Shown here in pieces: positions 1 through 64,000 of a DNA stretch of 64,000 nt (positions within the stretch are counted from its first letter, which is position 1; each line of letters opens with the position of its first letter). The notes under the pieces were generated by a model. It searched no databases. It saw only the letters and a list, made by a program, of their open reading frames with translations, and was not told where the DNA came from. The stretch spans positions 449,159,793-449,223,792 of the forward strand of contig NC_053037.3 in assembly GCF_002575655.3 (NCBI RefSeq). Direction: 5' to 3'. This stretch comes from Aegilops tauschii subsp. strangulata. Lineage: Eukaryota > Streptophyta > Magnoliopsida > Poales > Poaceae. A program made the position numbers and the translations under genes.

Positions 1-1609
1 ATAATACATGTGTGAATACATAGACAAACAAAGTGTCACTAGTATGCCTCTACTTGACTAGTTCGTTAATCAAAGATGGTTATGTTTCCTAGCCATAGAC
101 ATGAGTTGTCATTTGATTAACGGGATCACCTCATTAGGAGAATGACGTGATTGACATGACCCATTACGTTAGCTTAGCACCCGATCGTTTAGTATGTTGC
201 TATTGCTTTCTTCATGACTTATACATGTTCCTATGACTATGAGATTATGCAACTCCCGTTTACCGGAGGAACACTTTGTGTGCTACCAAACGTCACAACG
301 TAACTGGGTGATTATAAAGGTGCTCTACAGGTGTCTCCAAAGGTACTTGTTGGGTTGGCGTATTTTGAGATTAGGATTTGTCACTCCGATTGTCGGAGAG
401 GTATCTCTGGGCCCACTCGGTAATGCACATCACTATAAGCCTTGCAAGCATTGTGACTAATGAGTTAGTTACGGGATGATGTATTACGGAACGAGTAAAG
501 AGACTTGCCGGTAACGAGATTGAACTAGGTATCGAGATACCGACGATCGAATCTCAGGCAAGTAACATACCGATGACAAAGGGAACAACGTATGTTGTTA
601 TGCGGTCTGACCGATAAAGATCTTCGTAGAATATGTGGGAGCCAATATGGGCATCCAGGTCCCGCTATTGGTTATTGACCGGAGAGGTGTCTCGGTCATG
701 TCTACATAGTTCTCGAACCCGAAGGGTCCGCACGCTTAACGTTACGATGACAGTTTTATTGAGTTTTGATGTACCGAAGGAGTTCGGAGTCCCGGATGAG
801 ATCGGGGACATGACGAGGAGTCTCGAAATGGTCGAGACGTAAAGATCGATATATTGGACGACTATATTCGGACTTCGGAAAGGTTCCGAGTGATTCGGGT
901 ATTTTTCGGAGTACCGGAGAGTTACGGGAATTCGTATTGGGCCTTAATGGGCCATACGGGAAAGGAGAGAAAGACCCCAAAGGGTGGCCGCACCCCTCCC
1001 CATGGGCTAGTCCGAATTGGACTAGGGAGGGGGGGCGCCCCCTTCCTTCTTTCTCCTTCCACCTTCCCTTCTCCTACTCCCACAAGGAAAGGAGGAGTCC
1101 TACTCCCGGTGGGAGTAGGACTCCCCCCTTTGGCGCGCCTCTCCCTTGGCCGGCTGCCTCCTCCTTGCTCCTTTATATACGGGGGCAAGGGGGCACCCCA
1201 TAGACACAACAATTGATCCTTGAGATCTCTTAGCCGTGTGCGGTGCCCCCCTCCACCAAATTACACCTTGATAATACCGTTGCGGAGCTTAGGCGAAGCC
1301 CTGCGTCGGTGGAACATCATCATCGTCACCACGCCGTCGTGCTGACGAAACTCTCCCTCAACACTCGGCTGGATCGGAGTTCGAGGGACGTCATCGAGCT
1401 GAACGTGTGTAGAACTTCGGAGGTGTCGTACGTTCGGTACTTGATCGGTCGGATCGTGAAGACGTTCGACTACATCAACCGCGTTGTAATAACGCTTCCG
1501 CTGTCGGTCTACGAGGGTACGTGAACAACACTCTCCCCTCTCGTTGCTATGCATCACCATGATCTTGCGTGTGCGTAGGAAAATTTTGAAATTACTACGT
1601 TCCCCAACA
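1..1609 (+). mobile_element. Angela/BARE/WIS-type Ty1-copia 5' LTR, truncated by window start
   Basis: This is the same sequence as 6846-8451, where the complete 3' LTR is present, so about 100 bases of the 5' LTR lie outside the window. It ends in CCCCAACA at 1609 and is followed by one base and a primer binding site. By eye the two LTRs differ by about eight substitutions and one 3-bp indel (an extra CAT near 1320), about 0.5%, so the insertion is recent. A TATA-like stretch lies at 1171-1180. The short reading frames inside it are not genes. The family name rests on recognising the LTR start (GGAAATATGCCCTAGAGGC at 6750) and is fairly secure at superfamily level, less so for the exact family. 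Confidence 0.9.
1094..1180 (+). promoter_or_regulatory. LTR promoter: perfect 14-bp hairpin followed by TATA box
   Basis: GGAGTCCTACTCCC (1094-1107) and GGGAGTAGGACTCC (1111-1124) form a perfect inverted repeat with a 3-base loop. About 47 bases further on lies CTTTATATAC (1171-1180), the likely TATA box for the element's genomic RNA. The same arrangement is at 7939-8025 in the 3' LTR. The promoter call is inferred from position and motif. Confidence 0.6.
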
Positions 1610-1610
1610 G

Positions 1611-1623
1611 TGGCATCCGAGCC
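1611..1623 (+). other. Primer binding site, degenerate (initiator tRNA-Met type)
   Basis: TGGCATCCGAGCC lies one base after the 5' LTR. The usual plant copia site, complementary to initiator tRNA-Met, is TGGTATCAGAGCC; this copy differs at two positions, which could weaken priming. Confidence 0.75.
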
Positions 1624-2934
1624 TGGTTTTATGCGTTGATGCTATGCACGAGTAGAACACAAGTGAGTTGTGGGCGATAGAAGTCATACTGCTTACCAGC
1701 ATGTCATACTTTGGTTCAGCGGTATTGTGAGATGAAGCGGCCCGGACCGACATTACGCGTACGCTTACGCGAGACTGGTTTCACCGTTCGGAGCACTCGT
1801 TGCTTAAAGGTGACTGGCGGGTGTCTGTCTCTCTCACTTTAGTTTAACCGAGTGTGGCTACGCCCGGTCCTTGCGAAGGTTAAAACAGCACCAACTTGAC
1901 AAACTATCGTTGTGGTTTTGATGCGTAGGTAAGAACGGTTCTTGCTAAGCCCGTAGCAGCCACGTAAAATATGCAACAACAAAGTAGAGATCGTCTAACT
2001 TGTTTTTGCAGGGCATGTTGTGATGTGATATGGTCAAGACATGATGTGATATAATGTGTTGTATGAGATGATCATGTTTTGTAACCGAGTTATCGGCAAC
2101 TGGCAGGAGCCATATGGTTGTCGCTTTATTGTATGAGATGCAATCGCCATGTGATAGTTTTACTTTATCACTAAACGGTAGCGATAGTCGTAAAAGCAAT
2201 AAGTTGGCGAGACGACAACGATACTACGATGGAGATCAAGGTGTCGAGCCGGTGACGATGGTGATCGTGATGGTGCTTCGGAGATGGAGATCACAAGCAC
2301 GGTGCTTTGGAGATGGAGATCACAAGCACAAGATGATGATGGACATATCATATCACTTATATTGATTGCATGTGATGTTAATCCTTTATGCATCTTATCT
2401 TGCTTTGATTGACGGTAGCATTATAAGATGATCTCTCACTAAAATTTCAAGATAAAAGTGTTCTCCCTGAGTATGCACCGTTGCAAAAGTTCTTCGTGCT
2501 GAGACACCACGTGTTAATCGGGTGTGATAGGCTCTACGTTCAAATACAACGGGTGCAAAACAGTTGCACACGCGGAATACTCGGGTTAAACTTGACGAGC
2601 CTAGCATATACAGATATGGCCTCGGAACACAGAGACCGAAAGGTCGAGCGTGAATCATATAGTAGATATGATCAACATAGTGATGTTCACCATTGAAACT
2701 ACTCCATCTCACGTGTTAATCGGTCATGGTTTAGTTGCTTTGGATCACGTAATCACTTAGATGATTAGAGAGATGTCTATCTAAGTGGGAGTTCTTAAGT
2801 AATATGATTAATTGAACTTAAATTTATCATGAACTTAGTCCTGATAGTATTTTGCAAATTATGTTGTAGATCAATAGCTCGCGTTGTTGCTTCCCTGTGT
2901 TTATTTTTGATATGTTCCTAGAGAAAAATTATGT
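1624..2934 (+). other. Copia untranslated leader
   Basis: Leader between primer binding site and gag. No convincing coding sequence is seen in either strand. It contains a 29-bp tandem duplication (2273-2301 and 2302-2330, core GAGATGGAGATCACAAGCAC) in a purine-rich tract. Long untranslated leaders are normal for this family. Confidence 0.7.
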
Positions 2935-3835
2935 TGAAAAATGTTAGTAGCAAAGATGCAGATTGGATCCGTGATCTGAGGATTATCCTCATTGCTGCAC
3001 AGAAAAATTATGTCCTTGATGCACCGCTAGGTGACAGACCTATTGCAGGAGCAGATGCAGACGTTATGAACGTTTGGCTAGCTCAATATGATGACTACTT
3101 GATAGTTTAGTGCACCATGCTTAACGGCTTAGAATCGGGACTTCAAAGACGTTTTGAACGTCATGGACCATATGAGATGTTCCAGGAGTTGAAGTTAATA
3201 TTTCAAGCAAATACCCGAGTTGAGAGATATGAAGTCTCCAACAAGTTCTATAGCTAAAAGATGGAGGAGAATCGCTCAACTAGTGAGCATGTGCTCAGAT
3301 TGTCTGGGTACTACAATCGCTTGAATCAAGTGGGAGTTAATCTTCCAGATAAAATAGTGATTGACAGAATTCTCTAGTCACCATCACCAAGTTAGTAGAA
3401 CTTCGTGATGAACTATAGTATGCAAGGGATGACGAAAGTAATTCCCAAGCTCTTCGTGATGCTGAAATCGACGAAGGTAGAAATCAAGAAAAACATCAAG
3501 TGTTGATGGTTAACAAGACCACTAGTTTCAAGAAAAGGGCAAAGGGATAGAAGGGGAACTTCAAGTAGAACGGCAAGCAAGTTGCTGCTCAAGTGAAGAA
3601 GCCTAAGTCTGGTCCTAAGCCTGAGACTAAGTGCTTCTACTGCAAAGGAACTGGTCACTGGAAGCGGAACTACCCCAACTATTTGGTGGATAAGAAGGAT
3701 GGCAAAGTGAACAAAGGTATATTGGATATACATGTTATTGATGTGTACTTACTAGTGTTTATAGCAACCCCTCAGTATTTGATACTGGTTCAGTTGCTAA
3801 AGAGTTGTAACTCGAAAACGGGAGTTGCAGAATAA
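2935..3835 (+). pseudogene. gag: Copia gag pseudogene
   Basis: Translated in pieces, this gives a UBN2-type copia Gag (segments such as DWIRDLRIILIAAQKNYVL and HVLRLSGYYNRLN) followed by a zinc knuckle at about 3632-3680, CFYCKGTGHWKRNY. The knuckle should be C-X2-C-X4-H-X4-C, but the last Cys is Tyr. In-frame stops occur at about 3107 (TAG), 3255 (TAA), 3376 (TAG), 3548 (TAG) and 3567 (TAG), several at positions where the family has Gln or Lys. The product would be the capsid/nucleocapsid protein; this copy cannot make it. Gag for any mobilisation must have come from another element. Confidence 0.8.
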
Positions 3836-4065
3836 ACAGAGACTAGTAAAAGGCGAGGTGACGATGTGTATTGGAAGTAGTTCCAAGATTGATATGATCA
3901 TCATCGCACACTCCCTATACTTTCGGGATTAGTGTTGAAACTAAATAAGTGTTATTTGGTGTTTGCGTTGAGCATGAATATGATTTGATCATGTTTTTTG
4001 CAATACGGTTATTCATTTAAGTTAGAGAACAATTGTTGTTCTGTTTACATGAATAAAAACCTTTT
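3700..4065 (+). pseudogene. Copia aspartic protease remnant
   Basis: The protease active-site motif DTGS is encoded at 3781-3792, in a different frame from the zinc knuckle just upstream, so a frameshift separates them. Downstream the frame is broken repeatedly until the pre-integrase region near 4066. Function is lost. Confidence 0.65.
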
Positions 4066-4994
4066 ATGGTCATACACACCAACGAAAATGGTTTGTTGGA
4101 TCTCAGTGATACACATATTCATAATATTGAAGCCAAAAGATGCAAAGTTAATAATGATAGTGCAACTTATTTGTGGCACTGCCGTTTAGGTCATATCGGT
4201 GTAAAGCGCATGAAGAAATTCCATACTCATGGAATTTTGGAATCACTTGATTTTGAATCACTTGGTACTTGCGAACCGTGCCTTATGGGCAAGATGACAA
4301 AAACACCGTTCTCCGGAACTATGGAGAGAGCAACAGATTTGTTGGAAATCATACATACAGATGTATGTGGCCCGATGAATATTGAAGCTCGTGGCGGATA
4401 TCGTTATTTTCTCACCTTCACAGATGATTTGAGCAGATATGGGTATATCTACTTAATGAAACATAAGTCTGAAACATTTGAAAAGTTCAAAGAATTTCAG
4501 AGTGAAGTGGAGAATCATCGTAACAAGAAAATAAAAGTTTCTACGATATGATCGCAGAGGTAAAATATTTGAGTTACGAGTTTGGCCTTCAGTCAAAACA
4601 AAGTGAAATAGTTTCACTACTCACGCCACCTGGAACACCACAGCATAATGGTGTGTCCGAACGTCATAACCGTACTTTATTGGATATAGTGCAATCTATG
4701 ATGTCTCTTACCAATTTACCACTATCGTTTTGGGGTTATGCATTAGAGACAGCTACATTCACGTTAAATAGGGCACCATCAAAATCCGTTGAGACGACGC
4801 ATTATGAACTGTGGTTTGGCAAGAAACCAAAGTTGTCGTTTCTTAAAGCTTGGGGTTGCGATACTTATGTGAAAAGGTTTCATCCTGATAAGCTCAAACC
4901 CAAATCGGAGAAATGTGTCTTCATAGAATACCCAAAGGAAACAGTTGGGTATACCTTCTATCACAGATCCGAAGGCAAGACATTCGTTGCTTAG
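4066..4994 (+). pseudogene. Copia integrase pseudogene
   Basis: From 4066 there is a GAG-pre-integrase zinc-binding region (LWHCRLGHIGVKRMKK, then CEPCLMGK: His/His/Cys/Cys), followed by the integrase core with the first catalytic Asp in HTDVCGP. A frameshift and stop at about 4545-4551 destroy the stretch that should carry the second catalytic Asp; the frame resumes at 4548 with the catalytic Glu in GVSERHNRTLL. The remainder includes the usual copia integrase C-terminal region (LKAWGCDTYV). A stop at 4992-4994 ends it. Integration activity is lost in this copy. Confidence 0.85.
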
Positions 4995-5033
4995 TATGGA
5001 TCCTTTCTAGAGAAGGAGTTTCTCTCGAAAGAT

Positions 5034-6440
5034 GTGAGTGGGAGGAAAGTAGAACTTGATGAGGTAACTGTACCTGCTCCCTTATTGGAAAGTAGTTCGT
5101 CACAGAAATCTGTTCCTGTGACTCCTACACCAATTAGTGAGGAAGTTAATGATAATGATCATGAAACTTCAGATCAAGTTATTACTGAACTTCGTAGGTC
5201 AACTAGATCAAGAACCGCACCAGAGTGGTACGGTAATCCTGTTCTGGAGGTCATGTTACTAGACCACGGCGAACCTACGAACTATGAAGAAGCGATAGTG
5301 AGCCCAGATTCCGCAAAATGGCTTGAGGCCATGAAATCTGAGATAAGATCCATATATGAGAACAAAGTATGGACTTTGATTGACTTGCCCAATGATCGGC
5401 GAGCCATTGAGATTAAATGGATCTTCAAGAGGAAGACGGACGCTGATAGTAGTGTTACTATCTACAAAGCTAGAATTGTCGAAAAAAGGTTTTTGACAAG
5501 TTCAAAGTGTTGACTACGATGAGAGTTTCTCACTCGTATCTATGCTTAAGTCTGTCCGAATCATGTTAGCAATTGCCGCATTTTATGAAATATGGCAAAG
5601 GGATAAACGAAACTGCATTCCTTAATGGATTTATTAAAGAAGAGTTGTATATGATGCAACCAGGAGGTTTTGTCAATCCTAAAGGTGCTAACAAAATATG
5701 CAAGCTCCAGCGATCCATCTATGGACTGGTGCAAGCATCTCGGAGTTGGAATATACACTTTGATAAGTTGATCAAAGGATATAGTGTTATACAGACTTGC
5801 GGTGAAGCCTGTATTTACAAGAAAGTGAGTGGGAGCACTACAGCATTTCTGATAAGTATATGTGAAGGACATATTGTTGATCAGAAATAATGTAGAATTA
5901 TTCTGCAAAGCATAAAGGAGTGTTTGAAAGGAGTTTTTCAAAAGAAAGACCTCGGTGAAGCTGCTTACATATTGAGCATCAAGATCTATAGAGATAGATC
6001 AAAATGCTTGATAAGTTTTTTCAATGAGTACATACCTTAACAAGATTTTGAAGTAGTTCAAAATAGAACAGTCAAAGAAAGAGTTCTTGCCTGTGTTACA
6101 AGGTGTGAAATTGAGTAAGACTCAAAGCCTGACCACGGCAGAAGATAGAAAGAGAATGAAAGTCATTCCCTATGCCTTGGCCATAGGTTCTATAAAGTAT
6201 GCCATGCTGTGTACCAGATCTATTGTATACCCTACACTGATTTTGGCAAGGGAGTACAATAGTGATCTAGGAGTAGATCACTGGACAGCGGTCAAAATTA
6301 TCCTTAGTAGAATAAGGATATGTTTCTCGATTATGGAAGTGACAAAAGGTTCATCGTAAAGGGTTACGTAGATGCAAGTTTTGACACTAAATCTAGATGA
6401 CTCTGAGTCTCGGTCTAGATACATATTGAAAGTGGGAGCA
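5034..6440 (+). pseudogene. Copia reverse transcriptase/RNase H pseudogene
   Basis: An RVT_2-type reverse transcriptase is visible in fragments: VWTLIDLPNDRRAIEIKWIF at about 5368-5427, then after frameshifts FVNPKGANKICKLQRSIYGL (about 5670-5730). The region that should hold the YVDD catalytic motif reads CEGHIV followed by a stop (5859-5890). Further on are AIGSIKYAMLCTRS (about 6184) and a stub of RNase H (VDASFDT, about 6369); most of RNase H seems deleted. At least four stops or frameshifts are seen. The element could not have reverse transcribed itself. Confidence 0.85.
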
Positions 6441-6564
6441 ATTAGCTAGAGTAGCTCCGTGCAGAGCATTGTAGACATAGAAATTTGCAAAATACTTACG
6501 GATCTGGATGTGACAGACCCGTTGACTAAAATTATCTCACAATCAAAACATGATCACACCTTAG

Positions 6565-6730
6565 TACTCTTTGGGTGTTAATCACATAGCGATGTGAACT
6601 AGATTATTGACTCTAGTAAACCCTTTGAGTGTTGGTCACATAGAGATGTGAACTATGGGTGTTAATCACATGGTGATGTGAATTATTGATGTTAAATCAC
6701 ATGGCGATGTGAACTAGATTATTGACTCTA
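6565..6730 (+). repeat. 3' untranslated short tandem repeats of the copia element
   Basis: Four diverged copies of a unit built around GTGTTAATCACATAGCGATG start near 6573, 6631, 6659 and 6690, with the phrase GAACTAGATTATTGACTCTA occurring twice. They lie just before the polypurine tract. No function is assigned. Confidence 0.7.
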
Positions 6731-6745
6731 GTGCAAGTGGGAGAC
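6731..6745 (+). other. Polypurine tract
   Basis: GTGCAAGTGGGAGAC sits directly before the 3' LTR, where plus-strand DNA synthesis is primed in LTR retrotransposons. Confidence 0.7.
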
Positions 6746-8451
6746 TGAAGGAAATATGCCCTAGAGGCAATAATAAAGTATTATATATTTCCTTATATCA
6801 TGATAAATGTTTATTATTCATGCTAGAATTGTATTAACCGGAAACATAATACATGTGTGAATACATAGACAAACAAAGTGTCACTAGTATGCCTCTACTT
6901 GACTAGTTCGTTAATCAAAGATGGTTATGTTTCCTAGCCATAGACATGAGTTGTCATTTGATTAACGGGATCACCTCATTAGGAGAATGACGTGATTGAC
7001 ATGACCCATTACGTTAGCTTAGCACCCGATCGTTTAGTATGTTGCTATTGCTTTCTTCATGACTTATACATGTTCCTATGACTATGAGATTATGCAACTC
7101 CCGTTTACCGGAGGAACACTTTGTGTGCTACCAAACGTCACAACGTAACTGGGTGATTATAAAGGTGCTCTACAGGTGTCTCCAAAGGTACTTGTTGGGT
7201 TGGCGTATTTTGAGATTAGGATTTGTCACTCCGATTGTCGGAGAGGTATCTTTGGGCCCACTCGGTAATGCACATCACTATAAGCCTTGCAAGCATTGTG
7301 ACTAATGAGTTAGTTACGGGATGATGTATTACGGAACGAGTAAAGAGACTTGCCGGTAACGAGATTGAACTAGGTATCGAGATACCGACGATCGAATCTC
7401 GGGCAAGTAACATACCGATGACAAAGGGAACAACGTATGTTGTTATGCGGTCTAATCGATAAAGATCTTCGTAGAATATGTGGGAGCCAATATGGGCATC
7501 CAGGTCCCGCTATTGGTTATTGACCGGAGAGGTGTCTCGGTCATGTCTACATAGTTCTCGAACCCGAAGGGTCCGCACGCTTAACGTTACGATGACAGTT
7601 TTATTGAGTTTTGATGTACCGAAGGAGTTCGGAGTCCCGGATGAGATCGGGGACATGACGAGGAGTCTCGAAATGGTCGAGACGTAAAGATCGATATATT
7701 GGACGACTATATTCGGACTTCGGAAAGGTTCCGAGTGATTCGGGTATTTTTCGGAGTACCGGAAAGTTACGGGAATTTGTATTGGGCCTTAATGGGCCAT
7801 ACGGGAAAGGAGAGAAAGACCCCAAAGGGTGGCCGCACCCCTCCCCATGGGCTAGTCCGAATTGGACTAGGGAGGGGGGGCGCCCCCTTCCTTCTTTCTC
7901 CTTCCACCTTCCCTTCTCCTACTCCCACAAGGAAAGGAGGAGTCCTACTCCCGGTGGGAGTAGGACTCCCCCCTTTGGCGCGCCTCTCCCTTGGCCGGCT
8001 GCCTCCTCCTTGCTCCTTTATATACGGGGGCAAGGGGGCACCCCATAGACACAACAATTGATCCTTGAGATCTCTTAGCCGTGTGCGGTGCCCCCCTCCA
8101 CCAAATTACACCTTGATAATACCGTTGCGGAGCTTAGGCGAAGCCCTGCGTCGGTGGAACATCATCGTCACCACGCCATCGTGCTGACGAAACTCTCCCT
8201 CAACACTCGGCTGGATCGGAGTTCGAGGGACGTCATCGAGCTGAACGTGTGTAGAACTTCGGAGGTGCCGTACGTTCGGTACTTGATCGGTCGGATCGTG
8301 AAGACGTTCGACTACATCAACCGCGTTGTAATAACGCTTCCGCTGTCGGTCTACGAGGGTACGTGAACAACACTCTCCCCTCTCGTTGCTATGCATCACC
8401 ATGATCTTGCGTGTGCGTAGGAAAATTTTGAAATTACTACGTTCCCCAACA
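6746..8451 (+). mobile_element. Complete copia 3' LTR (1706 bp)
   Basis: Starts TGAAGGAAATATGCCC at 6746, directly after the polypurine tract, and ends CCCCAACA at 8451. It is nearly identical to 1-1609. TATA-like sequence lies at 8016-8025 with the 14-bp hairpin at 7939-7969. The next five bases, ACTAA (8452-8456), should be the right copy of the target-site duplication; the left copy is outside the window. Confidence 0.92.
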
Positions 8452-8456
8452 ACTAA

Positions 8457-8553
8457 TGAGTCGCCAAGATCAGGCAGGTTATCTGTGAATCGCCAAGCTC
8501 CGGGCGGGTCACCAGTGAGTCGCCAATTCCAGCCGGGTCATACCGCGGGATAT
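8457..8553. repeat. Three diverged ~31-bp tandem repeats
   Basis: Three consecutive units sharing the core GA(G/A)TCGCCAA start near 8458, 8487 and 8517, ending in a GC-rich CGGGTCA-like segment. They lie at the cut edge of element A. Confidence 0.5.
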
Positions 8554-8648
8554 ATCCCCGACACCACCCAACCAGGTCTCCCAGACCTGGGCGTCGCGCG
8601 CCCCTCCCGAGGCCTCGGCGAGGGCAGGTATGGAAATTGTTTGCACCT

Positions 8649-8969
8649 CAAGGGGAATCCTGAGCATCGCGACTCAGGAGCCTAACTGGTCACGTAGCCC
8701 CTCACTCCTTGGTCCGTCCTGGTCTCCGGTCGGCCCAATGGCGGTTGAGGTATGCGCGGGGCCGGGCTCTGCCGACGTAGAACATTCACTATCCTCGCAA
8801 ACTCTCCCTATAAGCTGTTTGCGCGTCAAGGGGGACTCTTGAGCATCGCGACTCAGGAGCCTAACTGGTCACGTAGCCCCTCACTCCTTGGTCCGTCCTG
8901 GTCTCCGGTCGGCCCAACGACGGTTGAGGTATGCGCGGGGCCGGGCTCTGCCGACGCAGAACGCAAAGC
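8649..8969. repeat. Direct repeat, two ~140-bp copies with 179-bp period
   Basis: The block at about 8649-8790 (starting CAAGGGGAATCCTGAGCATC) recurs at about 8829-8969 with few changes, both holding GACTCAGGAGCCTAACTGG and GGGCCGGGCTCTGCCGACG. It lies downstream (in antisense sense) of the coiled-coil ORF of element A. Confidence 0.75.
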
Positions 8970-9104
8970 AAATAGGAAGGAAATCGCAAAATCTCGAAGC
9001 AAATATTACAAACACATTGTTCTCACGATACCAAATGAAGAGTCTAAACGCCTCCACGAGGCCTAATGCATGTTGCAGGAACGAAACGGGAGAATAGCCG
9101 CAGG

Positions 9105-10344
9105 TCACTCCCGGGCACCGCCATCACCTGCGGAAGGTGCTACTTCATGAGCGACGTTGTCTTCACCTTCACCACCAGCCGCAGGATCGGCGGCATCGCC
9201 AGACAGAGGAGCGGAGACAAAGCCGCGGAACTTCTTCAGCAAGGCCTCCACTTGACCTTGCACGGCTGCGGCGGTGGCCTCGTATTGATCTTCGGCCACA
9301 GGCTCCAGCAGCTCGTCAAGACAAGCGTTGGGGTCACGAAGGTGCAGGTGGCTGAAGACGCGGGTCAATGCAGCTAAAGATAGGACACGAGCTTCCGCCT
9401 CCGCCATGGGACCAACGCCCTCAACGACTTCCTCGAGCGCCTCCACCAAGAGAGGAAGCAACCGGGCGAGGCCGTCCTCCTCAGTGGCCAGCGACTTCTC
9501 CAGGCCGTGCTCGTACAACGTCTTCAGTTCCTCGCGAGATCTCTTCTCGAGGTCGGCAAAAGCCGCGCGGTCTTCGGTCAGGACTCGCGCCTTGGCGTCG
9601 AGATCGGCCTCCCTCGCCGTCGCCTTCCGCTCCAGCTCTTCCAACCGATTGCGCTTGGCGGCTTGTGTCCTCCCCAACTCCGCCAGCTTAGCATCACGGT
9701 TCTTGATGGCGTCCTCCCGGGCCTTCATTTCCTCCTCCTTCGCTTGATGGCAGCACGTTTCTTCGGCATACTTGTCGCGCAGGCTCTGCAACTCGTCCTC
9801 CAGCACATGGCAGCGGTCACGGGTGGCCTTGGCGTCTTTCAACGCCGTCTCACGATCGGCTGCCGCGTTGGCGGCACTCTGCTTCTCCTTCTCAGAAGCC
9901 GCAGCGGCCTGGCCCAGCGCCGCTCGAACAGCCAACTCGGAGTGGAGCCAGCCTGAGGCCAGCTCCAAGCGCCCGACCACAAGGCGTGGGTCCGCGCTCA
10001 GGAGATCCGCCTGCAGGTGGGTCATCTCTGAAAGAGCACGTTCCAAAGCAGCAGCAGGAGCAGCAGAATCAGGGAGCGAAGGTGCAGCAGTGGGAGGAAG
10101 CGACATCGTCACCAAGGCTTGGGAGATCGCGGGTTCCGGAGCAGCTGGGACCTCTTCAGCCGAGCCAGACGCCGGCACCTCAGGAGCCAGAGGGGCCACG
10201 AGGGCTGACTCCCCACGGCGATGCTCTTCATGGCCCCGCGTGGACGACCGGGCTGGGGAGATGCGGGCGCTGCTACCTCCTTTCTCTGCGGAGGGAGGCA
10301 CGGCCGTCGTATCCTCCTTCCTCTTCTTCGCCGAAGATGTCGGC
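9105..10344 (-). CDS. Element A antisense ORF, terminal exon: coiled-coil protein
   Basis: Long open minus-strand frame ending at 9105. Its acceptor is at 10345 (TTGATCAG before exon base 10344) and the donor of the preceding exon is GTAAGT at 10411-10416, so a 72-bp intron separates them and the frame is kept. The N-terminal part is Pro/Ala/Ser-rich. The middle is a long Ala/Glu/Lys/Arg heptad-like region (ASEKEKQSAANAAADRETAL; LEELERKATAREADLDAKAR) expected to form a coiled coil, followed by an acidic tail. This matches the antisense 'putative gypsy type transposon' proteins (Transposase_28-associated) carried by TAT-lineage grass elements; their role is unknown. This exon is uninterrupted, but the first coding part is separated from it by insertion X. 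Confidence 0.7.
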
Positions 10345-10416
10345 CTGATCAACCAAGGGCGAGCATCAGGGAATGACAAGAACAAGCGGGGACAAGACGA
10401 AGCTCAAGGCACTTAC

Positions 10417-10518
10417 CGATCCATCGCGACGTATTCCACCTTCCACTTGGGGAGCTTGAAGCCCGAAAGTTGCGGAGCCCCGGAAGTAGGCGCGCGGATC
10501 CTGGTGGCAGAAGGCAGC
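10417..10518 (-). CDS. Element A antisense ORF, end of upstream exon (split by X)
   Basis: Minus-strand reading from 10518 to the donor at 10417 gives RIRAPTSGAPQLSGFKLPKW and ends at ATGGATCG before GTAAGT. Removing X and one copy of GCAGC joins it in frame to the exon at 15799-16303 (...SSPPAALL then PSATRIRAP...), which proves the two pieces were once one exon. Confidence 0.75.
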
Positions 10519-10575
10519 TGAAAGATCGTGGATGTCGCCTAGAGGGGGTGAATAGGCGCTTTAAAATAATTACAG
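10519..10575 (-). mobile_element. Insertion X, left terminus (57 bp)
   Basis: Begins TGAAAGATCG at 10519 right after GCAGC (10514-10518). The opposite terminus ends TTCTTTCA at 15798 and is followed by GCAGC (15799-15803). TG...CA ends, a 6-bp terminal inverted repeat and a 5-bp duplication mark it as LTR-retrotransposon DNA, probably a solo LTR on the minus strand (a TATA box is on that strand). Only 57 bp of this end remain before the junction with host-gene sequence at 10576. Confidence 0.8.
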
Positions 10576-11024
10576 TTTGTCATTCTCACCATCTTTTGGC
10601 TGCACGTTGTATCGTTGACAATCAGGGAAGTTTGCTCCCGAACTCCTAGGGCTCGCCGTGTAGACACATTTTTCCATAGCAAACAGAGCCTCTTTGCCAT
10701 CAAGGTCCTTGCCAACAGTGATCTCCTGGTTAATCGGATAATTGAGTCCGAGAAACAGAGAGTGTGAACCAAGGCTGTTTACCCGCCTCCAACAAAAAAA
10801 TCCTAAAGGCCCCAACAAGCTGGTATCCTGCTCATAGACATAACAGCCACTGTCCGGATACTCACGTATTTCACGGTGCTTGTATACAGTGGGGTTTTTG
10901 CAATATAACTTTTCCGGTTCATCTATCCGAGTGATCATCAGTCTTTTGCCGTCGTCTGACCGAGCGAGGAACCAGTTGTGCTTCCCTTTTTTGGCAAAGG
11001 TGGTGTGATTACAAAGGGCAGTAA
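10576..11024 (-). pseudogene. DUF295/KIB-type gene terminal exon, copy 1 (3' truncated)
   Basis: Minus-strand exon from the splice acceptor (CTACAG before 11024) to the break at 10576. Residues match the other copies (HNWFLARSDDGKRLMITRID...; VNSLGSHSLFLGLN; EKCVYTASPRSS), and the frame is lost after ...KDGEND, so the last 16 or so residues are missing. DUF295 is the C-terminal beta-propeller-like region of plant F-box/KIB proteins. It lacks the upstream exon and is a dead fragment. Confidence 0.75.
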
Positions 11025-11047
11025 CTGTAGGGACATTGCATCATATC

Positions 11048-11564
11048 TGTTGAGGATATAGACCTTAGAGTCACCCACCAGGAGGGGCCGGGTTACTCGT
11101 AGGGTCGTTGCAAGAAGCCCGGAGCCAAGTTTCAAGATAATGGGCCAGAGATGGGCTGAGACCCGGATATGGCTTAAAGCCCGTAGTTATCATCATTGTT
11201 ATAGTAGACTTGTAGTGTAAGGCAAGTATTGTTTAGAGTCCGAGCCGGACGCTCTTATGAGCCGGCCGGGACTCTAAGGGCTGCTGGGCGTCAGCCTCCC
11301 TATATAAAGAGAGGACCCGGCAGCGGTTTAAGGGCGACAACAATCTCATCGAGAACCGGGCATAGCTATTTAGCTCCCTGGCGATTGTAACCCTAATCAA
11401 TAACACCTCGAACTGGACGTAGGCTTTTACCTTCACCGTAAGGGGCCGAACCAGTATAAACCCTCGTGTTCCCTGTCCCGCATAACCCCTTCAAGCTTCC
11501 TAGTTGCGATGGCTCCACGACTAAGTCCTAGCTTAAGGACATCTGCCGTGACAATTCCACGACA
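11048..11564 (+). mobile_element. Element G LTR copy in L0 (517 bp)
   Basis: TGTTGAGGATATAGACC to CCACGACA, preceded by ATATC (11043-11047) as in the genuine element. It has a TATA box (CTATATAAAG, about 11299-11308) and is followed by the PBS-like GTTTGCGCCCACCGTGGGGC (11565-11584) and 254 more bases of G leader. It is a duplicated 5' end, not an independent insertion, because host flank and G leader come with it. Confidence 0.9.
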
Positions 11565-11834
11565 GTTTGCGCCCACCGTGGGGCCCGCGCACGGTGGATT
11601 TGAGTTCTTGAAGGGCAGCTTCGAAGGGCTCAAGGGATACGCCGTAGGCCGGATGACCAAGAGTCGTCGCGGCAAGCTCTACATCGACGACGAGGACTGG
11701 GGCCCCGACGCCGGTTCAATTGAGTACGGGTGCCGGGTCCCCTTTGGTGGAATTCATGTCTTCATTGGCAAGGTTGGTGAGCCGGGCCCCGAGCCGGATC
11801 TCTGCGCCGATCTCATCGAAACGGCTCAGCGCGC

Positions 11835-11891
11835 GTGGCCCTAGTGGCTTATCTCGAGGCACAATGCTCCCCAATAAGCCACTAGGGCCAC
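11835..11891. repeat. Inverted repeat at junction J2 (hairpin), first copy
   Basis: GTGGCCCTAGTGGCTTAT (11835-11852) is the exact reverse complement of ATAAGCCACTAGGGCCAC (11874-11891), with a 21-bp loop. The G-leader/X junction falls inside the left arm at 11838/11839. Repeated at every unit start (13503, 19531, 21195, 27223, 28887, 30551); the copies at 19531 and 27223 are also 18-bp perfect, while the other four have GTGACCC in place of GTGGCCC, leaving 14 perfect outer-to-inner pairs. Confidence 0.9.
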
Positions 11892-12590
11892 CGTAATCTC
11901 CTCACGCCCTCGCACAATGCAAGATGCCGTGATTCCACTAAGGGACCCTTGAGGGCGGTCACCGAACCCGTACAAATGGCAACCCTTGGGGGCGGTCACC
12001 GAACCTGTACACTTTGGCAACCCTTGGGGGTGGTCACCGGAACCCGTCAAATTGCTCAGGGCGATGTCCACAATATAATTGGAGACCCCGACGCTTGCCC
12101 GAAGCTTTACACCACAATGATTGAGCTCCGAACACCACCAACCGTCTAGGGCGCCCAAGCACCCAAGAGGAACAAGCTCAAGGGCACCAAGCACCCAAGA
12201 GTAATAAGCTTCGCAACTTGTAACTTCCACGTATCACCGTGGAGAACTCAAACCGATGCACCAAATGCAATGGCAAGGGCACACAGAGTGCCCAAGTCCT
12301 TCTCTCTCAAATCCCACCGAAGCAACTAATGCTAGGGAGGAAAATGAGAGGAAGAACAAGAAGGAGAACACCAAGAACTCCAAGATCTAGATCCAATGGG
12401 TTCCCCTCACATAGAGGAGAAAGTGATTGGTGGAAATGTGGATCTAGATCTCCTCTCTCTTTTCCCTCAAAAACTAGCAAGAATCCATGGAGGGATTGAG
12501 AGTTAGCAAGCTCGAAGAAGGTCAACAATGGGGGAAGAACACGAGCTCAAAGGATAAGGTTCATTGGGGAAGAAGACCTCCTTATATAGT

Positions 12591-12600
12591 GGGGGGAACA
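12591..12600 (-). promoter_or_regulatory. TATA-like box of X (minus strand)
   Basis: Minus strand reads ACTATATAAG here. It is conserved in all seven X copies (for L1 at about 14255-14264). In S units it points away from the G LTR TATA box about 370 bp to the right, giving a divergent promoter pair. Promoter activity is inferred only. Confidence 0.45.
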
Positions 12601-12635
12601 ATCCAACCGTTACCCTCACTCCAGCCCCACAGAGA

Positions 12636-12912
12636 GCGGTACTACCGCTTGGCCAGCGGTATTACCGCTTGCCCCTATAAGCGGTACTACCGCTCCCCCT
12701 CGCGGTACTGCCGCTGGGCCTAGAGCGGTACTACCGCGGTGGCAGGGCGGTACTACCGCAAATGAGTGGTACTACAGCCCCCACTGCCGCGGCTAGCACC
12801 GTAAAGCCCGACACGAAAACAGACCCCTCGAATCGAGGCGGTACTAGCACGAGACCGCAGCGGTACTATGGCTGGGGGCTACCAGCGGTACTACCGCTCT
12901 AGAGCGGTACTA
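12636..12912. repeat. GCGGTACTACCGC palindrome cluster in X (S1)
   Basis: A cluster of the 13-bp palindrome GCGGTACTACCGC and one- to three-base variants such as GCGGTATTACCGC. The cluster is cut at 12912, exactly inside a palindrome (GCGGTACTA|ACGCTC), where junction J3 to the G LTR begins. Confidence 0.85.
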
Positions 12913-13228
12913 ACGCTCTTATGAGCCGGCCGGGACTCTAAGGGCTGCTGGGCGTCAGCCTCCCTATATAAAGAGAGGACCCGGCAGCGGTTTAAGGGCG
13001 ACAACAATCTCATCGAGAACCGGGCATAGCTATTTAGCTCCCTGGCGATTGTAACCCTAATCAATAACACCTCGAACTGGACGTAGGCTTTTACCTTCAC
13101 CGTAAGGGGCCGAACCAGTATAAACCCTCGTGTTCCCTGTCCCGCATAACCCCTTCAAGCTTCCTAGTTGCGATGGCTCCACGACTAAGTCCTAGCTTAA
13201 GGACATCTGCCGTGACAATTCCACGACA
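12913..13228 (+). mobile_element. Partial G LTR in S1 (LTR positions 202-517)
   Basis: Starts ACGCTCTTATGAGCCGG, i.e. 201 bp into the 517-bp LTR, and ends at CCACGACA. The TATA box (CTATATAAAG, 12964-12973) is retained. Same structure at 20605-20920, 28297-28612 and 29961-30276. Confidence 0.9.
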
Positions 13229-14299
13229 GTTTGCGCCCGCCGTGGGGCCCGCGCACGGTGGATTTGAGTTCTTGAAGGGCAGCTTCGAAGGGCTCAAGGG
13301 ATACGCCGTAGGCCGGATGACCAAGAGTCGTCGCGGCAAGCTCTACATCGACGACGAGGACTGGGGCCCCGACGCCGGTTCAATTGAGTACGGGTGCCGG
13401 GTCCCCTTTGGTGGAATTCATGTCTTCATTGGCAAGGTTGGTGAGCCGGGCCCCGAGCCGGATCTCTGCGCCGATCTCATCGAAACGGCTCAGCGCGCGT
13501 GACCCTAGTGGCTTATCTCGAGGCACAATGCTCCCCAATAAGCCACTAGGGCCACCGTAATCTCCTCACGCCCTCGCACAATGCAAGATGCCGTGATTCC
13601 ACTAAGGGACCCTTGAGGGCGGTCACCGAACCCGTACAAATGGCAACCCTTGGGGGCGGTCACCGAACCTGTACACTTTGGCAACCCTTGGGGGTGGTCA
13701 CCGGAACCCGTCAAATTGCTCGGGGCGATGTCCACAATATAATTGGAGACCCCGACGCTTGCCCGAAGCTTTACACCACAATGATTGAGCTCCGAACACC
13801 ACCAACCGTCTAGGGCGCCCAAGCACCCAAGAGGAACAAGCTCAAGGGCACCAAGCACCCAAGAGTAATAAGCTTCGCAACTTGTAACTTCCACGTATCA
13901 CCGTGGAGAACTCAAACCGATGCACCAAATGCAATGGCAAGGGCACACAGAGTGCCCAAGTCCTTCTCTCTCAAATCCCACCGAAGCAACTAATGCTAGG
14001 GAGGAAAATGAGAGGAAGAACAAGAAGGAGAACACCAAGAACTCCAAGATCTAGATCCAATGGGTTCCCCTCACATAGAGGAGAAAGTGATTGGTGGAAA
14101 TGTGGATCTAGATCTCCTCTCTCTTTTCCCTCAAAAACTAGCAAGAATCCATGGAGGGATTGAGAGTTAGCAAGCTCGAAGAAGGTCAACAATGGGGGAA
14201 GAACACGAGCTCAAAGGATAAGGTTCATTGGGGAAGAAGACCTCCTTATATAGTGGGGGGAACAATCCAACCGTTACCCTCACTCCAGCCCCACAGAGA

Positions 14300-14627
14300 G
14301 CGGTACTACCGCTTGGCCAGCGGTATTACCGCTTGCCCCTATAAGCGGTACTACCGCTCCCCCTCGCGGTACTGCCGCTGGGCCTAGAGCGGTACTACCG
14401 CGGTGGCAGGGCGGTACTACCGCAAATGAGTGGTACTACAGCCCCCACTGCCGCGGCTAGTACCGTAAAGCCCGACACGAAAACAGACCCCTCGAATCGA
14501 GGCGGTACTAGCACGAGACCGCAGCGGTACTATGGCTGGGGGCTACCAGCGGTACTACCGCTCTAGAGCGGTACTACCGCTTGTAGCACCCAAGCGGTAC
14601 TACCACTCTGGCCCGCGGTACTACCGC
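14300..14627. repeat. GCGGTACTACCGC palindrome cluster in X (L1)
   Basis: Seven exact copies of the 13-bp palindrome and at least six near copies in about 330 bp, irregularly spaced. Same cluster in L2 (21992-22319) and L3 (31348-31675). The spacing is not regular and there are no spacers of constant length. Confidence 0.88.
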
Positions 14628-15162
14628 TAGGAAACCAAAACTTCCATAACTTCTGCATATGAGCTCCGAATTGAGCAAACTCAAGCTTGTTGGATAGAGG
14701 AAGACGAGTAGCATCAAAACAGCATAACCGAGAAGAACCGGCATAACCTCCAACATCGAAAACATCGTAGAAGATGCGAGTGAACTCCGTTTTCGATGAA
14801 CTCGAGCTTGTCATCAAGATGACCATAAGCTCCAAAACTCACAAAGAGAAGAACCAATAAAGATGATGCAAGGATGCAATGGTTTGAGCTCTCTATGAAC
14901 GATACGATCAAGCTACTCATCGAGAGCCCCCCTTGATAGTACGGCAATCGATCCTATAACCCGGTCTCCCACCTACCATCATGAGACAGGTAAAATAGAA
15001 AACCTATCAAGAGCAAACCTTTCCCTTGCACATGGTCCACTTGAGCTAGATGATGACGATCTTGACTCCCTCAAGTTGGACCACCTTTCTTGGTTGCGTT
15101 GGCTCGATGAAGACTAGTTGATTGCTCCCCCATGCTCCACTATGGGTGAGCCACTCTTCCGC

Positions 15163-15346
15163 ACATCTTCACAAGTCCATTGTCACCACAATGGACAGCA
15201 AGCTTCAAGCATTTGATCTCTTCATGATGCTTCACTTGAACTTGCACACCGCAACATCTTCACAAGTCCATTGTCACCACAATGGACGGCAAGCTTCAAG
15301 CATTTGATCTCTTCATGATGCTTCACTTGAACTTGCACACCGCAAC
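15163..15346. repeat. 91-bp tandem duplication inside X
   Basis: ACATCTTCACAAGTCCATTG recurs at 15163 and 15254; the two 91-bp copies differ by one base (ACAGC/ACGGC). Also present in L2 (22855-23038) and L3 (32211-32394). Confidence 0.85.
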
Positions 15347-15798
15347 CTAAACCCACAAAGAACTCTCACGAAGATCATGGGTTAGTACACAAAGCGTAAT
15401 TGACAATGCTCACCACACCATGGGATCGCTTGATCCCTCTCGGTACATCTTCTACGCTTTGTGAGTTGATCAAGTTGATTCACTCTTGACTTAGTCTTGA
15501 TCAACCATGAATCTTTTCAACTCTCTTCATTTGGATGATGTCTTGAAGATATACATGAATGATCACACAATCTTCTTCTCCAAGACATGCTTGTAATAAG
15601 CTGAACTCTCACATGACCACCCTTTGGATAATTCCTTAATAACACCTTGGTCACCACATAAACTCCTTGAAACCAACACATGAACTTCAAGAAATGCCTA
15701 TGGACAAATCCTTCAAATATAACTCAAGGCAACCATTAGTCCATAGAGATTGTCATCAATTACCAAAACCAAACATGGGGGCACCGCATGTTCTTTCA

Positions 15799-16303
15799 GC
15801 AGCGCAGCAGGGGGGCTGGAGGTAGCTTCAGGCGGCGTCGAGACGGGGGCAACATCCCGAGAGATCGGTGACGACCTACTCCTCATCGGGCTGAGGGGCT
15901 GCTCCCTCTCCCCTTGGCGGGCGTCGGCCTCGGCATCGTCAGGAACGGCGCGGAGGATCTCGGCCTTGTTCAGAGGGGAAGTGTCCCCCACCTCTTCCAG
16001 AGTCTTCTCCGAGTCCACCTCCTCTTCCCCTTCCCCACAGGACTCGTCAGAAGACACCTCCACGGGCTTCGGCGATGCGGGGGCTCCTGTGGGTGCCGGC
16101 GGCACCAGCCCGCGCGCGTCAAAGGTCGGCCTGGAGGCGACGAATTCCTCCCGATCCCTACGCTGGAACAGGGGAATGAAGGCGTTTGGCGGGTACTCCT
16201 GATTGTCCCCAACTATGAGGCGCAGAATAGCAGCCAATTCATCGTCAGGCAGGGCCCCCGGCCTCAGGCGGGTCTTGTTTCCCTCTTCTTCAAGCTCCCA
16301 CAA
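15799..16303 (-). pseudogene. Element A antisense ORF, upstream exon (L1 copy)
   Basis: Minus-strand frame beginning MWELEEEGNKTRLRPGALPD at 16303 and running through an acidic, Ser/Pro-rich region to SSPPAALL at the X insertion point. Past X the frame would run a few residues into X sequence. With X removed it continues at 10518. A further antisense stretch up to 16544 (…LVDLT-like LLDLTKDW) suggests that more coding sequence once existed upstream, but the LTR starts at 16545. Function of these antisense proteins is unknown. Confidence 0.6.
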
Positions 16304-16544
16304 AGGGCGTGCGTGCGCCTGGAGTGAGGCGAGGAAGAAGCAATGAAGGCAAGTGCTGCCTGCGCCAGTCTTTTGTCAGGTCAAGCAGTTGCCGAGGCAG
16401 CATGGGGAAGCGGAGACGCCCATGTCCAATCAACCGCCACGCATCAACCGAGGCCGCAGGCTTTTGGGGCCCGCGGTGCTCCGTACTTGACCCTTGGCTT
16501 CGCTGCGAAGCCAAGCCCGAGCGCACCTTGGGCCCGGGGGCTAC

Positions 16545-17445
16545 TGTCGGCATTTTGGGAACGGGGGTCCCCAGACTTGCCTGCCTGTGGCCCACGACGT
16601 GGCTAAGTCAGCAGGCCGTACGGCCCATCTTCATCAACAAGGCATCCAAGACCCTCCCGAGGGGCCAAGCCTCGCGAGGCGGACCACGCAAGACCTCCTC
16701 AGGAGTGGCCTAGTCAGGTAGGCTCACGAGGAACGGAGATATCAAGGCGGGGCAAACCTCATGAGGCTCTCGTGACGTGAGCCATGATGATCGACACCAG
16801 GCGGGCGCCAGCGCGCATAGCATCATTGTTTCCTCTTTGGTGCTAAGGAGGCCAGCGCAGGCGAGGAGTACCGAGGCATCAGGCAAAGGTTGCTATATCG
16901 GTGCAACAAGACCAAGACCAGGAGGACGGCAAGGCGGAGGTCATCATGGAGCCCAAGACGGCGTCACCACCAGAGCCTTTCGCAGGCGAAGACCACTTTT
17001 GTCAGGATAGCTTGTACTAGCTGTCCCCCTTTAAATTTGCCCGCCGTTGTTGGCTCCCTTCCCGCTCAACATTTGGGAAGAGGACCAGGGCCTATATAAG
17101 TAGAGCTAGCTACCATAGTGAGAGAGATGGGATGGAGCAGTTCACCTAGCTCTCACCCGCCAAGTCACCAAGCACAAGAACACCTCAACCTCAGGAGGCT
17201 GTTCTTTCCCTTGTACTGTTCTTCATCAGCCCAAGAGGCAATCCACCACCACCACACTGAAGTAGGGTATTACACCACAACGGTGGCCCGAACCAGTATA
17301 AATCTCATGTCTCTTTCTGTTGCGAGTTCGTCGAGTTCGTCCGCGAGATCTTAGCGAGCTAGGGCGTAGATCGGTAGGAGGGAAAGACTTCGCGCGCACC
17401 CAAGTGTTCGAACCTTAAGGGTTTGCCGGAACCCCACATCCGACA
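16545..17445 (+). mobile_element. Element A 3' LTR (901 bp), L1 copy
   Basis: Begins TGTCGGCATTTTGGGAACG after the polypurine tract GGGCCCGGGGGCTAC (about 16530-16544) and ends CCCCACATCCGACA at 17445 (TGTCGG/CCGACA inverted ends). TATA box CCTATATAAG at 17091-17100. The following five bases, GAACT, should be one copy of its target duplication; the other side has been lost. Confidence 0.85.
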
Positions 17446-18222
17446 GAACTGGAGTAGGAATCGAGATTCCAGAGGTGGGGAGGGGCGGGAGATTGGGGAT
17501 GAAAATGTAGCTTGAATTTCAAACACGCGCCAATATGCTCTCGGCGCGCAAGCGCACGAAAACACAGGTGGCGCCCACATGTCAGCCTAAGTGTCCTTAT
17601 TCTTTCTTTTTTGGAGAGCCCGGCCTTTTTTTAGGATCTTTTGAGAGCCCGGCCTGAGAGTCATAATTGACCTGTTTGGCATTGCGTTACTACTCGGCCC
17701 ATATTCAATGACACCTCACTGGCCCAAACAAGTGTACATCATCAAAAAGACACTGAGCTCAAATTATATAACTTGAAAAAAGGAGATACACTCTGAACAC
17801 TGGAGAATGGTGATGCCCTCATTTAGCCGACCAGTAGTTCGAGACAATAAACAGTTCGAAACAACGATATATACAACATTCAAACACTGACTAGTGACTA
17901 CTACTGACATAAACAGCAAGACATGATAGTTCATAAGAAGTCTTGCTGACGAGAATGACATTCTAAACAGAGGCAACTATTACATAGTAAGAGTGACATA
18001 GACGAGGATGACCAAATGACAAGGAATATGCATAACAAAAGAAAGAACTACCCATCCAGAACAAGCAGCAAACACAACAAAGTCATTCGAAGAGATGATC
18101 CAACACCATCATAATTTGCAGCCCCGCTTCAACGACCAATGATCCGGAGACACCAGTACTCCACCCTTTCGATGCAACAGCCCAATTACCTATCAACCTG
18201 AAGGCTTGAACCACATCACTGC
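17446..18222 (-). other. Host-gene 3' flank (L1 copy), no gene seen
   Basis: Non-transposon sequence between the A LTR and the stop codon of the DUF295-type exon; it is the gene's 3' untranslated/downstream region by position. It has a small direct repeat (GAGAGCCCGGCC near 17615 and 17653). No coding signal is seen. Other copies at 25138-25914 and 34494-35270. Confidence 0.6.
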
Positions 18223-18716
18223 CTATCGTAATTGAGACATCCAAGGATCAAAGTTAATCCGGATGCCTTTGTCATTCTCACCATCTTTTGGCTGCACGTT
18301 GTATCGTTGACAATCAGGGAAGTTTGCTCCCGAACTCCTAGGGCTCGCCGTGTAGACACATTTTTCCATAGCAAACAGAGCCTCTTTGCCATCAAGGTCC
18401 TTGCCAACAGTGATCTCCTGGTTAATCGGATAATTGAGTCCGAGAAACAGAGAGTGTGAACCAAGGCTGTTTACCCGCCTCCAACAAAAAAATCCTAAAG
18501 GCCCCAACAAGCTGGTATCCTGCTCATAGACATAACAGCCACTGTCCGGATACTCACGTATTTCACGGTGCTTGTATACAGTGGGGTTTTTGCAATATAA
18601 CTTTTCCGGTTCATCTATCCGAGTGATCATCAGTCTTTTGCCGTCGTCTGACCGAGCGAGGAACCAGTTGTGCTTCCCTTTTTTGGCAAAGGTGGTGTGA
18701 TTACAAAGGGCAGTAA
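18223..18716 (-). pseudogene. DUF295/KIB-type gene terminal exon, copy 2
   Basis: Complete terminal exon from acceptor CTACAG (exon base 18716) to TAG at 18223-18225, ending FDPWMSQLR. Identical in translation to the copies at 25915 and 35271. Next to it lies a duplicated G LTR instead of the rest of the intron and the upstream exon, so it is a non-functional fragment. Confidence 0.75.
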
Positions 18717-18739
18717 CTGTAGGGACATTGCATCATATC

Positions 18740-19256
18740 TGTTGAGGATATAGACCTTAGAGTCACCCACCAGGAGGGGCCGGGTTACTCGTAGGGTCGT
18801 TGCAAGAAGCCCGGAGCCAAGTTTCAAGATAATGGGCCAGAGATGGGCTGAGACCCGGATATGGCTTAAAGCCCGTAGTTATCATCATTGTTATAGTAGA
18901 CTTGTAGTGTAAGGCAAGTATTGTTTAGAGTCCGAGCCGGACGCTCTTATGAGCCGGCCGGGACTCTAAGGGCTGCTGGGCGTCAGCCTCCCTATATAAA
19001 GAGAGGACCCGGCAGCGGTTTAAGGGCGACAACAATCTCATCGAGAACCGGGCATAGCTATTTAGCTCCCTGGCGATTGTAACCCTAATCAATAACACCT
19101 CGAACTGGACGTAGGCTTTTACCTTCACCGTAAGGGGCCGAACCAGTATAAACCCTCGTGTTCCCTGTCCCGCATAACCCCTTCAAGCTTCCTAGTTGCG
19201 ATGGCTCCACGACTAAGTCCTAGCTTAAGGACATCTGCCGTGACAATTCCACGACA
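18740..19256 (+). mobile_element. Element G LTR copy in L1 (517 bp)
   Basis: Identical in structure to 11048-11564, with ATATC at 18735-18739 and G leader 19257-19530 following. The leader ends GCGTGG before the next unit. Confidence 0.9.
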
Positions 19257-19530
19257 GTTTGCGCCCACCGTGGGGCCCGCGCACGGTGGATTTGAGTTCT
19301 TGAAGGGCAGCTTCGAAGGGCTCAAGGGATACGCCGTAGGCCGGATGACCAAGAGTCGTCGCGGCAAGCTCTACATCGACGACGAGGACTGGGGCCCCGA
19401 CGCCGGTTCAATTGAGTACGGGTGCCGGGTCCCCTTTGGTGGAATTCATGTCTTCATTGGCAAGGTTGGTGAGCCGGGCCCCGAGCCGGATCTCTGCGCC
19501 GATCTCATCGAAACGGCTCAGCGCGCGTGG

Positions 19531-21194
19531 CCCTAGTGGCTTATCTCGAGGCACAATGCTCCCCAATAAGCCACTAGGGCCACCGTAATCTCCTCACGCC
19601 CTCGCACAATGCAAGATGCCGTGATTCCACTAAGGGACCCTTGAGGGCGGTCACCGAACCCGTACAAATGGCAACCCTTGGGGGCGGTCACCGAACCTGT
19701 ACACTTTGGCAACCCTTGGGGGTGGTCACCGGAACCCGTCAAATTGCTCGGGGCGATGTCCACAATATAATTGGAGACCCCGACGCTTGCCCGAAGCTTT
19801 ACACCACAATGATTGAGCTCCGAACACCACCAACCGTCTAGGGCGCCCAAGCACCCAAGAGGAACAAGCTCAAGGGCACCAAGCACCCAAGAGTAATAAG
19901 CTTCGCAACTTGTAACTTCCACGTATCACCGTGGAGAACTCAAACCGATGCACCAAATGCAATGGCAAGGGCACACAGAGTGCCCAAGTCCTTCTCTCTC
20001 AAATCCCACCGAAGCAACTAATGCTAGGGAGGAAAATGAGAGGAAGAACAAGAAGGAGAACACCAAGAACTCCAAGATCTAGATCCAATGGGTTCCCCTC
20101 ACATAGAGGAGAAAGTGATTGGTGGAAATGTGGATCTAGATCTCCTCTCTCTTTTCCCTCAAAAACTAGCAAGAATCCATGGAGGGATTGAGAGTTAGCA
20201 AGCTCGAAGAAGGTCAACAATGGGGGAAGAACACGAGCTCAAAGGATAAGGTTCATTGGGGAAGAAGACCTCCTTATATAGTGGGGGGAACAATCCAACC
20301 GTTACCCTCACTCCAGCCCCACAGAGAGCGGTACTACCGCTTGGCCAGCGGTATTACCGCTTGCCCCTATAAGCGGTACTACCGCTCCCCCTCGCGGTAC
20401 TGCCGCTGGGCCTAGAGCGGTACTACCGCGGTGGCAGGGCGGTACTACCGCAAATGAGTGGTACTACAGCCCCCACTGCCGCGGCTAGCACCGTAAAGCC
20501 CGACACGAAAACAGACCCCTCGAATCGAGGCGGTACTAGCACGAGACCGCAGCGGTACTATGGCTGGGGGCTACCAGCGGTACTACCGCTCTAGAGCGGT
20601 ACTAACGCTCTTATGAGCCGGCCGGGACTCTAAGGGCTGCTGGGCGTCAGCCTCCCTATATAAAGAGAGGACCCGGCAGCGGTTTAAGGGCGACAACAAT
20701 CTCATCGAGAACCGGGCATAGCTATTTAGCTCCCTGGCGATTGTAACCCTAATCAATAACACCTCGAACTGGACGTAGGCTTTTACCTTCACCGTAAGGG
20801 GCCGAACCAGTATAAACCCTCGTGTTCCCTGTCCCGCATAACCCCTTCAAGCTTCCTAGTTGCGATGGCTCCACGACTAAGTCCTAGCTTAAGGACATCT
20901 GCCGTGACAATTCCACGACAGTTTGCGCCCACCGTGGGGCCCGCGCACGGTGGATTTGAGTTCTTGAAGGGCAGCTTCGAAGGGCTCAAGGGATACGCCG
21001 TAGGCCGGATGACCAAGAGTCGTCGCGGCAAGCTCTACATCGACGACGAGGACTGGGGCCCCGACGCCGGTTCAATTGAGTACGGGTGCCGGGTCCCCTT
21101 TGGTGGAATTCATGTCTTCATTGGCAAGGTTGGTGAGCCGGGCCCCGAGCCGGATCTCTGCGCCGATCTCATCGAAACGGCTCAGCGCGCGTGA
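19531..21194. repeat. Array unit S2 (1664 bp)
   Basis: X 19531-20604, partial G LTR 20605-20920, leader 20921-21194 ending GCGTGA. Carries the S marker CTAGCACCG near 20480. Confidence 0.9.
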
Positions 21195-23490
21195 CCCTAG
21201 TGGCTTATCTCGAGGCACAATGCTCCCCAATAAGCCACTAGGGCCACCGTAATCTCCTCACGCCCTCGCACAATGCAAGATGCCGTGATTCCACTAAGGG
21301 ACCCTTGAGGGCGGTCACCGAACCCGTACAAATGGCAACCCTTGGGGGCGGTCACCGAACCTGTACACTTTGGCAACCCTTGGGGGTGGTCACCGGAACC
21401 CGTCAAATTGCTCGGGGCGATGTCCACAATATAATTGGAGACCCCGACGCTTGCCCGAAGCTTTACACCACAATGATTGAGCTCCGAACACCACCAACCG
21501 TCTAGGGCGCCCAAGCACCCAAGAGGAACAAGCTCAAGGGCACCAAGCACCCAAGAGTAATAAGCTTCGCAACTTGTAACTTCCACGTATCACCGTGGAG
21601 AACTCAAACCGATGCACCAAATGCAATGGCAAGGGCACACAGAGTGCCCAAGTCCTTCTCTCTCAAATCCCACCGAAGCAACTAATGCTAGGGAGGAAAA
21701 TGAGAGGAAGAACAAGAAGGAGAACACCAAGAACTCCAAGATCTAGATCCAATGGGTTCCCCTCACATAGAGGAGAAAGTGATTGGTGGAAATGTGGATC
21801 TAGATCTCCTCTCTCTTTTCCCTCAAAAACTAGCAAGAATCCATGGAGGGATTGAGAGTTAGCAAGCTCGAAGAAGGTCAACAATGGGGGAAGAACACGA
21901 GCTCAAAGGATAAGGTTCATTGGGGAAGAAGACCTCCTTATATAGTGGGGGGAACAATCCAACCGTTACCCTCACTCCAGCCCCACAGAGAGCGGTACTA
22001 CCGCTTGGCCAGCGGTATTACCGCTTGCCCCTATAAGCGGTACTACCGCTCCCCCTCGCGGTACTGCCGCTGGGCCTAGAGCGGTACTACCGCGGTGGCA
22101 GGGCGGTACTACCGCAAATGAGTGGTACTACAGCCCCCACTGCCGCGGCTAGTACCGTAAAGCCCGACACGAAAACAGACCCCTCGAATCGAGGCGGTAC
22201 TAGCACGAGACCGCAGCGGTACTATGGCTGGGGGCTACCAGCGGTACTACCGCTCTAGAGCGGTACTACCGCTTGTAGCACCCAAGCGGTACTACCACTC
22301 TGGCCCGCGGTACTACCGCTAGGAAACCAAAACTTCCATAACTTCTGCATATGAGCTCCGAATTGAGCAAACTCAAGCTTGTTGGATAGAGGAAGACGAG
22401 TAGCATCAAAACAGCATAACCGAGAAGAACCGGCATAACCTCCAACATCGAAAACATCATAGAAGATGCGAGTGAACTCCGTTTTCGATGAACTCGAGCT
22501 TGTCATCAAGATGACCATAAGCTCCAAAACTCACAAAGAGAAGAACCAATAAAGATGATGCAAGGATGCAATGGTTTGAGCTCTCTATGAACGATACGAT
22601 CAAGCTACTCATCGAGAGCCCCCCTTGATAGTACGGCAATCGATCCTATAACCCGGTCTCCCACCTACCATCATGAGACAGGTAAAATAGAAAACCTATC
22701 AAGAGCAAACCTTTCCCTTGCACATGGTCCACTTGAGCTAGATGATGACGATCTTGACTCCCTCAAGTTGGACCACCTTTCTTGGTTGCGTTGGCTCGAT
22801 GAAGACTAGTTGATTGCTCCCCCATGCTCCACTATGGGTGAGCCACTCTTCCGCACATCTTCACAAGTCCATTGTCACCACAATGGACAGCAAGCTTCAA
22901 GCATTTGATCTCTTCATGATGCTTCACTTGAACTTGCACACCGCAACATCTTCACAAGTCCATTGTCACCACAATGGACGGCAAGCTTCAAGCATTTGAT
23001 CTCTTCATGATGCTTCACTTGAACTTGCACACCGCAACCTAAACCCACAAAGAACTCTCACGAAGATCATGGGTTAGTACACAAAGCGTAATTGACAATG
23101 CTCACCACACCATGGGATCGCTTGATCCCTCTCGGTACATCTTCTACGCTTTGTGAGTTGATCAAGTTGATTCACTCTTGACTTAGTCTTGATCAACCAT
23201 GAATCTTTTCAACTCTCTTCATTTGGATGATGTCTTGAAGATATACATGAATGATCACACAATCTTCTTCTCCAAGACATGCTTGTAATAAGCTGAACTC
23301 TCACATGACCACCCTTTGGATAATTCCTTAATAACACCTTGGTCACCACATAAACTCCTTGAAACCAACACATGAACTTCAAGAAATGCCTATGGACAAA
23401 TCCTTCAAATATAACTCAAGGCAACCATTAGTCCATAGAGATTGTCATCAATTACCAAAACCAAACATGGGGGCACCGCATGTTCTTTCA

Positions 23491-23995
23491 GCAGCGCAGC
23501 AGGGGGGCTGGAGGTAGCTTCAGGCGGCGTCGAGACGGGGGCAACATCCCGAGAGATCGGTGACGACCTACTCCTCATCGGGCTGAGGGGCTGCTCCCTC
23601 TCCCCTTGGCGGGCGTCGGCCTCGGCATCGTCAGGAACGGCGCGGAGGATCTCGGCCTTGTTCAGAGGGGAAGTGTCCCCCACCTCTTCCAGAGTCTTCT
23701 CCGAGTCCACCTCCTCTTCCCCTTCCCCACAGGACTCGTCAGAAGACACCTCCACGGGCTTCGGCGATGCGGGGGCTCCTGTGGGTGCCGGCGGCACCAG
23801 CCCGCGCGCGTCAAAGGTCGGCCTGGAGGCGACGAATTCCTCCCGATCCCTACGCTGGAACAGGGGAATGAAGGCGTTTGGCGGGTACTCCTGATTGTCC
23901 CCAACTATGAGGCGCAGAATAGCAGCCAATTCATCGTCAGGCAGGGCCCCCGGCCTCAGGCGGGTCTTGTTTCCCTCTTCTTCAAGCTCCCACAA
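23491..23995 (-). pseudogene. Element A antisense upstream exon, L2 copy
   Basis: Same as 15799-16303. Here no downstream exon exists on the other side of X, so the ORF is orphaned. Confidence 0.6.
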
Positions 23996-24236
23996 AGGGC
24001 GTGCGTGCGCCTGGAGTGAGGCGAGGAAGAAGCAATGAAGGCAAGTGCTGCCTGCGCCAGTCTTTTGTCAGGTCAAGCAGTTGCCGAGGCAGCATGGGGA
24101 AGCGGAGACGCCCATGTCCAATCAACCGCCACGCATCAACCGAGGCCGCAGGCTTTTGGGGCCCGCGGTGCTCCGTACTTGACCCTTGGCTTCGCTGCGA
24201 AGCCAAGCCCGAGCGCACCTTGGGCCCGGGGGCTAC

Positions 24237-25137
24237 TGTCGGCATTTTGGGAACGGGGGTCCCCAGACTTGCCTGCCTGTGGCCCACGACGTGGCTAAGT
24301 CAGCAGGCCGTACGGCCCATCTTCATCAACAAGGCATCCAAGACCCTCCCGAGGGGCCAAGCCTCGCGAGGCGGACCACGCAAGACCTCCTCAGGAGTGG
24401 CCTAGTCAGGTAGGCTCACGAGGAACGGAGATATCAAGGCGGGGCAAACCTCATGAGGCTCTCGTGACGTGAGCCATGATGATCGACACCAGGCGGGCGC
24501 CAGCGCGCATAGCATCATTGTTTCCTCTTTGGTGCTAAGGAGGCCAGCGCAGGCGAGGAGTACCGAGGCATCAGGCAAAGGTTGCTATATCGGTGCAACA
24601 AGACCAAGACCAGGAGGACGGCAAGGCGGAGGTCATCATGGAGCCCAAGACGGCGTCACCACCAGAGCCTTTCGCAGGCGAAGACCACTTTTGTCAGGAT
24701 AGCTTGTACTAGCTGTCCCCCTTTAAATTTGCCCGCCGTTGTTGGCTCCCTTCCCGCTCAACATTTGGGAAGAGGACCAGGGCTTATATAAGTAGAGCTA
24801 GCTACCATAGTGAGAGAGATGGGATGGAGCAGTTCACCTAGCTCTCACCCGCCAAGTCACCAAGCACAAGAACACCTCAACCTCAGGAGGCTGTTCTTTC
24901 CCTTGTACTGTTCTTCATCAGCCCAAGAGGCAATCCACCACCACCACACTGAAGTAGGGTATTACACCACAACGGTGGCCCGAACCAGTATAAATCTCAT
25001 GTCTCTTTCTGTTGCGAGTTCGTCGAGTTCGTCCGCGAGATCTTAGCGAGCTAGGGCGTAGATCGGTAGGAGGGAAAGACTTCGCGCGCACCCAAGTGTT
25101 CGAACCTTAAGGGTTTGCCGGAACCCCACATCCGACA
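24237..25137 (+). mobile_element. Element A 3' LTR, L2 copy
   Basis: TGTCGG...CCGACA, as at 16545-17445; TATA region reads GCTTATATAAG. Confidence 0.85.
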
Positions 25138-25914
25138 GAACTGGAGTAGGAATCGAGATTCCAGAGGTGGGGAGGGGCGGGAGATTGGGGATGAAAATGT
25201 AGCTTGAATTTCAAACACGCGCCAATATGCTCTCGGCGCGCAAGCGCACGAAAACACAGGTGGCGCCCACATGTCAGCCTAAGTGTCCTTATTCTTTCTT
25301 TTTTGGAGAGCCCGGCCTTTTTTTAGGATCTTTTGAGAGCCCGGCCTGAGAGTCATAATTGACCTGTTTGGCATTGCGTTACTACTCGGCCCATATTCAA
25401 TGACACCTCACTGGCCCAAACAAGTGTACATCATCAAAAAGACACTGAGCTCAAATTATATAACTTGAAAAAAGGAGATACACTCTGAACACTGGAGAAT
25501 GGTGATGCCCTCATTTAGCCGACCAGTAGTTCGAGACAATAAACAGTTCGAAACAACGATATATACAACATTCAAACACTGACTAGTGACTACTACTGAC
25601 ATAAACAGCAAGACATGATAGTTCATAAGAAGTCTTGCTGACGAGAATGACATTCTAAACAGAGGCAACTATTACATAGTAAGAGTGACATAGACGAGGA
25701 TGACCAAATGACAAGGAATATGCATAACAAAAGAAAGAACTACCCATCCAGAACAAGCAGCAAACACAACAAAGTCATTCGAAGAGATGATCCAACACCA
25801 TCATAATTTGCAGCCCCGCTTCAACGACCAATGATCCGGAGACACCAGTACTCCACCCTTTCGATGCAACAGCCCAATTACCTATCAACCTGAAGGCTTG
25901 AACCACATCACTGC

Positions 25915-26408
25915 CTATCGTAATTGAGACATCCAAGGATCAAAGTTAATCCGGATGCCTTTGTCATTCTCACCATCTTTTGGCTGCACGTTGTATCGTT
26001 GACAATCAGGGAAGTTTGCTCCCGAACTCCTAGGGCTCGCCGTGTAGACACATTTTTCCATAGCAAACAGAGCCTCTTTGCCATCAAGGTCCTTGCCAAC
26101 AGTGATCTCCTGGTTAATCGGATAATTGAGTCCGAGAAACAGAGAGTGTGAACCAAGGCTGTTTACCCGCCTCCAACAAAAAAATCCTAAAGGCCCCAAC
26201 AAGCTGGTATCCTGCTCATAGACATAACAGCCACTGTCCGGATACTCACGTATTTCACGGTGCTTGTATACAGTGGGGTTTTTGCAATATAACTTTTCCG
26301 GTTCATCTATCCGAGTGATCATCAGTCTTTTGCCGTCGTCTGACCGAGCGAGGAACCAGTTGTGCTTCCCTTTTTTGGCAAAGGTGGTGTGATTACAAAG
26401 GGCAGTAA
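25915..26408 (-). pseudogene. DUF295/KIB-type gene terminal exon, copy 3
   Basis: Same exon as 18223-18716 with acceptor and stop conserved; orphaned from its upstream exon. Confidence 0.75.
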
Positions 26409-26431
26409 CTGTAGGGACATTGCATCATATC

Positions 26432-26948
26432 TGTTGAGGATATAGACCTTAGAGTCACCCACCAGGAGGGGCCGGGTTACTCGTAGGGTCGTTGCAAGAA
26501 GCCCGGAGCCAAGTTTCAAGATAATGGGCCAGAGATGGGCTGAGACCCGGATATGGCTTAAAGCCCGTAGTTATCATCATTGTTATAGTAGACTTGTAGT
26601 GTAAGGCAAGTATTGTTTAGAGTCCGAGCCGGACGCTCTTATGAGCCGGCCGGGACTCTAAGGGCTGCTGGGCGTCAGCCTCCCTATATAAAGAGAGGAC
26701 CCGGCAGCGGTTTAAGGGCGACAACAATCTCATCGAGAACCGGGCATAGCTATTTAGCTCCCTGGCGATTGTAACCCTAATCAATAACACCTCGAACTGG
26801 ACGTAGGCTTTTACCTTCACCGTAAGGGGCCGAACCAGTATAAACCCTCGTGTTCCCTGTCCCGCATAACCCCTTCAAGCTTCCTAGTTGCGATGGCTCC
26901 ACGACTAAGTCCTAGCTTAAGGACATCTGCCGTGACAATTCCACGACA
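26432..26948 (+). mobile_element. Element G LTR copy in L2 (517 bp)
   Basis: Full LTR with ATATC at 26427-26431 and G leader following to 27222. Confidence 0.9.
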
Positions 26949-27222
26949 GTTTGCGCCCACCGTGGGGCCCGCGCACGGTGGATTTGAGTTCTTGAAGGGC
27001 AGCTTCGAAGGGCTCAAGGGATACGCCGTAGGCCGGATGACCAAGAGTCGTCGCGGCAAGCTCTACATCGACGACGAGGACTGGGGCCCCGACGCCGGTT
27101 CAATTGAGTACGGGTGCCGGGTCCCCTTTGGTGGAATTCATGTCTTCATTGGCAAGGTTGGTGAGCCGGGCCCCGAGCCGGATCTCTGCGCCGATCTCAT
27201 CGAAACGGCTCAGCGCGCGTGG

Positions 27223-28886
27223 CCCTAGTGGCTTATCTCGAGGCACAATGCTCCCCAATAAGCCACTAGGGCCACCGTAATCTCCTCACGCCCTCGCACA
27301 ATGCAAGATGCCGTGATTCCACTAAGGGACCCTTGAGGGCGGTCACCGAACCCGTACAAATGGCAGCCCTTGGGGGCGGTCACTGAACCTGTACACTTTG
27401 GCAACCCTTGGGGGTGGTCACCGGAACCCGTCAAATTGCTCGGGGCGATGTCCACAATATAATTGGAGACCCCGACGCTTGCCCGAAGCTTTACACCACA
27501 ATGATTGAGCTCCGAACACCACCAACCGTCTAGGGCGCCCAAGCACCCAAGAGGAACAAGCTCAAGGGCACCAAGCACCCAAGAGTAATAAGCTTCGCAA
27601 CTTGTAACTTCCACGTATCACCGTGGAGAACTCAAACCGATGCACCAAATGCAATGGCAATGGCACACAGAGTGCCCAAGTCCTTCTCTCTCAAATCCCA
27701 CCGAAGCAACTAATGCTAGGGAGGAAAATGAGAGGAAGAACAAGAAGGAGAACACCAAGAACTCCAAGATCTAGATCCAATGGGTTCCCCTCACATAGAG
27801 GAGAAAGTGATTGGTGGAAATGTGGATCTAGATCTCCTCTCTCTTTTCCCTCAAAAACTAGCAAGAATCCATGGAGGGATTGAGAGTTAGCAAGCTCGAA
27901 GAAGGTCAACAATGGGGGAAGAACACGAGCTCAAAGGATAAGGTTCATTGGGGAAGAAGACCTCCTTATATAGTGGGGGGAACAATCCAACCGTTACCCT
28001 CACTCCAGCCCCACAGAGAGCGGTACTACCGCTTGGCCAGCGGTATTACCGCTTGCCCCTATAAGCGGTACTACCGCTCCCCCTCGCGGTACTGCCGCTG
28101 GGCCTAGAGCGGTACTACCGCGGTGGCAGGGCGGTACTACCGCAAATGAGTGGTACTACAGCCCCCACTGCCGCGGCTAGCACCGTAAAGCCCGACACGA
28201 AAACAGACCCCTCGAATCGAGGCGGTACTAGCACGAGACCGCAGCGGTACTATGGCTGGGGGCTACCAGCGGTACTACCGCTCTAGAGCGGTACTAACGC
28301 TCTTATGAGCCGGCCGGGACTCTAAGGGCTGCTGGGCGTCAGCCTCCCTATATAAAGAGAGGACCCGGCAGCGGTTTAAGGGCGACAACAATCTCATCGA
28401 GAACCGGGCATAGCTATTTAGCTCCCTGGCGATTGTAACCCTAATCAATAACACCTCGAACTGGACGTAGGCTTTTACCTTCACCGTAAGGGGCCGAACC
28501 AGTATAAACCCTCGTGTTCCCTGTCCCGCATAACCCCTTCAAGCTTCCTAGTTGCGATGGCTCCACGACTAAGTCCTAGCTTAAGGACATCTGCCGTGAC
28601 AATTCCACGACAGTTTGCGCCCACCGTGGGGCCCGCGCACGGTGGATTTGAGTTCTTGAAGGGCAGCTTCGAAGGGCTCAAGGGATACGCCGTAGGCCGG
28701 ATGACCAAGAGTCGTCGCGGCAAGCTCTACATCGACGACGAGGACTGGGGCCCCGACGCCGGTTCAATTGAGTACGGGTGCCGGGTCCCCTTTGGTGGAA
28801 TTCATGTCTTCATTGGCAAGGTTGGTGAGCCGGGCCCCGAGCCGGATCTCTGCGCCGATCTCATCGAAACGGCTCAGCGCGCGTGA
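27223..28886. repeat. Array unit S3 (1664 bp)
   Basis: X 27223-28296, partial G LTR 28297-28612, leader 28613-28886 ending GCGTGA. Most diverged S copy: GGCAGCCCTT near 27363, CACTGAACC near 27382 and CAATGGCACAC near 27659. Confidence 0.9.
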
Positions 28887-30550
28887 CCCTAGTGGCTTAT
28901 CTCGAGGCACAATGCTCCCCAATAAGCCACTAGGGCCACCGTAATCTCCTCACGCCCTCGCACAATGCAAGATGCCGTGATTCCACTAAGGGACCCTTGA
29001 GGGCGGTCACCGAACCCGTACAAATGGCAACCCTTGGGGGCGGTCACCGAACCTGTACACTTTGGCAACCCTTGGGGGTGGTCACCGGAACCCGTCAAAT
29101 TGCTCGGGGCGATGTCCACAATATAATTGGAGACCCCGACGCTTGCCCGAAGCTTTACACCACAATGATTGAGCTCCGAACACCACCAACCGTCTAGGGC
29201 GCCCAAGCACCCAAGAGGAACAAGCTCAAGGGCACCAAGCACCCAAGAGTAATAAGCTTCGCAACTTGTAACTTCCACGTATCACCGTGGAGAACTCAAA
29301 CCGATGCACCAAATGCAATGGCAAGGGCACACAGAGTGCCCAAGTCCTTCTCTCTCAAATCCCACCGAAGCAACTAATGCTAGGGAGGAAAATGAGAGGA
29401 AGAACAAGAAGGAGAACACCAAGAACTCCAAGATCTAGATCCAATGGGTTCCCCTCACATAGAGGAGAAAGTGATTGGTGGAAATGTGGATCTAGATCTC
29501 CTCTCTCTTTTCCCTCAAAAACTAGCAAGAATCCATGGAGGGATTGAGAGTTAGCAAGCTCGAAGAAGGTCAACAATGGGGGAAGAACACGAGCTCAAAG
29601 GATAAGGTTCATTGGGGAAGAAGACCTCCTTATATAGTGGGGGGAACAATCCAACCGTTACCCTCACTCCAGCCCCACAGAGAGCGGTACTACCGCTTGG
29701 CCAGCGGTATTACCGCTTGCCCCTATAAGCGGTACTACCGCTCCCCCTCGCGGTACTGCCGCTGGGCCTAGAGCGGTACTACCGCGGTGGCAGGGCGGTA
29801 CTACCGCAAATGAGTGGTACTACAGCCCCCACTGCCGCGGCTAGCACCGTAAAGCCCGACACGAAAACAGACCCCTCGAATCGAGGCGGTACTAGCACGA
29901 GACCGCAGCGGTACTATGGCTGGGGGCTACCAGCGGTACTACCGCTCTAGAGCGGTACTAACGCTCTTATGAGCCGGCCGGGACTCTAAGGGCTGCTGGG
30001 CGTCAGCCTCCCTATATAAAGAGAGGACCCGGCAGCGGTTTAAGGGCGACAACAATCTCATCGAGAACCGGGCATAGCTATTTAGCTCCCTGGCGATTGT
30101 AACCCTAATCAATAACACCTCGAACTGGACGTAGGCTTTTACCTTCACCGTAAGGGGCCGAACCAGTATAAACCCTCGTGTTCCCTGTCCCGCATAACCC
30201 CTTCAAGCTTCCTAGTTGCGATGGCTCCACGACTAAGTCCTAGCTTAAGGACATCTGCCGTGACAATTCCACGACAGTTTGCGCCCACCGTGGGGCCCGC
30301 GCACGGTGGATTTGAGTTCTTGAAGGGCAGCTTCGAAGGGCTCAAGGGATACGCCGTAGGCCGGATGACCAAGAGTCGTCGCGGCAAGCTCTACATCGAC
30401 GACGAGGACTGGGGCCCCGACGCCGGTTCAATTGAGTACGGGTGCCGGGTCCCCTTTGGTGGAATTCATGTCTTCATTGGCAAGGTTGGTGAGCCGGGCC
30501 CCGAGCCGGATCTCTGCGCCGATCTCATCGAAACGGCTCAGCGCGCGTGA
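28887..30550. repeat. Array unit S4 (1664 bp)
   Basis: X 28887-29960, partial G LTR 29961-30276, leader 30277-30550 ending GCGTGA. Adjacent to S3 without an L unit between them, which breaks the S-L alternation. Confidence 0.9.
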
Positions 30551-32846
30551 CCCTAGTGGCTTATCTCGAGGCACAATGCTCCCCAATAAGCCACTAGGGC
30601 CACCGTAATCTCCTCACGCCCTCGCACAATGCAAGATGCCGTGATTCCACTAAGGGACCCTTGAGGGCGGTCACCGAACCCGTACAAATGGCAACCCTTG
30701 GGGGCGGTCACCGAACCTGTACACTTTGGCAACCCTTGGGGGTGGTCACCGGAACCCGTCAAATTGCTCGGGGCGATGTCCACAATATAATTGGAGACCC
30801 CGACGCTTGCCCGAAGCTTTACACCACAATGATTGAGCTCCGAACACCACCAACCGTCTAGGGCGCCCAAGCACCCAAGAGGAACAAGCTCAAGGGCACC
30901 AAGCACCCAAGAGTAATAAGCTTCGCAACTTGTAACTTCCACGTATCACCGTGGAGAACTCAAACCGATGCACCAAATGCAATGGCAAGGGCACACAGAG
31001 TGCCCAAGTCCTTCTCTCTCAAATCCCACTGAAGCAACTAATGCTAGGGAGGAAAATGAGAGGAAGAACAAGAAGGAGAACACCAAGAACTCCAAGATCT
31101 AGATCCAATGGGTTCCCCTCACATAGAGGAGAAAGTGATTGGTGGAAATGTGGATCTAGATCTCCTCTCTCTTTTCCCTCAAAAACTAGCAAGAATCCAT
31201 GGAGGGATTGAGAGTTAGCAAGCTCGAAGAAGGTCAACAATGGGGGAAGAACACGAGCTCAAAGGATAAGGTTCATTGGGGAAGAAGACCTCCTTATATA
31301 GTGGGGGGAACAATCCAACCGTTACCCTCACTCCAGCCCCACAGAGAGCGGTACTACCGCTTGGCCAGCGGTATTACCGCTTGCCCCTATAAGCGGTACT
31401 ACCGCTCCCCCTCGCGGTACTGCCGCTGGGCCTAGAGCGGTACTACCGCGGTGGCAGGGCGGTACTACCGCAAATGAGTGGTACTACAGCCCCCACTGCC
31501 GCGGCTAGTACCGTAAAGCCCGACACGAAAACAGACCCCTCGAATCGAGGCGGTACTAGCACGAGACCGCAGCGGTACTATGGCTGGGGGCTACCAGCGG
31601 TACTACCGCTCTAGAGCGGTACTACCGCTTGTAGCACCCAAGCGGTACTACCACTCTGGCCCGCGGTACTACCGCTAGGAAACCAAAACTTCCATAACTT
31701 CTGCATATGAGCTCCGAATTGAGCAAACTCAAGCTTGTTGGATAGAGGAAGACGAGTAGCATCAAAACAGCATAACCGAGAAGAACCGGCATAACCTCCA
31801 ACATCGAAAACATCATAGAAGATGCGAGTGAACTCCGTTTTCGATGAACTCGAGCTTGTCATCAAGATGACCATAAGCTCCAAAACTCACAAAGAGAAGA
31901 ACCAATAAAGATGATGCAAGGATGCAATGGTTTGAGCTCTCTATGAACGATACGATCAAGCTACTCATCGAGAGCCCCCCTTGATAGTACGGCAATCGAT
32001 CCTATAACCCGGTCTCCCACCTACCATCATGAGACAGGTAAAATAGAAAACCTATCAAGAGCAAACCTTTCCCTTGCACATGGTCCACTTGAGCTAGATG
32101 ATGACGATCTTGACTCCCTCAAGTTGGACCACCTTTCTTGGTTGCGTTGGCTCGATGAAGACTAGTTGATTGCTCCCCCATGCTCCACTATGGGTGAGCC
32201 ACTCTTCCGCACATCTTCACAAGTCCATTGTCACCACAATGGACAGCAAGCTTCAAGCATTTGATCTCTTCATGATGCTTCACTTGAACTTGCACACCGC
32301 AACATCTTCACAAGTCCATTGTCACCACAATGGACGGCAAGCTTCAAGCATTTGATCTCTTCATGATGCTTCACTTGAACTTGCACACCGCAACCTAAAC
32401 CCACAAAGAACTCTCACGAAGATCATGGGTTAGTACACAAAGCGTAATTGACAATGCTCACCACACCATGGGATCGCTTGATCCCTCTCGGTACATCTTC
32501 TACGCTTTGTGAGTTGATCAAGTTGATTCACTCTTGACTTAGTCTTGATCAACCATGAATCTTTTCAACTCTCTTCATTTGGATGATGTCTTGAAGATAT
32601 ACATGAATGATCACACAATCTTCTTCTCCAAGACATGCTTGTAATAAGCTGAACTCTCACATGACCACCCTTTGGATAATTCCTTAATAACACCTTGGTC
32701 ACCACATAAACTCCTTGAAACCAACACATGAACTTCAAGAAATGCCTATGGACAAATCCTTCAAATATAACTCAAGGCAACCATTAGTCCATAGAGATTG
32801 TCATCAATTACCAAAACCAAACATGGGGGCACCGCATGTTCTTTCA

Positions 32847-33351
32847 GCAGCGCAGCAGGGGGGCTGGAGGTAGCTTCAGGCGGCGTCGAGACGGGGGCAA
32901 CATCCCGAGAGATCGGTGACGACCTACTCCTCATCGGGCTGAGGGGCTGCTCCCTCTCCCCTTGGCGGGCGTCGGCCTCGGCATCGTCAGGAACGGCGCG
33001 GAGGATCTCGGCCTTGTTCAGAGGGGAAGTGTCCCCCACCTCTTCCAGAGTCTTCTCCGAGTCCACCTCCTCTTCCCCTTCCCCACAGGACTCGTCAGAA
33101 GACACCTCCACGGGCTTCGGCGATGCGGGGGCTCCTGTGGGTGCCGGCGGCACCAGCCCGCGCGCGTCAAAGGTCGGCCTGGAGGCGACGAATTCCTCCC
33201 GATCCCTACGCTGGAACAGGGGAATGAAGGCGTTTGGCGGGTACTCCTGATTGTCCCCAACTATGAGGCGCAGAATAGCAGCCAATTCATCGTCAGGCAG
33301 GGCCCCCGGCCTCAGGCGGGTCTTGTTTCCCTCTTCTTCAAGCTCCCACAA
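32847..33351 (-). pseudogene. Element A antisense upstream exon, L3 copy
   Basis: Same as 15799-16303; probably the original location, with the rest of A to its left replaced by array units. Confidence 0.6.
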
Positions 33352-33592
33352 AGGGCGTGCGTGCGCCTGGAGTGAGGCGAGGAAGAAGCAATGAAGGCAA
33401 GTGCTGCCTGCGCCAGTCTTTTGTCAGGTCAAGCAGTTGCCGAGGCAGCATGGGGAAGCGGAGACGCCCATGTCCAATCAACCGCCACGCATCAACCGAG
33501 GCCGCAGGCTTTTGGGGCCCGCGGTGCTCCGTACTTGACCCTTGGCTTCGCTGCGAAGCCAAGCCCGAGCGCACCTTGGGCCCGGGGGCTAC

Positions 33593-34493
33593 TGTCGGCA
33601 TTTTGGGAACGGGGGTCCCCAGACTTGCCTGCCTGTGGCCCACGACGTGGCTAAGTCAGCAGGCCGTACGGCCCATCTTCATCAACAAGGCATCCAAGAC
33701 CCTCCCGAGGGGCCAAGCCTCGCGAGGCGGACCACGCAAGACCTCCTCAGGAGTGGCCTAGTCAGGTAGGCTCACGAGGAACGGAGATATCAAGGCGGGG
33801 CAAACCTCATGAGGCTCTCGTGACGTGAGCCATGATGATCGACACCAGGCGGGCGCCAGCGCGCATAGCATCATTGTTTCCTCTTTGGTGCTAAGGAGGC
33901 CAGCGCAGGCGAGGAGTACCGAGGCATCAGGCAAAGGTTGCTATATCGGTGCAACAAGACCAAGACCAGGAGGACGGCAAGGCGGAGGTCATCATGGAGC
34001 CCAAGACGGCGTCACCACCAGAGCCTTTCGCAGGCGAAGACCACTTTTGTCAGGATAGCTTGTACTAGCTGTCCCCCTTTAAATTTGCCCGCCGTTGTTG
34101 GCTCCCTTCCCGCTCAACATTTGGGAAGAGGACCAGGGCCTATATAAGTAGAGCTAGCTACCATAGTGAGAGAGATGGGATGGAGCAGTTCACCTAGCTC
34201 TCACCCGCCAAGTCACCAAGCACAAGAACACCTCAACCTCAGGAGGCTGTTCTTTCCCTTGTACTGTTCTTCATCAGCCCAAGAGGCAATCCACCACCAC
34301 CACACTGAAGTAGGGTATTACACCACAACGGTGGCCCGAACCAGTATAAATCTCATGTCTCTTTCTGTTGCGAGTTCGTCGAGTTCGTCCGCGAGATCTT
34401 AGCGAGCTAGGGCGTAGATCGGTAGGAGGGAAAGACTTCGCGCGCACCCAAGTGTTCGAACCTTAAGGGTTTGCCGGAACCCCACATCCGACA
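33593..34493 (+). mobile_element. Element A 3' LTR, L3 copy
   Basis: TGTCGG...CCGACA with polypurine tract upstream and TATA box CCTATATAAG near 34139. Confidence 0.85.
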
Positions 34494-35270
34494 GAACTGG
34501 AGTAGGAATCGAGATTCCAGAGGTGGGGAGGGGCGGGAGATTGGGGATGAAAATGTAGCTTGAATTTCAAACACGCGCCAATATGCTCTCGGCGCGCAAG
34601 CGCACGAAAACACAGGTGGCGCCCACATGTCAGCCTAAGTGTCCTTATTCTTTCTTTTTTGGAGAGCCCGGCCTTTTTTTAGGATCTTTTGAGAGCCCGG
34701 CCTGAGAGTCATAATTGACCTGTTTGGCATTGCGTTACTACTCGGCCCATATTCAATGACACCTCACTGGCCCAAACAAGTGTACATCATCAAAAAGACA
34801 CTGAGCTCAAATTATATAACTTGAAAAAAGGAGATACACTCTGAACACTGGAGAATGGTGATGCCCTCATTTAGCCGACCAGTAGTTCGAGACAATAAAC
34901 AGTTCGAAACAACGATATATACAACATTCAAACACTGACTAGTGACTACTACTGACATAAACAGCAAGACATGATAGTTCATAAGAAGTCTTGCTGACGA
35001 GAATGACATTCTAAACAGAGGCAACTATTACATAGTAAGAGTGACATAGACGAGGATGACCAAATGACAAGGAATATGCATAACAAAAGAAAGAACTACC
35101 CATCCAGAACAAGCAGCAAACACAACAAAGTCATTCGAAGAGATGATCCAACACCATCATAATTTGCAGCCCCGCTTCAACGACCAATGATCCGGAGACA
35201 CCAGTACTCCACCCTTTCGATGCAACAGCCCAATTACCTATCAACCTGAAGGCTTGAACCACATCACTGC

Positions 35271-35764
35271 CTATCGTAATTGAGACATCCAAGGATCAAA
35301 GTTAATCCGGATGCCTTTGTCATTCTCACCATCTTTTGGCTGCACGTTGTATCGTTGACAATCAGGGAAGTTTGCTCCCGAACTCCTAGGGCTCGCCGTG
35401 TAGACACATTTTTCCATAGCAAACAGAGCCTCTTTGCCATCAAGGTCCTTGCCAACAGTGATCTCCTGGTTAATCGGATAATTGAGTCCGAGAAACAGAG
35501 AGTGTGAACCAAGGCTGTTTACCCGCCTCCAACAAAAAAATCCTAAAGGCCCCAACAAGCTGGTATCCTGCTCATAGACATAACAGCCACTGTCCGGATA
35601 CTCACGTATTTCACGGTGCTTGTATACAGTGGGGTTTTTGCAATATAACTTTTCCGGTTCATCTATCCGAGTGATCATCAGTCTTTTGCCGTCGTCTGAC
35701 CGAGCGAGGAACCAGTTGTGCTTCCCTTTTTTGGCAAAGGTGGTGTGATTACAAAGGGCAGTAA
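35271..35764 (-). pseudogene. DUF295/KIB-type gene, terminal exon (ancestral copy)
   Basis: Minus-strand exon from acceptor CTACAG (exon starts 35764) to TAG at 35271. It encodes about 164 residues: KHNWFLARSDDGKRLMI, FCWRRVNSLGSHSLFLGLN, EALFAMEKCVYTASPRSS, ending FDPWMSQLR. This fits the C-terminal half of DUF295 (KIB1-4/F-box beta-propeller-like) proteins, which end in a 'LFLG...N.VY' region and a W-x-P-like tail; many are F-box adaptor candidates. Two bases precede the first full codon, matching the single base left by the upstream exon at 49550. The gene is dead: 13 kb of element G lies in the intron and the 5' part is lost. Family assignment is by motif recognition. Confidence 0.72.
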
Positions 35765-35787
35765 CTGTAGGGACATTGCATCATATC

Positions 35788-36304
35788 TGTTGAGGATATA
35801 GACCTTAGAGTCACCCACCAGGAGGGGCCGGGTTACTCGTAGGGTCGTTGCAAGAAGCCCGGAGCCAAGTTTCAAGATAATGGGCCAGAGATGGGCTGAG
35901 ACCCGGATATGGCTTAAAGCCCGTAGTTATCATCATTGTTATAGTAGACTTGTAGTGTAAGGCAAGTATTGTTTAGAGTCCGAGCCGGACGCTCTTATGA
36001 GCCGGCCGGGACTCTAAGGGCTGCTGGGCGTCAGCCTCCCTATATAAAGAGAGGACCCGGCAGCGGTTTAAGGGCGACAACAATCTCATCGAGAACCGGG
36101 CATAGCTATTTAGCTCCCTGGCGATTGTAACCCTAATCAATAACACCTCGAACTGGACGTAGGCTTTTACCTTCACCGTAAGGGGCCGAACCAGTATAAA
36201 CCCTCGTGTTCCCTGTCCCGCATAACCCCTTCAAGCTTCCTAGTTGCGATGGCTCCACGACTAAGTCCTAGCTTAAGGACATCTGCCGTGACAATTCCAC
36301 GACA
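35788..36304 (+). mobile_element. Element G 5' LTR
   Basis: TGTTGAGG...CCACGACA; TATA box CTATATAAAG near 36039. An imperfect inverted repeat, GAGTCCGAGCCGG (35976-35988) and CCGGCCGGGACTC (36002-36014), lies upstream of the TATA box; S-unit junctions break at the end of its left arm. Confidence 0.93.
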
Positions 36305-36324
36305 GTTTGCGCCCACCGTGGGGC
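36305..36324 (+). other. Element G primer binding site
   Basis: GTTTGCGCCCACCGTGGGGC directly follows the 5' LTR. This is the expected position and the usual look of a TAT-lineage site; I do not assign the tRNA. Confidence 0.65.
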
Positions 36325-36392
36325 CCGCGCACGGTGGATTTGAGTTCTTGAAGGGCAGCTTCGAAGGGCTCAAGGGATACGCCGTAGGCCGG

Positions 36393-38922
36393 ATGACCAA
36401 GAGTCGTCGCGGCAAGCTCTACATCGACGACGAGGACTGGGGCCCCGACGCCGGTTCAATTGAGTACGGGTGCCGGGTCCCCTTTGGTGGAATTCATGTC
36501 TTCATTGGCAAGGTTGGTGAGCCGGGCCCCGAGCCGGATCTCTGCGCCGATCTCATCGAAATGGCTCAGCGCGCGTGACCCGCTCGGGCCCGGCCTGCCT
36601 TAAGGCGCGCTTTTGTGGGATGTATCCATGGAGGGCCCTCTGATCCTTCCGGGTCTCGTGATGAGGCGGCCGCCGGCTCTGATGGCGAGTCGGCCACCGA
36701 TGAATCAAACTCGTTGTACCAACTCCAAGATAGTAGGCTCATGGGTTGTTTCGATGGCGACAGCATTCCGGACCTTTTTGAACCGCCAAGTCAGGTTGGA
36801 GTTTTTATGGCCGGTGCGCAGCCTATTCAGAACCCCGCTGCTGGAGCGAGAAACCCGGTGCCTTCCCCGGCCCAGGTGCTGATGTATCTCACGGACAAGA
36901 TGACGGCCCTGTTAACCGCCACGGTCGACCCGGCGGATCAAGCTCAGCATGATGCGGAGGTGGCGCAGTTAAAATTAGATCTGATAAAGGCTAAAGAGGA
37001 TCTCGCAGCGGAAGGAATCAGGCTGGCTGCGGAGCGGGCGGCCCTCGATGCCCGGACTCAGCTAATTCAGGCGCAGTCCTTCCAACTCACGATGGACCAG
37101 AACGCGGCCAACGAGGTTATGAGAAGGAGGCATCAGAAGGCCCAGTCTCGACTCCCGCCGGTCTACGATCCACTCAATCTCTTTAAAACGCCGGGTGCAG
37201 GGTCTAGTAACCCGCCAGGAGTCATTGCGCCCGGGTCTGGACCCCTTATTCAGCCACGAATGATGGGGCCACCCCAGGTGCCCCCTGCCCCGCCTCAGTA
37301 TGTGCCAATACCCCCGGGTCATTATGATAACCCGCTAGAAAACATGGTGGCTGCAGCAGCACGGCTGGCGGCTCTCCACGTTGACGGCGATTCTCCGGCG
37401 GCCATCGAAACCCGCCGGGTCAGGGAACTCCTGCAGACGGCACTAGCACAGCAAGAGGCGTACTCCTACAGCCGGGACAGGATCCACTCAACCCCTCGTC
37501 CAGGCCAGAGCCCGAGTTACAGCCGGCACATGGTCTCAGCGACCGGCTCAAGTAATGTCCGACGCCACGACCCGCCCCCTGGTCATGGCCCAGCTCATAA
37601 TGGAGCCTTCTACGTAGAAGACCAACCACACCAAGAGGTGGAGCAGGCGCCTCAATTGACGGCTTACCAGACCCCCCCCCCCCCCGGCTTATCCGACGAC
37701 GTCCGTTGATGTAGGAATTTCTACCAGGACCGGGGGAGTCCCTTGTTTGGTACCAGCCATCCGTAATGAACGTCTACCTAAGGACTTCAAGGGCCCTAGG
37801 AAGGTGCCTAACTATACAGCGGACTTACAGCCTGCAGCTTGGATTGAGAGTTATGAGATGGCTATGGAATTACTAGAGGTCAGCGAGGCGGCCATGGCCA
37901 AATATTTCACCATGATGTTAGATGGAACTGCCCGTACGTGGTTAAAAGGGCTACCACCGAACTCCATTGGGTCCTGGGCTGAGCTGAAAGCCCGGTTCAT
38001 TCAAAACTTCAAAGATACCTGCAGGCAATCTATGTCAATTATGGATTTGACTAACTGCAAGCAGCAGGAGGGCGAGTCCACGACCCATTGGGTTCGCCGG
38101 ATCAAGGAGATCATACATTCATCAGATAAGATGGATGCCGGCTCTGCAGTCTTAATGTTGGAACAGAACTGTCGCTTTGTGCCCCTTAAGATGAAGCTTG
38201 GGCGGCTCAAGCGCGACTGCACCGATATGGGTACCCTAATGGCGGCTCTTGTCAAATACGCCGATTCCGATGGTACCAAGGATCCCCCTTCAGATGATGA
38301 AAGGGCAGGGAAGGGAAAGAAGAATGGCAACGGCAAGGGTCCTCCGTTTAACCCGGGGAACCAAGGAGGAGGCAAGCGTAAGGCCGATGGCAGCCTAGAG
38401 TTTGTGGCCAACACCACCTCTCAAGGTAATAACCAGCGGCGCAAGGGGAGGCCCCCTCCCCGAGGCGGCGGGTCAGGACCTTCTCTGGAGCAGCTATTGA
38501 ACGAACCTTGTCCGAGACACGGCTCTAGAGAGAAGCCAGCGACTCATCTGTGGAAGGATTGTGCTATCATGAAGGCCTTTAAAAACTACAATGGACCGGG
38601 TGGCGGCTCAGGCGCCGGCGGCTCAGGTGCCGGCGGCTTTCATGGCCCGGGCGGTGGTTCAAATTCTGGTCCTCAGAACGGCCAAGGGGGCTTTAATCAA
38701 CAGTCTGGTCATCAACAGCAGCAGGGGGGTTATCAGACCAACCCGAAGCAGCTTAGCGGTGGACAGTATCACGTGTTCACCACTAGCTTGTGCAAACGAG
38801 ACGAGAAGCTTCACAAGAGGGCTGTTAATGCTGTTGAGCCGGCAGTTCCACGCTACTTATGGTGGTCTGAGCAGCCCATAGTGTGGAGTAGGGAGGATCA
38901 CCCCCCCCCCCCGGGTGGATAA
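36393..38922 (+). pseudogene. gag: Element G gag (two lesions)
   Basis: An open frame runs from the leader (possible ATG at 36393, MTKSRRGKLYIDDEDWG) to a TGA at 36576-36578, then on in the same frame (36579-37709). It shifts at a C14 run (37672-37685) into the frame 37686-38922. The region around 37800-38285 is a Retrotrans_gag capsid domain (WIESYEMAMELLEVSEAAMA; TARTWLKGLP). A C-x2-H...H-x4-C cluster (CPRHGSREKPATHLWKDC, about 38508-38561) replaces the classic knuckle, as in TAT elements, followed by a Gly/Gln-rich tail. A second shift at a C12 run (38901-38912) leads to protease. In three duplicated leaders the TGA is TGG (Trp). Confidence 0.8.
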
Positions 38923-39568
38923 CCCGGGCCACCTGGCCTTAGTGGTGGCCCCTCAGGTGGGAGGTTATAAGTTCACAAAAGTACTCATGGATGGAGGCAG
39001 CAGCATCAACATCCTCTATTATGAGACTTTCCGTCGTATGGGGCTGGTCGATAAGAACCTCAGCCAGTCAAATACTATCTTCCATGGTGTGGTACCTGGT
39101 AAGTCGGCTTATCCAGTCGGCAAGATCGAACTGGAAGTGGCTTTTGGTGATGAGAACAACTACAGGGTGGAGAAGTTGACCTTTGAGGTGGTCAAGATAA
39201 GAAGTCCATACCACGCTATATTCGGACGGCCGGCTTACGCCAAGTTCATGGCACGATCGTGTTATGTGTACTTACAGCTCAAGATGCCGGGTCACAACGG
39301 GACTATTACGGTTCACGGCAGCCGGAAAGTGGCTCTGGAGTGTGAGGAAGGTGACGCGGCTTATGCAGAGTCTGTTTGTGCCACAGAAGAGTTGAAATTT
39401 TATAAAGACAATGTTGACCCAACAGATATGACCTCTCTGAAAAAGCCAACCACAGAGAATGAACCAGCAATGAAATTTAAATCAGCTGATGAGACTAAGC
39501 TTGTTGATTTTGTTCCAGGTGACTCGTCTCAGCAGTTTAGCATCAGTGCAAATCTGGACCCGAAATAG
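38915..39568 (+). CDS. Element G aspartic protease region
   Basis: Frame starting just after the C12 run. Active-site motif in VLMDGGSSINILYYETF (about 38982-39032), with DGGS in place of DTGS, common in this lineage; then HAIFGRPAYAKFMA, the second conserved block. It ends at TAG 39566-39568, where the family would read on into reverse transcriptase (a single C-to-T change from CAG would explain the stop). The domain itself looks whole. Confidence 0.75.
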   Translation: MDNPGHLALVVAPQVGGYKFTKVLMDGGSSINILYYETFRRMGLVDKNLSQSNTIFHGVVPGKSAYPVGKIELEVAFGDENNYRVEKLTFEVVKIRSPYHAIFGRPAYAKFMARSCYVYLQLKMPGHNGTITVHGSRKVALECEEGDAAYAESVCATEELKFYKDNVDPTDMTSLKKPTTENEPAMKFKSADETKLVDFVPGDSSQQFSISANLDPK

Positions 39569-41242
39569 GAAAGCGCGCTCATCGAGTTCATCCGTGAGAA
39601 TAGGGACATCTTCGCGTGGAAACCTTCTGACATGCCAGGTGTACCTAGAGAACTCGCTGAGCACACTCTCAATATTGATCCAAAATTTAAGCCGGTCAGA
39701 CAGTTCCTTCGACAGTTTAACGAAGAGAGGCGGAAAGCTATTGGTGAAGAAGTGGCCCGGCTCTTGGCGGCTGGTTTCATTGTTGAGGTTTTTCACCCGG
39801 AGTGGTTGGCTAACCCGGTGCTCGTACTCAAGAAGAACGGCACCTGGCGGATGTGTGTGGACTACACGGACTTGAACAAGGCATGTCCGGCTGATCCTTT
39901 TGCTCTCCCCCGTATTGATCAAATCATTGATGCTACGGCAGGTTGTGCACGCTTAAGTTTCTTGGATGCCTATTCCGGGTATCATCAGATTAAGATGGCA
40001 GTTAAGGACCAGGAGAAGACGACGTTCATCACTCCCTTTGGAGCCTTCTGCTATGTGTCTATGCCTTTTGGACTCAAGTGTGCACAGGCGACTTACCAGC
40101 GTTGTGTGCAGAATTGTCTTCATAAACAGATCGGGCGCAATGTTCACGCCTACGTGGATGATATTGTGGTGAAATCCATTAAGGAGGAAACCCTGATAGA
40201 TGATTTAAGGGAAACCTTCGATAATCTCTGGGTCTACAAGATGATGCTTAACCCAACCAAGTGTGTTTTTGGTGTTCCTGCAGGCAAACTATTGGGCTTC
40301 TTGGTTTCTGACAGAGGCATTGAGGCTAACCCGGAGAAGATCAAGGCTATCACCTCCCTGGCTAAGCCGGCATGTATAAATGATGTTCAGCGTTTGGCGG
40401 GTCGCATCGTTGCTTTAAGCCGGTTTATAAGCCGTTTGGGTGAGAAGGCTATGCCCCTATATCAGTTGATGAAGAAGACTGATAACTTTATCTGGAATGA
40501 TGCAGCTAATACCGCTTTCGAGGATTTGAAAAAGCAACTGGCAGAGCCCCCCGTCCTTGCTGCTCCGGTTGATAAGGAGCCCTTGCTACTATATGTAGCG
40601 GCAAATGCACGAGCCGTCAGCGTGGCTATTTTAGTGGAGCGCAAGGAGGCGGGTAAGGAGCATCCAGTTCAGCGGCCGGTTTATTATGTCAGCGAGGTGC
40701 TCATTGAGTCCAAGCAGCGGTACCCGCATTGGCAGAAGCTCATATACGGTGTGTTCATGGCGAGCCGGAAGCTCAAGCATTATTTTCAGGGTCATCCCAT
40801 CACTGTGGTCAGTTCTGCCCCCCTTGGTGATATTATCCAGAACAGAGAGGCTACAGGGAGAATCGCTAAGTGGGCTATAGAACTTGGACCTCATGGCCTC
40901 AAATATGTGCCATGCACTGCTGTTAAATCTCAGGCTTTGGTGGATTTCGTCAATGATTGGACGGAGTCTCAAGTGCCTGAACAAAAGCCGGATAACACTT
41001 ATTGGACTATCCACTTCGACGGGTCCAGACAGTTGGAGGGCTCGGGGGCTGGTGTTGTATTGGCTTCCCCAAAAGGTGACAAGTTCCATTATGTGCTACG
41101 GTTGATGTTTCCTTGCACTAACAATGCGGCTGAATATGAAGCTTTGCTCCATGGTCTTCGGGTGGCTAAGGAGATGAGCTTAAGCCGGGTAAGATGCTTT
41201 GGGGACTCAGATTTGGTGGCTCAACAAGTGTCCGGCACCTAG
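39569..41242 (+). CDS. Element G reverse transcriptase and first RNase H
   Basis: Same frame as the protease after the TAG. Reverse transcriptase blocks in order: NPVLVLKKNGTWRMCVDY (about 39811-39864), FLDAYSGYHQIKMA, FGLKCAQATYQR, and the catalytic AYVDDIVVKS at about 40148-40177. The connection and a degenerate RNase H follow (LLLYVAANARAVSVAILVER; HWQKLIYGVFMASRKLKHYF). Then an archaeal-type RNase H begins (WTIHFDGS near 41002; NNAAEYEALLHGLR near 41120). TAG at 41240-41242 interrupts the second RNase H at VSGT, where the family normally has a Trp codon. The polymerase domain shows no visible lesion. Confidence 0.85.
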   Translation, partial: ESALIEFIRENRDIFAWKPSDMPGVPRELAEHTLNIDPKFKPVRQFLRQFNEERRKAIGEEVARLLAAGFIVEVFHPEWLANPVLVLKKNGTWRMCVDYTDLNKACPADPFALPRIDQIIDATAGCARLSFLDAYSGYHQIKMAVKDQEKTTFITPFGAFCYVSMPFGLKCAQATYQRCVQNCLHKQIGRNVHAYVDDIVVKSIKEETLIDDLRETFDNLWVYKMMLNPTKCVFGVPAGKLLGFLVSDRGIEANPEKIKAITSLAKPACINDVQRLAGRIVALSRFISRLGEKAMPLYQLMKKTDNFIWNDAANTAFEDLKKQLAEPPVLAAPVDKEPLLLYVAANARAVSVAILVERKEAGKEHPVQRPVYYVSEVLIESKQRYPHWQKLIYGVFMASRKLKHYFQGHPITVVSSAPLGDIIQNREATGRIAKWAIELGPHGLKYVPCTAVKSQALVDFVNDWTESQVPEQKPDNTYWTIHFDGSRQLEGSGAGVVLASPKGDKFHYVLRLMFPCTNNAAEYEALLHGLRVAKEMSLSRVRCFGDSDLVAQQVSGT

Positions 41243-42772
41243 GATTCTAAGGATCCTCTAATGGCGGCTTATCGCCGCGAGGTTGATGCCATTGCTGGGC
41301 ACTTCCAGGGATACCAAGTGGAGCATATTGATCGCAGGAGGAACGAGGCGGCTGATGCGTTAAGCCGGCTAGGCTCTCAGCGAAAGCCGGTGCCGCCTAA
41401 CACTTTCCTGGATGTCCTGTATAACCCTTCGGCCAAGTTGCCTACAGAGGAGGACTTGGCTATCCCTGACCCGGAGGCACGACTGGTGGCGGCTCTTCAT
41501 GTCATACCAGACTGGACAATGCCATATCTGGCTTATATAACCCGGGGAGAGTTGCCTGAGGATGAAACTCTGGCCAGGCAAGTAACCCGGCGGGCTAAGT
41601 CAATGGTTGTCATTGATGGCGAGTTGCATCATCGCAGTGTTTCAGGGGCGTTTCAGCGTTGTATCTCCCCTGAGGAAGGTCAAGAGATCTTGCGCGAGAT
41701 CCATGAAGGGGATTGTGGCCATCATGCCGGTTCAAAATCTCTTGTAGCCAAGGCTTTCCGTCATGGTTTTTATTGGCTGACGGCTCACGCTGATGCAGAG
41801 GACTTGGTCAGTAAATGTGATGGTTGCAAAAGGTTCTCACGACGGGCTCATGTGCCGGCTCAGGAGTTGAGGATGATCCCACTCACTTGGCCCTTTGCGG
41901 TCTGGGGGCTTGATATGGTTGGGCCTTTTAAACGATCCAAGGATAAGAAGACCCACCTCTTGGTGGCAGTTGACAAATTCACAAAGTGGGTGGAGGCTGA
42001 GCCAGTTAGCAAGTGCGATGCAGCCACGGCGGTTCAATTTATGAAAAAGGTGATTTTCCGCTTCGGCATTCCGCACAGCATCATAACTGACAATGGCACC
42101 AATTTATCCAAGGGTGCTATGGAAGAATTTTGTCAACGGGAGCATATCCGACTTGATGTTTCCTCAGTGGATCACCCCCAATCCAATGGTCAAGCTGAGA
42201 GAGCTAACCAGGAGATTCTGAAGGGCATCAAACCCCGGCTTTTGGTCCCTTTGCAACGGACGCCGGGTTGTTGGGTGGAGGAGCTGCCCTCCGTCTTATG
42301 GAGCATCAACACTACTCCTAACAGGTCTACTGGCTTCACACCTTTCTTCATGGTTTATGGAGCAGAAGCAGTCCTCCCCAGCGACATCCGTCACGATTCG
42401 CCTCGTGTGGCGGCTTATGTTGAGACGGATAATGAACAGGCGCGCCAAGATGCTCTGGACTTGTTGGACGAACAGCGTGATGTGGCAGCAGCCCGTTCAG
42501 TGATTTACCAACAAGACCTGCGCCGTTATCATAGCCGCCGGGTTAAGTCCCGGGTCTTCCAGGAAGGCGACCTTGTGCTCCGGCTCATCCAGGATCAAAC
42601 AGATGCACACAAGTTATCCCCACCCTGGGAAGGGCCCTTTGTGGTCGGTAAGAACTTGCACAACGGGTCATATTACCTCATTGATATTCGGGAACATAAA
42701 GATTCGCGTAAGTCTGAGGAGGAGACCCGTCGGCCGTGGAACATAGCTCAGCTTCGGCCTTACTACACTTGA
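41243..42772 (+). CDS. Element G second RNase H (end) and integrase
   Basis: Same frame after the TAG at 41240. The second RNase H closes with HIDRRRNEAADALSRLGS (about 41321-41374). Integrase follows: zinc-binding HEGDCGHHAGSK ... CDGCKRF (about 41702-41835) and the catalytic triad Asp in WGLDMVGPF (about 41911), Asp in IITDNGTN (about 42085), Glu in GQAERANQEIL (about 42196). The C-terminal part ends in RPWNIAQLRPYYT before TGA. The integrase appears complete. There is no chromodomain. Confidence 0.88.
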   Translation, partial: DSKDPLMAAYRREVDAIAGHFQGYQVEHIDRRRNEAADALSRLGSQRKPVPPNTFLDVLYNPSAKLPTEEDLAIPDPEARLVAALHVIPDWTMPYLAYITRGELPEDETLARQVTRRAKSMVVIDGELHHRSVSGAFQRCISPEEGQEILREIHEGDCGHHAGSKSLVAKAFRHGFYWLTAHADAEDLVSKCDGCKRFSRRAHVPAQELRMIPLTWPFAVWGLDMVGPFKRSKDKKTHLLVAVDKFTKWVEAEPVSKCDAATAVQFMKKVIFRFGIPHSIITDNGTNLSKGAMEEFCQREHIRLDVSSVDHPQSNGQAERANQEILKGIKPRLLVPLQRTPGCWVEELPSVLWSINTTPNRSTGFTPFFMVYGAEAVLPSDIRHDSPRVAAYVETDNEQARQDALDLLDEQRDVAAARSVIYQQDLRRYHSRRVKSRVFQEGDLVLRLIQDQTDAHKLSPPWEGPFVVGKNLHNGSYYLIDIREHKDSRKSEEETRRPWNIAQLRPYYT

Positions 42773-43852
42773 GCTACCGGCTCTCGTGGTGTATATATTT
42801 ATCTCAGACATGTATATATTATGATAAGCAATAAAGCGGGACCTCTGTCCTTTTTTCTCCTCCAAATTATGTGTGTGTCATTTTTTACATACTAATTTGA
42901 AAGGAGGATCCGGCTTATGATCGTATTCGAGTCTAGCCGTAAGCAGTAAGATCACCTGGGGGCTTCCTGTTCAAACATGGGTCGTATTCAAACCAAAGAG
43001 AACATAGCTGTCGATACCCATTTTGATTGGCAAAGTGCCGAGCTCATTGGGAGGTTGCCTTTGATCATATTTGAATCATAGTGTAACCCCTCTGAGAACC
43101 GACGTGGATCGTATTCGAATCAGCGTCGTTAAACAATTTTCAGAGTCACTTGGGGGCTTCCTGTTCAAACATGGGTCGTATTCGAACCAAAGAGAACATA
43201 GCTGTCGATACCCTTTTGATTGGCATCGCCACACCCACTGGGGGCTGTATGATCGTATCCGAATCTTAGCTTACCCTCTTTGGACCGGGTTGCTGGTCGT
43301 ATTCGAACCGGAAGCCCAAGTTTTTGTATTTTATTACAAGTCTGCTCTGATCATGTCAAAGTATGTACTGCCGGGTCTCGCTTGCCGGCTTAATTTTGGT
43401 TTATCTTGTTAGTTGAACATCATGGATGTCATCAAAACAAGTGAATTCGAGCTAAGGTACCAACCAAGCTACCCGGGTTATTTAAACCGGAAGTATGTTT
43501 ACAGGTTGTTAAGTGTGTTATCACGGCTATGTTCAACATATAGTTAACGACCAGTCTTTTTTGGTTAGTATTCCGGGTTATCTATCTCAAACACCTGATT
43601 CTCAGGGCGGTAAGCCGCCTTGAGACTTGGGATTTGCCTTTCTATGCAGATGCTGGAAGATACTTTTTAAGGTTGAGAAGGACAAGGGGATAATCATGAC
43701 CCGGAGGAGCATTAAAAGAATAACTTCAAGGGGTTTCAGCATTCATTACGTGCACGATGGCACGGCAGAGATAAATTGTTGCACTTATTCTATTACAAAA
43801 ATCCTTCAAAAGTCTCAAGGGTGGAGCGTTGTTCGGTGAACCGCCAGCCGCT
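42773..43852 (+). repeat. Element G spacer with iterated TCGTATTCGAAYC motifs
   Basis: No gene seen. A 194-bp periodic duplication (GGCTTCCTGTTCAAACATGG at about 42961 and 43155) and seven copies of a (G)TCGTATTCGAA(T/C)C-like motif between about 42919 and 43302. This separates pol from the convergent antisense gene, and could hold termination or regulatory signals for both strands. Confidence 0.7.
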
Positions 43853-46800
43853 TTATGACGCCTGCTGAGTTGAAGTTCCCGGCTCGTCTTCTGCTCCGGC
43901 TGATCCCAAGACCTCGAAGGTTGACGACTTCCAGTTGATGCCGCTGAGAGCTTCGAACTGGGCTTCTTCGTCAATTAACCTGGCCGGGTCAATCTCGGGG
44001 GCGAAGGTGTGCTGGCGAGCCGGAGGAATCAGACTAAGAGCTTCATAGCGAGGGGTTGGAATCCTTTGATTCTCCGCGTTGTATCCCGGCTGATACTTGG
44101 TTAAGTCGGTGTCGTTCCCAATGATGGTGGCCACCGGGCGCACAGCCTTCACACATGCCGCGAAGTCCTTCTGGTCGAAGGCGGAGCCGTCTTCCTTCAG
44201 GCTTGGGTAACCCAGAGCGATGTCTGCCGGGTCTAGCTCCGGCAGGAATGCTTTGGCCCGGCTCAGCGCGGCAATTGCTCCGGATCTTGCGGAGGCTCGG
44301 CGTAGCTCCTGGATCCGCTGTGGCAGAACAGCGAGCCGGCGCAGGACTTCGGCTAGATGGGTTGGCACCTCGTTGGATAGGGCCACCACAGCTAAGGCGC
44401 GCTGTGACCCGGTGTAGAGTTGTTCCACCAGGGTGTACACGGCCTTTAGCTTGGTGACCACGCTCTGGTTGAGGTTGGCACTCCTGGGACCTGTTTAAAT
44501 AAAGATCAGGTAAGCCGATGACAAGGATGAATCATAACATATACAGATTTGATGAAAGCCGGCGAGGCGACTTACCGAAGATAGCATCCACCATTTGGGA
44601 AACCTGGCGCTTTAGGCCGGAGAGCTTAGCAGTCTTCTCAGTGAGGGCCTTCTCCGCCTGTTCTGCCCGAGTCACCAGTGCGGCTTTCTCCTCAGCCCAG
44701 GCTTTCCGCTCAGCATCGAACTCGGTCTTCAGCTTCTCTTGAGCGGCGATGCTGGAGACGATCTTGGCGTTTGCCTTCTGGGTCTCCATCTCTTGTGTCT
44801 TTAGCCGGCTCTTGAGTTCCGCAAGGTCCGACTCTAATTTCTTGCCAACAGCCTGCATGTATTTCCGGGTTATTAACAGTCGTTCTATAAGTCCCAAGCA
44901 TTTTCCAAGCAAAGACACTTGGCACTTGGGGGCTAATGCATATTGAACGTATCTGTCTACGTACTGCCGGTTCAATTAAGTAAGCCGGACTCTAAGTCTA
45001 CAACATATTCAAGTATAAGTCATAGACTTGGGGGCTAGCATGACAAGGATCACTATGCGGAAAGTAAGAAGACAGCAGAAGGTTACCTCAGATTTTTGTT
45101 GGATCTGGTTGACCATGGCGATCTCGGCGTCCCGGCTCTTGTGAACCTGGCTGATGTAGCCAGAGACGAGCTCTCCAATGCTCAAGTCGGTGTAGCTGGA
45201 GAGATCCAGATTCACCCGGTGGGGTTGCAGCAACTCCCCCTTCGCGGAGCATTTGGCCAGCGCGGTCGGCCTCCCCGGCTCAACATACTCCGTCCGGGTA
45301 ATTACCACGTCCGGGTCGTTAGCCGGTGGGGCTGAGCCGGAGGCCTCCGGGTTAGCTGATGCTTCGGTCGTTGTTTTGGTGGTCGGGGCAGGGGCTTCAG
45401 GCGCCGTGTCCATGGGAATGGTGGCTTCAGAGGCGGCTGGCGGCTGGCGGCTCTTGAGCCGTCGTCTCCGGCTCAGGCAAGTCTGGCACTCCGGCTGACC
45501 TGGTCTTCTTTGCTCTTTTGGTGAGCTTTGCCTGGGCACTGAAAAGACAGAAGTGTTAGGCATACAAAGAGTAAATACAGACAGATAATGTAAGGAGATT
45601 GTTATTACCCGGGTGCAGTTTTGAAGGCCGGCAGACTGGACTGCATGGAGTCACCCGAAGAGGGGGAGGTCTCCTGGTAATTGGAGTCAGAAGAGTTGAG
45701 TGGCTGACGGATGACACCCGCCAACGGATGAAAAGGGTACAGGTGAGAAAAAACCTCAGTACGATGCTTCCTTGTTGTGTCGGGTAACCCGGCGGAGAGT
45801 TCGGTGTCCTTGCGGGCCCGGGTGTGACGCCGGCTTTCATGAACCTGTTGCTTCAAAAGAAATTGAGGGTCTTGATGAGCTAATGGATGAGAAAAGCTTA
45901 CTTTCCGGGTTACTCTTCGGACTTTCAGCTGTGGCAAAGGCTCCGAGTCGGAGGAAAGTGATGTTACCTCTTCAATCACCGGGTTACTGGCGCCGGTGTC
46001 ATCCTGTCAGTAAGCAAAATGTTGATAAGACGGACAGCAGCAAATGACAAATACGGCAAGAGTTTAAAAGGGTTAAGGGTTACCTCTGACTCGGAGCTGT
46101 CGCTTAATTACAGCAACTCCGAAGCAGTGGGTCTGCTTCCCTTTTTGCGAGGGGCGGCTTTCTTGGCGGCTTTCTTCGCCTTCCTCGCCTTCTTGGCCGC
46201 CTCATGGTCATACTTGACCCGCCAGAATTTGTCATCAGCCTGAGAAATACAGTAATGAACTCTTAAAAAGGTTCAGAGCAAGGTGACATGTAAAAAAAGT
46301 GGAAAGGTTAAAGTCAGCGGCTTACCGCTGGGGCTGGATTGGTCTTGCAGAACGGGGCTAGCCCGGTTCTTCCACAGTCTGCCAGGCTCTCGTTTAACAG
46401 AGCGTTGGTCTCTTCTTCAGCAACGTCTTCTGGAAGATCATTGCGACTGTGCCTCTGCGGGTCATCCTTTCGCCCGGTGTACTCACACATTAAGCCGGGA
46501 CGGCGGCTCAATGGGATCACCTGCCATGAGATCCAGACCCGGACCAGGTCAATTCCGTTCAGACCGTTGCCTAGCAGGGCCTTGATCTTGTTGATCGTTG
46601 GAAGCAGGGGCTGGCGTTCCGCGGCAGTCAGTTTGTCGGATAATGGATGAGTCGGCTCCAGGCGCGATGGGCGAAAACCGGGCAGCGGGCTCTCATCAGC
46701 CGGGGACGTGTCTTGGCAGTAGAACCAAGTCATATTCCAGTCCTTGGGGTGACTTGGCGGCTCTGCGTAAGGGAATAGACAGTCCCTGCGCCGTTGGATG

Positions 46801-47219
46801 GAGATGCCGCCTAACTCTAGACTTGGACCGTTTGCGCACTCATTTTGGCGGTTCAAATAAAACAGCTCTCTGAAGAGCAGCAGACTCGGCTCTTCTCCAA
46901 GATATACTTCACAAAAAACTTGGAAGTTGCAGATGTTGGATATGGAATTGGGTCCTATATCCTGAGGCCGAAGGTCAAAGAAGTTGAGCACGTCCCGGAA
47001 GAATTTTGAGCCGGGTGGTGCGAAGCCTCGGCTCATATGGTCCGCAAAGATCACTACCTCCCCATCCCTCGGTTGTGGTCTTTCTTCTGACGGGTCAGGG
47101 GCACGGTAGGACATCACTTCCTTCTTGGGCAGATATCCGGACTTAACAAAGTTGGCCAGGGTCTCATCAGTGACGTTGGATCTCATCCAGTTGCAAGTGA
47201 TGGGAGCCTTGGGAGGCAT
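43853..47219 (-). CDS. Element G antisense multi-exon gene (Transposase_28-type)
   Basis: Minus-strand exons with consensus sites: 47219-46326, 46239-46084, 46003-45902, 45844-(end unclear), a middle exon ending near 45610, 45538-45087, 44852-44576, 44490-43853. Exon 1 (298 codons, MPPKAPITCNWMRSNVTDET) includes PRDGEVVIFADHMSRGFAPP and FFRDVLNFFDLRPQDIGPNS, matching the 'putative gypsy type transposon' (PF04195) family. Later exons give a basic Lys/Ala-rich patch, an acidic segment and a coiled coil (LAELKSRLKTQEMETQKANA). Phases of exons 1-3 agree. Lesions: TAA at 46110-46108 in exon 2, and a three-fold 7-bp repeat (GGCGGCT near 45434) that shifts frame. Its role in the element is unknown. 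Confidence 0.65.
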
Positions 47220-48009
47220 GGTGACGGTTGGTGGTCTATGAGGAAGAGAAAAGTGTCCCGGTTAATTATAAGCCGGGGATTATCATTCAAACTACAGTGA
47301 CGGCTTATGAAGGGGACTAATGATATATATTGATACGGTGAGTTATCTAAGCCGTCGGGGCTTTCAGGATAAGTTGGTCATCTACGGCTTACTGCAGTTA
47401 AGTCGGAGGATTTTACAGAGCATGGTTCTCTTTAAACCGGAAAGTTCTACGGCGCGTGCTTTCTTTAAGTCGGAAGTATAAGCCGCCAAGATTCAAGGAC
47501 TGCAGTTTTTACTAAGTGTGGTAAAACAGATTTCACATATGGCAGTAACTTTTTCGGATCAAAATGGTCGGGCGAGATGAAAATTTTCTAGACCTAAAAA
47601 ACAGAGGCAGGAGAAGTTCTTGAGGTTGAACACAGTTCTTATGCAGTAAAAAGAGGGTTTCTTGCAGATGAAATGGGTTTCAAACATTTACCGCAGTGGT
47701 TCTACGCGAGGTTAAGGATCAACCAACTACGGTGGCAACAAGGACTACCGAGTTTGTGGGCAATGGTGACGAACACGAAGAACTGAAGGAACCCTACCGC
47801 AGATTTGTTCTAGCAAGGCAGAGAAGACTCACCGGAGTTGAGGAAGAGAGGAGGTCGCCGCTATTATCTGGTCCGAGTCAGGGTGATGCAGCGGCCGGGT
47901 CGATGAAGATCAGGGGCGCGACGGCGGCGGCAGTGGCAGAAGCTCGGGCAGAGGAGCGACAGCGCGAGGAAGAAGAAGGAGAGTGTGAGAAGAGAGCGTT
48001 GGGCCGGCC

Positions 48010-48017
48010 TATTTATA
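48010..48017 (-). promoter_or_regulatory. TATA box for the antisense gene of element G
   Basis: Minus strand reads CCTTATAAATAGG here, followed downstream (47999-47900 on the minus strand) by a pyrimidine-rich stretch typical of plant 5' untranslated leaders. The first coding exon starts at 47219, so a leader of about 760 bases, perhaps with an intron, is implied. It sits inside the element about 290 bp from the 3' LTR and is not part of the LTR. Confidence 0.55.
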
Positions 48018-48287
48018 AGGCAGAGTCATAAGTGGGCGCGGGATTCAAGGAGGTCACGGCGTGGTTATCTCCCCCTCACGGCGCCTCGATTTTCGGAATG
48101 ACAGTAAAAGCAAAGATCCGTTGCGGATCTGGCGGAGTAAAAAACGGACTTAATGGAGGATGACGTCACGGCGGATTATCCGGAGTCCGGAGGTTGACGT
48201 CACTCCGGGTTATGGCCTTCACATGAATGGTAAGCCGGAGATTTTTTCTGTCTACAGAGCTGAAGATTGACACGAGCCGGCTCAAAT

Positions 48288-48302
48288 CAATCTGGGGCCT
48301 AA
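48288..48302 (+). other. Element G polypurine tract region
   Basis: AATCTGGGGCCTAA directly precedes the 3' LTR, in the position of the plus-strand primer. Confidence 0.5.
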
Positions 48303-48819
48303 TGTTGAGGATATAGACCTTAGAGTCACCCGCCAGGAGGGGCCGGGTTACTCGTAGGGTCGTTGCCAGAAGCCCGGAGCCAAGTTTCAAGATAATGGGC
48401 CAGAGATGGGCTGAGACCCGGATATGGCTTAAAGCCCGTAGTTATCATCATGGTTATAGTAGACTTGTAGTGTAAGGCAAGTATTGTTTAGAGTCCGAGC
48501 CGGACGCTCTTATGAGCCGGCCGGGACTCTAAGGGCTGCTGGGCGTCAGCCTCCCTATATAAAGGGAGGACCCGGCAGCGGTTTAAGGGCGACAACAATC
48601 TCATCAAGAACCAGGCATAGCTATTTAGCTCCCTGGCGATTGTAACCCTAATCAATAACACCTCGAACTGGACGTAGGCTTTTACCTTCACCGTAAGGGG
48701 CCGAACCAGTATAAACCCTCGTGTTCCCTGTCCCGCATAACCCCTTCAAGCTTCCTAGTTGCGATGGCTCCACGACTAAGTCCTAGCTTAAGGACATCTG
48801 CCGTGACAATTCCACGACA
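48303..48819 (+). mobile_element. Element G 3' LTR (517 bp)
   Basis: TGTTGAGG...CCACGACA followed by the ATATC duplication. Six differences from the 5' LTR by eye. It is the only G LTR in the window outside the array. Confidence 0.93.
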
Positions 48820-49549
48820 ATATCAAAAAGGACAGGCATTGTTAATGTAAGATCAGCATTGTTCAGAGTATGAGTAGGATAATGCAAGAAACATCATTGA
48901 TATGTCCCTGTTGGAACTGGGAGGAAAATATAGGGAAATGTATACTGGGTTCGAAAATATAGAAGTGCCATGCATGGTTATACTCATGTTATCTCGCAAT
49001 CGATTCTTCACAGGAAACTACCATGTCATGCATGTTATGTAATCATGTTCTGTCCTCACAAACAAATCTTTCAAGGTAACTAACATACCATGCATTGTTA
49101 TATACTCGTGTTCTGTGGGCAAATTTTTTGTGAGGATATTATTCTAGCCATTGATTGCTGAAGGGCGAATATAGGTATGTACACATGGTAAGCATTACAG
49201 GATTTCACTACTTCCAAATATAGAGTTCTCCATATGCACATTTACTTCCCTAATGTATGGTTAGATGAAACCAACAGTGTGGTGCATGTTTCTACATCAT
49301 GAAAATGAGGAAACTAACATGGCCATTGATACACACTCATATTTAGTAGTAGTATATAGATTACTGTAAAATAAGGAGAATATCCATATATTCCTAACCG
49401 TTTGATTATTCAGGGGTACAAATTGGCTGTAATGACATGATCACAATCGCATGAATTAACTCATTCCAAATATAGCTGATTTACGACGTCTCTAATACAT
49501 TGCCATAGTTCTACTCAAATTCTGCTCAAACAGGGATATGCCAACTTAC
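48820..49549 (-). other. Host-gene intron remnant right of element G
   Basis: About 730 bp of AT-rich, non-coding sequence between the G insertion and the splice donor ACTTAC (rc GTAAGT) at 49544-49549. With the 23 bp left of G (35765-35787) it forms an intron of about 0.75 kb before the insertion. It contains weak repeats around CATGCATGTTATGT and no gene. Confidence 0.65.
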
Positions 49550-49882
49550 ACGCGCCGTCCCAGCAATACGTGGTGCCATCTGCTTTGTCGATTGCGTAGA
49601 TGATGCCATTGTGTTCAATAGCATCACAGAAGTGTGTATCAGCTTTGACAATGATCCACTGCGAGCTGAGTTGTCTCCAGCTAAAGAAGGCACCGGCGTA
49701 AAGATAGGCGAGTCCGCGGTCGAACAAGGCAATTAGCTTGAAGTCTATGTAATTCGCATGTCGTGTGGGCACTTGGCAGATTACAATCTTCTGCAAAACA
49801 AGGTCCGTCCAACTGACGTGGTAATCTAGATGACTAGGACCGCGATGGTAAAACTCTATATAATCCAATGGAGGAAGGATAA
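49550..49882 (-). pseudogene. DUF295/KIB-type gene, upstream exon (5' truncated)
   Basis: Minus-strand frame VILPPLDYIEFYHRG ... IDFKLIALFDRGLAYLYAGA ... ADTHFCDAIEHNGIIYAIDK ... TTYCWDGA, ending in donor GTAAGT with one leftover base (T). Joined to the exon at 35764 (leftover TT), the codon is TTT and the frame continues into TALCNHTTFAKK, so the two exons belong to one gene. The 'LAYxxxG...W' and 'D..xxxG.IYAID..G' blocks fit DUF295. Upstream of VILPPL the gene is replaced at 49883 by gypsy gag sequence, so any F-box and the start codon are missing. Confidence 0.75.
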
Positions 49883-50887
49883 CCTCTGGTTGAAGCACTT
49901 GTTAGCATAGTAACCTTTCTGCTGACATTTGTTGCAAGTCACCTCTGAGAGTGGACGGTGATAAGGAGCATTGGACTTTGGAGCTTGATTCTGAGGCTTG
50001 TTCTGATAGCCAGAGTTGGAAAAGTTGGAAGAACCATGGCCACCTTTGTTCTTCTGCTGGTAAGGCTGACGAAACGGAGGAGGAGGCAACCAGAACTTCT
50101 GTTGCATAGCTGTCACAAGTGAGGAAGAAGAAGACTGAACTGCGTCTCTGACTCTCTTCTTAGAAGCCTCACACTTGAGCTGAGCAGCCTCTTGCTTCAG
50201 TGCCATATTGTAGAATTGATCAAACTGAGTAGGCTCAACAAGAATGAGAGCTAACTGCAAATCCTCTTTAAGGCCACCTCTGAAGTGATAGATCATGCTT
50301 CTCTCATCAGGAACGTCTTGTTTAGCGAAGCGAGCAAGTTTCTGAAACTGAATGTTGTATTGATACACAGACATGTTGCCTTGCTTGAGATTGCGGAACT
50401 CCTCACGCTTGCTCTCAACAACACTTTGTGGAATGTGGTGCGCTTTGAAGTCCCGACAGAAGTCAGTCCAAGTGATCACACGACCTCCTCTGGAATCTTT
50501 GTATTGTTGATACCAATCAGCAGCTTGGTCCTTGAGCTGGAAAGAAGCGAACTTGACAAAGTCCTCAGGCCTGACATTGCTACATTCAAAATGCTTGTTG
50601 ATGTCCACGAGCCAATCATCGGCATCCGTGGCCTCAGCACAGTAGCTGAAAGACTTGGGCTGATTTGCGAGAAACTGGTTGAGAGTGGCGAAGTGAAACT
50701 GATTGTTGCCTTGACCTTGATTGCCTTGCCCTTGAGTACGTTCTTGCAAGAGTTGCAGAATCATCTGAGCATTGGCGTTGGTGGCTGCCATGATTGCTTG
50801 CCATGCCTCCGGAGGTGGAGGTGGTGGCGGAGGGTTCGCTTGACTCCCCTCATTGCGATCCGGATTCTGACGCGTTGGCGGAGCCAT
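49883..50887 (-). pseudogene. gag: Element H gag, truncated copy
   Basis: ATG at 50887 (MAPPTRQNPDRNEGSQ), then the retrotransposon Gag domain (DWLVDINKHFECSNVRPED; VESKREEFRNLKQGNMSVYQ) and a zinc knuckle CNKCQQKGYYANKC in which the conserved His is Tyr (full copy: GHYANKC). After FNQR it runs into host exon sequence and stops at about 49856. Confidence 0.82.
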
Positions 50888-52020
50888 CCTGAAGAGGGTG
50901 ACATCCGTTAGCATCTTGATAGACAAATAGATAACTAGAATCAACGGATAGAAATTGCAACATATAGTCTTCACAATAAACATTCGAACGAAGATGCACG
51001 AATGAATTCCGTAGTAAATCATCACACTTCCATAAGTTGAGAAGCCACTTGAAAAAGATATGGAGTGAGCATATGAATTCGAAGCAACTCGAATACCACA
51101 ATACAAAACAAAACAAGTATTGGCTTGCAGAATAAGCCGGAACAAACATATGATAGATATTTCGTCCGAAGTTTTCGTGGTGGGGCCCACACGGGCTCAA
51201 TCGTACAGCACCATCATGTACAAGGCTGTGCACATGACATACGAAGCGTCCCCGAGTCGGCAAAGCCATGGACTCTTTAAGACACAACGAGACCACTGTA
51301 AAATCAACCGTGGAAAGGCGGACCACTAGACGTCGAACCCCAATCTCATATCATGCGTCTGTCGGAAAGATATCCTAAGGCTACTTGAATTCCCACTTAT
51401 AAACTCCCGAAACTTTCTGGTTATGCAATCTGGTGTAGGGGATACAGGGGACACAAAATATATCACCCAAACTAACAATCCCTAGATCCAGCTGTATCCA
51501 TCCGTCAACACATAACCCAGAAACCTTCGGAAATCGTTTACCTCAACCTTCGAAAAACATCCGTTATACAAGTTATGGCAATACTCCCAAACTCCCGCCC
51601 CAGTACTGGGTGGCGTCGAGGTGATCTCACCAACAACTGCATAAAAGAGATTTCGATGTCGGCGAAACTCAGGTATTCCAGAACTGCAACGATAAAATTG
51701 TGACGACAACACCTCGGAGCTCAACTCCCCGGGACACTGCCACAACCCCTAAATGACAGGAGGCACCAAGAACAATGTTCTCGTCACAAAACCATCGGAA
51801 CGATTCCAAGATACCCGCGTGATCCTAAAAATTTTTGGTGAAATTTGAGGAGAGAATAGTCAAAACTTCTACGTCAGGAGACCTCACCAGAGCGACGAAG
51901 GGACTGAGGAGTAAAAAGAATCCTACTCTCCGATATATATAATCCTAAGACTCACATTTTTATTCTAGACTCAACAACGCCAGCGATTCGATCAAGCAGG
52001 GGGGCTCCTAAGTCGGGGAT

Positions 52021-52033
52021 GGCTCTGATACCA
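52021..52033 (-). other. Element H primer binding site (partial copy)
   Basis: Minus strand reads TGGTATCAGAGCC, exactly the initiator tRNA-Met site, three bases after the LTR end at 52037. Confidence 0.85.
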
Positions 52034-52036
52034 ACT

Positions 52037-55000
52037 TGTAACGCCCACGATGCGGCTATATCTCCAACGTGTCGAGGCACGACTTAGAGGCATAACCGCA
52101 TAGTGGTTTTGTCGCAAGAAGGGTCATCTTCACACAATCCCATGTAATGAACAAGAATGGGATAAAGAGTTGGCTTACAATCGCCACTTCACACAATACA
52201 TAAATATTATTCATACATCATCCAAATACAAGCATATAGACCGACTACGGTCAAAAATCCAGATGAAAATAAGATAACCCCAAATGCTAGATCCCCGATC
52301 GTCCCAACTGGGCTCCACTACTGATCATCAGGAAAAGACACATAGTAACGACCACGTTCCTCGTCGAACTCCCACTTGAGATCGACGCCATCATCTGCAA
52401 TGGCATCGTCGGCACCTGCAACTGCTTCGGTAGAATCTGTGCGTCACGGGGACTCAACAATCTCACACCCGCGAGATCAAGACTATTTAAGCTTAAAGGA
52501 AAGGATGGTGTAGTGAGGTGGAGCTGCAGCGGCAAAAGCATATATGGTGGCTAACTTGCGCAAATGAGAGCGAGAAGAGAAGCAACGGAACGGACGTCAT
52601 CTAGCAATGACCAAGAAGTGATCTTGAACACCTACTTACGTCATACATAACACAGACCGTGTTCACTTCCCGGACTCCGCCGAGAAGAGACCATCACGGC
52701 TACACACGCAGTTGATGTATTTTACTTGGGTCAAGTGACAAGTTATCTACAACCGGACATTAACAAATTCCCATCTGCCTCATAACCGCGGGCACGGCTT
52801 TCGAAAGATAATACCCTGCAGGGGTGTCCCAACTTAGCCCATCATAAGCTCTCACGGTCAACGAAGGATAAACCTTCTCCCGGAAAGACCCGATCAGTCT
52901 CGAAATCCCGGTTTACAAGACATCTCGACAATGGTAAAACAAGACCAGCAAAGCCGCCCGAATGTGCCGACAAATCCCGATAGGAGCTGCACATATCTCG
53001 TTCTCAGGGCACACCGGATAAGTCAAGCTACGAGTAAAACCAGACCTCGAGTTTCCCCGAGGTGGCCCCGCAGGCTGCTCGGTTCGGACCAACAGTCGAA
53101 GGAGCACTGGCCCAGGGGGTTAAAATAAGATGACCCTCGGGCTCGCGAAAACCCGGGGGAAAAAGGCTTAGGTAGCAAATGGTAAAACCAAGGTTGGGCC
53201 TTGCTGGAGGAGTTTTATTCAAGGCGAACTGTCAAGGGGGTCCCATAAATCACCCGACCGCGTAAGGAACGCAAACTCAAGGAACATAATCCCGGTATAA
53301 CAGTAACTAGGGCGGCAAGAGTGGAACAAAACACCAGGCATAAGGCCGAGCCTTCCACCCTTTACCAAAAAATATATATATGCATTAATTAAATAAGAGA
53401 TATTGTGATATCCCAACATATCCATGTTCCGACATGGAACGAACTTCGACTTCACCTGCAACTAGCAACCGTATAAGAAGGGCTGAGCAAAAGCGGTAAC
53501 TTAGCCAAACAATGGTTTGCTAGGAAAAGATGGTTAGGGGCTGACATGGCTAAAATGGGAGACATGATATAGCAAGTGATAGGTAGCGGAGCATGGCAAT
53601 AGAGCGAACAACTAGCAAAGCAAAGATAGAAGTGATTTCGAGGGGTGGTCATCTTGCCTGCAAGATTCTCAGAGTTGTCGAAAGCTTGATCCTCGTAAGC
53701 GTACTCGACAGGTTCCTCATTCACGAACTCGTCTCCCGGCTCTACCCAAGACAAGAACACAAGCAAAAGGAACCACAATCAACAACGAGAAATGCACAAG
53801 CAACATGATGCAAAACATGTATGATATGCAAGATGTGATATGCGATGCATATGCGTGCTCCGGAAGGAAAATGATGAACAAGGTAGTAAATTGGCAAACC
53901 AAGCATGCCACTGGAAAGATGAGATGATTTCGGACGAAATCGATATAAAGATCACCGGAATCGGATGCACGGTTTGCAAATGGCAAGCAAAACAAGAATG
54001 ACACGAATCTGCGATAAACAGCAAGATAGCACTTAAAATGCAACAAGCAACAATACTACAACACTCCAACATAGAAACAAAGCACATGGCAGTAATCTAC
54101 AGGAGATGCTTGACAAAAGATGAACACTGAGCTATGGCTAGTTCACAACATATCAAGCTCAAACAAGCATGGCAAAAATGCAAAAGATTACAGGTTCACA
54201 GACTTGGTGAAAAACTGGACATGGCAGAAAACAGCATCATGTAGCAATGTTCAGAGCACGAAATCAACATGCTACAAGAACTTAACATAGCAAAACAAGG
54301 TATGGAAGTGTTCTACTAAATGCGTATGACAAAAGTCCCTTACTGACCATAAGCCAAAAAGGACCAGAAGATATGATGGCAAGCATGTAAACATAGCAAG
54401 TTTCGTTATCAGGTTTCAGACTTGGCAGAAAACAGAGCATGGCAGAAATATTAATATGTAGGCCTCTTTGTGAGCTTGATGCACTCACTACAGAGCAATG
54501 AATGACAAACCAAGCATACCTACAGCAATATGGCATGTTTATGAATCTATCCATGGCAAGAACAATAGCATAGCATGTATGGATCAACTACAATAAGCTT
54601 GGCAAAATTGCATATCATGTTAAGGATCTGCCAGAAATATTTTAGAGCAAAAGTAGAGCAAGATTGAGTCATGCTATGGCACTCCATAATTGCAAACAAT
54701 TGCAGAAATGTATCAATTACAACTATACCTACAAAACATCCTTACTGAACATCTCCAAAATATGCATGGATCTCTCTGTAGCATCAAGTTTACATGGCAA
54801 CAAAATTACAGCAGACAAGGACTTGGAGAAATCACAGTCCCTGAAATCAGAAATATTACGGGGCCTACTTTGTATGCTTGTGCTAGTCACCACAGAGATC
54901 ACAAAATTACATGGACTACACCACTGGAAAGATGGCATGGCATACTTCAAAACACATGTAGAGCTCATGCTCAAAAGATGCACAGATTAAATGATACAAA

Positions 55001-56242
55001 AATGACAAATCTCCAAGTTCTGATAAGAACCAGAGAATAACAGCAAATAGCCCTCTTCCAACAGATATTTGGGCGCATCAAGATGACCTCTAATGAAAAT
55101 GGTGCAATTGAACAAAATGAAGAGCATCACGAGACGAACAATTTTACATATTACACGCGCGAATCGGAGCTACATGCACGGAGTTATGGCATCACGAACA
55201 GAGGCACATGCTGAAGATATCTGAGGACTTAGAGAAATAAGAGGGGGCGAGAAAGTCATCGGGGCTACCAGATCTGGATCGAGGCCGGGTCGAGCTTCGA
55301 CGGGGCGGCGACCGGAGATGGGACCGGCGACGGAGGAAGGAGAGGAGGCGGCCGGAGGAGGGGCGCCGGCCGGAGGTGGCGCTGGCGGGCGGTGGCGCGG
55401 CGCCGGCGGGGAGGCGGCCGGCGGCGGCAGGCGAAGACGGGCGGCCGCGGCGGGGCGGCGCCGGCCGGCGGCGACGCGCGGGTGCGCGGGGGCAGGCGCG
55501 AGGCGGCGGCGGATCGGGCCGGGCGGGCCCCGCCTGGGCCCGGCGGGCCGGCGGCGTGGGGAGAGGGAGGAGGCGACGTGGCGCGCTGCGATTCGTCGGG
55601 GCGCGGCGGCGGACGTGTCCGGCGGGGTACGGACGCGTCCGGCGGCGCGGAGGGATTTTTTACTAGGGTTGGAGTGAGAATGTATTTCGGGATGCCCACA
55701 TATTTATAGGTAGAGGGAGCTAGGAGGCTCCAAATGAGGTGCGGTTTTCGCCCACACGATCGTGATCGAACGACCTAGAGCATGGAAGAGAGTTTGGTGG
55801 GTTTTGGGCTGCTTTTAGAGGGGGTTTTTGCTGGACACTCAAATGGACTTGCGGATGCCCGGTTAACCGTTGGAGTACCAAATGACCTCCGAATGGAACG
55901 AAACTTGACCGGTAGACTCCGGGTGGTATACTAGGGCCACATGACAAGCCTCGGTCCATTCCGAGAAAGTTTGACACACGCACACGAAAGAAAACAAGAG
56001 GGGTGCACCGGAGGAGATAGGAGCGCCGGATTGCAAAACGGACAACGGGGAAAATGCTCGGATGCATGAGACGAACACGTATGCGAATGCAATGCACATG
56101 ATGACATGATATGAAAATGCATGACATGACACAATACAAAACGAAAGACAAAACCCGACAACGGAGGGAATAACATAACACATAGCCGGAAATGGCAAGA
56201 GTCGGAGTTACAAATATGGCAAGTTACATGCGGGGTGTTACA
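52037..56242 (-). mobile_element. Element H LTR, complete (4206 bp)
   Basis: Minus strand starts TGTAACACCCCGCATG at 56242 and ends GGGCGTTACA at 52037. It serves as 3' LTR of the full internal region to its right and as 5' LTR of the partial one to its left. TATA box CCTATAAATA on the minus strand at 55701-55710, followed by a very GC-rich stretch (55265-55680), so about 3.5 kb of the LTR lies downstream of the promoter. Proline/arginine-rich frames in the GC-rich part are compositional. The unusual length recalls the 4-5 kb LTRs of Sukkula/Erika-type barley elements; family not confirmed. Confidence 0.88.
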
Positions 56243-56278
56243 ACACTGCACCACTACGAGAGGATCTCGTCCCGAGAT

Positions 56279-58381
56279 CTAGCACTGAAAGAACTCCGGA
56301 TATTCGGAATGGAGATGGTCCTCGCGTTCCCAGGTGGCTTCCCGGTCGGAATGGTGCGACCACTTCACTTTCAGGAATTTGATTGACTTGTTGCGAGTCT
56401 TGCGCCCAGTTTCTTCAAGAATAGCAACGGGGTGCTCATGATAAGACAAATCTTCTTGGAGGTCAATCTCTTCGAAGTTGATAGTGCGCTCAGGCGTCTT
56501 GAAGCACTTGCGGAGCTGTGACACGTGGAACACATCGTGCACGTTCGCGAAGTTGGAAGGAAGCTCAAGTTGATAGGCGAGGTCGCCTCTTTTGCCAATG
56601 ATCTTGAAAGGACCCACGTATCTAGGGGCAAGCTTCCCTTTGATACCGAAGCGACGAGTGCCTTTCATTGGAGAGACGCGGAGGTAGACATGGTCTCCGA
56701 TCTCGAAAGCCAAATCACGATGCTTACTATCATAGTAACTCTTCTGACGCGATTGCGCGGCTTTGAGATTATCACGGATGACTTTACACATTTCTTCAGC
56801 TTCAGTGATTAAGTCATTGCCAAGAAGTTGGCGTTCACCAGTCTCTGACCAATTGAGAGGAGTACGGCACTTTCTGCCATAGAGAATCTCGAATGGGGCC
56901 TTGCCCGAACTCGCTTGGAAGCTGTTGTTGTAGGAGAATTCAGCATAAGGAAGAAAATCTTCCCATTTCATGCCAAAGGAAATGACACAAGCCCTGAGCA
57001 TATCTTCAAGAATTTCATTGACTCGCTCGACTTGGACACTAGTTTGAGGATGGAAAGCTGTGCTGAAGCGAATGTTAGTGCCCATGGCCTTCTGGAAGGA
57101 GTCCCAGAACTTAGAGGTGAAGATGCTTCCACGATCTGAAGAAATCAATTGTGGAATGCCGTGCAAGGAGACAATTCTGGAGGTGTAAAGCTCTGCCAGC
57201 TGAGCTGCTGTGATGGATTCTTTGATTGGAAGGAAATGAGCCACTTTAGAGAGCTTGTCGATGACAACGAAGATAGCATCATTTCCGCGCTTGGACTTGG
57301 GAAATCCAGTCACGAAGTCCATTTCGATATGATCAAACTTCCATTCTGGGATAGCAAGAGGTTGGAGGAGACCAGCTGGTCGTTGGTGTTCTGCTTTCAC
57401 TCTTCGACAGACATCACATTCGTTCACGAATTGAGCAATTTCTCGCTTCATTCGAGTCCACCAATACGACTGCTTGAGGTCATGATACATCTTCGTACTT
57501 CTAGGATGAATGGAAAGGAGAGAATTGTGCGCCTCGTTCATTATGACTTTCCTTAGATCACCTTTAGGAACCACAATCCGGTCCTCGAAGAACAAAGTGT
57601 CTCTGTCATCAATGCGATAGCACTTGTATTTGGAAAGACCCTTATCGATACCACGTTTCACCTTCTTCACCATGGCATCAAGGAGTTGTGCCTCACGAAT
57701 TTGATCTTCCAAAGTAGGAGATACTATGAGGTTGGCAAGAAAGCCTTGAGGAACAACTTGGAGATTCAGCTTGCGGAAAGCTTCACAAAGGTCCGGTTGG
57801 AAAGGCTTGAGAATTAAGCTGTTGCAATAAGCCTTCCTGCTTAAAGCATCTGCAATGACATTAGCCTTGCCTGGAGTATATTCAATACTCGGATTGTACT
57901 CTTGAATCATTTCGACCCATCGAGTCTGCCTGAGGTTGAGGTTGGGCTGAGTGAAGATATACTTGAGACTCTTGTGATCAGTGAAAATGTCCACTTGTCT
58001 TCCCAACAAGAGATGTCTCCATGTTATTAATGCATGGACAACTGCCGCCAACTCAAGATCGTGAGTGGGGTAGTTCTTCTCGTTGGGCTTCAACTGACGA
58101 GAGGTATAGGCCACAACTTTCTTCTCTTGCATTAACACAGCACCGAGACCTTGGAGAGAAGCATCACAGAAAACTTCATACGGCTTGGATTCATCAGGAG
58201 GAGTCAAGACAGGAGCTGTGACTAGTTTCTCTTTGAGAGTGTTGAATGCAACGTCACACTCAGGAGACCAGACATATTTCACATGCTTCTGTAGGAGGTT
58301 GGAAAGAGGTTTTGCAATCTTGGAGAAATTCTCAACGAATCTTCGGCAATAGCTTGCAAGACCCAGAAAACTGCGAAGCTA
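56279..58381 (-). CDS. Element H pol: RT end, RNase H, integrase, chromodomain
   Basis: Minus-strand frame following a TAG at 58379-58381 (the family has Gln there: NVK-stop-LRSFLGLASYCRRF). RNase H: YEVFCDASLQGLGAVLMQEK, HDLELAAVVHALITWRHLL, FTDHKSLKYIF. Integrase: zinc region (H...H, CDVCRRVKAEHQRPAG), catalytic Asp in HIEMDFVTGFP, Asp in LISSDRGSIF, Glu in VQVERVNEILEDML. The C-terminal IKFLKVKWSHHSDREATWER is a chromodomain-like tail, which with the Met-type PBS places it in the Tekay chromovirus lineage. The HPQT segment reads TSVQVERVN where TDGQTERVN is usual. Confidence 0.85.
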
Positions 58382-60372
58382 CTTGACATTTTGAGGAGGT
58401 TCCCAATCCACAACTGCGGACACCTTCTCGGGGTTAACAGCGATGCCCTTGGCAGAGATGATGTGACCAAGGAAAAGAAATTCATCGAGCCAAAACTCAC
58501 ATTTGGAGAACTTCGCATGGAATTGATACTCTCTGAGCTTGTCGAGCACCAATCGCAAATGTTTGGCATGATCCTGCTTATTCTTGGAGAAGACCAAGAT
58601 ATCATCGAGACCCATGGAGAAGAACTCGGTCTGATCAAACCCAGACGCTCTTGTTCATCGAGCTGTTTCTTCAATTCCTTCAGCTCGTTGGGTCCAAGCT
58701 TGTATGGACGCTTGCAAACGGGTTCAGTGCCAGGCTCTAGTTCGATAACGAACTCAACTGGCCGATGAGGAGGCATACCTGGAAGCTCTTCTAGAAAGAC
58801 ATCTTGATACTCGCAAACGACTGGAATTTGAGAGATGGCATTCAATTCGCCCTTCTCATTGAGAGAGAAAAACCGAATGGTTTCATCACGAGCGGCAAAA
58901 ACAATCACATCCTCAGACGAGTGTGTCAATTGAATTTCCCTGGCAGCACAATCAAGTTGAGCCTTGTGCTTAGAAAGCCAGTCCATCCCAAGAATTAGAT
59001 CAATATCCGAGTCACCAAGAACAATTGGAGAAGACTGAAATTTATAGTCGCCCATCTTGATGGAAACATCCGGAACCATCATACTAGAACTCAAACGTTT
59101 ACCCGAAGAAACGACATCCATGGGTTTACTCAGATGAGAACAAGTGAATTCATGCTTGGCAAAAAACTGTCTTGACATGAAACAAAGCGATGCACCAGTA
59201 TCAAAAAGAACTTTAGCAGGAATATCATTAACTGAGAGATTACCCATTGTCACATCAGTAGATTCCTCCGCTTGAGCTGCATTCATCATGTTCACCTTAG
59301 CAGACTTTGGATTATGCTTGACCACTGCATTGCTGGAAGATCTGACAGGAGGAGGAGGAGGAAGACGCCTCTGGTTGAAGCACTTGTTAGCATAGTGACC
59401 TTTCTGCTGACATTTGTTGCAAGTCACCTCTGAGAGTGGACGGTGATAAGGAGCATTGGACTTTGGAGCTTGATTCTGAGACATGTTCTGATAGCCAGAG
59501 TTGGAAAAGTTGGAAGAACCATGGCCACCTTTGTTCTTCTGCTGGTAAGGCTGACGAAACGGAGGAGGAGGCAACCAGAACTTCTGTTGCTTAGCCGTCA
59601 CAAGTGAGGAAGAAGAAGACTGAACTGCGTCTCTGACTCTCTTCTTAGAAGCCTCACACTTGAGCTGAGCAGCCTCTTGCTTCAGTGCCATATTGTAGAA
59701 TTGATCAAACTGAGTAGGCTCAACAAGAATGAGAGCTAACTGCAGATCCTCTTTAAGGCCACCTCTGAAGTGATAGATCATGCTTCTCTCATCAGGAACG
59801 TCTTGTTTAGCGAAGCGAGCAAGTTTCTGAAACTGAATGTTGTATTGATACACAGACATGTTGCCTTGCTTGAGATTGCGGAACTCCTCACGCTTGCTCT
59901 CAACAACACTTTGTGGAATGTGGTGCGCTTTGAAGTCCCGACAGAAGTCAGTCCAAGTGATCACACGACCTCCTCTGGAATCTTTGTATTGTTGATACCA
60001 ATCAGCAGCTTGGTCCTTGAGCTGGAAAGAAGCGAACTTGACAAAGTCCTCAGGCCTGACATTGCTACATTCAAAATGCTTGTTGATGTCCACGAGCCAA
60101 TCATCGGCATCCGTGGCCTCGGCACAGTAGCTGAAAGACTTGGGCTGATTTGCGAGAAACTGGTTGAGAGTGGCGAAGTGAAACTGATTGTTGCCTTGAC
60201 CTTGATTGCCTTGCCCTTGAGTACGTTCTTGCAAGAGTTGCAGAATCATCTGAGCATTGGCGTTGGTGGCTGCCATGATTGCTTGCCATGCCTCCGGAGG
60301 TGGAGGTGGTGGCGGAGGGTTCGCTTGACTCCCCTCATTGCGATCCGGATTCTGACGCGTTGGCGGAGCCAT
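58379..60372 (-). pseudogene. Element H gag-protease-RT with reverse transcriptase core deleted
   Basis: ATG at 60372. Gag domain, zinc knuckle CNKCQQKGHYANKC (about 59418-59377), protease DTGA in VLFDTGASLCFMSRQF (about 59214-59167), then the RT N-terminus (PYKLGPNELKELKKQLDEQE, LGLIRPSSSPW) at about 58640. At about 58607-58612 the SPWG codons join directly, out of frame, to DDILVFSKNKQDHAKH. From the family, over 100 residues between these motifs, including the Asp-containing palm motif and FIDD lead-in, are gone. The polymerase is dead. The region 58279-58600 read in the gag frame is out-of-frame junk. Confidence 0.85.
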
Positions 60373-61500
60373 CCTGAAGAGGGTGACATCCGTTAGCATC
60401 TTGATAGACAAATAGATAACTAGAATCAACGGATAGAAATTGCAACATATAGTCTTCACAATAAACATTCGAACGAAGATGCACGAATGAATTCCGTAGT
60501 AAATCATCACACTTCCATAAGTTGAGAAGCCACTTGAAAAAGATATGGAGTGAGCATATGAATTCGAAGCAACTCGAATACCACAATACAAAACAAGTAT
60601 TGGCTTGCAGAATAAGCCGGAACAAACATATGATAGATATTTCGTCCGAAGTTTTCGTGGTGGGGCCCACACGGGCTCAATCGTACAGCACCATCATGTA
60701 CAAGGCTGTGCACATGACATACGAAGCGTCCCCGAGTCGGCAAAGCCATGGACTCTTTAAGACACAACGAGACCACTGTAAAATCAACCGTGGAAAGGCG
60801 GACCACTAGACGTCGAACCCCAATCTCATATCATGCGTCTGTCAGAAAGATATCCTAAGGCTACTTGAATTCCCACTTATAAACTCTCGAAACTTTCTGG
60901 TTATGCAATCTGGTGTAGGGGATACAGGGGACACAAAATATATCACCCAAACTAACAATCCCTAGATCCAGCTGTATCCATCCGTCAACACATAACCCAG
61001 AAACCTTCGGAAATCGTTTACCTCAACCTTCGAAAAACATCCGTTATACAAGTTATGGCAATACTCCCGAACTCCCGCCCCAGTACTGGGTGGCGTCGAG
61101 GTGATCTCACCAACAACTGCATAAAAGAGATTTCGATGTCGGCGAAACTCAGGTATTCCAGAACCGCAACGATAAAATTGTGACGACAACACCTCGGAGC
61201 TCAACTCCCCGGGACACTGCCACAACCCCTAAATGACAGGAGGCACCAAGAACAATGTTCTCGTCACAAAACCATCGGAACGATTCCAAGATACCCGCGT
61301 GATCCTAAAATTTTTTGGTGAAATTTGAGGAGAGAATAGTCAAAACTTCTACGTCAGGAGACCTCACCAGAGCGACGAAGGGACTGAGGAGTAAAAAGAA
61401 TCCTACTCTCCGATATATATAATCCTAAGACTCACATTTTTATTCTAGACTCAACAACGCCAGCGATTCGATCAAGCAGGGGGGCTCCTAAGTCGGGGAT
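60373..61500 (-). other. Element H untranslated leader
   Basis: Between PBS and gag ATG. No gene is seen; near-identical to 50888-52020. Differences include a 5-bp AAAAC unit near 60590 and scattered transitions. Confidence 0.7.
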
Positions 61501-61513
61501 GGCTCTGATACCA
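61501..61513 (-). other. Element H primer binding site
   Basis: Minus strand TGGTATCAGAGCC, perfect match to the initiator tRNA-Met type site, three bases from the LTR end at 61517. Confidence 0.87.
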
Positions 61514-61516
61514 ACT

Positions 61517-64000
61517 TGTAACGCCCACGATGCGGCTATATCTCCAACGTGTCGAGGCACGACTTAGAGGCATAACCGCATAGTGGTTTTGTCGCAAGAA
61601 GGGTCATCTTCACACAATCCCATGTAATGAACAAGAATGGGATAAAGAGTTGGCTTACAATCGCCACTTCACACAATACATAAATATTATTCATACATCA
61701 TCCAAATACAAGCATATAGACCGACTACGGTCAAAAATCCAGATGAAAATAAGATAACCCCAAATGCTAGATCCCCGATCGTCCCAACTGGGCTCCACTA
61801 CTGATCATCAGGAAAAGACACATAGTAACGACCACGTTCCTCGTCGAACTCCCACTTGAGATCGACGCCATCATCTGCACTGGCATCGTCGGCACCTGCA
61901 ACTGCTTCGGTAGAATCTGTGCGTCACGGGGACTCAACAATCTCACACCCGCGAGATCAAGACTATTTAAGCTTAAAGGAAAGGATGGTGTAGTGAGGTG
62001 GAGCTGCAGCGGCAAAAGCATATATGGTGGCTAACTTGCGCAAATGAGAGCGAGAAGAGAAGCAACGGAACGGACGTCATCTAGCAATGACCAAGAAGTG
62101 ATCTTGAACACCTACTTACGTCATACATAACACAGACCGTGTTCACTTCCCGGACTCCGCCGAGAAGAGACCATCACGGCTACACACGCAGTTGATGTAT
62201 TTTACTTGGGTCAAGTGACAAGTTATCTACAACCGGACATTAACAAATTCCCATCTGCCTCATAACCGCGGGCACGGCTTTCGAAAGATAATACCCTGCA
62301 GGGGTGTCCCAACTTAGCCCATCATAAGCTCTCACGGTCAACGAAGGATAAACCTTCTCCCGGAAAGACCCGATCAGTCTCGAAATCCCGGTTTACAAGA
62401 CATCTCGACAATGGTAAAACAAGACCAGCAAAGCCGCCCGAATGTGCCGACAAATCCCGATAGGAGCTGCACATATCTCGTTCTCAGGGCACACCGGATA
62501 AGTCAAGCTACGAGTAAAACCAGACCTCGAGTTTCCCCGAGGTGGCCCCGCAGGCTGCTCGGTTCGGACCAACAGTCGAAGGAGCACTGGCCCAGGGGGT
62601 TAAAATAAGATGACCCTCGGGCTCGCGAAAACCCGGGGGAAAAAGGCTTAGGTAGCAAATGGTAAAACCAAGGTTGGGCCTTGCTGGAGGAGTTTTATTC
62701 AAGGCGAACTGTCAAGGGGGTCCCATAAATCACCCGACCGCGTAAGGAACGCAAACTCAAGGAACATAATCCCGGTATAACAGTAACTAGGGCGGCAAGA
62801 GTGGAACAAAACACCAGGCATAAGGCCGAGCCTTCCACCCTTTACCAAAAAATATATATATGCATTAATTAAATAAGAGATATTGTGATATCCCAACATA
62901 TCCATGTTCCGACATGGAACGAACTTCGACTTCACCTGCAACTAGCAACCGTATAAGAAGGGCTGAGCAAAAGCGGTAACTTAGCCAAACAATGGTTTGC
63001 TAGGAAAAGATGGTTAGGGGCTGACATGGCTAAAATGGGAGACATGATATAGCAAGTGATAGGTAGCGGAGCATGGCAATAGAGCGAACAACTAGCAAAG
63101 CAAAGATAGAAGTGATTTCGAGGGGTGGTCATCTTGCCTGCAAGATTCTCAGAGTTGTCGAAAGCTTGATCCTCGTAAGCGTACTCGACAGGTTCCTCAT
63201 TCACGAACTCGTCTCCCGGCTCTACCCAAGACAAGAACACAAGCAAAAGGAACCACAATCAACAACGAGAAATGCACAAGCAACATGATGCAAAACATGT
63301 ATGATATGCAAGATGTGATATGCGATGCATATGCGTGCTCCGGAAGGAAAATGATGAACAAGGTAGTAAATTGGCAAACCAAGCATGCCACTGGAAAGAT
63401 GAGATGATTTCGGACGAAATCGATATAAAGATCACCGGAATCGGATGCATGGTTTGCAAATGGCAAGCAAAACAAGAATGACACGAATCTGCGATAAACA
63501 GCAAGATAGCACTTAAAATGCAACAAGCAACAATGCTACAACACTCCAACATAGAAACAAAGCACATGGAAGTAATCTACAGGAGATGCTTGACAAAAGA
63601 TGAACACTGAGCTATGGCTAGTTCACAACATATCAAGCTCAAACAAGCATGGCAAAAATGCAAAAGATTACAGGTTCACAGACTTGGTGAAAAACTGGAC
63701 ATGGCAGAAAACAGCATCATGTAGCAATGTTCAGAGCACGAAATCAACATGCTACAGGAACTTAACATAGCAAAACAAGGTATGGAAGTGTTCTACTAAA
63801 TGCGTATGACAAAAGTCCCTTACTGACCATAAGCCAAAAAGGACCAGAAGATATGATGGCAAGCATGTAAACATAGCAAGTTTCGTTATCAGGTTTCAGA
63901 CTTAGCACAAAACAGAGCATGGCAGAAATATTAATATGTAGGCCTCTTTGTGAGCTTGATGCACTCACTACAGAGCAACGCATGACAAACCAAGCATACC
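61517..64000 (-). mobile_element. Element H 5' LTR, truncated by window end
   Basis: Matches 52037-54520 with about ten differences in 2484 bp (about 0.4%), several of them clustered after 63450. The LTR should extend about 1.7 kb past the window, ending near 65722 with its TATA box and TGTAAC terminus. Confidence 0.88.

What the first reader, a model, noticed from the sequence alone, without database searches (positions are those of the whole stretch)
10576..36578. A young higher-order tandem array made of nested transposons and a gene fragment
Seven complete units plus one truncated unit (order L0 S L S L S S L; S=1664 bp, L=6028 bp) repeat a composite of an LTR-like insertion, a gypsy 3' end with LTR, the terminal exon of a DUF295-type gene and another gypsy's 5' LTR and leader. 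Three insertions and a host exon share one period, so the locus was amplified as a block after nesting. Units differ by only a handful of bases over 6 kb. The last unit is continuous with the source element at 36579, which identifies the founder. This looks like the birth of a complex satellite from a nested-TE locus.
Basis: partly seen in the sequence, partly recalled or inferred. Interest (0 to 1): 0.88.

Follow-up and report, generated by a model that had tools for sequence, protein, structure and literature searches.

The report
Young tandem array seeded by repair
In what is probably a wild-wheat genome, a break inside a stack of jumping genes seems to have been patched with a copy of nearby DNA, and the resulting pair of direct repeats then multiplied into a young 26-kilobase tandem array, a well-preserved early stage of a known way in which satellite DNA can begin.

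Summary
The array is in the sequence: 10576-36581, 26,006 bp, units of 6028 (L) and 1664 (S) bp in the order (1266-bp block) S L S L S S L, no indels between units, 11 variable sites. Insertion footprints show both flanks are native: solo-LTR-like R starts left of the array and ends in the last unit, with GCAGC on both sides; gypsy G has ATATC, gypsy E has GAACT. So the array grew in place. The "DUF295 gene" is not a host gene but part of a dispersed element K with at least 37 other copies. The leftmost "truncated unit" is better read as a repair patch: 277 bp of R replaced by a 1266-bp copy of downstream K-G sequence, with 3-bp microhomology on one side and a 14-18-nt inverted templated insertion on the other. 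This left 1266-bp direct repeats around 4762 bp; unequal exchange between them gives the 6028-bp unit. One later deletion made S. Variable sites fit one tree, 10 of 11 are transitions; rough age 12-51 thousand years at an assumed rate. TE-derived arrays are known; this is an unusually complete early one. No reads were available.

The parts
10514..10518 (.). Left target-site duplication of R (GCAGC), in the native 5' part of gypsy E
10519..10575 (+). First 57 bp of solo-LTR-like insertion R (TGAAAG...), native left edge; joint j1 at 10575|10576 with 3-bp microhomology TTT
   Evidence: 5 genomic R copies
10576..11841 (+). u0: 1266-bp block (K exon piece + G 5' LTR + leader), 2 mismatches to 35316-36581; read here as the repair patch that seeded the array
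11842..11855 (+). 14-bp insertion at the G-leader/R joint (j2); with the preceding bases an inverted copy of R sequence that starts at 11874. Present at all 7 j2 joints; the exact inverted match is 18 nt in 3 of 7 and 14 nt in 4 of 7
11842..13505 (+). u1, S unit (1664 bp); S joint j3 at 12912|12913
13506..19533 (+). u2, L unit (6028 bp)
19534..21197 (+). u3, S unit
21198..27225 (+). u4, L unit
27226..28889 (+). u5, S unit
28890..30553 (+). u6, S unit
30554..36581 (+). u7, L unit, native right-hand copy, continuous with G
32847..32851 (.). Right target-site duplication of R (GCAGC), after R ends ...TTCTTTCA at 32846
32852..34493 (+). 3' part of gypsy E, LTR 33593-34493; E's 5' LTR lies left of the window (locus L024 from 8511); TSD GAACT
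34494..35787 (-). Part of dispersed element K with a KIB1-4/DUF295 (PF03478) exon; K continues at 48820-49889
35788..48819 (+). Gypsy element G; LTRs 35788-36304 and 48303-48819 (6 of 517 differ), TSD ATATC; its 5' LTR and leader up to 36581 are in the array unit

Best explanation
Patch-and-amplify. Element E had inserted in repeat K, R in E, and G in K. Then a double-strand break in R was repaired by synthesis on downstream DNA: about 277 bp of R were lost and filled with a 1266-bp copy of the K-G region that stood about 4.8 kb to the right, closed with a short inverted templated insertion (end joining with template switching, as in SD-MMEJ or polymerase-theta joining). This left 1266-bp direct repeats flanking a 4762-bp segment. 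Unequal exchange between them, most likely between sister chromatids, created and multiplied the 6028-bp unit (4762 + 1266). In one unit a 4364-bp end-joining deletion made S, and L-S pairs then multiplied. Shown: the anatomy, native flanks, what is inserted in what, the joints, the identity of each joint in all its copies, and the relationships of the units. Inferred: that j1 and j2 arose in one repair event, that j3 came after j2, the enzymes, and unequal exchange as the amplifier. No function of the array is proposed beyond what it inherits (the repeated G LTR piece keeps a TATA-like motif); it is a product of repair and recombination.
For: The array begins and ends with the same 1266-bp block, 2 mismatches. 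j1 and j2 lie only 277 bp apart in R, as the two sides of one break would. Joint j2 carries 14 bp absent from 5 of 5 R copies; with the bases before it, it is an 18-nt (u0, u2, u4) or 14-nt (u1, u3, u5, u6) exact inverted copy of R sequence about 20 bp further on, while the native G sequence at the same point gives 6 nt; 100,000 random pairs gave at most 14 nt (2 pairs) and 5,415 adjacent non-array windows at most 13 nt (1). Target duplications and empty sites place E, R and G. All copies of j2 carry the same insertion and all copies of j3 the same joint, so each arose once. No two of the 11 variable sites conflict (0 of 55 pairs). A 14-bp templated insertion with a template about 20 bp away was described at a 1.1-Mb deletion in wheat and ascribed to end joining with synthesis (PMC7156093, passages).
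Against: The patch model and the duplication-then-deletion model give the same final anatomy; the preference rests on parsimony. Site 589 has A in the S units although u0, the supposed oldest block, has G, so an extra change or conversion is needed in S if G was the founding state. Joint j3 has no microhomology and needs a separate event. With 7 periods, unequal exchange cannot be told from other homologous routes such as break-induced replication. The empty site of R in two E copies is contiguous but not exact at the site itself. Correctness of the assembly was not tested with reads.
Confidence: 0.57

Rival explanations
1. Tandem duplication first, deletion later: a 6028-bp tandem duplication (G leader joined to R+334) founded the array, amplification followed, and a separate 5040-bp deletion then removed R+57 to the K exon in the leftmost unit, leaving u0 as a truncated L.
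Against: Needs two events instead of one, and the deletion end must fall by chance within 277 bp of the duplication end.
Confidence: 0.23
2. Replication-based template switching (FoSTeS/MMBIR) with several jumps between R and the K-G region created u0 and S in one catastrophe, followed by homologous amplification.
For: All three kinds of joint connect R with the K-G region; j2 has an inverted templated insertion, j1 3 bp and j3 0 bp of microhomology.
Against: One event cannot give both the full L next to G and S flanked by j2 on both sides without later homologous exchange.
Confidence: 0.1
3. Assembly artefact: a small real duplication was over-expanded, or the array length and order are wrong.
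For: No reads or second accession could be examined. No junction peptide was found in public protein sets (7 of 7 hits for j2; 120 listed of 238 for j3). An erroneous duplication at a tandem-repeat block was corrected in an earlier Ae. tauschii assembly (PMC8664484, passages). Another tandem array, H, adjoins.
Against: Variable sites fit a single tree; 10 of 11 are transitions (P 1.3e-4 for 10 or more if one change in three were a transition); 4 of 5 C-to-T or G-to-A changes are at CpG (contexts read; the direction of the fifth, site 4179, is unresolved); no indels between units and no Ns in the window or the 12 flanking pieces.
Confidence: 0.1

Closest known systems
CRM1TR and CRM4TR of maize (PMC3648361; abstract and Discussion read)
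   Same: Tandem repeats made from the LTR and adjoining untranslated leader of Ty3/gypsy elements, with unit ends inside LTR and leader; the S unit here also uses 316 bp of LTR and 277 bp of leader. Their start is ascribed to illegitimate recombination.
   Different: Those derive entirely from centromeric retrotransposons, began at least about 4 and 1 million years ago, and show gene conversion. Here the unit spans four elements, the array is far younger by a rough estimate, no conversion is detectable, and both native flanks survive. The place relative to the centromere is unknown to me.
sobo satellite of wild potato and E3900 of rye (as described in the PMC3648361 Discussion; originals not read)
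   Same: Satellites that include gypsy retrotransposon sequence; sobo has a composite 4.7-kb monomer.
   Different: Sobo spans about 360 kb; the founding locus is not described in what I read. Here one locus with 7 periods and its founder.
End-joining junctions with templated insertion in wheat (locus with a 14-bp templated insertion and a 1.1-Mb deletion, PMC7156093; passages read)
   Same: Short insertion copied from about 20 bp away at a junction in a Triticeae genome.
   Different: There it closes a deletion; here it closes a copied 1266-bp block and so leaves direct repeats.
Patch-mediated insertions and tandem duplications in grasses (Wicker and others 2010; Vaughn and Bennetzen 2014; recalled, not held)
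   Same: Double-strand breaks filled with copied DNA, as I recall.
   Different: I recall no case followed through to a multi-unit composite array; not checked in print.

Membership tests
Retrotransposon-derived tandem repeat array (CRM1TR/CRM4TR kind) | Head-to-tail units made of transposon sequence | tested here: met
   The four main pieces of the unit (G LTR and leader, R, E 3' part, K) each have dispersed copies elsewhere
Retrotransposon-derived tandem repeat array (CRM1TR/CRM4TR kind) | Parent element identifiable and breakpoints mapped | tested here: met
Retrotransposon-derived tandem repeat array (CRM1TR/CRM4TR kind) | Homogenisation by gene conversion between units (reported for CRM1TR; not needed for the kind as a whole) | tested here: inconclusive
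   0 of 55 site pairs conflict, so none is detected; with 9 of 11 sites private the power is low
Satellite DNA | Long arrays of many units, often at several loci | tested here: not met
   7 periods, one locus; joints found nowhere else in the assembly
Higher-order repeat | Multimeric period of diverged monomers | tested here: inconclusive
   L-S pairs of 7692 bp occur twice in full and once in part (u2-u3, u4-u5, u0-u1), but S is a deleted L, not a diverged monomer
SD-MMEJ / polymerase-theta joint | Short templated insertion copied from next to the joint | tested here: met
   18- or 14-nt inverted match against random and adjacent controls (an earlier control)
SD-MMEJ / polymerase-theta joint | Dependence on the enzyme | not testable with these tools
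   needs mutants

The most novel reading that the evidence does not exclude
Break repair that copies a kilobase patch into a nested-transposon stack is a general seed of complex satellites: the patch creates the long direct repeats that unequal exchange needs, and this locus is caught between seeding and take-off, still polymorphic in unit number. Site 589, where the L joints form a perfect 18-nt inverted repeat, would record the templated synthesis or a later hairpin-templated correction.
Probability: 0.3. Interest if true: 0.68.

Novelty: new member of a known kind. Interest (0 to 1): 0.5.

Why it matters
How a satellite starts is usually lost, because old arrays have erased their founder and flanks. 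Here the nested insertions, both native flanks, all three kinds of joint and the founder are legible to the base, and the array is probably only tens of thousands of years old, so the steps from repair to array can be tested in other accessions of the same species and in the wheat D genome.

Tried and rejected
Rejected: that the left flank is foreign (R start and GCAGC found). Rejected: that the DUF295 exon is a single-copy host gene. Considered and not favoured: integration of an extrachromosomal circle, because both flanks are native and collinear. Searched for independent sequence of the joints through junction-spanning reading frames in public proteins: 7 hits for j2 and 238 for j3 (120 listed); junction peptides were looked for in all 217 proteins held and found in 0. 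Such frames are rarely predicted, so this says little. K was searched for CACTA-type ends in 5 loci and the window: none. The start of copia A's 5' LTR was looked for with a short recalled motif and not found, so A's target duplication is not established. Short matches were dropped before counting: under 150 bp, 120 bp, 400 bp. Paper searches: 10 of 10 used.
Full report
Source. The window is C3:449159793-449223792 of a 4.10-Gb assembly with 692 contigs. Contig lengths (C1 507.5, C2 654.3, C3 629.9, C4 528.8, C5 584.4, C6 497.5, C7 652.2 Mb) resemble Aegilops tauschii pseudomolecules (Chr1 502.0 and Chr2 650.5 Mb in Aet v5.0, passages of PMC8664484). That is an inference; the assembly is unnamed and its sequencing method is unknown to me.

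Observation. Self-comparison finds the array as described, with the right edge at 36581. Placed on one axis, the eight blocks account for all 26,006 bp with no indels. The block 10576-11841 equals 35316-36581 but for 2 bases. The G-leader/R joint (j2) occurs 7 times and the S joint (j3) 4 times; in the whole assembly, with up to 2 mismatches, no others were found.

Nesting and native flanks. G has matching LTRs and ATATC on both sides, and 3 of 3 K copies printed show the empty site with a single ATATC. E's 5' LTR lies in L024 (from 8511) and its 3' LTR ends at 34493; GAACT stands on both sides, and 3 of 4 K copies show GAACT once at the empty site, the fourth GAGCT. R copies elsewhere start TGAAAG and end TTCTTTCA; 4 of 4 complete copies among five inspected have target duplications, read by eye (5 bp in three, 7 bp in one). 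In the window R starts at 10519 after GCAGC and ends at 32846 before GCAGC. Two of two E copies fetched run from the left flank of the array into the right side of R, contiguous but with small differences at the site itself. So E's left part, left of the array, and E's right part, in the last unit, were once one element, and the array expanded between them. Copia element A lies left of 8451 in the same stretch; its own target duplication is not established.

The 'gene fragment'. The 1294-bp stretch 34494-35787 has 37 other places at 92-94% among 40 scored of 1650 candidates. K copies at four of four loci fetched continue into 48820-49889, two share 9.86 kb at 95.9%, and one carries KIB1-4 beta-propeller exons (PF03478, below Pfam's cut-off) and a 3'-5' exonuclease piece (PF01612). 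Some close protein relatives are listed with PF03478. K is therefore a large dispersed element with gene pieces; its class is open.

Joints. j1 (10575|10576): 5 of 5 R copies read ATTACGGTTTAGG, the window ATTACAG TTT GTCATT, the K side GCC TTT GTC: 3-bp microhomology, allowing one base difference in R. j3 (12912|12913 and three others): no microhomology; it cuts one of the GCGGTACTACCGC motifs of R (7 in R, 0 outside the array). j2: 14 bp, TAGTGGCTTATCTC, are absent from 5 of 5 R copies. Read with the G bases before it, the joint is an exact inverted copy of R sequence, 18 nt long in u0, u2 and u4 and 14 nt long in u1, u3, u5 and u6; the native continuation of G gives 6 nt. Controls: 100,000 random pairs gave at most 14 nt, in 2; 5,415 adjacent windows outside the array at most 13 nt, in 1; an earlier control of 198,738 pairs, array included, gave 14 nt or more in 4. 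The base that makes the difference is site 589 (A in 6 of 6 G copies), so that site may be templated and not an ordinary mutation.

Model. j1 and j2 lie 277 bp apart in R and enclose a 1266-bp copy of sequence that stood about 4.8 kb further right. One break in R, filled from there, explains both. It leaves direct repeats of 1266 bp around 4762 bp; exchange between them yields a 6028-bp unit, which is the unit seen, and an array that starts and ends with the 1266-bp block, as seen. The alternative, a tandem duplication followed by a 5040-bp deletion in the first unit, needs two events and a coincidence of 277 bp. This choice is an inference.

History and age. Of 11 variable sites, 9 are private to one unit, one (589) joins u0, u2, u4, one (1548) joins all four S units; no pair conflicts (0 of 55). 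Ancestral states were read from 6 G copies and 5 or 6 R copies; site 573 is C in 5 of 6, and site 4179 is unresolved (2 E copies disagree). 10 of 11 changes are transitions, 9 of 10 if 589 is set aside. With an assumed rate of 1.3e-8 per site and year (recalled), 9 private changes over 26,006 bp give about 27 thousand years (12-51 thousand, counting error only). By class the figures scatter: S units 58 (19-135), u2 and u4 13 (1.5-46), u7 26 (3-92) thousand years. LTR ages with the same rate: G 0.45, E 1.6, A 0.19 million years, the last from the part of the LTR in the window. Hidden conversion would make the array look too young.

Against. No reads, no second accession. A search of public proteins gave no junction peptide. 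A second tandem array, H, begins at about 49870 and keeps a 9.48-kb period to about 74544, with further H pieces at 97-98% to about 77714; either the neighbourhood is prone to such events or this counsels caution about the assembly. An earlier Ae. tauschii assembly held an erroneous duplication at a tandem-repeat block (PMC8664484 passage).

Comparison. Retrotransposon-derived tandem repeats are well known: CRM1TR and CRM4TR (PMC3648361, abstract and Discussion), Ogre-derived arrays in grass pea (PMC7004042, passages), an LTR element carried along in a tomato rDNA-derived satellite (PMC2679016, abstract), and co-amplification with tandem repeats in rye (PMC4857426, abstract). A 2025 review lists mechanisms (PMC12628747, passages); in the passages I saw, a repair patch as seed is not named. 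In the listings of the ten paper searches (named under Tried and rejected) I saw no report of this locus; they cover open-licence papers only.

Verdict. A real feature of the assembly, young, grown in place, with a repair-made seed the likeliest start. It is a new member of a known kind with unusually complete anatomy; interest 0.5.

Noticed in passing
49870-64000, continuing to about 74544 in L025 and L030: A second tandem array: a minus-strand gypsy element (gag, protease, RNase H, integrase, weak chromodomain), period about 9.48 kb, about 2.6 units (99.3-99.9% alike where compared), about 1 kb from G's right end; further H pieces follow to about 77714.
   Followed up: partly
34494-35787 and 48820-49889; L026-L029: Large dispersed element K (9.86 kb shared by two copies) carrying KIB1-4/DUF295 and 3'-5' exonuclease pieces, at least 37 other copies; class unknown, no CACTA ends seen.
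   Followed up: partly
11838 and equivalents (site 589): The A/G difference between S and L joints is exactly the base that turns a 14-nt into an 18-nt perfect inverted repeat: founding state or later hairpin-templated correction.
   Followed up: partly
12633-12760 and equivalents: R holds near-palindromic GCGGTACTACCGC motifs (7 in the copy at 30554-32846, 0 outside the array); the S deletion joint falls inside one.
   Followed up: partly
1-8451: Copia element A beside the left part of E, with nearly identical LTR parts (8 mismatches and one gap in 1609); its start lies left of the window and its target duplication was not found.
   Followed up: partly
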